Origin: Zeus faber
Lineage: Eukaryota > Chordata > Actinopteri > Zeiformes > Zeidae
Assembly: GCA_960531495.1 (NCBI GenBank)
Contig: OY482855.1
Span: 1,984,001 to 2,048,000 of the forward strand
Reading direction: 5' to 3'
DNA: 64,000 nucleotides
This document shows positions 1 to 64,000 of this stretch, piece after piece (position 1 is the first letter of the stretch; each line of letters starts with the position of its first letter). The notes below the pieces were generated by a model that was not told the origin of the DNA, searched no databases, and worked only from the letters and a program-made list of their open reading frames with translations. A program made the translations under genes and the position numbers.

Positions 1-3000
1 AGATTGAAAGAAAGATTGAAAGATTTAAAGAAAGATTGAAAGACTGAAAGAAATAATGAAAGGCAGATTAAAAGAAAGATTGAAAGTAAGGATTGAAAGA
101 AAGAATGAAAGAAAGATTGAAAGATTGCAAGAAAGAATGAAAGAAAGATTGCAAGAAAGAATGAAAGAAAGATTGAAAGAAAGAATGAAAGAAAGATTGA
201 AAGAAAGATTGAAAGATTGAAAGATTGAAATAAAGATTGAAAGTTTGAAAGAAAGATTGAAAGAAAGACTGAAAGATTGAAAGAAAGATTGAAAGAAAGA
301 TTGAAAGAATGAAAGATTGAAATAATGATTGAAAGTTTGAAAGAAAGATTGAAAGAAAGATTTAAACAAAGAAAGATTGAAAGTAAGAAAGATTGAAAGA
401 AATATTGAACGAAAGATTGAAAGAAAGGATGAAAGAAAGATTGAAAGAAAGATTGAAAAAAAGAAGGTTTGAAAGAAAGATTGAACGACTGAAGGATAGA
501 ATGAAAGAAAGATTGAAAGAAAGATTGAAAGAATGAAATATTGAAGGAAAGATTGAAAGATTGAATGATTGAAAGAAAGACTGAAAGAAAGATTGAAAAA
601 AGAAAGATTGAAAGAAAGAATAAAAGAAAGATTGATAGAAAGATGGAAAGAAAGAAAGATTGAAAGAAATAACAAAAGAAAGATTGAAAGAAAGAATGAA
701 AGAAAGATTGAACGATTGGAAGAAATATTGAAAGAAAGAAAGATTGAAAGTAAGATAGATTGAAAGTAAGAATGAAAGAAAGATTGAAAGATTTAAAGAA
801 AGAATGAAAGAAAGATTGAAAGATTGAAATATTGAAAGAAAGAATGAAAGAAAGATTGAAAGATTTGAAAGAAAGATTGAAAGATTGAAAGATTGAAATA
901 AAGATTGAAAGTTTGAAAGAATGATTGAAAGAGAGATTTAAAGAAAGATTTAAAGAAAGATTGAAAGACTGAAAGAAAGAATGAAAGGCAGATTGAAAGA
1001 AAGATTGAAAGTAAGAAAGATTGAAAGAAAGAATGAAAGAAAGATTGAAAGATTGCAAGAAAGAATGAAAGAAATATTGAAAGATTGAAATATTGAAAGA
1101 AAGAATGAAAGAAAGATTGAAAGTAAGACAGAAAGATTGAAAGAAAGATTGAAAGAAAGATTGAAAGATTGAAATAAAGATTGAAAGTTTGAAAGAAAGA
1201 TTGAAAGAAAGATTTAAAGAAAGAAAGAAAGATTGAAAGAAAGATTGAAAGAAAGATTGAAACAAAGAATGAAACAAAGATTGAAATAAAGAATGAAAGA
1301 AAGATTGAAAGAAAGATTGAAAGAAAGAAAGATTGAAAGTAAGAAAGATTGAAAGAAATATTGAAAGAAAGATTGAAAGATTGAAAGAAAGATTGAAAGA
1401 AAGAATGAAAGAAAGAATGAAAGAAAGATTGAAAGAAAGATTGAAAGAAAGATTGAAAGAAAGATTGAAAGACTGAAGGAAAGAATGAAAGAAAGATTGA
1501 AAGAAAGATTGAAAGAAAGAAAGATTGAAAGAAAGATTGAAAGATTGAATGATTGAAAGAAAGACTGAAAGATAGATTGAAAGATTGAAGATTGAAAGAT
1601 TCAAAGAAAGATTGAAAGAAAGATTGAACGACTGAAAGATTGAAAGAAAGATTGAAAGTTTGAAACAAATTTTGAAAGACTGAAAGAAAGAATGAAAGAA
1701 AGATTGAAAGAAAGATTGAAAAAAGAAAGATTGAAAGAATATTTGAAAGAAAGATTGAAAGAAGGAATGAAAGAAAGATTGAATGGAATATTGAAAGACA
1801 GAAAGATTGAAAGAAACAATGAAAGAAAGATTGAAAGATTAAAAGAAAGAATAAAAGAAAGATTGAAAAATTGAAAGATTGAAAGAAAGATTGAAAAAAA
1901 GATTGAAAGACTGGAAGAAAGAATGAAAGAAAGATTGAAAGATTCAACAATTGAAAGAATGATTGCAAGAAAGATTGAAAAAAGAAAGATTGAAAGAAAA
2001 TTTGAAAGAAAGATTGAAGAAGGAATGAAAGAAAGATTGAATGAAAAATTTAAAGACAGAAAGATTGAAAGAAAGAATGAAAGAAAGATTGAAAGAAAGA
2101 TTGAAAGATTAAAAGAAAGAATGAAAGAAAGATTGAAAAATTGAAAGATTGAAAGAAAGATTGAAATAAAGATTGAAAGACTGGAAGAAAGAATGAAAGA
2201 AAGATTGAAAGACTGGAAGAAAGAATGAAAGAAAGATTGAAAGATTCAACAATTGAAAGAAAGATTGCAAGAAAGATTTAAAAAAGAAAGATTGAAAGAA
2301 AGAATGAAAGAATGAAAGAAAGATTGAAAGATTGAAATATTGAAAGAAAGAATGAAAGAAAGATTGAAAGATGAAAGAAAGATTGAAAGAAAGATTGAAA
2401 GATTGAAAGATTGAAAGATTGAAATAAAGATTGAAAGTTTGAAAGAAAGATTGAAAGAAAGATTTAAAGAAAGAAAGATTGAAAGTAAGAAAGATTGAAA
2501 GAAATATTGAAAGAAAGATTGAAAAAAAGAAAGATTGAAAGAAAGATTGAAAGAAAGATTGAAAGACTGATGGAAAGAATGAAATAAAGATTGAAAGAAA
2601 GATTGAAAGAAAGAAATATTGAAGGAAAGATTGAAAGATTGAATGATCGAAAGAAAGACTGAAAGAAAGATTGACGGACAGAAAGATTGAAAGAAAGAAT
2701 GAAAGAAAGATTGAAAGAAAGAATGAAAGAAAGATTGAAAGATTAAACAATTGAAAGAAAGATTGCAAGAAAGATTGAAAAAAGAAAGATTGAAAGAAAG
2801 AATAAAAGAAAGATTGAAAGAAAGATGGAAAGAAAGATTGAACGATTGGAAACAATATTGAAAGAAAGAAAGATTGAAAGTAAGATAGATTGAAAGAAAG
2901 AATGAAAGAAAGATTGAAAGATTGAAAGAAAGAATGAAAGAAAGATTGAAAGATTGAAAGAAAGATTGAAAGATTTAAAGAAAGATTGAAAGACTGAAAG

Positions 3001-4350
3001 AAAGAATGAAAGGCAGATTGAAAGAAAGATTGAAAGTAAGGATTGAAAGAAAGAATGAAAGAAAGATTGAAAGATTGCAAGAAAGAATGAAAGAAAGATT
3101 GAAAGAAAGAATGAAAGAAAGATTGAAAGAAAGAATGAAAGAAAGATTGAAAGAAAGATTGAAAGATTGAAAGATTGAAATAAAGATTGAAAGTTTGAAA
3201 GAAAGATTGAAAGAAAGACTGAAAGAAAGATTGAAAGATTGAAAGAAAGATTGAAAGAAAGATTGAAAGATTGAAATATTGAAAGAAAGAATGAAAGAAA
3301 GATTGAAAGATTGAAAGAAAGATTGAAAGAATGAAAGATTGAAATAATGATTGAAAGTTTGAAAGAAAGATTGAAAGAAAGATTTAAACAAAGAAAGATT
3401 GAAAGTAAGAAAGATTGAAAGAAATATTGAACGAAAGATTGAAAGAAAGGATGAAAGAAAGATTGAAAGAAAGATTGAAAAAAAGAAGGTTTGAAAGAAA
3501 GATTGAACGACTGAAGGATAGAATGAAAGAAAGATTGAAAGAATGAAATATTGAAGGAAAGATTGAAAGATTGAATGATTGAAAGAAAGACTGAAAGAAA
3601 GATTGAAAAAAGAAAGATTGAAAGAAAGAATAAAAGAAAGATTGAAAGAAAGATGGAAAGAAAGAAAGATTGAAAGAAATAACAAAAGAAAGATTGAAAG
3701 AAAGAATGAAAGAAAGATTGAACGATTGGAAGAAATATTGAAAGAAAGAAAGATTGAAAGTAAGATAGATTGAAAGTAAGAATGAAAGAAAGATTTAAAG
3801 ATTTAAAGAAAGAAAGAAAGAAAGATTGAAAGATTGAAATATTGAAAGAAAGAATGAAAGAAAGATTGAAAGATTGAAAGAAAGATTGAAAGATTGAAAT
3901 AAAGATTGAAAGTTTGAAAGAATGATTGAAAGAGAGATTTAAAGAAAGATTTAAAGAAAGATTGAAAGACTGAAAGAAAGAATGAAAGGCAGATTGAAAG
4001 AAAGATTGAAAGTAAGAAAGATTGAAAGAAAGAATGAAAGAAAGATTGAAAGATTGCAAGAAAGAATGAAAGAAATATTGAAAGATTGAAATATTGAAAG
4101 AAAGAATGAAAGAAAGATTGAAAGTAAGAAAGAAAGATTGAAAGAAAGATTGAAAGAAAGATTGAAAGAAAGATTGAAAGATTGAAATAAAGATTGAAAG
4201 TTTGAAAGAAAGATTGAAAGAAAGATTTAAAGAAAGAAAGAAAGATTGAAAGAAAGATTGAAAGAAAGATTGAAAGAAAGATTGAAACAAAGAATGAAAC
4301 AAAGATTGAAATAAAGAATGAAAGAAAGATTGAAAGAAAGATTGAAAGAA
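1..4350 (+). repeat. Higher-order tandem duplication, period about 2.95-3.03 kb
   Basis: The block at about 1-1320 recurs at about 2951-4350 in the same orientation. Landmarks in matching order are aggcagatt (61 and 3011), the tttaaacaaagaaagatt block (about 361 and 3383), gaaggatagaatg (about 490 and 3510), and the run with caaagaatgaaacaaag (about 1262 and 4291). The offset drifts from 2950 to about 3028 through small insertions and deletions. Similarity ends near 1320/4350. The segment 1320-2950 between the copies is the rest of the 3-kb unit. This was read by eye, so the borders are approximate. Confidence 0.75.
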
Positions 4351-4594
4351 AGAAAGATTGAAAGATTGAATGATTGAAAGAAAGACTGAAAGAAAGAATG
4401 ACGGACAGAAAGATTGAAAGAAAGAATGAAAGAAAGATTGAAAAAAAGATTGAAAGACTGAAAGAAAGAATGAAAGAAACATTGAAAGATTAAACAATTG
4501 AAAGAAAGATTGCAAGAAAGATGGAAAGAATGAAAGATTGAAATAATGATTGAAAGTTTGAAAGAATGATTGAAAGAAAGATTTAAACAAAGAA

Positions 4595-4599
4595 AGATT
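4595..4599 (+). repeat. Target-site duplication, left copy (AGATT)
   Basis: AGATT directly abuts the 3' tail of the L2 element and is repeated at its other end (7870-7874). The base before it differs between the two sides, so the shared sequence is exactly 5 bp. AGATT is also part of the satellite unit. The duplication is therefore convincing mainly because removing the insert plus one AGATT restores a sequence found intact at about 374-390 and 3396-3412. Confidence 0.7.
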
Positions 4600-4617
4600 A
4601 CATTTACATTTACATTT
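4600..4617 (-). repeat. L2 3'-terminal TGTAAA-type tail
   Basis: Three copies of ACATTT on the + strand, which read (AAATGT)3 on the element's own strand. L2-clade LINEs end in short tandem repeats of this kind rather than poly(A). They are thought to arise during target-primed reverse transcription. The repeat sits directly against the AGATT target duplication, so the 3' end of the element is complete. Confidence 0.85.
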
Positions 4618-4753
4618 AGTCATTTAGCAGACGCTTTTATCCAAAGCGACTTACAAGGGAGAATAACATTCAGCTACATTGCGACAGAGATTAGTGTAAC
4701 AACAACATTGGTGTAACAATAAATACTGCAAGGTGGTGCTCAGTAATTGTAGA
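4618..4753 (-). other. L2 3' UTR with conserved RT-recognition hairpin
   Basis: About 136 bases between the ORF stop and the tail. On the element strand 4632-4648 reads CGCTTT-GGATA-AAAGCG: a 6-bp perfect stem closing a 5-base GGATA loop. A 3' stem-loop with a GGATA loop is known from the eel L2-clade element UnaL2 and its partner SINE, where the reverse transcriptase needs it to start copying. The flanking GTAAGT and TCTGCTAAATG segments are also of the common fish type. The 3' end appears intact even though the ORF is broken. Confidence 0.8.
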
Positions 4754-5100
4754 TTAGGACAGGAGGTACTCACTGAAGAGCTGGGTCTTCAGGTGCTTCT
4801 TAAAGACAGAGAGGGAGGTCCCCGCTCTGGTCATTTTTGGCAGCTCGTTCCACCAACGTGGAACTACAAATGAGAATAGCCTGGATTGCCGTGGCTGTAT
4901 GGCCGGCAGAGCCAGGTGACACTCATTAGACGAGGGCAGCATCCGGGGGGCAACATGTGCTCTTACAAGAGCATTTAAGTAGGCGGGAGCATTCCCAACA
5001 ATCACTCTGTAGGCCAGCATAAGAGACTTGAACTTGATGCGGGCGGCTACAGGTTACCAGTGGAGTTCGATGAGCAGCGGAGTGACATGTGCCCTCTTTG
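4754..5100 (-). pseudogene. L2 ORF2, C-terminal end (after RT thumb)
   Basis: Last part of the L2 polyprotein, in a different frame from the RT palm. Readable residues include KRAHVTPLL, then HW, a stop codon (TAA, 5054-5056), then PVAARIKFK, LMLAYRVIVGNAPAYL, RAHVAPRML, RQSRLFSFVVPRWWNELP and a terminal LKTQLFSEYLL. The closing stop is just below 4757. The domain after the RT in L2 elements has no assigned enzyme activity; the conserved FVVPRWWNELP segment is a good clade marker. Upstream, this frame begins at a deletion junction near 5100-5106, where the RT frame stops making family sense. An in-frame stop plus the frame change make this part untranslatable as a fusion with the RT. Confidence 0.85.
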
Positions 5101-5756
5101 GCTGGTGCGAAGCGGCAGGACCGGGAGACGGGGGCAACATGGTCCGAGAATGTCAGTTGGTCATCAATAATGACACCAAGATTCCTTGCAGCCTTGGTAG
5201 GAACAAGAGATAGAGAGTCGATTTTAATATCAATGTTGTGATAAATACCTTGTTTGGCCGGGAAGACCAGCAGTTCCGTTTTCGCCAGATTTAGTTGAAG
5301 ATGATAATCCTTCATCCATGTGGATATGTCAGCGAGACAATCCGAGATCCGCGTCGAGACAGTAGGGTCGTCGGGCGGGAAGGACAGATAGAGTTGAGTA
5401 TCATCCGCATAGCAGTGATATGAAAAGCCTTGTGAGCGGATGATCGGGCCCAGTGAGGTGGTGTATATGGCAAAGAGGAGGGGTCCTAGCACCGAGCCTT
5501 GGGGCACCCCTGTGGTGAGGTTGTGAGGCACAGACAGCTGGCCTCGCCATGTCACACTGAACGAGCGCCCAGTAAGGTAAGATTCGAACCAGGAAAGTGC
5601 ACTGCCCGTTATGCCCATGCTTGAGAGTATGGACAGGAGTATGCAATGATTGACAGTGTCAAAAGCAGCTGATAAGTCTAGCAGAATGAGGACCGAGGAT
5701 TTGGCAGCAGCTCTAGCAGTTTTTAAGGCCTCTGTCACAGACAACAGGGCTGTTTA
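5101..5756 (-). pseudogene. L2 ORF2, reverse transcriptase palm and thumb start
   Basis: Continues the endonuclease ORF in the same frame after an in-frame TAA at 5754-5756, which falls in the HST-TALLSV segment where relatives have a sense codon, usually Glu. RT motifs in order: DLSAAFD (motif A, 5658-5678), GVPQGSVLGPLLF (motif B, 5472-5510), the catalytic YADD (motif C, 5400-5411), AKTELLVFPAK (motif D) and ARNLGVIIDDQLTF (motif E). After SRSCRFA, near 5106, the family sequence jumps. From my memory of related proteins, about 60 codons are missing, including a YCNALLAGLP-type segment, and the frame changes. The open frame runs on to 4926, but that stretch is a shadow of the C-terminal frame. 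Catalytic residues are all present. Confidence 0.9.
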
Positions 5757-7475
5757 AGTGGAGTGACCACTTTTGAAGCCAGATTGAAGTGTATCAAGAA
5801 GGTTGTTCCTTGACAGGTACTCTGTAACCTGTCTAGAGACCGCCCTCTCTAAGGTTTTGGAAAGGAATGGGAGGAGAGAGACCGGCCGATAGTTTCCTAC
5901 TTGATTGGGATCGAGTGAGGGTTTTTTGAGCAGTGGTGCGACCCGAGCCGCTTTGAAAGCGGAAGGGAAAGTGCCGGAAGTTAGGGAAGAATTGATCACA
6001 TGTGTGATTGCCGGGGTGATAGTCGGTGATATGGCTTGAAGGAGGTTGGATGGGATCGGATCTAGCGGACAGGTAGTAGGACGGCTACATGTTAGTAGTT
6101 TAGATACCTCACTTTCAGCGAGGGGGGCGAAACCAGGGAACGATGAGCCTAGGGCTGGAGAAGACAGGTTGTGAGTAAGTTGTTTAGTTAATTGGCTGCT
6201 GATGGCTGCCACTTTGTTAGTAAAAAAGGAGGCAAGGCAGTCAGCAGTGAGGTTAGTAGCTGGGGGAGGTGGTGGAGGGTAAAGCAGAGACTTGAAGGTG
6301 GTGAATAACGTACGTGTGTCTGTGGCACCGTTGATCCTATCGTTGAAGAAGGCCTTCTTGGCAGCAGTGATGCCGGAAGAGAAGGAGGACAGCAGTGTCT
6401 GGTAGCTAGCAAGATCCTCAGTTGTTTTGGATTTGTGCCATTTCCTCTCGGCTGCTCTGAGGTCAGTGCGCGTTGTCCGGAGGGTGTCAGTCAGCCAAGG
6501 GTGCGACTGGGTTGAACGAGCAGGTCTGGTGGATAGTGGACACAGGATATCCAGACATGAGCTCAAGGTGGAGCAGAGGGAGTCAGTGGCATCATTAACC
6601 TGCAGAGAGGAGAAAGTGCCATGGGGTGGAAGAGAAGAGGAGAGCACAGAGGAGAAGTGGGTGGGAGACAAGTTGCGGAGATTGCTGCGGATAGTAACCA
6701 TGGGTGGGGAGGTGGGGGGTTGTTTTGGTAGCTGGACATTGAAGTGGATGAAGAAGTGGTCAGAGAGATGAAGAGGAGTGACCCATAGGTTGTCGGTGGT
6801 ACAGCTCCGAGCAAGAATGAGATCAAGCTCTTTGCCAGCCTTGTGAGTCGGTGGAGTCGGGATCTGTCTTAGGTCGAACGAGCGAACCAAAGACAGGAAG
6901 TCAGCCGAGCTCGCACTGTCCAAGTGAATGTTCATGTCTCCGAGGACGAGCATGGGACACTCGTGCTCAGGGATTGATGACAGCAGGGTGTCAAGCTCAT
7001 GTAGGAAGTCACCTAGTTGTCCTGGTGGATGGTAGATGACGACCACATAGGCTTTCACCGGAGCAGTCACCAAGACGGCGTGATATTCAAAGGAGGCAAA
7101 GTTGTTTAAAGGCAGCAGTGGATTAAATTTCCATGTGTTGGAAATTAGCAGGCCAGTCCCACCACCACGGCCAGATGGTCTGGATGTGTGGGAGAATGAG
7201 TAGTTAGTGGAGAGTGTAGCCGGGGTTGCGCTATCTTCCGGTTTAATCCATGTCTCAGTGAGAGCAAGGAGCTCTAAGGAGAGTTGGTTGGCATGACCAG
7301 AAATGAAGTCTGCCTTGTTAACTGCAGATCGACAATTCCACAAGCCAACAGAGAAGGAGGTCTTTGCAGAAGATGTTTGCTGCAGGGACCTGAGGTTACC
7401 CGGATTGCATCGGCGTATGGTATAACGACGCTTTCTGGGTGACCTTGAAGTTGTAGGGATGCGGTAGTAGCACAC
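5757..7475 (-). pseudogene. L2 ORF2, APE endonuclease plus RT N-terminal region
   Basis: 573 open codons. Residues about 44-246 form an APE-type endonuclease, which in LINEs nicks the target DNA: GLWNCRS (44-50), LTETW (72-76), RGGGTGLLIS (103-112), VLGDMNIH (177-184), ELDLIL (216-221) and LSDHFFIHF (237-245), giving the catalytic Asn, Glu, Asp and His positions. A linker follows, then RT fingers with CPLDPIPSNLL and NYRPVSLLPFLSKTLERAV (528-546). The frame ends at a TAA at 5754-5756 inside the RT. The first codon is GTG, not ATG. The frame stays open upstream only to a stop at 7560-7562, and no ATG occurs before residue 174, so the natural start is lost or lay in another frame. An overlapping frame with a real ATG at 7621-7623 (ending 7396) may be the original N-terminus, but this is uncertain. 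Confidence 0.88.
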
Positions 7476-7869
7476 TTTGTATGGAGTGAGAGAAAGAAGG
7501 CAGGTTTGCCTTGTTCGGTGTCCTTGCTTCGGTTGACGTGCAGAGGTAGACGTGCGTCTTTACACAGAGCGTCTTCACACGAGAGCGACTACAAATGGGC
7601 CAACGCTTGAAGGGCAGGACCATAAATAGGTGATAGAATACAGCTGCTCGTGTGATTAGGGTTGCACCTGGCTAAGAGCACGCCCACATAAGAGAGGACT
7701 TACCTGAATAGGGGGTGTGTCTGGAACACAAGCTTGTTGGCAGATCAGCAAATAGCAGTGAAATGTACAGAGTCAATCCAGTAGTCCAAGTTGCAATACT
7801 ACAATACGAGCAGTGATACACTACACAGCAACCTCAGCACTAGAGCTCGACTCAGAGTTAGCTCGACTC
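7476..7869 (-). other. L2 5' leader region
   Basis: About 394 bases of ordinary-complexity DNA upstream of the readable ORF. It contains a short ATG-initiated frame (7396-7623) that overlaps the endonuclease ORF in another frame and no recognisable ORF1 domain. I see no clear core promoter. Its outer end carries an 11-bp direct repeat, GCTCGACTCAG, at 7845-7855 and 7861-7871, 16 bp apart; the last two bases overlap the AGATT target duplication. Because the element begins in complex sequence and not within the ORF, it is probably full length or nearly so. Confidence 0.6.
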
Positions 7870-7874
7870 AGATT
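7870..7874 (+). repeat. Target-site duplication, right copy (AGATT)
   Basis: Second AGATT, abutting the 5' end of the element. It is followed by gaaagtaagaaagattg, exactly the satellite sequence that follows tttaaacaaagaaagatt at the uninterrupted copies near 374 and 3396. This fixes the outer border of the L2 insertion at 7869/7870. Confidence 0.7.
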
Positions 7875-8058
7875 GAAAGTAAGAAAGATTGAAAGAAATA
7901 TTGAACGAAAGATTGAAAGAAAGGATGAAAGAAAGATTGGAAGAAAGATTTAAACAAAGAAAGATTGAAAGTAAGAAAGATTGAAAGAAATATTGAACGA
8001 AAGATTGAAAGAAAGGATGAAAGAAAGATTGAAAGAAAGATTGAAAAAAAGAAAGATT
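7875..8058 (+). repeat. 92-bp tandem duplication next to the L2 5' flank
   Basis: The segment starting gaaagtaagaaagattg at 7875, with gaaatattgaacg and gaaaggatg inside, is repeated starting at 7967, an offset of 92. The copy at 7967 is again preceded by tttaaacaaagaaagatt, the L2 target context. This places an empty copy of the target within 100 bp of the occupied one. Confidence 0.7.
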
Positions 8059-9555
8059 GAAAGAAAGATTGAACGACTGAAGAAAAGAATGAAAGAAAGA
8101 TTGAAAGAAAGATTGAAAGAAAGAAATATTGAAGGAAAGATTGAAAGATTGAATGATTGAAAGAAAGACTGAAAGAAAGATTGACCGACAGAAAGATTGA
8201 AAGAAAGAATGAAAGAAAGATTGAAAGAAAGAATGAAAGAAAGATTGAAAGATTAAACAATTGAAAGAAAGATTGCAAGAAAGATTGAAAAAAGAAAGAT
8301 TGAAAGAAAGAATAAAAGAAAGATTGAAAGAAAGATGGAAAGAAAGAAAGATTGAAAGAAATAACAAAAGAAAGATTGAAAGAAAGAATGAAAGAAAGAT
8401 TGGAAGACTGAAAGAAAGAATGAAAGGCAGATTGAAAGAAAGATTGAAAGTAAGAAAAATTGAAAGAAAGAATGAAAGAAAGATTGAAAGATTGCAAGAA
8501 AGAATGAAAGAAATATTGAAAGATTGAAATATTGAAAGAAAGAATGAAAGAAAGATTGAAAGATTGAAAGAAAGATTGAAAGATTGAAATAAAGATTGAA
8601 AGTTTGAAAGAAAGATTGAAAGAAAGATTTAAAGAAAGAAAGAAAGATTGAAAGAAAGATTGAAAGAAAGATTGAAAGAAAGAAAGATTGAATAATTGAA
8701 AGAAAGACTGAAAGAAAGAATGACGGACAGAAAGATTGAAAGAAAGAATGAAAGAAAGATTGAAAGAAAGATTTAAACAAGAAAGATTGAAAGTAAGAAA
8801 GATTGAAAGAAATATTGAACGAAAGATTGAAAGAAAGGATGAAAGAAAGATTGAAAGAAAGATTGAAAAAAAGGAAGATTGAAAGAAAGATTGAATGACT
8901 GAAGAAAAGAATGAAAGAAAGATTGAAAGAAAGATTGAAAGAAAGAAATATTGAAGGAAAGATTGAAAGATTGAATGATTGAAAGAAAGACTGAAAGAAA
9001 GATTGACCGACAGAAAGATTGAAAGAAAGAATGAAAGAAAGATTGAAAGAAAGAATGAAAGAAAGATTGAAAGATTAAACAATTGAAAGAAAGATTGCAA
9101 GAAAGATTGAAAAAAGAAAGATTGAAAGAAAGAATAAAAGAAAGATTGAAAGAAAGATGGAAAGAAAGAAAGATTGAAAGAAATAACAAAAGAAAGATTG
9201 AAAGAAAGAATGAAAGAAAGATTGAAAGACTGAAAGAAAGAATGAAAGGCAGATTGAAAGAAAGATTGAAAGTAAGAAAAATTGAAAGAAAGAATGAAAG
9301 AAAGATTGAAAGATTGCAAGAAAGAATGAAAGAAATATTGAAAGATTGAAATATTGAAAGAAAGAATGAAAGAAAGATTGAAAGATTGAAAGAAAGATTG
9401 AAATATTGAAATAAAGATTGAAAGTTTGAAAGAAAGATTGAAAGAAAGATTTAAAGAAAGAAAGATTGAAAGATTGAATAATTGAAAGAAAGACTGAAAG
9501 AAAGAATGACGGACAGAAAGATTGAAAGAAAGAATGAAAGAAAGATTGAAAAAAG
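7953..9555 (+). repeat. Higher-order tandem duplication, period about 822 bp
   Basis: Copy 1 (about 7953-8765) and copy 2 (about 8770-9555) share landmarks in the same order: gactgaagaaaagaatg (8077 and 8899), gaccgacag (8186 and 9006), gattaaacaattg, gaaataacaaaag, aaggcagatt, gtaagaaaaattg, and tgacggacag (8723 and 9509). The offset is 822 over most of the length, dropping to 786 near the end through a net 36-bp loss. The two copies translate to nearly the same peptides in every frame, so the duplication is relatively recent. Confidence 0.85.
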
Positions 9556-12500
9556 ATTGAAAGACTGAAAGAAAGAATGAAAGAAACATTGAAAGATTAA
9601 ACAATTGAAAGAAAGATTGCAAGAAAGATGGAAAGAATGAAAGATTGAAATAATGATTAAAAGTTTGAAAGAAAGTTTGAAAGAAAGATTTAAACAAAGA
9701 AAGATTGAAAGTAAGAAAGATTGAAAGAAGTGTTGAACGAAAGATTGAAAGAAAGGATGAAAGAAAGATTGAAAGAAAGATTGAAAAAAAGAAAGATTGA
9801 AAGAATGATTGAACGACTGAAGGAAAGAATGAAAGAAAGATTGAAAGAAAGATTGAAAGAAATAAATATTGAAGGAAAGATTGAAAGATTGAATGACTGA
9901 AAGAAAGACTGAAAGAAAGATTGACCGACAGTAAGATTGAAAGAAAGAATGAAAGAAAGATTGAAAGAAAGAATGAAAGAAAGATTGAAAGTTTGAAAGA
10001 AAGATTGAAAGAAAGATTTAAAGAATGATTGAAAGACTGAAAGAAAGAATGAAAGGCAGATTGAAAGAAAGATTGAAAGTAAGAAAGATTGAAAGAAAGA
10101 ATGAAAGAAAGATTGAAAGATTGCAAGAAAGAATGAAAGAAATATTGAAAGATTGAAATATTGAAAGAAAGAATGAAAGAAAGATTGAAAGATTGAAAGA
10201 AAGATTGAAAGTTTGAAAGAAAGATTGAAAGAAAGATTTAAAGAAAGAAAGAAAGATTGAAAGAAAGATTGACAGACAGAAAGATTGAAAGAAAGAATGA
10301 AAGAAAGATTGAAAGAAAGAATGAAAGAAAGATTGAAAGTTTGAAAGAAAGTTTGAAAGAAAGATTTAAAGAAAGATTGAAAGACTGAAAGAAAGAATGA
10401 AAGGCAGATTGAAAGAAAGATTGAAAGTAAGAAAGATTGAAAGAAAGAATGAAAGAAAGATTGAAAGATTGCAAGAAAGAATGAAAGAAATATTGAAAGA
10501 TTGAAATATTGAAAGAAAGAATGAAAGAAAGATTGAAAGATTGAAAGAAAGATTGAAAGAAAGATTGAAAGATTGAAATAAAGATTGAAAGTTTGAAAGA
10601 AAGATTGAAAGAAAGATTTAAAGAAAGAAAGAAAGATTGAAAGAAAGATTGATAGAAAGATTGAAAGAAAGAATGAAACAAAGATTGAAATAAAGAATGA
10701 AAGAAAGATTGAAAGAAAGATTGAAAGAAAGACTGAAAGAAAGAATGACGGACAGAAAGATTGAAAGAAAGAATGAAAGAAAGATTGAAAAAAAGATTGA
10801 AAGACTGAAAGAAAGAATGAAAGAAACATTGAAAGATTAAACAATTGAAAGAAAGATTGCAAGAAAGATGGAAAGTAAGATTGAAAGAAATAAAGATTGA
10901 AAGAAATAACAAAAGAAAGATTGAAAGAAAAAATGAAAGATAGAAAAATTGAAAGTAAGAAAGATTGAAAGAATGAAAGAAAGATTGATAGAAAGATTGA
11001 AATAAAGATTGAAAGTTTGAAAGAAAGATTGAAAGAAAGATTGAAAGAAAGAAAGAAAGATTGAAAGAAAGATTGAAAGAAAGAATGAAACAAAGATTGA
11101 AATAAAGAATGAAAGAAAGATTGAAAGAAAGATTGAAAGAAAGAATGACGGACAGAAAGATTGAAAGAAAGAATGAAAGAAAGATTGAAAGATTGAAACA
11201 TTGAAAGAAAGAATGAAAAAGATTGAAAGATTGAAAGAAAGATTTAAAGAAAGATTGAAAGACTGAAAGAAACAAAGATTGAAATAAAGAATGAAAGAAA
11301 TATTGAAAGAAAGAAAGATTGAATGATTGAATGATTGAAAGAAAGACTGAAAGAAAGAATGACGGACAGAAAGATTGAAAGAAAGAATGAAAGAAAGATT
11401 GAGAAAAAGATTGAAAGACTGAAAGAAAGAATGAAAGAAACATTGAAAGATTAAACAATTGAAAGAAAGATTGCAAGAAAGATGGAAAGCAAGATTGAAA
11501 GAAATAAAGATTGAAAGAAATAACAAAAGAAAGATTGAAAGAAATAATGAAAGATAGAAAAATTGAAAGTAAGAAAGATTGAAAGAATGAATGAAAGAAA
11601 GATTGAAAGATTGAAAGATTGAAATATTGAAAGAAAGATTGAATGTTTGAAAAAAGATTGAAAGTATTAAAGATCGAAAGAAATATTCAAAGAAAGATTG
11701 AAAGATTGAAAGAAAGAATGAAAGAACGATTGAAAGAAAGAATGAATGAATGAAAGAAAGAATGAAAGATTAAACAATTGAAAGAAAGATTGCAAGAAAG
11801 ATTGAAAAAAGAAATATTGAAAGAAAGAATGAAAGAAAGATTGAAAGAAAGTTGGAAAGAAAGATTGAAAGAAAGAAAGATTGAAAGAAATAATGAAAGA
11901 AAGATAGAACGATTGGAAGAAATATTGAAAGATAGAAAAATTGAAAGTAAGAAAGATTGAAAGAAAGAATGATAAAAAGATTGAAAGATTGAAAGAAAGA
12001 ATGAAAGAAAGATTGAAAGATTGAAATATTGAAAGATAGAATGAAAGAAAGATTGAAAGATTGAAAGAAAGATTGAAAGAAAGATTGAAAGATTGAATGA
12101 TTGAAAGAAAGATTGAATGTTTGAAAGAAAGATTGAAAGAAAGATTTAAAGAAACAAAGATTGAAAGAAATATTGAAAGAAAGATTGAAAGAAAGATGGA
12201 AAGAAAGAAAGATTGAAAGAAATAACAAAAGAAAGATTGAAAGAAAGAATGAAAGAAAGATTGAAAGACTGAAAGAAAGAATGAAAGGCAGATTGAAAGA
12301 AAGATTGAAAGTAAGAAAAATTGAAAGAAAGAATGAAAGAAAGATTGAAAGATTGCAAGAAAGAATGAAAGAAAGATTGAAAGATTGCAAGAAAGAATGA
12401 AAGAAATATTGAAAGATTGAAAGAAAGAATGAAAGAAAGATTGAAAGATTGAAAGAAAGATTGAAATATTGAAATAAAGATTGAAAGTTTGAAAGAAAGA

Positions 12501-15170
12501 TTGAAAGAAAGATTTAAAGAAAGAAAGAAAGATTGAAAGAAAGATTGAAAGAAAGATTGAAAGAAAGATTGAAAGAAAGAAAGATTGAAAGATTGAATAA
12601 TTGAAAGAAAGACTGAAAGAAAGAATGACGGACAGAAAGATTGAAAGAAAGAATGAAAGAAAGATTGAAAAAAGATTGAAAGACTGAAAGAAAGAATGAA
12701 AGAAACATTGAAAGATTAAACAATTGAAAGAAAGATTGCAAGAAAGATGGAAAGAATGAAAGATTGAAATAATGATTAAAAGTTTGAAAGAAAGTTTGAA
12801 AGAAAGATTTAAACAAAGAAAGATTGTAAGTAAGAAAGATTGAAAGAAATGTTGAACGAAAGATTGAAAGAAAGGATGAAAGAAAGATTGAAAGAAAGAT
12901 TGAAAAAAAGAAAGATTGAAAGAATGATTGAACGACTGAAGGAAAGAATGAAAGAAAGATTGAAAGAAAGATTGAAAGAAATAAATATTGAAGGAAAGAT
13001 TGAAAGATTGAATGACTGAAAGAAAGACTGAAAGAAAGATTGACAGACAGAAAGATTGAAAGAAAGAATGAAAGAAAGATTGAAAGATTGAATGACTGAA
13101 AGAAAGACTGAAAGAAAGATTGACAGACAGAAAGATTGAAAGAAAGAATGAAAGAAAGATTGAAAGAAAGAATGAAAGAAAGATTGAAAGTTTGAAAGAA
13201 AGATTGAAAGAAAGATTTAAAGAAAGATTGAAAGACTGAAAGAAAGAATGAAAGGCAGATTGAAAGAAAGATTGAAAGTAAGAAAGATTGAAAGAAAGAA
13301 TGAAAGAAAGATTGAAAGATTGCAAGAAAGAATGAAAGAAATATTGAAAGATTGAAATATTGAAAGAAAGAATGAAAGAAAGATTGAAAGATTGAAAGAT
13401 AGATTGAAAGTTTGAAAGAAAGATTGAAAGAAAGAAAGAAAGATTGAAAGAAAGATTGACAGACAGAAAGATTGAAAGAAAGAATGAAAGAAAGATTGAA
13501 AGAAAGAATGAAAGAAAGATTGAAAGTTTGAAAGAAAGTTTGAAAGAAAGATTTAAAGAAAGATTGAAAGACTGAAAGAAAGAATGAAAGGCAGATTGAA
13601 AGAAAGATTGAAAGTAAGAAAGATTGAAAGAAAGAATGAAAGAAAGATTGAAAGATTGCAAGAAAGAATGAAAGAAATATTGAAAGATTGAAATATTGAA
13701 AGAAAGAATGAAAGAAAGATTGAAAGATTGAAAGAAAGATTGAAAGAAAGATTGAAAGATTGAAATAAAGATTGAAAGTTTGAAAGAAAGATTGAAAGAA
13801 AGATTTAAAGAAAGAAAGAAAGATTGAAAGAAAGATTGATAGAAAGATTGAAAGAAAGAATGAAACAAAGATTGAAATAAAGAATGAAAGAAAGATTGAA
13901 AGAAAGATTGAAAGAAAGAAAGATTGAAAGATTGAATGATTGAAAGAAAGACTGAAAGAAAGAATGACGGACAGAAAGATTGAAAGAAAGAATGAAAGAA
14001 AGATTGAAAAAAAGATTGAAAGACTGAAAGAAAGAATGAAAGAAACATTGAAAGATTAAACAATTGAACGAAAGATTGCAAGAAAGATGGAAAGTAAGAT
14101 TGAAAGAAATAAAGATTGAAAGAAATAACAAAAGAAAGATTGAAAGAAAAAATGAAAGATAGAAAAATTGAAAGTAAGAAATATTGAAAGAATGAAAGAA
14201 AGATTGATAGAAAGATTGAAAGATTGAAATAAAGATTGAAAGTTTGAAAGAAAGATTGAAAGAAAGATTGAAAGAAAGAAAGAAAGATTGAAAGAAAGAT
14301 TGAAAGAAAGAATGAAACAAAGATTGAAATAAAGAATGAAAGAAAGATTGAAAGAAAGATTGAAAGAAAGAATGACGGACAGAAAGATTGAAAGAAAGAA
14401 TGAAAGAAAGATTGAAAAAAAGATTGAAAGACTGAAAGAAAGAATGAAAGAAACATTGAAAGATTAAACAATTGAAAGAAAGATTGCAAGAAAGATGGAA
14501 AGCAAGATTGAAAGAAATAAAGATTGAAAGAAATAACAAAAGAAAGATTGAAAGAAATAATGAAAGATAGAAAAATTGAAAGTAAGAAAGATTGAAAGAA
14601 TGAATGAAAGAAAGATTGAAAGATTGAAATATTGAAAGAAAGATTGAATGTTTGAAAAAAGATTGAAAGTATTAAAGATCGAAAGAAATATTCAAAGAAA
14701 GATTGAAAGATTGAAAGAAAGAATGAAAGAACGATTGAAAGAAAGAATGAATGAATGAAAGAAAGAATGAAAGATTAAACAATTGAAAGAAAGATTGCAA
14801 GAAAGATTGAAAAAAGAAATATTGAAAGAAAGAATGAAAGAAAGATTGAAAGAAAGTTGGAAAGAAAGATTGAAAGAAAGAAAGATTGAAAGAAATAATG
14901 AAAGAAAGATAGAACGATTGGAAGAAATATTGAAAGATAGAAAAATTGAAAGTAAGAAAGATTGAAAGAAAGAATGATAAAAAGATTGAAAGATTGAAAG
15001 AAAGAATGAAAGAAAGATTGAAAGATTGAAATATTGAAAGATAGAATGAAAGAAAGATTGAAAGATTGAAAGAAAGATTGAAAGAAAGATTGAAAGATTA
15101 AAAGATTGAAAGAAAGATTGAATGTTTGAAAGAAAGATTGAAAGAAAGATTTAAAGAAAGAAAGATTGAA
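9360..15170 (+). repeat. Higher-order tandem duplication, period about 3.0-3.2 kb
   Basis: About 9360-12150 recurs at about 12420-15170. Matching landmarks are tgacggacag (9509/12628, 10748/13967, 11148/14376), gaccgacag/gacagacag (9922/13043), and gaaagaatgataaaaag (about 11968/14974). The offset moves between 3005 and about 3228. The first copy carries an additional gacggacag-bearing segment of about 0.2 kb near 11.2-11.45 kb that is missing from the second. The period resembles the 3.0-kb one at the left end of the window. Confidence 0.75.
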
Positions 15171-15779
15171 AGAAATATTGAAAGAAAGATTGAAAGAAAG
15201 ATTGAAAGAAAGATTGAAAGATTAAAAGATTGAAATAATGATTGAAAGTTTGAAAGAAAGATTGAAAGAACGATTTAAAGAAAGAAAGATTGAAAGAAAT
15301 ATTGAAAGATTGAAAGAAAGATTGAAAGAAAGAATGAAAGAAAGATTGAAAGAAAGATTGAAAAAAAGAAAGATTGAAAGAAAGATTGAAATACTGAAGG
15401 AAAGAATAAAAGAAAGATTGAAAGAAAGATTGAAAGAAAGATTGAAAGAAAGATTGAAAGATTGAAAGAAAGAATGAAAAATTGAAAGAAAGAATGAAAG
15501 AACGATTGAAAGAAAGAATGAAAGAATGAAAGAAAGATTGAAAGATTGAAAGAAATATTGAAAGAAAGAGAGAATGAAAGATTGAAAGATTGAAAGAAAG
15601 ATTGAAAGTAATAAAGATTGAAAGTAAAAATGAAAGAAAAATTGAAAGATTGAAAGATTGAAAGAAAGATTGAAAGAAAGATTTAAAGAAAGATTGAAAG
15701 ACTGAAAGAAAGAATGAATAAAAGAATTAAAGAAAGATTGAAAGATTTATTGATTGAAAGAAAGAATGAAAGAAAGATT

Positions 15780-17760
15780 GAAAGATCTAAAGAACTATTG
15801 AAAGAAAGATTGAAAGATTGAAAGATTGAAATAAAGATTGAAAGTTTGAAAGAAAGATTGAAAGAAAGATTTAAAGAAAGAAAGATTGAAAGAAATATTG
15901 AAAGAAAGATTGAAAGAAATAACAAAAGAAAGATTGAAAGAAAGAATGAAAGAAAGATTGAACGATTGGAAGAAATATTGAAAGAAAGATAGATTGAAAG
16001 TAAGATAGATTGAAAGAAAGAATGAAAGAAAAAATGAAAGATTTAAAGAAAGAATGAAAGAAAGATTGAAAGATTGAAACATTGAAAGAAAGAATGAAAA
16101 AGATTGAAAGATTGAAAGAAAGATTTAAAGAAAGATTGAAAGACTGAAAGAAACAAAGATTGAAATAAAGAATGAAAGAAATATTGAAAGAAAGATTGAA
16201 AGAAAGAAAGATTGAATGATTGAATGATTGAAAGAAAGACTGAAAGAAAGAATGACGGACAGAAAGATTGAAAGAAAGAATGAAAGAAAGATTGAGAAAA
16301 AGATTGAAAGACTGAAAGAAAGAATGAAAGAAACATTGAAAGATTAAACAATTGAAAGAAAGATTGCAAGAAAAATGGAAAGAATGAAAGATTAAAATAA
16401 TAATTGAAAGTTTGAAAGAAAGATTGAAAGAAAGATTTAAAGAAAGAAAGATTGAAAGAAATATTGAAAGAAAGATTGAAAGATTGAAAGAAAGATTGAA
16501 AGAAAGATTGAAAGAATGAAAGAAAGAATGAATAAAAGAATTAAAGAAAGATTGAAAGATTTATTGATTGAAAGAAAGAATGAAAGAAAGATTGAAAGAT
16601 CTAAAGAACGATTGAAAGAAAGATTGAAAGATTGAAATAAAGATTGAAAGTTTGAAAGAAAGATTGAAAGAAAGATTTAAAGAAAGAAAGATTGAAAGAA
16701 ATATTGAAAGAAAGATTGAAAGAAATAACAAAAGAAAGATTGAAAGAAAGAATGAAAGAAAGATTGAACAATTGGAAGAAATATTGAAAGAAAGATAGAT
16801 TGAAAGTAAGATAGATTGAAAGAATGAATGAAAGAAAGAATGAAAGAAAGAATGAAAGATTTAAAGAAAGAATGAAAGAAAGATTGAAACATTGAAACAT
16901 TGAAAGAAAGAATGAAAAAGATTGAAAGATTGAAAGAAAGATTTAAAGAAAGATTGAAAGACTGAAAGAAACAAAGATTGAAATAAAGAATGAAAGAAAT
17001 ATTGAAAGAAAGATTGAAAGAAAGAAAGATTGAATGATTGAATGATTGAAAGAAAGACTGAAAGAAAGAATGACGGACAGAAAGATTGAAAGAAAGAATG
17101 AAAGAAAGATTGAGAAAAAGATTGAAAGACTGAAAGAAAGAATGAAAGAAACATTGAAAGATTAAACAATTGAAAGAAAGATTGCAAGAAAAATGGAAAG
17201 AATGAAAGATTGAAATAATAATTGAAAGTTTGAAAGAAAGATTGAAAGAAAGATTTAAAGAAAGAAAGATTGAAAGAAATATTGACAGAAAGATTGAAAG
17301 AAATAACAAAAGAAAGATTGAAAGAAAGAATGAAAGAAAGATTGAACGATTGGAAGAAATATTGAAAGAAAGATAGATTGAAAGTAAGATAGATTGAAAG
17401 AAAGAATGAAAGAAAGATTGAAAGATTTAAAGAAAGATTGAAAGAAAGATTTAAAGAAAGATTGAAAGACTGAAAGAAACAAAGATTGAATTAAAGAATG
17501 AAAGAAAGATTGAAAGAAAGAAAGATTGAATGATTGAATGATTGAAAGAAAGACTGAAAGAAAGAATGACGGACAGAAAGATTGAAAGAAAGAATGAAAG
17601 AAAGATTGAAAAAAAGATTGAAAGACTGAAAGAAAGAATGAAAGAAACATTGAAAGATTAAACAATTGAAAGAAAGATTGCAAGAAAAATGGAAAGAATG
17701 AAAGATTGAAATAATGATTGAAAGTTTGAAAGAAAGTTTGAAAGAGAGATTTAAACAAAG
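15780..17760 (+). repeat. Three tandem copies, period about 820 bp (third shortened)
   Basis: The landmark gatctaaagaa recurs at about 15785 and 16608 (offset about 822). The landmark aaaaatggaaagaatg recurs at about 16372, 17191 and 17688, and tgacggacag at 16256, 17073 and 17569. The first two units are about 818 bp apart. The third follows after only about 497 bp, so it has lost roughly 320 bp. Within each unit gattgaatgattgaatgattg, gagaaaaag (units 1 and 2) and gattaaacaattg appear in fixed order. Confidence 0.78.
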
Positions 17761-17799
17761 AAAGATTGAAAGTAAGAAAGATAGAAAGAATGAATGAAA

Positions 17800-18210
17800 G
17801 AAATATTGAAATATTGAAAGAAAGATTGAATGTTTGAAAAAAGATTGAAAGTATTAAAGATCGAAAGAAATATTTAAAGAAAGATTAAAAGATTGAAAGA
17901 AAGAATGAAAGATTAAACAATTGAAAGAAAGATTGGAAGAAAGATTGAAAGAAAGTTGGAAAGAAAGATTGAAAGAAAGAAAGATTGAAACAAATAATGA
18001 AAGAAAGATTGAACGATTGGAAGAAATATTGAAAGATAGAAAAATTGAAAGTAAGAAAGAATGAAAGCAAGATTGAAAGATTGAAAGAAAGAAAGATTGA
18101 AAGATAGATTGAAAAAAAGATTGAAAGACTGAAAGAAAGAATGAAAGAAAGATTAAAAGATAGATGAAAGAAAGATTTATAGAAAGAAAGATTGAAAGAA
18201 ATAACAAAAG
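17800..18210 (+). repeat. Diagnostic A segment that heads each long unit
   Basis: A block with gaatgtttgaaaaaag, gtattaaagatcg, gattggaagaaag, gaaacaaataatg, gaaagcaag and gatttatagaaag in fixed order. It recurs five times in the window with its right end near 18207, 27888, 36428, 48497 and 51543. The spacings are about 9681, 8540, 12069 and 3046 bp. It is the best marker for the phase of the long A+B higher-order unit. Confidence 0.8.
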
Positions 18211-20814
18211 AAAGATTGAAAGATTGGAAGAAATATTGAAAGATAGAAAAATTGAAAGTAAGAAAGATTGAAAGAAAGAATGAAAGAAAGATTGAAAGAA
18301 AGAATGAAAGAAAGATTGAAAGATTGAAATATTGAAAGATAGAATGAGAGAAAGATTGAAAGATTGAAAGAAAGATTGAAAGAAAGATTGAAAGATTGAA
18401 AGAAAGATTGAATGTTTGAAAGAAAGATTGAAAGAAAGATTTAAAGAAAGAAAGATTGAAAGAAATATTGAAAGAAAGATTGAAAGATTGAAAGAAAGAT
18501 TGAAAGATTGAAATAATGATTGAAAGTTTGAAAGAAAGATTTAAAGAAAGAAAGATTGAAAGTAAGAAAGATTGAAATAAATATTGAAAGAAAGATTGAA
18601 AGATTGAAAGAAAGATTGAAAGAAAGAATGAAAGAAAGATTGAAAGAAAGATTGAAAAAAAGAAAGATTGAAAGAAAGATTGAAAGACTGAAGGAAAGAA
18701 TGAAAGAAAGATTGAAAGAAAGATTGAAAGAAAGATTGAAAGAAAGATTGAAAGAAAGAAAGAATGAAAGAAATATTGAAAGAAAGAATGAAAAATTGAA
18801 AGAAGTAATGAAAGAACGATTGAAAGAAAGAATGAAAGAAAGATTGAAAGATTGAAAGAAATATTGAAAGAAAGAGAGAATGAAAGTAAGAAAGATTGAA
18901 AGAAAGATTGAAAGTAATAAAGATTGAAAGAAAGAATGAAAGAAAAATTGAAAGATTGATAGATTGAAAGAAAGATTGAAAGAAAGATATAAAGAAAGAT
19001 TGAAAGACTGAAAGAAAGAATGAATAAAAGACTTAAAGAAAGATTGAAAGATTGAAAGAAAGATCGAAAGAAAGAAAGATTATAGAAAGAATGAAAGAAA
19101 GATTGAAAAAAGAAAGAAAGATTGAAAGAAATATTGAAAGATTGAAAGAAAGAATGAAAGAAAGATTGAAAAAAGATTGAAAAAAAGAAAAATTGAAAGA
19201 AAGATTGAAAGAAATATTGAAAGACTGAAGGAAAGAATGAATGAAAGATGGAAAGAAAGATTGACTGAAAGAAAGATTGAAAGTAAGAAAGATTGAAAGA
19301 AATATTGAAAGAAAGATTAAAAGATTGAAAGAAAGAATGAAAGAAAGATTGAAAGATTGAAAGATTGAAAGAAAGAATGAAAGAAAGAGTGAAAGATTGA
19401 AAGAAAAATTGAAAGAAAGATTGAAAGATTGAAAGATTGAAAGAAAGATTGAAAGTTTGAAAGAAATATTGAAAGACTGAAAGAAAGATTGCAAGAAAGA
19501 TTGAAAAAAGAAAGAAAGATTGAAAGATTCAATGAAAGAAAGATTGAAAGATTGAAAGATTGAAAGAAAGACTAAAAGAAAGAAAGAACGATTGAAAGAA
19601 AGATTGAAAGAAAGATTGAAAGAAAGAAAGATTGTAAGAAAGAATGAAAGAAAGAAAGAAAGAAAGATTGAAAGAAAGATTGAAAGAAAGATTGAAAGAC
19701 TGAAAGAAAGAATGAAAGAAAGATTGAAAGTTTGAAAGAAAGAATGAAAGAATTAAAGAAAGATTGAAAGAAATATTGAAAGAAAGAATGAAAGAAAGAT
19801 TGAAAGATTAAACAATTGAAAGAAAGATTGCAAGAAGGATCGAAAAAAGAAAGATTGAAAGAAATAATGAAAGAAAGATTGAACGATTGGAAGAAATATT
19901 GAAAGATAGAAAAATTGAAAGTAAGAAAGATTGAAAGAAATAATGAAAGAAAGATTGAAAGAAAGAATGAAAGAAAGATTGAAAGATTGAAATATTGAAA
20001 GATAGAATGAAAGAAAGATTGAAAGATTGAAAGAAAGATTGAAAGAAAGATTGAACGATTGAAAGATTGAAAGAAAGATTGAATGTTTGAAAGAAAGATT
20101 GAAAGAAAGATTGAAAGAAATAATGAAAGAAAGATTGAACGATTGGAAGAAATATTGAAAGATAAAAAAATTGAAAGTAAGAAAGATTGAAAGAAATAAT
20201 GAAAGAAAGATTGAAAGATTGAAAGAAAGAATGAAAGAAAGATTGAAAGATTGAAATATTGAAAGATAGAATGAAAGAAAGATTGAAAGATTTAAAGAAA
20301 GATTGAAAGAAAGATTGAAAGATTGAAAGATTGAAAGAAAGATTGAATGTTTGAAAGAAAGATTGAAAGAAAGATTGAAAGAAAGAAAGATTGAAAGAAA
20401 GAATGAAAGAAAGATTGAAAGATAGATGGAAAGAAAGATTGAAAGAAAGAAACATTGAAAGAATAACAAAAGAAAGATTGGAAGAAATATTGAAAGATAG
20501 AAAAATTGAAAGAAAGAAAGATTGAAAAAAAGAATTAAAGAAAGATTGAAAGATTGAAAGAAAGAATGAAAGAAAGATTGAAAGATTGAAATATTGAAAG
20601 AAAGAATGAAAGAAAGATTGAAAGATTGAAATAAAGATTGAAAGTTTGAAAGAAAGATTGAAAGAAAGATTTAAAGAAAGAAAGATTGAAAGAAATATTG
20701 AAGGAAAGATTGAAAGATTGAAAGAAAGATTGAAAGAAAGAATGAAAGAAAGATTGAACGATTGAAATATTGAAATAAAGAATGAAAGTTTGAAAGAAAG
20801 ATTGAAAGAAAGTT

Positions 20815-23800
20815 TTAAAGAAAGAAAGATTGATTTAAAAAAGATTGAAAGAAATATTGAAAGAAAGATTGAAAAATTGAAAGATTGAAAGAAAGACTAA
20901 AAGAAAGAAAGAACGATTGAAAGAAAGATTGAAAGAAAGAAAGATTGAAAGTCATATAAATTGAAAGAAAGAATGAAAGAAAGATTGAACGATTAAAAGA
21001 AAGATTGAAAGAAAGAAAGATTGAAAGAAAGAATGAAAGACAGATTGAAAGAAAGAATGAAAGAAAGATTGAAAGAAAGAATGAAAGAATGAAAAAAAGA
21101 TTTAAAGATTGAAAGAAATATTGAAAGTAATAAAAATTTAAAGAAAGAATGAAAGAAAGATTGAAAGTAAGAAAGATTGAAAGAAAGATTGAAAGAACGA
21201 TTGATAGAAAGATTGAAAGATTGAAAGATTGAAAGAAAGATTGAAAAAAAGAATAAAAGAAAGATTGAAATAATGAAAGAAAGATTGAAAGAAATAATGA
21301 AAGAAGGAATGAAAGAATGAAAGAAAGATTGAAAGAAATATTGAAAGTAAGAAAGATTGAAAAAAAGAATGAAAGAAAGATTGAAAGAAAGATTGAAAGA
21401 AGGAATGAAAGCATGAAAGAAAGATTGAAAGATTGAAAGAAAGATTGAAAGAAATATTGAAAGAAAGAACGATTGAAAGAAAGAATGAAAGATTGAAAGA
21501 AAGATTGAAAGATTGAAAGAAAGATTGAAAAAATGAAAGATTGAAAGAAAGAATAAAAGAAAGATTGAATTACGATTGAAAGATTGAAAGAAAGAATGAA
21601 AGAAAGATTAAAGGAAGGAATGAAAGAATGAAAGAAAGATTGAAAGATTGAAAGAAATATTGAAAGGAAGAAAGATTGAAAGTAAGAAAGATTGAAAGAT
21701 TAAAAAAAAGAATAAAAGAAAGATTGAAAGATTGAAAAAAAGATTGAACGAAATAATGAAAGAAAGATTGAAAGAAATAATGAAAGAAGGAATGAAAGAA
21801 TGAAAGAAAGATTGAAAGAAATATTGAACGTAAGAAAGATTGAAAAAAAGAATGAATAAAAGATTGAAAGAAAGATTGAAAAAAAGAAAGATTTAAAGAA
21901 ATATTGAAAGAAAAATTTAAACAAAGATTGAAAGACTGAAAGAAAGATTGAATGAAAGAATGAAAGAAAGATTGAAAGAAAGATTGAAAGAAAGAACGAT
22001 TGAAAGTCATAAATTGAAAGAAAGAATGAAAGAAGATTGAAAGATTAAATGATTGAAAGAAAGATTGAAAGAAATAATGAAAGAAAGATTGAAAGAAATA
22101 ATGGAAGAAGTAATGAAAGAATGAAAGAAAGATTGAAAGAAATACTGAAAGTAAGAAAGATTGAAAAAAAGAATGAAAGAAAGATTGAAAGAAAGATGGA
22201 AAAAAGAAAGATTGAAAGAAATATTGAAAGAAAAATTTAAAGAAAGATTGAAAGATTGAAAGAAAGATTGAAAAAAAGAATAAAAGAAAGATTGAAAGAT
22301 TGAAAGAAAGATTGAAATAAATAATGAAAGAAAGATTAGAGGAAGGAATGAAAGAATGAAAGAAAGAAAGATTGAAAGATTGAAAAAAAGATTGAAAGAA
22401 ATAATGAAAGAAAGATTGAAAGAAATAATGAAAGAAGGAATGAAAGAATGAAAGAAAGATTGAAAGAAATATTGAAAGTAAGAAAGATTGAAAAAAAGAA
22501 TGAAAGAAAGATTGAAAGAAAGATTGAAAAAAAGAAAGATTTGAAGAAATATTGAAAGAAAAATTTAAACAAAGATTGAAAGAAAGAATGAAAGAAAGAT
22601 TGAAAGAAAGAATGAAAGAATGAAAAAAAGATTTAAAGAATGAAAGAAAGATTGAAAGAAAGATTGAAAGAAAGAAAGATTGAAAGTCATTTAAATAGAA
22701 AGAAAGAATGAAAGAAAGATTGAACGATTGAAAGAAAGATTGAAATAAAGAAAGATTGAAAGTAAGGATGAAAGACAGATTGAAAGAAAGAATGAAAGAA
22801 AGATTGAAAGAAAGAATGAAAGAATGAAAAAAAGATATAAAGATTGAAAGAAATATTGAAAGAAAGAAAGATTGAAAGTAATAAAAATTGAAAGAAAGAC
22901 TGAAAGAAAGATTGAAAGTAAGAAAGATTGAAAGAAAGATTGAAAGAAAGATTGAAAGATTGAAAGAAAGATTGAAAAAAGAATAAAAGAAAGATTGAAA
23001 GAAAGATTGAAATAAATAATGAAAGAAAGATTAAAGGAAGGAATGAAAGAATGAAAGAAAGATTGAAAGATTGAATGAAATATTGAAAGAAAGAAAGATT
23101 GAAAGTAAGAAAGATTGAAAGATTAAAAAAAAGATTGAACGAAATAATGAAAGAAAGATTGAAAGAAATAATGAAAGATTGAAAGAAAGAATGAAAGAAA
23201 GATTGAAAGAAAGAAAGATTGAAAGAAAGAATGAAAGACAGATTAAAAGAAAGAATGAAAGAAAGATTGAAAGAAAGAATGAAAGAATGAAAAAAAGATT
23301 TAAAGATTGAAAGAAGTATTGAAAGAAAGAAAGATTGAAAGTAATAAAAATTGAAAGAAAGACTGAAAGAAAGATTGAAAGTAAGAAAGATTGAAAAAAA
23401 GATTGAAAAGAAAGATTGATAGAAAGATTGAAAGATTGAAAGAAAGATTGAAAAAAACAATAAAAGAAAGATTGAAAGATTGAAAGAAAGATTGAAATAA
23501 ATAATGAAAGAAAGATTAAAGGAAGGAATGAAAGAATGAAAGAAAGATTGAAAGATTGAAAGAAATATTGAAAGAAAGAAAAATTGAAAGTAAGAAAGAT
23601 TGAAAGATTGAAATAAAGAATAAAAGAAAGATTGAAAGATTGAAAAAAAGATTGAAAGAAATAATGAAAGAAAGATTGAAAGAAATAATGAAAGAAGGAA
23701 TGAAAGAATGAAAGAAAGATTGAAAGAAATATTGAAAGTAAGAAAGATTGAAAAAAAGAATGAAAGAAAGATTGAAAGAAAGATTGAAAAAAAGAAAGAT

Positions 23801-26270
23801 TTAAAGAAATATTGAAAGAAAAATTTAAACAAAGATTGAAAGACTGAAAGAAAGATTGAAAGAAAGAATGAAAGAATGAAAGAAAGATTGAAAGAAAGAT
23901 TGAAAGAAAGAAAGATTGAAAGTCATATAAATTGAAAGAAAGAATGAAAGAAAGATTGAACGATTGAAAGAAAGATTGAAAGAAAGAAAGATTGAAAGAA
24001 AGAATGAAAGACAGATTGAAAGAAAGAATGAAAGAAAGATTGAAAGAAAGAATGAAAGAATGAAAAAAAGATTTAAAGATTGAAAGAAATATTGAAAGAA
24101 AGATTGAAAGTAATAAAAATTTAAAGAAAGAATGAAAGAAAGATTGAAAGTAAGAAAGATTGAGAGAAAGATTGAAAGAAAGATTGATAGAAAGATTGAA
24201 AGATTGAAAGATTGAAAGAAAGATTGAAAAAAAGAATAAAAGAAAGATTGAAAGATTGAAAAAAAGATTGAAAGAAATAATGAAAGAAAGATTGAAAGAA
24301 ATAATGAAAGAAGGAATGAAAGAATGAAAGAAAGATTGAAAGAAATATTGAAAGTAAGAAAGATTGAAAAAAAGAATGAAAGAAAGATTGAAAGAACGAT
24401 TGAAAAAAAGAAAGATTTAAAGAAATATTGAAAGAAAAATTTAAACAAAGATTGAAAGACTGAAAGAAAGATTGAAAGAAAGAATGAAAGAATGAAAGAA
24501 AGATTGAAAGAAAGATTGAAAGAAAGAAAGATTGAAAGTCATATAAATTGAAAGAAAGAATGAAAGAAAGATTGAACGATTGAAAGAAAGATTGAAAGAA
24601 AGAAAGATTGAAAGAAAGAATGAAAGACAGATTGAAAGAAAGAATGAAAGAAAGATTGAAAGAAAGAATGAAAGAATGAAAAAAAGATTTAAAGATTGAA
24701 AGAAATATTGAAAGTAATAAAAATTTAAAGAAAGAATTAAAGAAAGATTGAAAGTAAGAAAGATTGAAAGAAAGATTGAAAGAAAGAATGAAAGAAAGAT
24801 TAAAGGAAGGAATGAAAGAATGAAAGAAAGATTGAAAGATTGAAAGAAATATTGAAAGGAAGAAAGATTGAAAGTAAGAAAGATTGAAATATTAAAAAAA
24901 AGAATAAAAGAAAGATTGAAAGATTGAAAAAAAGATTGAACGAAATAATGAAAGAAAGATTGAAAGAAATAATGAAAGAAGGAATGAAAGAATGAAAGAA
25001 AGATTGAAAGAAATATTGAACGTAAGAAAGATTGAAAAAAAGAATGAATAAAAGATTGAAAGAAAGATTGAAAAAAAGAAAGATTTAAAGAAATATTGAA
25101 AGAAAAATTTAAACAAAGATTGAAAGACTGAAAGAAAGATTGAAAGAAAGAATGAAAGAATGAAAGAAAGATTGAAAGAAAGAAAGATTGAAAGTCATAT
25201 AAATTGAAAGAAAGAATGAAAGAAAGATTGAAAGATTAAATGATTGAAAGAAAGATTGAAAGAAAGATTGAAAAAAAGAAAGATTTGAAGAAATATTGAA
25301 AGAAAAATTTAAACAAAGATTGAAAGACTGAAAGAAAGATTGAAAGAAAGAATGAAAGAAAGATTGAAAGAAAGATTGAAAGAAAGAAAGATTGAAAGTC
25401 ATATAAATTGAAAGAAAGAATGAAAGAAAGATTGAAAGAAAGAATGAAAGAAATATTGAAAGAAAGAATGAAAAAAAGATTTAAAGAATGAAAGAAAGAT
25501 TGAAAGAAAGAAAGATTGAAAGTCATTTAAATAGAAAGAAAGAATGAAAGAAAGATTGAACGATTGAAAGAAAGATTGAAAGAAAGAATGAAAGAATGAA
25601 AAAAAGATATAAAGATTGAAAGAAATATTGAAAGAAAGAAAGATTGAAAGTAATAAAAATTGAAAGAAAAACTGAAAGAAAGATTGAAAGTAAGAAAGAT
25701 TGAAAGAAAGATTGAAAGAAAGATTGATAGAAAGATTGAAAGATTGAAAGATTGAAAGAAAGATTGAAAAAAAGAATAAAAGAAAGATTGAAAGAAAGAT
25801 TGAAATAAATAATGAAAGAAAGATTAAAGGAAGGAATGAAAGAATGAAAGAAAGATTGAAAGATTGAATGAAATATTGAAAGAAAGAAAGATTGAAAGTA
25901 AGAAAGATTGAAAGATTAAAAAAAAGAATAAAAGAAAGATTGAAAGATTGAAAAAAAGATTGAACGAAATAATGAAAGAAAGATTGAAAGAAATAATGAA
26001 AGATTGAAAGAAAGAATGAAAGAATGAAAGAAAGATTGAAAGAAAGAAAGATTGAAAGAAAGAATGAAAGACCGATTGAAAGAAAGAATGAAAGAAAGAT
26101 TGAAAGAAAGAATGAAAGAATGAAAAAAAGATTTAAAGATTGAAAGAAGTATTGAAAGAAAGAAAGATTGAAAGTAATAAAAATTGAAAGAAAGACTGAA
26201 AGAAAGATTGAAAGTAAGAAAGATTGAAAAAAAGATTGAAAAGAAAGATTGATAGAAAGATTGAAAGATT
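20815..26270 (+). repeat. Satellite array, family B block 1
   Basis: Same GAAA/GATT grammar, but the family A landmarks disappear and are replaced by gtcatataaattg, gtcataaattg, gtcatttaaatag, gtaataaaaattt, aggaaggaatg, gaacgaaataatg and aaaaatttaaacaaag. The gtcat landmark falls at about 20951, 22006, 22687, 23933, 24538, 25195, 25393 and 25518. Several spacings are near 600-660 bp, suggesting a B sub-unit of about 0.6 kb. No gene is seen. Confidence 0.85.
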
Positions 26271-28975
26271 GAAAGATTGAAATAAAGATTGAAAGTTTGA
26301 AAGAAAGATTGAAAGAAAGATTTAAAGAAAGAAAGATTGAAAGAAATATTGAAAGAAAGATTGAAAGAAATAACAAAAGAAAGATTGAAAGAAAGAATGA
26401 AAGAAAGATTGAACGATTGGAAGAAATATTGAAAGAAAGATAGATTGAAAGTAAGATAGATTGAAAGAAAGAATGAAAGAAAGAATGAAAGATTTAAAGA
26501 AAGAATGAAAGAAAGATTGAAAGATTGAAACATTGAAAGAAAGAATGAAAAAGATTGAAAGATTGAAAGAAAGATTTAAAGAAAGATTGAAAGACTGAAA
26601 GAAACAAAGATTGAAATAAAGAATGAAAGAAATATTGAAAGAAAGATTGAAAGAAAGAAAGATTGAATGATTGAATGATTGAAAGAAAGACTGAAAGAAA
26701 GAATGACGGACAGAAAGATTGAAAGAAAGAATGAAAGAAAGATTGAGAAAAAGATTGAAAGACTGAAAGAAAGAATGAAAGAAACATTGAAAGATTAAAC
26801 AATTGAAAGAAAGATTGCAAGAAAAATGGAAAGAATGAAAGATTGAAATAATAATTGAAAGTTTGAAAGAAAGATTGAAAGAAAGATTTAAAGAAAGGAA
26901 GATTGAAAGAAAGATTGAAAGAAATAACAAAAGAAAGATTGAAAGAAAGAATGAAAGAAAGATTGAACGATTGGAAGAAATATTGAAAGAAAGATAGATT
27001 GAAAGTAAGATAGATTGAAAGAAAGAATGAAAGAAAGATTGAAAGATTTAAAGAAAGAATGAAAGAAAGATTGAAAGATTGAAATATTGAAAAAAAGAAT
27101 GAAAGAAAGATTGAAAGATTGAAAGAAAGATTTAAAGAAAGATTGAAAGACTGAAAGAAACAAAGATTGAATTAAAGAATGAAAGAAAGATTGAAAGAAA
27201 GAAAGATTGAATGATTGAATGATTGAAAGAAAGACTGAAAGAAAGAATGACGGACAGAAAGATTGAAAGAAAGAATGAAAGAAAGATTGAAAAAAAGATT
27301 GAAAGACTGAAAGAAAGAATGAAAGAAACATTGAAAGATTAAACAATTGAAAGAAAGATTGCAAGAAAAATGGAAAGAATGAAAGATTGAAATAATGATT
27401 GAAAGTTTGAAAGAAAGTTTGAAAGAGAGATTTAAACAAAGAAAGATTGAAAGTAAGAAAGATAGAAAGAATGAATGAAAGAAATATTGAAATATTGAAA
27501 GAAAGATTGAATGTTTGAAAAAAGATTGAAAGTATTAAAGATCGAAAGAAATATTTAAAGAAAGATTGAAAGATTGAAAGAAAGAATGAAAGATTAAACA
27601 ATTGAAAGAAAGATTGGAAGAAAGATTGAAAGAAAGTTGGAAAGAAAGATTGAAAGAAAGAAAGATTGAAACAAATAATGAAAGAAAGATTGAACGATTG
27701 GAAGAAATATTGAAAGATAGAAAAATTGAAAGTAAGAAAGAATGAAAGCAAGATTGAAAGATTGAAAGAAAGAAAGATTGAAAGATAGATTGAAAAAAAG
27801 ATTGAAAGACTGAAAGAAAGAATGAAAGAAAGATTAAAAGATAGATGAAAGAAAGATTTATAGAAAGAAAGATTGAAAGAAATAACAAAAGAAAGATTGA
27901 AAGATTGGAAGAAATATTGAAAGATAGAAAAATTGAAAGTAAGAAAGATTGAAAGAAAGAATGAAAGAAAGATTGAAAGATTGAAAGAAAGAATGAAAGA
28001 AAGATTGAAAGATTGAAATATTGAAAGATAGAATGAGAGAAAGATTGAAAGATTGAAAGAAAGATTGAAAGAAAGATTGAAAGATTGAAAGAAAGATTGA
28101 ATGTTTGAAAGAAAGATTGAAAGAAAGATTTAAAGAAAGAAAGATTGAAAGAAATATTGAAAGAAAGATTGAAAGATTGAAAGAAAGATTGAAAGAAAGA
28201 TTGAACGATTGAAAGATTGAAAGAAAGATTGAATGTTTGAAAGAAAGATTGAAAGAAAGATTGAAAGAAAGAAAGATTGAAAGAAATAATGAAAGAAAGA
28301 TTGAACGATTGGAAGAAATATTGAAAGATAAAAAAATTGAAAGTAAGAAAGATTGAAAGAAATAATGAAAGAAAGATTGAAAGATTGAAAGAAAGATTGA
28401 AAGATTGAAATATTGAAAGATAGAATGAAAGAAAGATTGAAAGATTTAAAGAAAGATTGAAAGAAAGATTGAAAGATTGAAAGATTGAAAGAAAGATTGA
28501 ATGTTTGAAAGAAAGATTGAAAGAAAGATTGAAAGAAAGAAAGATTGAAAGAAAGAATGAAAGAAAGATTGAAAGATAGATGGAAAGAAAGATTGAAAGA
28601 AAGAAACATTGAAAGAATAACAAAAGAAAGATTGGAAGAAATATTGAAAGATAGAAAAATTGAAAGAAAGAAAGATTGAAAAAAAGAATTAAAGAAAGAT
28701 TGAAAGATTGAAAGAAAGAATGAAAGAAAGATTGAAAGATTGAAATATTGAAAGAAAGAATGAAAGAAAGATTGAAAGATTGAAATAAAGATTGAAAGTT
28801 TGAAAGAAAGATTGAAAGAAAGATTTAAAGAAAGAAAGATTGAAAGAAATATTGAAGGAAAGATTGAAAGATTGAAAGAAAGATTGAAAGAAAGAATGAA
28901 AGAAAGATTGAACGATTGAAATATTGAAATAAAGAATGAAAGTTTGAAAGAAAGATTGAAAGAAAGTTTTAAAGA
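26271..28975 (+). repeat. Family A block 2 (shortened)
   Basis: Returns to family A landmarks: gaacgattggaag, tgacggacag (26705 and 27250), gattaaacaattg, then the diagnostic head segment ending near 27888. After it, this block passes almost directly into the segment that in other copies lies about 1.5 kb further on. It therefore lacks the part found at about 18.5-20.05 kb, about 36.7-38.2 kb and about 51.8-53.3 kb. Confidence 0.82.
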
Positions 28976-31900
28976 AAGAAAGATTGAAGTAAAAAAGATT
29001 GAAAGAAATATTGAAAGAAAGATTGAAAAATTGAAAGATTGAAAGAAAGACTAAAAGAAAGAAAGAACGATTGAAAGAAAGATTGAAAGAAAGAAAGATT
29101 GAAAGTCATATAAATTGAAAGAAAGAATGAAAGAAAGATTGAACGATTAAAAGAAAGATTGAAAGAAAGAAAGATTGAAAGAAAGAATGAAAGACAGATT
29201 GAAAGAAAGAATGAAAGAAAGATTGAAAGAAAGAATGAAAGAATGAAAAAACGATTTAAAGATTGAAAGAAATATTGAAAGTAATAAAAATTTAAAGAAA
29301 GAATGAAAGAAAGATTGAAAGTAAGAAAGATTGAAAGAAAGATTGAAAGAACGATTGATAGAAAGATTGAAAGATTGAAAGATTGAAAGAAAGATTGAAA
29401 AAAAGAATAAAAGAAAGATTGAAATAATGAAAGAAAGATTGAAAGAAATAATGAAAGAAGGAATGAAAGAATGAAAGAAAGATTGAAAGAAATATTGAAA
29501 GTAAGAAAGATTGAAAAAAAGAATGAAAGAAAGATTGAAAGAAAGATTGAAAGAAGGAATGAAAGCATGAAAGAAAGATTGAAAGATTGAAAGAAAGATT
29601 GAAAGAAATATTGAAAGAAAGAACGATTGAAAGAAAGAATGAAAGATTGAAAGAAAGATTGAAAGATTGAAAGAAAGATTGAAAAAATGAAAGATTGAAA
29701 GAAAGAATAAAAGAAAGATTGAATTACGATTGAAAGATTGAAAGAAAGAATGAAAGAAAGATTAAAGGAAGGAATGAAAGAATGAAAGAAAGATTGAAAG
29801 ATTGAAAGAAATATTGAAAGGAAGAAAGATTGAAAGTAAGAAAGATTGAAAGATTAAAAAAAGAATAAAAGAAAGATTGAAAGATTGAAAAAAAGATTGA
29901 ACGAAATAATGAAAGAAAGATTGAAAGAAATAATGAAAGAAGGAATGAAAGAATGAAAGAAAGATTGAAAGAAATATTGAACGTAAGAAAGATTGAAAAA
30001 AAGAATGAATAAAAGATTGAAAGAAAGATTGAAAAAAAGAAAGATTTAAAGAAATATTGAAAGAAAAATTTAAACAAAGATTGAAAGACTGAAAGAAAGA
30101 TTGAATGAAAGAATGAAAGAAAGATTGAAAGAAAGATTGAAAGAAAGAACGATTGAAAGTCATAAATTGAAAGAAAGAATGAAAGAAGATTGAAAGATTA
30201 AATGATTGAAAGAAAGATTGAAAGAAATAATGAAAGAAAGATTGAAAGAAATAATGGAAGAAGTAATGAAAGAATGAAAGAAAGATTGAAAGAAATACTG
30301 AAAGTAAGAAAGATTGAAAAAAAGAATGAAAGAAAGATTGAAAGAAAGATGGAAAAAAGAAAGATTGAAAGAAATATTGAAAGAAAAATTTAAAGAAAGA
30401 TTGAAAGATTGAAAGAAAGATTGAAAAAAAGAATAAAAGAAAGATTGAAAGATTGAAAGAAAGATTGAAATAAATAATGAAAGAAAGATTAGAGGAAGGA
30501 ATGAAAGAATGAAAGAAAGAAAGATTGAAAGATTAAAAAAAAGATTGAAAGAAATATTGAAAGAAAGATTGAAAAATTGAAAGATTGAAAGAAAGACTAA
30601 AAGAAAGAAAGAACGATTGAAAGAAAGATTGAAAGAAAGAAAGATTGAAAGTCATATAAATTGAAAGAAAGAATGAAAGAAAGATTGAACGATTAAAAGA
30701 AAGATTGAAAGAAAGAAAGATTGAAAGAAAGAATGAAAGACAGATTGAAAGAAAGAATGAAAGAAAGATTGAAAGAAAGAATGAAAGAATGAAAAAACGA
30801 TTTAAAGATTGAAAGAAATATTGAAAGTAATAAAAATTTAAAGAAAGAATGAAAGAAAGATTGAAAGTAAGAAAGATTGAAAGAAAGATTGAAAGAACGA
30901 TTGATAGAAAGATTGAAAGATTGAAAGATTGAAAGAAAGATTGAAAAAAAGAATAAAAGAAAGATTGAAATAATGAAAGAAAGATTGAAAGAAATAATGA
31001 AAGAAGGAATGAAAGAATGAAAGAAAGATTGAAAGAAATATTGAAAGTAAGAAAGATTGAAAAAAAGAATGAAAGAAAGATTGAAAGAAAGATTGAAAGA
31101 AGGAATGAAAGCATGAAAGAAAGATTGAAAGATTGAAAGAAAGATTGAAAGAAATATTGAAAGAAAGAACGATTGAAAGAAAGAATGAAAGATTGAAAGA
31201 AAGATTGAAAGATTGAAAGAAAGATTGAAAAAATGAAAGATTGAAAGAAAGAATAAAAGAAAGATTGAATTACGATTGAAAGATTGAAAGAAAGAATGAA
31301 AGAAAGATTAAAGGAAGGAATGAAAGAATGAAAGAAAGATTGAAAGATTGAAAGAAATATTGAAAGGAAGAAAGATTGAAAGTAAGAAAGATTGAAAGAT
31401 TAAAAAAAGAATAAAAGAAAGATTGAAAGATTGAAAAAAAGATTGAACGAAATAATGAAAGAAAGATTGAAAGAAATAATGAAAGAAGGAATGAAAGAAT
31501 GAAAGAAAGATTGAAAGAAATATTGAACGTAAGAAAGATTGAAAAAAAGAATGAATAAAAGATTGAAAGAAAGATTGAAAAAAAGAAAGATTTAAAGAAA
31601 TATTGAAAGAAAAATTTAAACAAAGATTGAAAGACTGAAAGAAAGATTGAATGAAAGAATGAAAGAAAGATTGAAAGAAAGATTGAAAGAAAGAACGATT
31701 GAAAGTCATAAATTGAAAGAAAGAATGAAAGAAGATTGAAAGATTAAATGATTGAAAGAAAGATTGAAAGAAATAATGAAAGAAAGATTGAAAGAAATAA
31801 TGGAAGAAGTAATGAAAGAATGAAAGAAAGATTGAAAGAAATACTGAAAGTAAGAAAGATTGAAAAAAAGAATGAAAGAAAGATTGAAAGAAAGATGGAA

Positions 31901-34790
31901 AAAAGAAAGATTGAAAGAAATATTGAAAGAAAAATTTAAAGAAAGATTGAAAGATTGAAAGAAAGATTGAAAAAAAGAATAAAAGAAAGATTGAAAGATT
32001 GAAAGAAAGATTGAAATAAATAATGAAAGAAAGATTAGAGGAAGGAATGAAAGAATGAAAGAAAGAAAGATTGAAAGATTAAAAAAAAGATTGAAAGAAA
32101 TAATGAAAGAAAGATTGAAAGAAATAATGAAAGAAGGAATGAAAGAATGAAAGAAAGATTGAAAGAAATATTGAAAGTAAGAAAGATTGAAAAAAAGAAT
32201 GAAAGAAAGATTGAAAGAAAGATTGAAAAAAAGAAAGATTTGAAGAAATATTGAAAGAAAAATTTAAACAAAGATTGAAAGAAAGAATGAAAGAAAGATT
32301 GAAAGAAAGAATGAAAGAATGAAAAAAAGATTTAAAGAATGAAAGAAAGATTGAAAGAAAGATTGAAAGAAAGAAAGATTGAAAGTCATTTAAATAGAAA
32401 GAAAGAATGAAAGAAAGATTGAACGATTGAAAGAAAGATTGAAATAAAGAAAGATTGAAAGAAAGGATGAAAGACAGATTGAAAGAAAGAATGAAAGAAA
32501 GATTGAAAGAAAGAATGAAAGAATGAAAAAAAGATATAAAGATTGAAAGAAATATTGAAAGAAAGAAAGATTGAAAGTAATAAAAATTGAAAGAAAGATT
32601 GAAAGAAAGATTGAAAGATTGAAAGAAAGATTGAAAAAAAGAATAAAAGAAAGATTGAAAGAAAGATTGAAATAAATAATGAAAGAAAGATTAAAGGAAG
32701 GAATGAAAGAATGAAAGAAAGATTGAAAGATTGAATGAAATATTGAAAGAAAGAAAGATTGAAAGTAAGAAAGATTGAAAGATTAAAAAAAAGATTGAAC
32801 GAAATAATGAAAGAAAGATTGAAAGAAATAATGAAAGATTGAAAGAAAGAATGAAAGAAAGATTGAAAGAAAGAAAGATTGAAAGAAAGAATGAAAGACA
32901 GATTAAAAGAAAGAATGAAAGAAAGATTGAAAGAAAGAATGAAAGAATGAAAAAAAGATTTAAAGATTGAAAGAAGTATTGAAAGAAAGAAAGATTGAAA
33001 GTAATAAAAATTGAAAGAAAGACTGAAAGAAAGATTGAAAGTAAGAAAGATTGAAAAAAAGATTGAAAAGAAAGATTGATAGAAAGATTGAAAGATTGAA
33101 AGAAAGATTGAAAAAAACAATAAAAGAAAGATTGAAAGATTGAAAGAAAGATTGAAATAAATAATGAAAGAAAGATTAAAGGAAGGAATGAAAGAATGAA
33201 AGAAAGATTGAAAGATTGAAAGAAATATTGAAAGAAAGAAAAATTGAAAGTAAGAAAGATTGAAAGATTGAAATAAAGAATAAAAGAAAGATTGAAAGAT
33301 TGAAAAAAAGATTGAAAGAAATAATGAAAGAAAGATTGAAAGAAATAATGAAAGAAGGAATGAAAGAATGAAAGAAAGATTGAAAGAAATATTGAAAGTA
33401 AGAAAGATTGAAAAAAAGAATGAAAGAAAGATTGAAAGAAAGATTGAAAAAAAGAAAGATTTAAAGAAATATTGAAAGAAAAATTTAAACAAAGATTGAA
33501 AGACTGAAAGAAAGATTGAAAGAAAGAATGAAAGAATGAAAGAAAGATTGAAAGAAAGATTGAAAGAAAGAAAGATTGAAAGTCATATAAATTGAAAGAA
33601 AGAATGAAAGAAAGATTGAACGATTGAAAGAAAGATTGAAAGAAAGAAAGATTGAAAGAAAGAATGAAAGACAGATTGAAAGAAAGAATGAAAGAAAGAT
33701 TGAAAGAAAGAATGAAAGAATGAAAAAAAGATTTAAAGATTGAAAGAAATATTGAAAGTAATAAAAATTTAAAGAAAGAATTAAAGAAAGATTGAAAGTA
33801 AGAAAGATTGAAAGAAAGATTGAAAGAAAGAATGAAAGAAAGATTAAAGGAAGGAATGAAAGAATGAAAGAAAGATTGAAAGATTGAAAGAAATATTGAA
33901 AGGAAGAAAGATTGAAAGTAAGAAAGATTGAAAGATTAAAAAAAAGAATAAAAGAAAGATTGAAAGATTGAAAAAAAGATTGAACGAAATAATGAAAGAA
34001 AGATTGAAAGAAATAATGAAAGAAGGAATGAAAGAATGAAAGAAAGATTGAAAGAAATATTGAACGTAAGAAAGATTGAAAAAAAGAATGAATAAAAGAT
34101 TGAAAGAAAGATTGAAAAAAAGAAAGATTTAAAGAAATATTGAAAGAAAAATTTAAACAAAGATTGAAAGACTGAAAGAAAGATTGAAAGAAAGAATGAA
34201 AGAATGAAAGAAAGATTGAAAGAAAGAAAGATTGAAAGTCATATAAATTGAAAGAAAGAATGAAAGAAAGATTGAAAGATTAAATGATTGAAAGAAAGAT
34301 TGAAAGAAAGATTGAAAAAAAGAAAGATTTGAAGAAATATTGAAAGAAAAATTTAAACAAAGATTGAAAGACTGAAAGAAAGATTGAAAGAAAGAATGAA
34401 AGAAAGATTGAAAGAAAGATTGAAAGAAAGAATGAAAGAAGGAATGAAAGAATGAAAGAAAGATTGAAAGAAATATTGAAAGTAAGAAAGATTGAAAAAA
34501 AGAATGAAAGAAAGATTGAAAGAAAGATTGAAAGAAGGAATGAAAGCATGAAAGAAAGAAAGAAAGATTGAAAGAAAGAATGAAAGACCGATTGAAAGAA
34601 AGAATGAAAGAAAGATTGAAAGAAAGAATGAAAGAATGAAAAAAAGATTTAAAGATTGAAAGAAGTATTGAAAGAAAGAAAGATTGAAAGTAATAAAAAT
34701 TGAAAGAAAGACTGAAAGAAAGATTGAAAGTAAGAAAGATTGAAAAAAAGATTGAAAAGAAAGATTGATAGAAAGATTGAAAGATTGAAA
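28976..34790 (+). repeat. Family B block 2
   Basis: Copy of family B block 1, shifted by about 8153 bp over the first part (for example matching sequence at 22049 and 30202). It carries an internal 1546-bp tandem duplication, so later parts are shifted by about 9699 bp. The gtcat landmark falls at about 29105, 30158, 30650, 31705, 32393, 33588 and 34248. No gene is seen. Confidence 0.85.
28990..32081 (+). repeat. 1546-bp tandem duplication inside B block 2
   Basis: About 28990-30535 and about 30536-32081 are near-identical direct copies at offset 1546. The matching landmarks are gactaaaag (29050 and 30596), gaattacgattg (about 29722 and 31268) and gaaatactgaaag (about 30293 and 31839). Several frames translate to the same peptide in both copies over 60-190 codons. 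The rare gaattacgattg variant is otherwise seen only near 21570, the equivalent place in B block 1. The equivalent places at about 39.75, 54.92 and 57.46 kb have gaaagaacgattg instead. Confidence 0.88.
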
Positions 34791-37700
34791 GATTGAAATA
34801 AAGATTGAAAGTTTGAAAGAAAGATTGAAAGAAAGATTTAAAGAAAGAAAGATTGAAAGAAATATTGAAAGAAAGATTGAAAGAAATAACAAAAGAAAGA
34901 TTGAAAGAAAGAATGAAAGAAAGATTGAACGATTGGAAGAAATATTGAAAGAAAGATAGATTGAAAGTAAGATAGATTGAAAGAAAGAATGAAAGAAAGA
35001 ATGAAAGATTTAAAGAAAGAATGAAAGAAAGATTGAAAGATTGAAACATTGAAAGAAAGAATGAAAAAGATTGAAAGATTGAAAGAAAGATTTAAAGAAA
35101 GATTGAAAGACTGAAAGAAACAAAGATTGAAATAAAGAATGAAAGAAATATTGAAAGAAAGATTGAAAGAAAGAAAGATTGAATGATTGAATGATTGAAA
35201 GAAAGACTGAAAGAAAGAATGACGGACAGAAAGATTGAAAGAAAGAATGAAAGAAAGATTGAGAAAAAGATTGAAAGACTGAAAGAAAGAATGAAAGAAA
35301 CATTGAAAGATTAAACAATTGAAAGAAAGATTGCAAGAAAAATGGAAAGAATGAAAGATTGAAATAATAATTGAAAGTTTGAAAGAAAGATTGAAAGAAA
35401 GATTTAAAGAAAGGAAGATTGAAAGAAATATTGAAAGAAAGATTGAAAGAAATAACAAAAGAAAGATTGAAAGAAAGAATGAAAGAAAGATTGAACGATT
35501 GGAAGAAATATTGAAAGAAAGATAGATTGAAAGTAAGATAGATTGAAAGAAAGAATGAAAGAAAGATTGAAAGATTTAAAGAAAGAATGAAAGAAAGATT
35601 GAAAGATTGAAATATTGAAAAAAAGAATGAAAGAAAGATTGAAAGATTGAAAGAAAGATTGAAAGAAAGATTTAAAGAAAGATTGAAAGACTGAAAGAAA
35701 CAAAGATTGAATTAAAGAATGAAAGAAAGATTGAAAGAAAGAAAGATTGAATGATTGAATGATTGAAAGAAAGACTGAAAGAAAGAATGACGGACAGAAA
35801 GATTGAAAGAAAGAATGAAAGAAAGATTGAAAAAAAGATTGAAAGACTGAAAGAAAGAATGAAAGAAACATTGAAAGATTAAACAATTGAAAGAAAGATT
35901 GCAAGAAAAATGGAAAGAATGAAAGATTGAAATAATGATTGAAAGTTTGAAAGAAAGTTTGAAAGAGAGATTTAAACAAAGAAAGATTGAAAGTAAGAAA
36001 GATAGAAAGAATGAATGAAAGAAATATTGAAATATTGAAAGAAAGATTGAATGTTTGAAAAAAGATTGAAAGTATTAAAGATCGAAAGAAATATTTAAAG
36101 AAAGATTGAAAGATTGAAAGAAAGAATGAAAGATTAAACAATTGAAAGAAAGATTGGAAGAAAGATTGAAAGAAAGTTGGAAAGAAAGATTGAAAGAAAG
36201 AAAGATTGAAACAAATAATGAAAGAAAGATTGAACGATTGGAAGAAATATTGAAAGATAGAAAAATTGAAAGTAAGAAAGAATGAAAGCAAGATTGAAAG
36301 ATTGAAAGAAAGAAAGATTGAAAGATAGATTGAAAAAAAGATTGAAAGACTGAAAGAAAGAATGAAAGAAAGATTAAAAGATAGATGAAAGAAAGATTTA
36401 TAGAAAGAAAGATTGAAAGAAATAACAAAAGAAAGATTGAAAGATTGGAAGAAATATTGAAAGATAGAAAAATTGAAAGTAAGAAAGATTGAAAGAAAGA
36501 ATGAAAGAAAGATTGAAAGATTGAAAGAAAGAATGAAAGAAAGATTGAAAGATTGAAATATTGAAAGATAGAATGAGAGAAAGATTGAAAGATTGAAAGA
36601 AAGATTGAAAGAAAGATTGAAAGATTGAAAGAAAGATTGAATGTTTGAAAGAAAGATTGAAAGAAAGATTTAAAGAAAGAAAGATTGAAAGAAATATTGA
36701 AAGAAAGATTGAAAGATTGAAAGAAAGATTGAAATAATGATTGAAAGTTTGAAAGAAAGATTTAAAGAAAGAAAGATTGAAAGTAAGAAAGATTGAAATA
36801 AATATTGAAAGAAAGATTGAAAGATTGAAAGAAAGATTGAAAGAAAGAATGAAAGAAAGATTGAAAGAAAGATTGAAAAAAAGAAAGATTGAAAGAAAGA
36901 TTGAAAGACTGAAGGAAAGAATGAAAGAAAGATTGAAAGAAAGATTGAAAGAAAGATTGAAAGAAAGAAAGAATGAAAGAAAGATTGAAAGAAAGAATGA
37001 AAAATTGAAAGAAGGAATGAAAGAACGATTGAAAGAAAGAATGAAAGAAAGATTGAAAGATTGAAAGAAATATTGAAAGAAAGAGAGAATGAAAGTAAGA
37101 AAGATTGAAAGAAAGATTGAAAGTAATAAAGATTGAAAGAAAGAATGAAAGAAAAATTGAAAGATTGATAGATTGAAAGAAAGATTGAAAGAAAGATATA
37201 AAGAAAGATTGAAAGACTGAAAGAAAGAATGAATAAAAGAATTAAAGAAAGATTGAAAGATTGAAAGAAAGATTGAAAGAAAGAAAGATTATAGAAAGAA
37301 TGAAAGAAAGATTGAAAAAAGAAAGAAAGATTGAAAGAAATATTGAAAGATTGAAAGAAAGAATGAAAGAAAGATTGAAAAAAGATTGAAAAAAAGAAAA
37401 ATTGAAAGAAAGATTGAAAGAAATATTGAAAGACTGAAGGAAAGAATGAATGAAAGATGGAAAGAAAGATTGAATGAAAGAAAGATTGAAAGTAAGAAAG
37501 ATTGAAAGAAATATTGAAAGAAAGATTGAAAGATTGAAAGAAAGAATGAAAGAAAGATTGAAAGATTGAAAGATTGAAAGATTGAAAGAAAGAATGAAAG
37601 AAAGAGTGAAAGATTGAAAGAAAAATTGAAAGAAAGATTGAAAGATTGAAAGAAAGATTGAAAGTTTGAAAGAAATATTGAAAGACTGAAAGAAAGATTG

Positions 37701-39060
37701 CAAGAAAGATTGAAAAAAGAAAGAAAGATTGAAAGATTCAATGAAAGAAAGATTGAAAGATTAAAAGAAAGAATGAAAGAAAGATTGAAAAATTGAAAGA
37801 TTGAAAGAAAGACTAAAAGAAAGAAAGAACGATTGAAAGAAAGATTGAAAGAAAGATTGAAAGAAAGAAAGATTGTAAGAAAGAATGAAAGAAAGAAAGA
37901 AAGAAAGATTGAAAGTTTGAAAGAAAGAATGAAAGAATTAAAGAAAGATTGAAAGAAATATTGAAAGAAAGAATGAAAGAAAGATTGAAAGATTAAACAA
38001 TTGAAAGAAAGATTGCAAGAAGGATTGAAAAAAGAAAGATTGAAAGAAATAATAAAAGAAAGATTGAACGATTGGAAGAAATATTGAAAGATAGAAAAAT
38101 TGAAAGTAAGAAAGATTGAAAGAAATAATGAAAGAAAGATTGAAAGATTGAAAGAAAGAATGAAAGAAAGATTGAAAGATTGAAATATTGAAAGATAGAA
38201 TGAAAGAAAGATTGAAAGATTGAAAGAAAGATTGAAAGAAAGATTGAAAGATTGAAAGATTGAAAGAAAGATTGAATGTTTGAAAGAAAGATTGAAAGAA
38301 AGATTGAAAGAAAGAAAGATTGAAAGAAATAATGAAAGAAAGATTGAACGATTGGAAGAAATATTGAAAGATAAAAAAATTGAAAGTAAGAAAGATTGAA
38401 AGAAATAATGAAAGAAAGATTGAAAGATTGAAAGAAAGAATGAAAGAAAGATTGAAAGATTGAAATATTGAAAGATAGAATGAAAGAAAGATTGAAAGAT
38501 TGAAAGAAAGATTGAAAGAAAGATTGAAAGATTGAAAGATTGAAAGAAAGATTGAATGTTTGAAAGAAAGATTGAATGTTTGAAAGAAAGATTGAAAGAA
38601 AGATTGAAAGAAAGAAAGATTGAAAGAAAGAATGAAAGAAAGATTGAAAGATAGATGGAAAGAAAGATTGAAAGAAAGAAACATTGAAAGAATAACAAAA
38701 GAAAGATTGAAAGATTGGAAGAAATATTGAAAGATAGAAAAATTGAAAGAAAGAAAGATTGAAAAAAAGAATTAAATAAAGATTGAAAGATTGAAAGAAA
38801 GAATGAAAGAAAGATTGAAAGATTGAAATATTGAAAGAAAGAATGAAAGAAAGATTGAAAGATTGAAAGATTGAAATAAAGATTGAAAGTTTGAAAGAAA
38901 GATTGAAAGAAAGATTTAAAGAAAGAAAGATTGAAAGAAATATTGAAAGAAAGATTGAAAGATTGAAAGAAAGATTGAAAGAAAGAATGAAAGAAAGATT
39001 GAACGATTGAAATATTGAAATAAAGAATGAAAGTTTGAAAGAAAGATTGAAAGAAAGTTT
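34791..39060 (+). repeat. Family A block 3 (full form)
   Basis: Family A landmarks: gaacgattggaag, tgacggacag (35222 and 35790, spacing 568) and the head segment ending near 36428. It then contains the 1.5-kb part missing from block 2, including gaaataaatattg, gattatagaaag, gaaagatggaaag and gattcaatgaaag. It corresponds to about 17.2-20.8 kb and 47.2-54.2 kb. No gene is seen. Confidence 0.84.
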
Positions 39061-42000
39061 TAAAGAAAGAAAGATTGAAAGTAAAAAAGATTGAAAGAAA
39101 GACTAAAAGAAAGAAAGAACGATTGAAAGAAAGATTGAAAGAAAGAAAGATTGAAAGTCATATAAATTGAAAGAAAGAATGAAAGAAAGATTGAACGATT
39201 AAAAGAAAGATTGAAAGAAAGAAAGATTGAAAGAAAGAATGAAAGACAGATTGAAAGAAAGAATGAAAGAAAGATTGAAAGAAAGAATGAAAGAATGAAA
39301 AAAAGATTTAAAGATTGAAAGAAATATTGAAAGTAATAAAAATTTAAAGAAAGAATGAAAGAAAGATTGAAAGTAAGAAAGATTGAAAGAAAGATTGAAA
39401 GAACAATTGATAGAAAGATTGAAAGAAAGATTGAAAAAAAGAATAAAAGAAAGATTGAAATAATGAAAGAAAGATTGAAAGAAATAATGAAAGAAGGAAT
39501 GAAAGAATGAAAGAAAGATTGAAAGAAATATTGAAAGTAAGAAAGATTGAAAAAAAGAATGAAAGAAAGATTGAAAGAAAGATTGAAAGAAGGAATGAAA
39601 GCATGAAAGAAAGATTGAAAGATTGAAAGAAATATTGAAAGAAAGAACGATTGAAAGATTGAAAGAAAGAATGAAAGATTGAAAGAAAGATTGAAAGATT
39701 GAAAGAAAGATTGAAAAAATGAAAGATTGAAAGAAAGAATAAAAGAAAGATTGAAAGAACGATTGAAAGATTGAAAGAAAGAATGAAAGAAAGATTAAAG
39801 GAAGGAATGAAAGAATGAAAGAAAGATTGAAAGATTGAAAGAAATATTGAAAGTAAGAAAGTTGAAAGATTAAAAAAAAGAATAAAAGAAAGATTGAAAG
39901 ATTGAAAAAAAGATTGAACGAAATAATGAAAGAAAGATTGAAAGAAATAATGAAAGAAGGAATGAAAGAATGAAAGAAAGATTGAAAGAAATATTGAACG
40001 TAAGAAAGATTGAAAAAAAGAATGAATAAAAGATTGAAAGAAAGATTGAAAAAAAGAAAGATTTAAAGAAATATTGAAAGAAAAATTTAAACAAAGATTG
40101 AAAGACTGAAAGAAAGATTGAATGAAAGAATGAAAGAAAGATTGAAAGAAAGATTGAAAGAAAGAACGATTGAAAGTCATAAATTGAAAGAAAGAATGAA
40201 AGAAGATTGAAAGATTAAATGATTGAAAGAAAGATTGAAAGAAATAATGAAAGAAAGATTGAAAGAAATAATGGAAGAAGTAATGAAAGAATGAAAGAAA
40301 GATTGAAAGAAATACTGAAAGTAAGAAAGATTGAAAAAAAGAATGAAAGAAAGATTGAAAGAAAGATGGAAAAAAGAAAGATTGAAAGAAATATTGAAAG
40401 AAAAATTTAAAGAAAGATTGAAAGATTGAAAGAAAGATTGAAAAAAAGAATAAAAGAAAGATTGAAAGATTGAAAGAAAGATTGAAATAAATAATGAAAG
40501 AAAGATTAAAGGAAGGAATGAAAGAATGAAAGAAAGAAAGATTGAAAGATTGAAAAAAAGATTGAAAGAAATAATGAAAGAAAGATTGAAAGAAATAATG
40601 AAAAAAAGAAAGATTTGAAGAAATATTGAAAGAAAAATTTAAACAAAGATTGAAAGAAAGAATGAAAGAAAGATTGAAAGAAAGAATGAAAGAATGAAAA
40701 AAAGATTTAAAGAATGAAAGAAAGAAAGATTGAAAGAAAGAAAGATTGAAAGTCATTTAAATAGAAAGAAAGAATGAAAGAAAGATTGAACGATTGAAAG
40801 AAAGATTGAAATAAAGAAAGATTGAAAGAAAGGATGAAAGACAGATTGAAAGAAAGAATGAAAGAAAGATTGAAAGAAAGAATGAAAGAATGAAAAAAAG
40901 ATATAAAGATTGAAAGAAATATTGAAAGAAAGAAAGATTGAAAGTAATAAAAATTGAAAGAAAGACTGAAAGAAAGATTGAAAGTAAGAAAGATTGAAAG
41001 AAAGATTGAAAGAAAGATTGAAAGATTGAAAGATTGAAAGAAAGATTGAAAAAAAGAATAAAAGAAAGATTGAAAGAAAGATTGAAATAAATAATGAAAG
41101 AAAGATTAAAGGAAGGAATGAAAGAATGAAAGAAAGATTGAAAGATTGAATGAAATATTGAAAGAAAGAAAGATTGAAAGTAAGAAAGATTGAAAGATTA
41201 AAAAAAAGATTGAACGAAATAATGAAAGAAAGATTGAAAGAAATAATGAAAGATTGAAAGAAAGAATGAAAGAAAGATTGAAAGAAAGAAAGATTGAAAG
41301 AAAGAATGAAAGACAGATTAAAAGAAAGAATGAAAGAAAGATTGAAAGAAAGAATGAAAGAATGAAAAAAAGATTTAAAGATTGAAAGAAGTATTGAAAG
41401 AAAGAAAGATTGAAAGTAATAAAAATTGAAAGAAAGACTGAAAGAAAGATTGAAAGTAAGAAAGATTGAAAAAAAGATTGAAAAGAAAGATTGATAGAAA
41501 GATTGAAAGATTGAAAGAAAGATTGAAAAAAACAATAAAAGAAAGATTGAAAGATTGAAAGAAAGATTGAAATAAATAATGAAAGAAAGATTAAAGGAAG
41601 GAATGAAAGAATGAAAGAAAGATTGAAAGAAATATTGAAAGAAAGAAAAATTGAAAGTAAGAAAGATTGAAAGATTGAAATAAAGAATAAAAGAAAGATT
41701 GAAAGATTGAAAAAAAGATTGAAAGAAATAATGAAAGAAAGATTGAAAGAAATAATGAAAGAAGGAATGAAAGAATGAAAGAAAGATTGAAAGAAATATT
41801 GAAAGTAAGAAAGATTGAAAAAAAGAATGAAAGAAAGATTGAAAGAAAGATTGAAAAAAAGAAAGATTTAAAGAAATATTGAAAGAAAAATTTAAACAAA
41901 GATTGAAAGACTGAAAGAAAGATTGAAAGAAAGAATGAAAGAATGAAAGAAAGATTGAAAGAAAGATTGAAAGAAAGAAAGATTGAAAGTCATATAAATT

Positions 42001-45000
42001 GAAAGAAAGATTGAACGATTGAAAGAAAGATTGAAAGAAAGAAAGATTGAAAGAAAGAATGAAAGACAGATTGAAAGAAAGAATGAAAGAAAGATTGAAA
42101 GAAAGAATGAAAAAAAGATTTAAAGATTGAAAGAAATATTGAAAGAAAGAAAGATTGAAAGTAATAAAAATTTAAAGAAAGAATGAAAGAAAGATTGAAA
42201 GTAAGAAAGATTGAGAGAAAGATTGAAAGAAAGATTGATAGAAAGATTGAAAGATTGAAAGATTGAAAGAAAGATTGAAAAAAAGAATAAAAGAAAGATT
42301 GAAAGATTGAAAAAAAGATTGAAAGAAATAATGAAAGAAAGATTGAAAGAAATAATGAAAGAAGGAATGAAAGAATGAAAGAAAGATTGAAAGAAATATT
42401 GAAAGTAAGAAAGATTGAAAAAAAGAATGAAAGAAAGATTGAAAGAACGATTGAAAAAAAGAAAGATTTAAAGAAATATTGAAAGAAAAATTTAAACAAA
42501 GATTGAAAGACTGAAAGAAAGATTGAAAGAAAGAATGAAAGAATGAAAGAAAGATTGAAAGAAAGATTGAAAGAAAGAAAGATTGAAAGTCATATAAATT
42601 GAAAGAAAGAATGAAAGAAAGATTGAACGATTGAAAGAAAGATTGAAAGAAAGAAAGATTGAAAGAAAGAATGAAAGACAGATTGAAAGAAAGAATGAAA
42701 GAAAGATTGAAAGAAAGAATGAAAGAATGAAAAAAAGATTTAAAGATTGAAAGAAATATTGAAAGTAATAAAAATTTAAAGAAAGAATTAAAGAAAGATT
42801 GAAAGTAAGAAAGATTGAAAGAAAGATTGAAAGAAAGAATGAAAGAAAGATTAAAAGAAGGAATGAAAGAATGAAAGAAAGATTGAAAGATTGAAAGAAA
42901 TATTGAAAGGAAGAAAGATTGAAAGTAAGAAAGATTGAAAGATTAAAAAAAAGAATAAAAGAAAGATTGAAAGATTGAAAAAAAGATTGAACGAAATAAT
43001 GAAAGAAAGATTGAAAGAAATAATGAAAGAAGGAATGAAAGAATGAAAGAAAGATTGAAAGAAATATTGAACGTAAGAAGGATTGAAAAAAAGAATGAAT
43101 AAAAGATTGAAAGAAAGATTGAAAAAAAGAAAGATTTAAAGAAATATTGAAAGAAAAATTTAAACAAAGATTGAAAGACTGAAAGAAAGATTGAAAGAAA
43201 GAATGAAAGAATGAAAGAAAGATTGAAAGAAAGAAAGATTGAAAGTCATATAAATTGAAAGAAAGAATGAAAGAAAGATTGAAAGATTAAATGATTGAAA
43301 GAAAGATTGAAAGAAAGATTGAAAAAAAGAAAGATTTGAAGAAATATTGAAAGAAAAATTTAAACAAAGATTGAAAGACTGAAAGAAAGATTGAAAGAAA
43401 GAATGAAAGAAAGATTGAAAGAAAGATTGAAAGAAAGAAAGATTGAAAGTCATATAAATTGAAAGAAAGAATGAAAGAAAGATTGAAAGAAAGAATGAAA
43501 GAAATATTGAAAGAAAGAATGAAAAAAAGATTTAAAGAATGAAAGAAAGATTGAAAGAAAGAAAGATTGAAAGTCATTTAAATAGAAAGAAAGAATGAAA
43601 GAAAGATTGAACGATTGAAAGAAAGATTGAAATAAAGAAAGATTGAAAGAAAGAATGAAAGAATGAAAAAAAGATATAAAGATTGAAAGAAATATTGAAA
43701 GAAAGAAAGATTGAAAGTAATAAAAATTGAAAGAAAAACTGAAAGAAAGATTGAAAGTAAGAAAGATTGAAAGAAAGATTGAAAGAAAGATTGATAGAAA
43801 GATTGAAAGATTGAAAGATTGAAAGAAAGATTGAAAAAAAGAATAAAAGAAAGATTGAAAGAAAGATTGAAATAAATAATGAAAGAAAGATTAAAGGAAG
43901 GAATGAAAGAATGAAAGAAAGATTGAAAGATTGAATGAAATATTGAAAGAAAGAAAGATTGAAAGTAAGAAAGATTGAAAGATTAAAAAAAAGAATAAAA
44001 GAAAGATTGAAAGATTGAAAAAAAGATTGAACGAAATAATGAAAGAAAGATTGAAAGAAATAATGAAAGATTGAAAGAAAGAATGAAAGAATGAAAGAAA
44101 GATTGAAAGAAAGAAAGATTGAAAGAAAGAATGAAAGACCGATTGAAAGAAAGAATGAAAGAAAGATTGAAAGAAAGAATGAAAGAATGAAAAAAAGATT
44201 TAAAGATTGAAAGAAGTATTGAAAGAAAGAAAGATTGAAAGTAATAAAAATTGAAAGAAAGACTGAAAGAAAGATTGAAAGTAAGAAAGATTGAAAAAAA
44301 GATTGAAAAGAAAGATTGATAGAAAGATTGAAAAATTGAAAGATTGAAATAAAGATTGAAAGTTTGAAAGAAAGATTTAAAGAAAGAAAGATTGAAAGAA
44401 ATATTGAAAGAAAGATTGAAAGAAATAACAAAAGAAAGATTGAAAGAAAGAATGAAAGAAAGATTGAACGATTGGAAGAAATATTGAAAGAAAGATAGAT
44501 TGAAAGTAAGATAGATTGAAAGAAAGAATGAAAGAAAGAATGAAAGATTTAAAGAAAGAATGAAAGAAAGATTGAAAGAAAGATTGAAAGAAAGAAAGAT
44601 TGAAAGTCATATAAATTGAAAGAAAGAATGAAAGAAAGATTAAACGATTGAAAGAAAGATTGAAAGAAAGAAAGATTGAAAGAAAGAATGAAAGACAGAT
44701 TGAAAGAAAGAATGAAAGAAAGATTGAAAGAAAGAATGAAAAAAAGATTTAAAGATTGAAAGAAATATTGAAAGAAAGAAAGATTGAAAGTAATAAAAAT
44801 TTAAAGAAAGAATGAAAGAAAGATTGAAAGTAAGAAAGATTGAGAGAAAGATTGAAAGAAAGATTGATAGAAAGATTGAAAGATTGAAAGATTGAAAGAA
44901 AGATTGAAAAAAAGAATAAAAGAAAGATTGAAAGATTGAAAAAAAGATTGAAAGAAATAATGAAAGAAAGATTGAAAGAAATAATGAAAGAAGGAATGAA

Positions 45001-46920
45001 AGAATGAAAGAAAGATTGAAAGAAATATTGAAAGTAAGAAAGATTGAAAAAAAGAATGAAAGAAAGATTGAAAGAACGATTGAAAAAAAGAAAGATTTAA
45101 AGAAATATTGAAAGAAAAATTTAAACAAAGATTGAAAGACTGAAAGAAAGATTGAAAGAAAGAATGAAAGAATGAAAGAAAGATTGAAAGAAAGATTGAA
45201 AGAAAGAAAGATTGAAAGTCATATAAATTGAAAGAAAGAATGAAAGAAAGATTGAACGATTGAAAGAAAGATTGAAAGAAAGAAAGATTGAAAGAAAGAA
45301 TGAAAGACAGATTGAAAGAAAGAATGAAAGAAAGATTGAAAGAATGAAAAAAAGATTTAAAGATTGAAAGAAATATTGAAAGTAATAAAAATTTAAAGAA
45401 AGAATTAAAGAAAGATTGAAAGAAAGATTGAAAGAAAGAATGAAAGAAAGATTAAAGGAAGGAATGAAAGAATGAAAGAAAGATTGAAAGATTGAAAGAA
45501 ATATTGAAAGGAAGAAAGATTGAAAGTAAGAAAGATTGAAAGATTAAAAAAAAGAATAAAAGAAAGATTGAAAGATTGAAAAAAAGATTGAACGAAATAA
45601 TGAAAGAAAGATTGAAAGAAATAATGAAAGAAGGAATGAAAGAATGAAAGAAAGATTGAAAGAAATATTGAACGTAAGAAGGATTGAAAAAAAGAATGAA
45701 TAAAAGATTGAAAGAAAGATTGAAAAAAAGAAAGATTTAAAGAAATATTGAAAGAAAAATTTAAACAAAGATTGAAAGACTGAAAGAAAGATTGAAAGAA
45801 AGAATGAAAGAATGAAAGAAAGATTGAAAGAAAGAAAGATTGAAAGTCATATAAATTGAAAGAAAGAATGAAAGAAAGATTGAAAGATTAAATGATTGAA
45901 AGAAAGATTGAAAGAAAGATTGAAAAAAAGAAAGATTTGAAGAAATATTGAAAGAAAAATTTAAACAAAGATTGAAAGACTGAAAGAAAGATTGAAAGAA
46001 AGAATGAAAGAAAGATTGAAAGAAAGATTGAAAGAAAGAAAGATTGAAAGTCATATAAATTGAAAGAAAGAATGAAAGAAAGATTGAAAGAAAGAATGAA
46101 AGAAATATTGAAAGAAAGAATGAAAAAAAGATTTAAAGAATGAAAGAAAGATTGAAAGAAAGAAAGATTGAAAGTCATTTAAATAGAAAGAAAGAATGAA
46201 AGAAAGATTGAACGATTGAAAGAAAGATTGAAATAAAGAAAGATTGAAAGAAAGAATGAAAGAATGAAAAAAAGATATAAAGATTGAAAGAAATATTAAA
46301 AGAAAGAAAGATTGAAAGTAATAAAAATTGAAAGAAAAACTGAAAGAAAGATTGAAAGTAAGAAAGATTGAAAGAAAGATTGAAAGAAAGATTGATAGAA
46401 AGATTGAAAGATTGAAAGATTGAAAGAAAGATTGAAAAAAAGAATAAAAGAAAGATTGAAAGAAAGATTGAAATAAATAATGAAAGAAAGATTAAAGGAA
46501 GGAATGAAAGAATGAAAGAAAGATTGAAAGATTGAATGAAATATTGAAAGAAAGAAAGATTGAAAGTAAGAAAGATTGAAAGATTAAAAAAAAGAATAAA
46601 AGAAAGATTGAAAGATTGAAAAAAAGATTGAACGAAATAATGAAAGAAAGATTGAAAGAAATAATGAAAGATTGAAAGAAAGAATGAAAGAATGAAAGAA
46701 AGATTGAAAGAAAGAATGAAAGACCGATTGAAAGAAAGAATGAAAGAAAGATTGAAAGAAAGAATGAAAGAATGAAAAAAAGATTTAAAGATTGAAAGAA
46801 GTATTGAAAGAAAGAAAGATTGAAAGTAATAAAAATTGAAAGAAAGACTGAAAGAAAGATTGAAAGTAAGAAAGATTGAAAAAAAGATTGAAAAGAAAGA
46901 TTGATAGAAAGATTGAAAAA
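39061..46920 (+). repeat. Family B block 3 with an embedded A island
   Basis: Family B landmarks from about 39.06 kb, with gtcat at about 39158, 40178, 40752, 41989, 42589, 43247, 43447, 43572, 44606, 45219, 45846, 46050 and 46176. It includes a tandem duplication of about 2.6 kb and a short family A island at about 44331-44590. Spacings between gtcat landmarks repeat in the same pattern in both duplicated halves (about 600-613, 627-658, 200-204, 125). Confidence 0.83.
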
Positions 46921-47090
46921 TTGAAAGATTGAAATAAAGATTGAAAGTTTGAAAGAAAGATTGAAAGAAAGATTGAAAGAAATAACAAAAGAAAGATTGA
47001 AAGAAAGAATGAAAGAAAGATTGAACGATTGGAAGAAATATTGAAAGAAAGATAGATTGAAAGTAAGATAGATTGAAAGAAAGAATGAAA
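41985..47090 (+). repeat. Tandem duplication, period about 2.60-2.63 kb
   Basis: About 41985-44590 recurs at about 44602-47090. The offset is 2617 at gtcat (41989/44606), 2629 shortly after and 2601 from about 42943/45544 onward. The differences are multiples of 4 bp, as expected for slippage of the tetranucleotide. Both copies end in a family A piece with gaacgattggaag and gatagattgaaag (about 44466 and 47024), so the duplicated segment spanned a B/A junction. Confidence 0.82.
44331..44590 (+). repeat. Family A island inside family B
   Basis: About 260 bp with family A features (gaaataacaaaag, gaacgattggaag, gatagattgaaagtaag, gatttaaag) sits between B sequence on both sides. It matches the A sequence at about 46930-47110 that begins A block 4. 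It marks the recombination joint of the 2.6-kb duplication: the right-hand end of the first copy, rejoined to B. Confidence 0.72.
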
Positions 47091-50000
47091 GAAAGAATGA
47101 AAGATTTAAAGAAAGAATGAAAGAAAGATTGAAACATTGAAACATTGAAAGAAAGAATGAAAAAGATTGAAAGATTGAAAGAAAGATTTAAAGAAAGATT
47201 GAAAGACTGAAAGAAACAAAGATTGAAATAAAGAATGAAAGAAATATTGAAAGAAAGATTGAAAGAAAGAAAGATTGAATGATTGAATGATTGAAAGAAA
47301 GACTGAAAGAAAGAATGACGGACAGAAAGATTGAAAGAAAGAATGAAAGAAAGATTGAGAAAAAGATTGAAAGACTGAAAGAAAGAATGAAAGAAACATT
47401 GAAAGATTAAACAATTGAAAGAAAGATTGCAAGAAAAATGGAAAGAATGAAAGATTGAAATAATAATTGAAAGTTTGAAAGAAAGATTGAAAGAAAGATT
47501 TAAAGAAAGAAAGATTGAAAGAAATATTGAAAGAAAGATTGAAAGAAATAAAAGAAAGATTGAAAGAAAGAATGAAAGAAAGATTGAACGATTGGAAGAA
47601 ATATTGAAAGAAAGATAGATTGAAAGTAAGATAGATTGAAAGAAAGAATGAAAGAAAGATTGAAAGATTTAAAGAAAGAATGAAATAAAGATTGAAAGAT
47701 TGAAATATTGAAAAAAAGAATGAAAGAAAGATTGAAAGATTGAAAGAAAGATTGAAAGAAAGATTTAAAGAAAGATTGAAAGACTGAAAGAAACAAAGAT
47801 TGAATTAAAGAATGAAAGAAAGATTGAAAGAAAGAAAGATTGAATGATTGAATGATTGAAAGAAAGACTGAAAGAAAGAATGACGGACAGAAAGATTGAA
47901 AGAAAGAATGAAAGAAAGATTGAAAAAAAGATTGAAAGACTGAAAGAAAGAATGAAAGAAACATTGAAAGATTAAACAATTGAAAGAAAGATTGCAAGAA
48001 AAATGGAAAGAATGAAAGATTGAAATAATGATTGAAAGTTTGAAAGAGAGATTTAAACAAAGAAAGATTGAAAGTAAGAAAGATAGAAAGAATGAATGAA
48101 AGAAATATTGAAATATTGAAAGAAAGATTGAATGTTTGAAAAAAGATTGAAAGTATTAAAGATCGAAAGAAATATTTAAAGAAAGATTGAAAGATTGAAA
48201 GAAAGAATGAAAGATTAAACAATTGAAAGAAAGATTGGAAGAAAGATTGAAAGAAAGTTGGAAAGAAAGAAAGATTGAAACAAATAATGAAAGAAAGATT
48301 GAACGATTGGAAGAAATATTGAAAGATAGAAAAATTGAAAGTAAGAAAGAATGAAAGCAAGATTGAAAGATTGAAAGAAAGAAAGATTGAAAGATAGATT
48401 GAAAAAAAGATTGAAAGACTGAAAGAAAGAATGAAAGAAAGATTAAAAGATAGATGAAAGAAAGATTTATAGAAAGAAAGATTGAAAGAAATAACAAAAG
48501 AAAGATTGAAAGATTGGAAGAAATATTGAAAGATAGAAAAATTGAAAGTAAGAAAGATTGAAAGAAAGATTGAAAGATTGAAAGAAAGAATGAAAGAAAG
48601 ATTGAAAGATTGAAATATTGAAAGATAGAATGAGAGAAAGATTGAAAGATTGAAAGAAAGATTGAAAGAAAGATTGAAAGATTGAAAGAAAGATTGAATG
48701 TTTGAAAGAAAGATTGAAAGAAAGATTTAAAGAAAGAAAGATTGAAAGAAATATTGAAAGAAAGATTGAAAGATTGAAAGAAAGATTGAAAGATTGAAAT
48801 AATGATTGAAAGTTTGAAAGAAAGATTTAAAGAAAGAAAGATTGAAAGTAAGAAAGATTGAAATAAATATTGAAAGAAAGATTGAAAGATTGAAAGAAAG
48901 ATTGAAAGTAAGAATGAAAGAAAGATTGAAAGAAAGATTGAAAAAAAGAAAGATTGAAAGAAAGATTGAAAGACTGAAGGAAAGAATGAAAGAAAGATTG
49001 AAAGAAAGATTGAAAGAAAGATTGAAAGAAAGAAAGAATGAAAGAAAGATTGAAAGAAAGAATGAAAAATTGAAAGAAGGAATGAAAGAACGATTGAAAG
49101 AAAGAATGAAAGAAAGATTGAAAGATTGAAAGAAATATTGAAAGAAAGAGAGAATGAAAGTAAGAAAGATTGAAAGAAAGATTGAAAGTAATAAAGATTG
49201 AAAGAAAGAATGAAAGAAAAATTGAAAGATTGATAGATTGAAAGAAAGATTGAAAGAAAGATATAAAGAAAGATTGAAAGACTGAAAGAAAGAATGAATA
49301 AAAGAATTAAAGAAAGATTGAAAGATTGAAAGAAAGATTGAAAGAAAGAAAGATTATAGAAAGAATGAAAGAAAGATTGAAAAAAGAAAGAAAGATTGAA
49401 AGAAATATTGAAAGATTGAAAGAAAGAATGAAAGAAAGATTGAAAAAAGATTGAAAAAAAGAAAAATTGAAAGAAAGATTGAAAGAAATATTGAAAGACT
49501 GAAGGAAAGAATGAATGAAAGATGGAAAGAAAGATTGAATGAAAGAAAGATTGAAAGTAAGAAAGATTGAAAGAAATATTGAAAGAAAGATTGAAAGATT
49601 GAAAGAAAGAATGAAAGAAAGATTGAAAGATTGAAAGATTGAAAGAAAGAATGAAAGAAAGAGTGAAAGATTGAAAGAAAAATTGAAAGAAAGATTGAAA
49701 GATTGAAAGATTGAAAGAAAGATTGAAAGTTTGAAAGAAATATTGAAAGACTGAAAGAAAGATTGCAAGAAAGATTGAAAAAAGAAAGAAAGATTGAAAG
49801 ATTCAATGAAAGAAAGATTGAAAGATTAAAAGAAAGAATGAAAGAAAGATTGAAAAATTGAAAGATTGAAAGAAAGACTAAAAGAAAGAAAGAACGATTG
49901 AAAGAAAGATTGAAAGAAAGATTGAAAGAAAGAAAGATTGTAAGAAAGAATGAAAGAAAGAAAGAAAGAAAGATTGAAAGTTTGAAAGAAAGAATGAAAG

Positions 50001-53000
50001 AATTAAAGAAAGATTGAAAGAAATATTGAAAGAAAGAATGAAAGAAAGATTGAAAGATTAAACAATTGAAAGAAAGATTGCAAGAAGGATTGAAAAAAGA
50101 AAGATTGAAAGAAATAATAAAAGAAAGATTGAACGATTGGAAGAAATATTGAAAGATAGAAAAATTGAAAGTAAGAAAGATTGAAAGAAATAATGAAAGA
50201 AAGATTAGAAGATTGAAAGAAAGAATGAAAGAAAGATTGAAAGATTGAAATATTGAAAGAAAGAATGAAAGAAAGACTGAAAGATTGAAAGAAAGATTGA
50301 AAGAAAGATTGAAAGATTGAATGATTGAAAGAAAGACTGAAAGAAAGAATGACGGACAGAAAGATTGAAAGAAAGAATGAAAGAAAGATTGAGAAAAAGA
50401 TTGAAAGACTGAAAGAAAGAATGAAAGAAACATTGAAAGATTAAACAATTGAAAGAAAGATTGCAAGAAAAATGGAAAGAATGAAAGATTGAAATAATAA
50501 TTGAAAGTTTGAAAGAAAGATTGAAAGAAAGATTTAAAGAAAGAAAGATTGAAAGAAATATTGAAAGAAAGATTGAAAGAAATAAAAGAAAGATTGAAAG
50601 AAAGAATGAAAGAAAGATTGAACGATTGGAAGAAATATTGAAAGAAAGATAGATTGAAAGTAAGATAGATTGAAAGAAAGAATGAAAGAAAGATTGAAAG
50701 ATTTAAAGAAAGAATGAAAGAAAGATTGAAAGATTGAAATATTGAAAAAAAGAATGAAAGAAAGATTGAAAGATTGAAAGAAAGATTGAAAGAAAGATTT
50801 AAAGAAAGATTGAAAGACTGAAAGAAACAAAGATTGAATTAAAGAATGAAAGAAAGATTGAAAGAAAGAAAGATTGAATGATTGAATGATTGAAAGAAAG
50901 ACTGAAAGAAAGAATGACGGACAGAAAGATTGAAAGAAAGAATGAAAGAAAGATTGAAAAAAAGATTGAAAGACTGAAAGAAAGAATGAAAGAAACATTG
51001 AAAGATTAAACAATTGAAAGAAAGATTGCAAGAAAAATGGAAAGAATGAAAGATTGAAATAATGATTGAAAGTTTGAAAGAGAGATTTAAACAAAGAAAG
51101 ATTGAAAGTAAGAAAGATAGAAAGAATGAATGAAAGAAATATTGAAATATTGAAAGAAAGATTGAATGTTTGAAAAAAGATTGAAAGTATTAAAGATCGA
51201 AAGAAATATTTAAAGAAAGATTGAAAGATTGAAAGAAAGAATGAAAGATTAAACAATTGAAAGAAAGATTGGAAGAAAGATTGAAAGAAAGTTGGAAAGA
51301 AAGATTGAAAGAAAGAAAGATTGAAACAAATAATGAAAGAAAGATTGAACGATTGGAAGAAATATTGAAAGATAGAAAAATTGAAAGTAAGAAAGAATGA
51401 AAGCAAGATTGAAAGATTGAAAGAAAGAAAGATTGAAAGATAGATTGAAAAAAAGATTGAAAGACTGAAAGAAAGAATGAAAGAAAGATTAAAAGATAGA
51501 TGAAAGAAAGATTTATAGAAAGAAAGATTGAAAGAAATAACAAAAGAAAGATTGAAAGATTGGAAGAAATATTGAAAGATAGAAAAATTGAAAGTAAGAA
51601 AGATTGAAAGAAAGATTGAAAGATTGAAAGAAAGAATGAAAGAAAGATTGAAAGATTGAAATATTGAAAGATAGAATGAGAGAAAGATTGAAAGATTGAA
51701 AGAAAGATTGAAAGAAAGATTGAAAGATTGAAAGAAAGATTGAATGTTTGAAAGAAAGATTGAAAGAAAGATTTAAAGAAAGAAAGATTGAAAGAAATAT
51801 TGAAAGAAAGATTGAAAGATTGAAAGAAAGATTGAAAGATTGAAATAATGATTGAAAGTTTGAAAGAAAGATTTAAAGAAAGAAAGATTGAAAGTAAGAA
51901 AGATTGAAATAAATATTGAAAGAAAGATTGAAAGATTGAAAGAAAGATTGAAAGTAAGAATGAAAGAAAGATTGAAAGAAAGATTGAAAAAAAGAAAGAT
52001 TGAAAGAAAGATTGAAAGACTGAAGGAAAGAATGAAAGAAAGATTGAAAGAAAGATTGAAAGAAAGATTGAAAGAAAGAAAGAATGAAAGAAAGATTGAA
52101 AGAAAGAATGAAAAATTGAAAGAAGGAATGAAAGAACGATTGAAAGAAAGAATGAAAGAAAGATTGAAAGATTGAAAGAAATATTGAAAGAAAGAGAGAA
52201 TGAAAGTAAGAAAGATTGAAAGAAAGATTGAAAGTAATAAAGATTGAAAGAAAGAATGAAAGAAAAATTGAAAGATTGATAGATTGAAAGAAAGATTGAA
52301 AGAAAGATATAAAGAAAGATTGAAAGACTGAAAGAAAGAATGAATAAAAGAATTAAAGAAAGATTGAAAGATTGAAAGAAAGATTGAAAGAAAGAAAGAT
52401 TATAGAAAGAATGAAAGAAAGATTGAAAAAAGAAAGAAAGATTGAAAGAAATATTGAAAGATTGAAAGAAAGAATGAAAGAAAGATTGAAAAAAGATTGA
52501 AAAAAAGAAAAATTGAAAGAAAGATTGAAAGAAATATTGAAAGACTGAAGGAAAGAATGAATGAAAGATGGAAAGAAAGATTGAATGAAAGAAAGATTGA
52601 AAGTAAGAAAGATTGAAAGAAATATTGAAAGAAAGATTGAAAGATTGAAAGAAAGAATGAAAGAAAGATTGAAAGATTGAAAGATTGAAAGAAAGAATGA
52701 AAGAAAGAGTGAAAGATTGAAAGAAAAATTGAAAGAAAGATTGAAAGATTGAAAGATTGAAAGAAAGATTGAAAGTTTGAAAGAAATATTGAAAGACTGA
52801 AAGAAAGATTGCAAGAAAGATTGAAAAAAGAAAGAAAGATTGAAAGATTCAATGAAAGAAAGATTGAAAGATTAAAAGAAAGAATGAAAGAAAGATTGAA
52901 AAATTGAAAGATTGAAAGAAAGACTAAAAGAAAGAAAGAACGATTGAAAGAAAGATTGAAAGAAAGATTGAAAGAAAGAAAGATTGTAAGAAAGAATGAA

Positions 53001-54240
53001 AGAAAGAAAGAAAGAAAGATTGAAAGTTTGAAAGAAAGAATGAAAGAATTAAAGAAAGATTGAAAGAAATATTGAAAGAAAGAATGAAAGAAAGATTGAA
53101 AGATTAAACAATTGAAAGAAAGATTGCAAGAAGGATTGAAAAAAGAAAGATTGAAAGAAATAATAAAAGAAAGATTGAACGATTGGAAGAAATATTGAAA
53201 GATAGAAAAATTGAAAGTAAGAAAGATTGAAAGAAATAATGAAAGAAAGATTGAAAGATTGAAAGAAAGAATGAAAGAAAGATTGAAAGATTGAAATATT
53301 GAAAGATAGAATGAAAGAAAGATTGAAAGATTGAAAGAAAGATTGAAAGAAAGATTGAAAGATTGAAAGATTGAAAGAAAGATTGAATGTTTGAAAGAAA
53401 GATTGAAAGAAAGATTGAAAGAAAGAAAGATTGAAAGAAATAATGAAAGAAAGATTGAACGATTGGAAGAAATATTGAAAGATAAAAAAATTGAAAGTAA
53501 GAAAGATTGAAAGAAATAATGAAAGAAAGATTGAAAGATTGAAAGAAAGAATGAAAGAAAGATTGAAAGATTGAAATATTGAAAGATAGAATGAAAGAAA
53601 GATTGAAAGATTGAAAGAAAGATTGAAAGAAAGATTGAAAGATTGAAAGATTGAAAGAAAGATTGAATGTTTGAAAGAAAGATTGAATGTTTGAAAGAAA
53701 GATTGAAAGAAAGATTGAAAGAAAGAAAGATTGAAAGAAAGAATGAAAGAAAGATTGAAAGATAGATGGAAAGAAAGATTGAAAGAAAGAAACATTGAAA
53801 GAATAACAAAAGAAAGATTGAAAGATTGGAAGAAATATTGAAAGATAGAAAAATTGAAAGAAAGAAAGATTGAAAAAAAGAATTAAAGAAAGATTGAAAG
53901 ATTGAAAGATTGAAAGAAAGAATGAAAGAAAGATTGAAATATTGAAAGAAAGAATGAAAGAAAGATTGAAAGATTGAAAGATTGAAATAACGATTGAAAG
54001 TTTGAAAGAAAGATTGAAAGAAAGATTTAAAGAAAGAAAGATTGAAAGAAATATTGAAAGAAAGATTGAAAGATTGAAAGAAAGATTGAAAGAAAGAATG
54101 AAAGAAAGATTGAACGATTGAAATATTGAAATAAAGAATGAAAGTTTGAAAGAAAGATTGAAAGAAAGTTTTAAAGAAAGAAAGATTGAAAGTAAAAAAG
54201 ATTGAAAGAAATATTGAAAGAAAGATTGAAAGAAATAACA
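46921..54240 (+). repeat. Family A block 4 (duplicated)
   Basis: Family A landmarks with tgacggacag at 47318, 47883, 50352 and 50917 (within-pair spacing 565 both times) and head segments ending near 48497 and 51543. The block holds two copies of a roughly 3-kb A unit, followed by the usual A-to-B transition (gaaagttttaaag near 54168). Confidence 0.84.
47285..53370 (+). repeat. 3046-bp tandem duplication inside A block 4
   Basis: About 47285-50325 and about 50331-53370 are direct copies. The offset is 3034 at the first tgacggacag pair and 3046 from about 48.2 kb on, a 12-bp difference. Both share a variant not present in the equivalent A blocks near 18.6 and 36.8 kb: gaaagtaagaatgaaag, where the others read gaaagaaagaatgaaag. 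They also translate identically over stretches of 95 and 153 codons. The copies are therefore each other's closest relatives and recent. Confidence 0.87.
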
Positions 54241-56455
54241 AAAGAAAGATTGAAAGAAAGACTAAAAGAAAGAAAGAACGATTGAAATAAAGATTGAAAG
54301 AAAGAAAGATTGAAAGTCATATAAATTGAAAGAAAGAATGAAAGAAAGATTGAACGATTAAAAGAAAGATTGAAAGAAAGAAAGATTGAAAGAAAGAATG
54401 AAAGACAGATTGAAAGAAAGAATGAAAGAAAGATTGAAAGAAAGAATGAAAGAATGAAAAAAAGATTTAAAGATTGAAAGAAATATTGAAAGTAATAAAA
54501 ATTTAAAGAAAGAATGAAAGAAAGATTGAAAGTTAGAAAGATTGAAAGAAAGATTGAAAGAACGATTGATAGAAAGATTGAAAGAAAGATTGAAAAAAAG
54601 AATAAAAGAAAGATTGAAATAATGAAAGAAAGATTGAAAGAAATAATGAAAGAAGGAATGAAAGAATGAAAGAAATATTGAAAGAAATATTGAAAGTAAG
54701 AAAGATTGAAAAAAAGAATGAAAGAAAGATTGAAAGAAAGATTGAAAGAAGGAATGAAAGCATGAAAGAAAGATTGAAAGATTGAAAGAAATATTGAAAG
54801 AAAGAACGATTGAAAGATTGAAAGAAAGAATGAAAGATTGAAAGAAAGATTGAAAGATTGAAAGAAAGATTGAAAAAATGAAAGATTGAAAGAAAGAATA
54901 AAAGAAAGATTGAAAGAACGATTGAAAGATTGAAAGAAAGAATGAAAGAAAGATTAAAGGAAGGAATGAAAGAATGAAAGAAAGATTGAAAGATTGAAAG
55001 AAATATTGAAAGGAAGAAAGATTGAAAGTAAGAAAGTTGAAAGATTAAAAAAAAGAATAAAAGAAAGATTGAAAGATTGAAAAAAAGATTGAACGAAATA
55101 ATGAAAGAAAGATTGAAAGAAATAATGAAAGAAGGAATGAAAGAATGAAAGAAAGATTGAAAGAAATATTGAACGTAAGAAAGATTGAAAAAAAGAATGA
55201 ATAAAAGATTGAAAGAAAGATTGAAAAAAAGAAAGATTTAAAGAAATATTGAAAGAAAAATTTAAACAAAGATTGAAAGACTGAAAGAAAGATTGAATGA
55301 AAGAATGAAAGAAAGATTGAAAGAAAGATTGAAAGAAATAACGATTGAAAGTCATAAATTGAAAGAAAGAATGAAAGAAGATTGAAAGATTAAATGATTG
55401 AAAGAAAGATTGAAAGAAATAATGAAAGAAAGATTGAAAGAAATAATGGAAGAAGTAATGAAAGAATGAAAGAAAGATTGAAAGAAATACTGAAAGTAAG
55501 AAAGATTGAAAAAAAGAATGAAAGAAAGATTGAAAGAAAGATGGAAAAAAGAAAGATTGAAAGAAATATTGAAAGAAAAATTTAAAGAAAGATTGAAAGA
55601 TTGAAAGAAAGATTGAAAAAAAGAATAAAAGAAAGATTGAAAGATTGAAAGAAAGATTGAAATAAATAATGAAAGAAAGATTAAAGGAAGGAATGAAAGA
55701 ATGAAAGAAAGAAAGATTGAAAGATTGAAAAAAAGATTGAAAGAAATAATGAAAGAAAGATTGAAAGAAATAATGAAAGAAGGAATGAAAGAATGAAAGA
55801 AAGATTGAAAGAAATATTGAAAGTAAGAAAGATTGAAAAAAAGAATGAAAGAAAGATTGAAAGAAAGATTGAAAAAAAGAAAGATTTGAAGAAATATTGA
55901 AAGAAAAATTTAAACAAAGATTGAAAGAAAGAATGAAAGAAAGATTGAAAGAAAGAATGAAAGAATGAAAAAAAGATTTAAAGAATGAAAGAAAGATTGA
56001 AAGAAAGATTGAAAGAAAGAAAGATTGAAAGTCATTTAAATAGAAAGAAAGAATGAAAGAAAGATTGAACGATTGAAAGAAAGATTGAAATAAAGAAAGA
56101 TTGAAAGAAAGGATGAAAGACAGATTGAAAGAAAGAATGAAAGAAAGATTGAAAGAAAGAATGAAAGAATGAAAAAAAGATATAAAGATTGAAAGAAATA
56201 TTGAAAGAAAGAAAGATTGAAAGTAATAAAAATTGAAAGAAAGACTGAAAGAAAGATTGAAAGTAAGAAAGATTGAAAGAAAGATTGAAAGAAAGATTGA
56301 TAGAAAGATTGAAAGATTGAAAGATTGAAAGAAAGATTGAAAAAAAGAATAAAAGAAAGATTGAAAGAAAGATTGAAATAAATAATGAAAGAAAGATTAA
56401 AGGAAGGAATGAAAGAATGAAAGAAAGATTGAAAGATTGAATGAAATATTGAAAG
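54241..56455 (+). repeat. Family B block 4
   Basis: Family B landmarks (gtcat at about 54318, 55350 and 56033; aggaaggaatg; gtaataaaaattt). It corresponds to the start of B blocks 1-3. It ends where gaatgaaatattgaaag passes into family A sequence. No gene is seen. Confidence 0.82.
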
Positions 56456-56800
56456 AAAGAATGAAAGAAAGATTGAAAGATTGAAATATTGAAAGAAAGA
56501 ATGAAAGAAAGATTGAAAGATTGAAAGATTGAAATAAAGATTGAAAGTTTGAAAGAAAGATTGAAAGAAAGATTTAAAGAAAGAATGATTGAAAGAAATA
56601 TTGAAAGAAAGATTGAAAGATTGAAAGAAAGATTGAAAGAAAGAATGAAAGAAAGATTGAACGATTGAAATATTGAAATAAAGAATGAAAGTTTGAAAGA
56701 AAGATTGAAAGAAAGTTTTAAAGAAAGAAAGATTGAAAGTAAAAAAGATTGAAAGAAATATTGAAAGAAAGATTGAAAGAAATAACAAAAGAAAGATTGA
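56456..56800 (+). repeat. Family A island between B blocks
   Basis: About 345 bp with family A features (gattgaaataaagattg, gaacgattgaaatattg, gaaagttttaaag, gaaataacaaaag). It matches the end of A block 4 at about 53900-54260. It separates two copies of B and marks the joint of the 2.5-kb duplication. Confidence 0.75.
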
Positions 56801-59800
56801 AAGAAAGACTAAAAGAAAGAAAGAACGATTGAAAGAAAGATTGAAAGAAAGAAAGATTGAAAGTCATATAAATTGAAAGAAAGAATGAAAGAAAGATTGA
56901 ACGATTAAAAGAAAGATTGAAAGAAAGAAAGATTGAAAGAAAGAATGAAAGACAGATTGAAAGAAAGAATGAAAGAAAGATTGAAAGAAAGAATGAAAGA
57001 ATGAAAAAAAGATTTAAAGATTGAAAGAAATATTGAAAGTAATACAAATTTAAAGAAAGAATGAAAGAAAGATTGAAAGTAAGAAAGATTGAAAGAAAGA
57101 TTGAAAGAACGATTGATAGAAAGATTGAAAGAAAGATTGAAAAAAAGAATAAAAGAAAGATTGAAATAATGAAAGAAAGATTGAAAGAAATAATGAAAGA
57201 AGGAATGAAAGAATGAAAGAAAGATTGAAAGAAATATTGAAAGTAAGAAAGATTGAAAAAAAGAATGAAAGAAAGATTGAAAGAAAGATTGAAAGAAGGA
57301 ATGAAAGCATGAAAGAAAGATTGAAAGATTGAAAGAAATATTGAAAGAAAGAACGATTGAAAGATTGAAAGAAAGAATGAAAGATTGAAAGAAAGATTGA
57401 AAGATTGAAAGAAAGATTGAAAAAATGAAAGATTGAAAGAAAGAATAAAAGAAAGATTGAAAGAACGATTGAAAGATTGAAAGAAAGAATGATAGAAGGA
57501 TTAAAGGAAGGAATGAAAGAATGAAAGAAAGATTGAAAGATTGAAAGAAATATTGAAAGGAAGAAAGATTGAAAGTAAGAAAGTTGAAAGATTAAAAAAA
57601 AGAATAAAAGAAAGATTGAAAGATTGAAAAAAAGATTGAACGAAATAATGAAAGAAAGATTGAAAGAAATAATGAAAGAAGGAATGAAAGAATGAAAGAA
57701 AGATTGAAAGAAATATTGAACGTAAGAAAGATTGAAAAAAAGAATGAATAAAAGATTGAAAGAAAGATTGAAAAAAAGAAAGATTTAAAGAAATATTGAA
57801 AGAAAAATTTAAACAAAGATTGAAAGACTGAAAGAAAGATTGAATGAAAGAATGAAAGAAAGATTGAAAGAAAGATTGAAAGAAAGAACGATTGAAAGTC
57901 ATAAATTGAAAGAAAGAATGAAAGAAGATTGAAAGATTAAATGATTGAAAGAAAGATTGAAAGAAATAATGAAAGAAAGATTGAAAGAAATAATGGAAGA
58001 AGTAATGAAAGAATGAAAGAAAGATTGAAAGAAAGATGGAAAAAAGAAAGATTGAAAGAAATATTGAAAGAAAAATTTAAAGAAAGATTGAAAGATTGAA
58101 AGAAAGATTGAAAAAAAGAATAAAAGAAAGATTGAAAGATTGAAAGAAAGATTGAAATAAATAATGAAAGAAAGATTAAAGGAAGGAATGAAAGAATGAA
58201 AGAAAGAAAGATTGAAAGATTGAAAAAAAGATTGAAAGAAATAATGAAAGAAAGATTGAAAGAAATAATGAAAGAAGGAATGAAAGAATGAAAGAAAGAT
58301 TGAAAGAAATATTGAAAGTAAGAAAGATTGAAAAAAAGAATGAAAGAAAGATTGAAAGAAAGATTGAAAAAAAGAAAGATTTGAAGAAATATTGAAAGAA
58401 AAATTTAAACAAAGATTGAAAGAAAGAATGAAAGAAAGATTGAAAGAAAGAATGAAAGAATGAAAAAAAGATTTAAAGAATGAAAGAAAGATTGAAAGAA
58501 AGATTGAAAGAAAGAAAGATTGAAAGTCATTTAAATAGAAAGAAAGAATGAAAGAAAGATTGAAATAAAGAAAGATTGAAAGAAAGGATGAAAGACAGAT
58601 TGAAAGAAAGAATGAAAGAAAGATTGAAAGAAAGAATGAAAGAATGAAAAAAAGATATAAAGATTGAAAGAAATATTGAAAGAAAGAAAGATTGAAAGTA
58701 ATAAAAATTGAAAGAAAGACTGAAAGAAAGATTGAAAGTAAGAAAGATTGAAAGAAAGATTGAAAGAAAGATTGATAGAAAGATTGAAAGATTGAAAGAT
58801 TGAAAGAAAGATTGAAAAAAAGAATAAAAGAAAGATTGAAAGAAAGATTGAAATAAATAATGAAAGAAAGATTAAAGGAAGGAATGAAAGAATGAAAGAA
58901 AGATTGAAAGATTGAATGAAATATTGAAAGAAAGAAAGATTGAAAGTAAGAAAGATTGAAAGATTAAAAAAAAGAATAAAAGAAAGATTGAAAGATTGAA
59001 AAAAAGATTGAACGAAATAATGAAAGAAAGATTGAAAGAAATAATGAAAGATTGAAAGAAAGAATGAAAGAAAGATTGAAAGAAAGAAAGATTGAAAGAA
59101 AGAATGAAAGACAGATTAAAAGAAAGAATGAAAGAAAGATTGAAAGAAAGAATGAAAGAATGAAAAAAAGATTTAAAGATTGAAAGAAGTATTGAAAGAA
59201 AGAAAGATTGAAAGTAATAAAAATTGAAAGAAAGACTGAAAGAAAGATTGAAAGTAAGAAAGATTGAAAAAAAGATTGAAAAGAAAGATTGATAGAAAGA
59301 TTGAAAGATTGAAAGATTGAAAGAAAGATTGAAAAAAACAATAAAAGAAAGATTGAAAGATTGAAAGAAAGATTGAAATAAATAATGAAAGAAAGATTAA
59401 AGGAAGGAATGAAAGAATGAAAGAAAGATTGAAAGATTGAAAGAAATATTGAAAGAAAGAAAAATTGAAAGTAAGAAAGATTGAAAGATTTAAATAAAGA
59501 ATAAAAGAAAGATTGAAAGATTGAAAAAAAGATTGAAAGAAATAATGAAAGAAAGATTGAAAGAAATAATGAAAGAAGGAATGAAAGAATGAAAGAAAGA
59601 TTGAAAGAAATATTGAAAGTAAGAAAGATTGAAAAAAAGAATGAAAGAAAGATTGAAAGAAAGATTGAAAAAAAGAAAGATTTAAAGAAATATTGAAAGA
59701 AAAATTTAAACAAAGATTGAAAGACTGAAAGAAAGATTGAAAGAAAGAATGAAAGAATGAAAGAAAGATTGAAAGAAAGATTGAAAGAAAGAAAGATTGA

Positions 59801-62800
59801 AAGTCATATAAATTGAAAGAAAGAATGAAAGAAAGATTGAACGATTGAAAGAAAGATTGAAAGAAAGAAAGATTGAAAGAAAGAATGAAAGACTGATTGA
59901 AAGAAAGAATGAAAGAAAGATTGAAAGAAAGAATGAAAGAATGAAAAAAAGATTTAAAGATTGAAAGAAATATTGAAAGTAATAAAAATTTAAAGAAAGA
60001 ATTAAAGAAAGATTGAAAGTAAGAAAGATTGAAAGAAAGATTGAAAGAAAGAATGAAAGAAAGATTAAAGGAAGGAATGAAAGAATGAAAGAAAGATTGA
60101 AAGATTGAAAGAAATATTGAAAGGAAGAAAGATTGAAAGTAAGAAAGATTGAAAGATTAAAAAAAAGAATAAAAGAAAGATTGAAAGATTGAAAAAAAGA
60201 TTGAACGAAATAATGAAAGAAAGATTGAAAGAAATAATGAAAGAAGGAATGAAAGAATGAAAGAAAGATTGAAAGAAATAGTGAACGTTAGAAAGATTGA
60301 AAAAAAGAATGAATAAAAGATTGAAAGAAAGATTGAAAAAAAGAAAGATTTAAAGAAATATTGAAAGAAAAATTTAAACAAAGATTGAAAGACTGAAAGA
60401 AAGATTGAAAGAAAGAATGAAAGAATGAAAGAAAGATTGAAAGAAAGATTGAAAGTCATATAAATTGAAAGAAAGAATGAAAGAAAGATTGAACGATTGA
60501 AAGAAAGATTGAAAGAAAGAAAGATTGAAAGAAAGAATGAAAGACAGATTGAAAGAAAGAATGAAAGAAAGATTGAAAGAAAGAATGAAAGAATGAAAAA
60601 AAGATTTAAAGATTGAAAGAAATATTGAAAGTAATAAAAATTTAAAGAAAGAATTAAAGAAAGATTGAAAGTAAGAAAGATTGAAAGAAAGATTGAAAGA
60701 AAGAATGAAAGAAAGATTAAAGGAAGGAATGAAATAATGAAAGAAAGATTGAAAGATTGAAAGAAATATTGAAAGGAAGAAAGATTGAAAGATTAAAAAA
60801 AAGAATAAAAGAAAGATTGAAAGATTGAAAAAAAGATTGAACGAAATAATGAAAGAAAGATTGAAAGAAATAATGAAAGAAGGAATGAAAGAATGAAAGA
60901 AAGATTGAAAGAAATATTGAACGTAAGAAAGATTGAAAAAAAGAATGAATAAAAGATTGAAAGAAAGATTGAAAAAAAGAAAGATTTAAAGAAATATTGA
61001 AAGAAAAATTTAAACAAAGATTGAAAGACTGAAAGAAAGATTGAAAGAAAGAATGAAAGAATGAAAGAAAGATTGAAAGAAAGAAAGATTGAAAGTCATA
61101 TAAATTGAAAGAAAGAATGAAAGAAAGATTGAAAGAAAGATTGAAAGAAAGATTGAAAAAAAGAAAGATTTGAAGAAATATTGAAAGAAAAATTTAAACA
61201 AAGATTGAAAGACTGAAAGAAAGATTGAAAGAAAGAATGAAAGAAAGATTGAAAGAAAGATTGAAAGAAAGAAAGATTGAAAGTCATATAAATTGAAAGA
61301 AAGAATGAAAGAAAGATTGAAAGAAAGAATGAAAGAAAGATTGAAACAAAGAATGAAACAAAGATTGAAATAAAGATTGAAAGAAAGAAAGATTGAAAGT
61401 CATTTAAATAGAAAGAAAGAATGAAAGAAAGATTGAACGATTGAAAGAAAGATTGAAATAAAGAAAGATTGAAAGAAAGAATGAAAGAATGAAAAAAAGA
61501 TATAAAGATTGAAAGAAAGAAAGATTGAAAGTAATAAAAATTGAAAGAAAAACTGAAAGAAAGATTGAAAGTAAGAAAGATTGAAAGAAAGATTGATAGA
61601 AAGATTGAAAGATTGAAAGATTGAAAGAAAGATTGAAAAAAAGAATAAAAGAAAGATTGAAAGAAAGATTGAAATAAATAATGAAAGAAAGATTAAAGGA
61701 AGGAATGAAAGAATGAAAGAAAGATTGAAAGATTGAATGAAATATTGAAAGAAAGAAAGATTGAAAGTAAGAAAGATTGAAAGATTAAAAAAAAGAATAA
61801 AAGAAAGATTGAAAGATTGAAAAAAAGATTGAACGAAATAATGAAAGAAAGATTGAAAGAAATAATGAAAGATTGAAAGAAAGAATGAAAGAATGAAAGA
61901 AAGATTGAAAGAAAGAAAGATTGAAAGAAAGAATGAAAGACCGATTGAAAGAAAGAATGAAAGAAAGATTGAAAGAAAGAATGAAAGAATGAAAAAAAGA
62001 TTTAAAGATTGAAAGAAGTATTGAAAGAAAGAAAGATTGAAAGTAATAAGAATTGAAAGAAAGACTGAAAGAAAGATTGAAAGTAAGAAAGATTGAAAAA
62101 AAGATTGAAAAGAAAGATTGATAGAAAGATTGAAAGATTGAAAGATTGAAAGAAAGATTGAAAAAAACAATAAAAGAAAGATTGAAAGATTGAAAGAAAG
62201 ATTGAAATAAATAATGAAAGAAAGATTAAAGGAAGGAATGAAAGAATGAAAGAAAGATTGAAAGATTGAAAGAAATATTGAAAGAAAGAAAAATTGAAAG
62301 TAAGAAAGATTGAAAGATTTAAATAAAGAATAAAAGAAAGATTGAAAGATTGAAAAAAAGATTGAAAGAAATAATGAAAGAAAGATTGAAAGAAATAATG
62401 AAAGAAGGAATGAAAGAATGAAAGAAAGATTGAAAGAAATATTGAAAGTAAGAAAGATTGAAAAAAAGAATGAAAGAAAGATTGAAAGAAAGATTGAAAA
62501 AAAGAAAGATTTAAAGAAATATTGAAAGAAAAATTTAAACAAAGATTGAAAGACTGAAAGAAAGATTGAAAGAAAGAATGAAAGAATGAAAGAAAGATTG
62601 AAAGAAAGATTGAAAGAAAGAAAGATTGAAAGTCATATAAATTGAAAGAAAGAATGAAAGAAAGATTGAACGATTGAAAGAAAGATTGAAAGAAAGAAAG
62701 ATTGAAAGAAAGAATGAAAGACAGATTGAAAGAAAGAATGAAAGAAAGATTGAAAGAAAGAATGAAAGAATGAAAAAAAGATTTAAAGATTGAAAGAAAT

Positions 62801-64000
62801 ATTGAAAGAAAGAAAGATTGAAAGTAATAAAAATTTAAAGAAAGAATGAAAGAAAGATTGAAAGTAAGAAAGATTGAGAGGAAGATTGAAAGAAAGATTG
62901 ATAGAAAGATTGAAAGATTGAAAGATTGAAAGAAAGATTGAAAAAAAGAATAAAAGAAAGATTGAAAGATTGAAAAAAAGATTGAAAGAAATAATGAAAG
63001 AAAGATTGAAAGAAATAATGAAAGAAGGAATGAAAGAATGAAAGAAAGATTGAAAGAAATATTGAAAGTAAGAAAGATTGAAAAAAAGAATGAAAGAAAG
63101 ATTGAAAGAAAGATTGAAAAAAAGAAAGATTTAAAGAAATATTGAAAGAAAAATTTAAACAAAGATTGAAAGACTGAAAGAAAGATTGAAAGAAAGAATG
63201 AAAGAATGAAAGAAAGATTGAAAGAAAGAAAGATTGAAAGTCATATAAATTGAAAGAAAGAATGAAAGAAAGATTGAACGATTGAAAGAAAGATTGAAAG
63301 AAAGAAAGATTGAAAGAAAGAATGAAAGACAGATTGAAAGAAAGAATGAAAGAAAGATTGAAAGAAAGAATGAAAGAATGAAAAAAAGATTTAAAGATTG
63401 AAAGAAATATTGAAAGTAATAAAAATTTAAAGAAAGAATTAAAGAAAGATTGAAAGTAAGAAAGATTGAAAGAAAGATTGAAAGAAAGAATGAAAGAAAG
63501 ATTAAAGGAAGGAATGAAAGAATGAAAGAAAGATTGAAAGATTGAAAGAAATATTGAAAGGAAGAAAGATTGAAAGTAAGAAAGATTGAAAGATTAAAAA
63601 AAAGAATAAAAGAAAGATTGAAAGATTGAAAAAAAGATTGAACGAAATAATGAAAGAAAGATTGAAAGAAATAATGAAAGAAGGAATGAAAGAATGAAAG
63701 AAAGATTGAAAGAAATATTGAACGTAAGAAAGATTGAAAAAAAGAATGAATAAAAGATTGAAAGAAAGATTGAAAAAAAGAAAGATTTAAAGAAATATTG
63801 AAAGAAAAATTTAAACAAAGATTGAAAGACTGAAAGAAAGATTGAAAGAAAGAATGAAAGAATGAAAGAAAGATTGAAAGAAAGAAAGATTGAAAGTCAT
63901 ATAAATTGAAAGAAAGAATGAAAGAAAGATTGAAAGATTAAATGATTGAAAGAAAGATTGAAAGAAATAATGAAAGAAAGATTGAAAGAAATAATGGAAG
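56801..64000 (+). repeat. Family B block 5 (runs off the right edge)
   Basis: Family B landmarks to the end of the window, with gtcat at about 56868, 57898, 58525, 59811, 60457, 61096, 61282, 61398, 62635, 63239 and 63898. The stretch 58964-59720 resembles 61790-62550 at offset about 2829. A small variant (caaagaatgaaacaaag) near 61340 recalls the family A sequence at about 1262 and 4291. No gene is seen, and the array continues past the window. Confidence 0.85.
59811..61290 (+). repeat. Family B sub-unit repeated about every 640 bp
   Basis: The order gtcatataaattg, gaacgattg, gtaataaaaattt, gaattaaag, aggaaggaatg, gaacgaaataatg, aaaaatttaaac recurs with gtcat at 59811, 60457 and 61096 (spacings 646 and 639). 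Other landmarks give 636 and 652. It is the clearest local view of a family B sub-unit. Confidence 0.72.

Follow-up and report, generated by a model that had tools for sequence, protein, structure and literature searches.

Satellites that raise kilobase-scale units from a simple motif are already known from human, where HSat2 and HSat3 go back to the pentamer CATTC, with units of 1.77 kb and 3.6 kb, in the account consulted (PMC4022460). Deep higher-order structure is thus not, as a general rule, the preserve of complex satellites, as the initial annotation of the John Dory (Zeus faber) sequence described here had suggested. The satellite of this sequence, which we name sat12, is of the same kind but unrelated to the human families by sequence. 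It has in common with them (e.g., DYZ1) a short simple motif that diverged and was re-amplified into kb-scale units, and large arrays on several chromosomes, the human arrays being described as heterochromatic (PMC4022460). It differs from them in its motif and animal group, in units that are longer and less regular (3-15 kb compared with the reported 1.77/3.6 kb), and in being joined to a second satellite, with a junction every ~100-150 kb. Membership of the HSat2/HSat3 sequence family was considered and rejected; sat12 is not built from CATTC/GAATG pentamers but consists of 4-bp words with the 12-bp consensus AGATTGAAAGAA (TRF).

The alpha-satellite monomer is ~171 bp; sat12 has no such monomer, no CENP-B-like box and no fixed unit length. 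It does share with alpha-satellite higher-order (HOR) arrays a layering of higher-order copies with uniform and older parts, as far as these are described in PMC9859433, although the uniform part of the sat12 array sits toward one side. The short arms of the human acrocentric chromosomes (13, 14, 15, 21, 22) are similar in another respect, since blocks of repeats and duplications are reported there on non-homologous ends (PMC10172130), whereas the John Dory block is carried by 18 of 22 chromosomes and exchange is deduced from identical junctions in one genome. No published satellite with the sat12 12-mer turned up: five 12- to 21-letter forms led to no satellite paper by title, nor did GAAAGATT among the matches listed, and none of the listed publications on Zeus faber karyotype, satellites or centromeres describes sat12 in its title or the start of its abstract.

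The window, by which we mean the whole stretch of 64,000 nucleotides that was analysed, lies on chromosome 11 (C11) and is part of a sat12 array of ~128-130 kb in full; neither the window nor the 60 kb of adjoining flank contains an N. It had been described as satellite throughout, and GAAA, GATT and GAAT words do fill nearly all of it, with the exception of one LINE (4600-7869), the sole non-satellite island of at least 60 bp in 124 kb (the left edge of those 124 kb aside), and with a period that varies by domain. Between 7873 and 64000, 10,404 of 12,548 G-led words are exactly 4 bp long (GAAA 49%, GATT 20% and GAAT 7% of words), and the G-to-G correlation at lag 4 is 3.8x. GAAA runs between other words are mostly one (n=2177) or two (1763) long, rarely three (151) or four to five (8), and the units are therefore mainly of 8 and 12 bp; word lengths, GAAA runs and TRF together confirm the proposed 4-bp and 8/12-bp scales. 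We consider that sat12 most likely codes for nothing. Two long minus-strand open reading frames, of 626 and 752 aa, were rejected as genes as they are low-complexity F/S/L/N repeats, presumably left open because the reverse-complement words hold no stop codons. At its gathering threshold Rfam matched nothing in the window other than the LINE 3' element, and ARAGORN found no tRNA there.

Periodicity does not stop at 4 and 12 bp, and longer repeats are present at each of the further levels that the initial annotation had listed. At the 0.6-0.82 kb level, copies recur at offsets of 616, 652, 668 and 822 bp with 0-8 edits per 300 bp; at ~3 kb the offsets are 3005, 3046 and 3187 bp, in many cases with 0-1 edits; and at 8.5-12 kb a 300-bp anchor is found at 17569, 27250, 35790 (0 edits), 47871 and 50905 (12 edits). 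These tile offsets and the anchor bear out all three scales, the copies being closer than those of Markov nulls. Among 402 tiles of 300 bp the best non-self match had a median of 1 edit, and 379 of the 402 lay under 29 edits, a cut-off set at the smallest Markov-8 value (34) minus 5; Markov sequences compared with themselves at orders 4, 8, 12 and 16 (139 tiles each) gave minima of 46, 36, 36 and 29 edits, respectively. Likewise, 78% of words at k=100 are repeated in 7873-64000, whereas Markov sequences of orders 4, 8 and 12 gave 0. Copies were found by k-mer chains and edit-distance tiles, with the LINE cut out at about 4592/7872 (exact limits 4600/7869); self-BLAST gave 10 rows, with one off-diagonal of at least 500 bp. 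In alignments of kb-scale copies, identity counted on substitutions is 99.0-100%. Fourteen pairs of HOR copies hold 86 substitutions in 34,991 aligned bases, and 54 of their 59 indels are multiples of 4 bp, a single pair contributing 36 of the 86 substitutions and 21 of the 59 indels.

The repeat period changes from domain to domain, with no single regular ladder. The first plus-strand domain (1..4599; TRF 12-bp unit, offsets 2.95/5.9 kb) repeats at ~2.95-3.03 kb, with 99.6% identity between 283-1317 and 3305-4342 and further copies leftward beyond the window. Across the LINE, an older zone (7870..15600, plus strand), recognised from k-mer chains and tiles, holds copies at 0.82 kb and 3.0-3.2 kb (9875-11164 against 13074-14391, 99.5% identity); the age of the stretch 4801-17200 is reflected in median best matches of 40 edits (the upper limit of the measure) and 11 edits in two bins, LINE tiles counted. 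Chains, tiles and the anchor then define a domain with five anchored HOR copies (15600..63800, plus strand), in which nine copy pairs have 99.7-100% substitution identity. Unit length here is not constant (8.5-12 kb, in one case 15.1 kb), owing to duplications within units of sub-blocks measuring 1.5, 2.5, 2.6 and 3.0 kb; sub-blocks of ~0.6 kb are present as well. Offsets and tiles place the start of the most uniform domain, with 3.73-kb and 18-kb repeats, at 63800..64000 (plus strand); the most uniform part of the array lies beyond the right edge of the window, where it was read on to C11:2088000 and found again at 2092001-2092400, 44 kb beyond the window.

The nested hierarchy that had been proposed from the tetranucleotide grammar is right, and the order continues outside the window to a junction spacing of ~100 kb. 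There, sat12 alternates with a second satellite of 196/208-bp unit, S200, over the first 2.9 Mb of C11, and both are also present at the start of C17 and the end of C3. In a complete genome-wide listing, a 33-mer spanning the sat12/S200 junction occurs exactly 81 times (its reversed control, 0), with 59 of these occurrences on 10 chromosomes and the other 22 on five unplaced contigs. Junctions are spaced at a median of 119 kb, with 41 of 66 intervals falling within 90-170 kb; the series is regular on C22 (CV 0.08) and C78 (CV 0.05) and irregular on C2, C4, C13, C82 and C140. Between C1 and C17 the junction region is identical at 400/400 positions, and on the S200 side C1 and C2 agree at 344/348. 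The exact search gave no copy of the 33-mer on C11, where the window lies, or on C3, C7, C10, C12, C14, C20 and C21.

Blocks of sat12, S200 and segmental duplications, up to ~3 Mb in length, occupy one end of most chromosomes, and a block was met on 18 of the 22, at one end each. For two 60-mers, all 200 places among the matches listed (the first 100 of 153 and the first 100 of 469, in contig order) are near one end each of 16 chromosomes, at most ~3.1 Mb from the tip; in other pattern searches the first 100 of 43,119 matches were all on C1, and the first 100 of 2,729 came from C1 and the initial part of C2. One-sidedness is based on the exact 60-mers and on points taken at the opposite end in three block chromosomes: for C17 and C3, none of 20 such points had either satellite (three all N, two partly N), and none of 25 did when C14 is included (three all N). 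Telomere arrays, defined as at least 20 hexamers, stand at the opposite end of 7 of 15 readable block chromosomes, the other 8 showing none, and at the block end of 0 of 16, the C17 block end having 16 telomere hexamers per kb. At 5 of the 16 block ends fetched (C1, C2, C3, C4 and C11) the tip itself is sat12. Blocks were also predicted at the starts of C16, C18 and C6 and at the end of C9, those being the ends opposite telomere or telomere-like ends; this prediction failed, with sat12 or S200 at 0 of 20 points, and on C16 and C18 neither satellite was present at the start or at the end (0 of 20 points in total). The large unplaced junction contigs C78, C82 and C140 could be the blocks missing from these four chromosomes. 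Set beside satellites of the HSat kind, sat12 has the short founder motif and kb-scale higher-order units above chance, and its location is one end only where seen, opposite telomere arrays in those 7 of 15 readable cases, with a prediction that failed on four chromosomes.

We consider it probable that the sat12/S200 blocks are non-coding structural heterochromatin, pericentromeric or of the short arms of acrocentric-like chromosomes, that has grown at four scales, each with a trace in the sequence. At the smallest scale, whole 4-bp words are gained and lost (slippage). Segments of 0.6-15 kb are duplicated into near-identical higher-order copies, one side of the array being more uniform and the other older; at the third scale sat12 and S200 meet at a single exact junction, with ~100-150 kb from one occurrence to the next. 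The second and third scales might be driven by unequal exchange or by break-induced replication. The occurrence of the identical junction on 10 or more non-homologous chromosomes, as the fourth scale, may reflect exchange between chromosome ends kept together in the nucleus, and the blocks would be heterochromatin adjoining the centromere. More tentatively, we speculate that the sat12 and S200 block could make up the centromere-proximal region of almost all chromosomes, a mega-unit of ~100-150 kb with a single founding junction having been passed among many non-homologous chromosomes, such that centromeric ends co-evolve karyotype-wide like the human acrocentric short arms. The order of this satellite from 4-bp word to ~100-kb composite units, with its own signature at each scale, makes it a readable case, and one in which a simple-motif satellite of a fish can bear the deep higher-order structure usually linked with complex satellites. 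An exact junction on at least 10 chromosomes also serves as a marker by which exchange between non-homologous chromosomes can be counted, traceable across individuals and related species to give the rate of such exchange.

A centromeric or pericentromeric placement seems likelier than the other placements offered in the initial annotation. The subtelomeric one holds in the plain sense that the blocks are chromosome-terminal, and the five sat12 tips and the distances of at most ~3.1 Mb would suit a plain subtelomeric satellite with no centromere tie, as chromosome-end heterochromatin spread between ends. Such a family is expected at both ends, however, so that a block at a single end of each of the 18 chromosomes that showed one counts against it; together with the opposite ends of C3, C17 and C14, which lack both satellites where sampled inside, and the telomere arrays at 7 of 15 readable opposite tips, this leads us to regard it as unlikely. 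That the satellite is confined to a sex or B chromosome is hardly credible, as exclusive localisation is refuted by the 18 chromosomes; multiple sex chromosomes have been reported in the species, but the review as consulted ranks that report among the poorly supported (PMC8310710), and the genome note, in the part consulted, names no sex chromosome (PMC11179049).

Alternatively, sat12 might itself be functional, CENP-A-binding centromere DNA, its HORs working like those of alpha satellite. An array of layered HORs, homogenised in one part and in another part older and bearing the LINE, would fit, as described for human centromeres in PMC9859433, as would its presence on 18 of 22 chromosomes, but we consider this improbable: sat12 has no CENP-B-like box (the one 1-mismatch match in the window lies inside the LINE; 0.29 expected), and S200, whose unit is of nucleosomal length, is at least as good a candidate, also without the box in one 10-kb sample. 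Copies could also have been mis-assembled and blocks mis-scaffolded to chromosome ends. The assembly is described as built from HiFi contigs (N50 1.4 Mb), with haplotypic duplicates purged and Hi-C used for scaffolding (PMC11179049), identical copies of several kb are difficult to assemble, and the block is missing from four chromosomes; yet the window and 60 kb of flank are without N, distinct indels in multiples of 4 bp tell copies apart, and the same structure occurs on many chromosomes, so that an artefact is very improbable. Pericentromeric or short-arm heterochromatin remains our preferred reading of the blocks.

The LINE at 4600-7869 (minus strand), which we take to be of the L2 clade (UnaL2-type LINEs of fishes), resembles such elements in its UnaL2 3' element (RF00436, 4614-4667, minus strand, E 1.2e-10) and in its endonuclease and reverse transcriptase domains. 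One minus-strand frame (5754..7475) encodes the endonuclease (PF03372, E 8.5e-14, over the cut-off) and the start of the reverse transcriptase (PF00078, E 1.6e-4; 21.9 bits, under its cut-off of 29.6), and another (4926..5744, minus strand) the remainder of the latter (PF00078, E 4.7e-25). The element is an insertion into the array and no part of the satellite: its flanks carry AGATT as a target-site duplication of 5 bp (4595-4599 and 7870-7874), and empty target sites, with the target sequence but no LINE, are present at 361 and 3383.

We note that, outside a LINE at window positions 4600-7869, the window on chromosome 11 (OY482855.1, assembly fZeuFab8, C11:1984001-2048000; C1 to C22 denote chromosomes) is a single strand-asymmetric satellite, sat12, and the window as a whole is 57% A, 23% G, 18% T and 2% C. 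The sat12 word is 4 bp long with G first, and its 8- and 12-bp units consist of GATT or GAAT followed by GAAA once or twice. The initial annotation had proposed that this grammar is nested above the word level, and the claimed scales are all present: one of 616-822 bp, one of roughly 3 kb, and one of 8.15-12 kb that recurs as five anchored copies in the window; the nested periods do not form a single regular ladder, the period differing between parts of the array. The median distance between a 300-bp tile and its closest non-self copy is 1 edit (402 tiles), as compared to 29 to 46 edits, and none closer, for the nearest match in Markov sequences of orders 4 to 16. Since 54 of the 59 indels between sat12 copies (14 copy pairs) are multiples of 4 bp, whole 4-bp words slip while kilobase segments duplicate.

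With flanks of 20 kb on the left and 40 kb on the right, 124 kb were read without N. The array has its left border at about C11:1964541 and its right border, placed with two further C11 probes, between 2092401 and 2095000, and so spans about 128-130 kb, read up to 2088000 and again from 2092001. In window coordinates, repeats of 4.4, 3.5 and 1.3 kb occupy -19.5 to -5 kb, a 2.95-kb repeat occupies -5 to 4.6 kb, an older domain with repeats of 0.82 and 3.0-3.2 kb runs from 8 to 15.6 kb, a unit of 8.5-12 (15) kb fills 15.6 to 63.8 kb, and repeats of 3.73 and 18 kb extend from 63.8 to 104 kb; from 66.8 kb onward, the median number of copies within 6 edits is 4-6 per bin. The LINE, with endonuclease and RT domains and a UnaL2 3' end, sits in the old zone of the array and is flanked by a 5-bp target-site duplication (4595-4599 and 7870-7874). 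LINE-free copies of its target sequence are found at 361 and 3383, and because neighbouring units thus carry the target without the LINE, it would most simply have inserted after the duplications that made them.

Between sat12 arrays lies a second satellite, S200, with a unit of 196/206-208 bp (TRF) that also reads as a 404-bp dimer. On C11 it was located at 225-510 kb, 1.30, 1.48, 2.15-2.25 and 2.70-2.80 Mb (sampled loci L019, L022, L023, L026, L070, L071, L075, L083, L084), and it is present at the C12 start at 97.8% identity across 1000 bp. Throughout C11:0-2.9 Mb the two satellites alternate, some stretches holding neither; 18 extra sample points gave sat12 at nine, S200 at five and neither at four. 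The alternation recurs at the C17 start (6/10 points, one C17 point having both satellites and two being only about 70% like S200) and the C3 end (8/10), and neither satellite was found at the points sampled at the opposite ends of these chromosomes, some C3 and C17 points being N. Closest to the C17 tip, at 0.10 and 0.45 Mb (L089, L090), is a diverged relative of S200 with about 70% identity. Among the matches listed, S200 clusters on C1 and C2 are spaced 95-151 kb, and a given sat12 60-mer lies 1.8-4.6 kb from the S200 cluster in 7/10 cases and 10-106 kb from it in 3/10.

An identical sat12/S200 breakpoint was found on C1 (L173) and C2 (L170, a fragment ending just beyond it), with a third copy on C17 (L096); around this junction C1 matches C17 at 400/400 bases and C2 at 344/348. 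A 33-mer spanning it has 81 exact places in the complete genome-wide listing: 5 on C1, 16 on C2, 5 on C4, 6 on C5, 7 on C8, 5 on C13, 2 on C15, 6 on C17, 1 on C19, 6 on C22, and a further 22 on five contigs outside the 22 chromosomes; C11 has none. The copies are evenly spaced on C22 (90-112 kb) and contig C78 (94-103 kb) and more loosely spaced on C2, C4, C13 and contigs C82 and C140; overall the median interval is 119 kb, 41 of 66 intervals fall within 90-170 kb, and all copies share a strand in 9 of the 11 contigs having at least three. As repeated independent origin of such a breakpoint is unlikely, most likely the junction-bearing piece was amplified whole and moved between chromosomes. 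The two satellites point opposite ways at the junction and the same way in the compared C11 loci and on C3, so that at least two layouts exist.

The genome note for Zeus faber, the John Dory, gives fZeuFab8 as 804.7 Mb in 190 scaffolds, built from HiFi and Hi-C with a contig N50 of 1.4 Mb (PMC11179049); our searches covered 803.5 Mb in 153 contigs. An exact sat12 28-mer occurs 43,119 times (reversed control 0), and its density in samples (337 in 170,256 bp) extrapolates to a crude total of roughly 22 Mb. Two sat12 60-mers have 153 and 469 places, and the 100 listed of each fall on 16 chromosomes, at one end per chromosome and within 3 Mb; on C1 the first 28-mer among the matches listed, apparently in order of position, is at 64.65 of 65.76 Mb. 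Counting C14 and C22 (junction places at 1.13-1.65 of 25.41 Mb), the sat12 and S200 block was met on 18 of 22 chromosomes, and a sex- or B-chromosome satellite, one of the locations first suggested, is therefore untenable as the sole one. Blocks predicted beforehand at the C16, C18 and C6 start and the C9 end were met at 0 of 20 sampled points, and the prediction failed. The unplaced contigs C78, C82 and C140, with junction places up to 2.0-2.4 Mb along the contig, may belong with these four chromosomes (C6, C9, C16, C18). Scored as at least 20 hexamers within the 1000 bases at a chromosome's start or the 400 at its end, a telomere array was found at 0/16 block-end tips (C21 end and C22 left out) and opposite the block in 7/15 readable cases (C3, C4, C7, C10, C15, C17, C20; the C1 and C21 starts, 1-1000, are N). 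Among the matches listed, the purine-rich strand runs from the tip inward in most places on 12/16 chromosomes (one-sided binomial 0.04), where contig orientation is possibly unreliable.

The structure, the one-sided location where the block was met and the shared junctions are direct observations. The best reading of the block is heterochromatin adjoining the centromere on acrocentric-like chromosomes, a centromere link that we infer, as we do the mechanism of amplification: slippage would add and remove sequence at the smallest scale of sat12, its segments would be amplified at the kilobase scale, amplification of about 100 kb might form a larger step, and exchange may occur between chromosome ends. 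Human HSat2/3 are described as a simple motif able to bear kilobase-scale units (PMC4022460), so a satellite of this kind is already known; sat12 resembles them in that respect and differs in the depth of its hierarchy, its association with S200 and the spread of a single junction across 10 or more chromosomes.

Larger duplications are also present on C11. A 6.6-kb segment reaching the left border of the window's array has a second copy 590.6 kb away at 99.2% identity, and 8.6 kb of the right flank recur 315.4 kb away at 99.9% (pairs L015/L024 and L017/L021, respectively). Between the C11 array at 2.555 Mb and the window's array, the median difference per 300 bp is 2 edits (9 tiles); the C4 start differs from C11 arrays at 0.98, 1.88 and 1.93 Mb by medians of 2-3 edits (3 tiles). 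The arrays are not uniform, C1 satellite tiles being mostly 20-50 edits from the closest C11 sequence compared. The array at the C11 tip (1-10000, L009), which holds 0 copies of the common sat12 28-mer, lies on the other strand and has diverged from the other sampled C11 arrays, its best matches being at least 28 edits per 300 bp.
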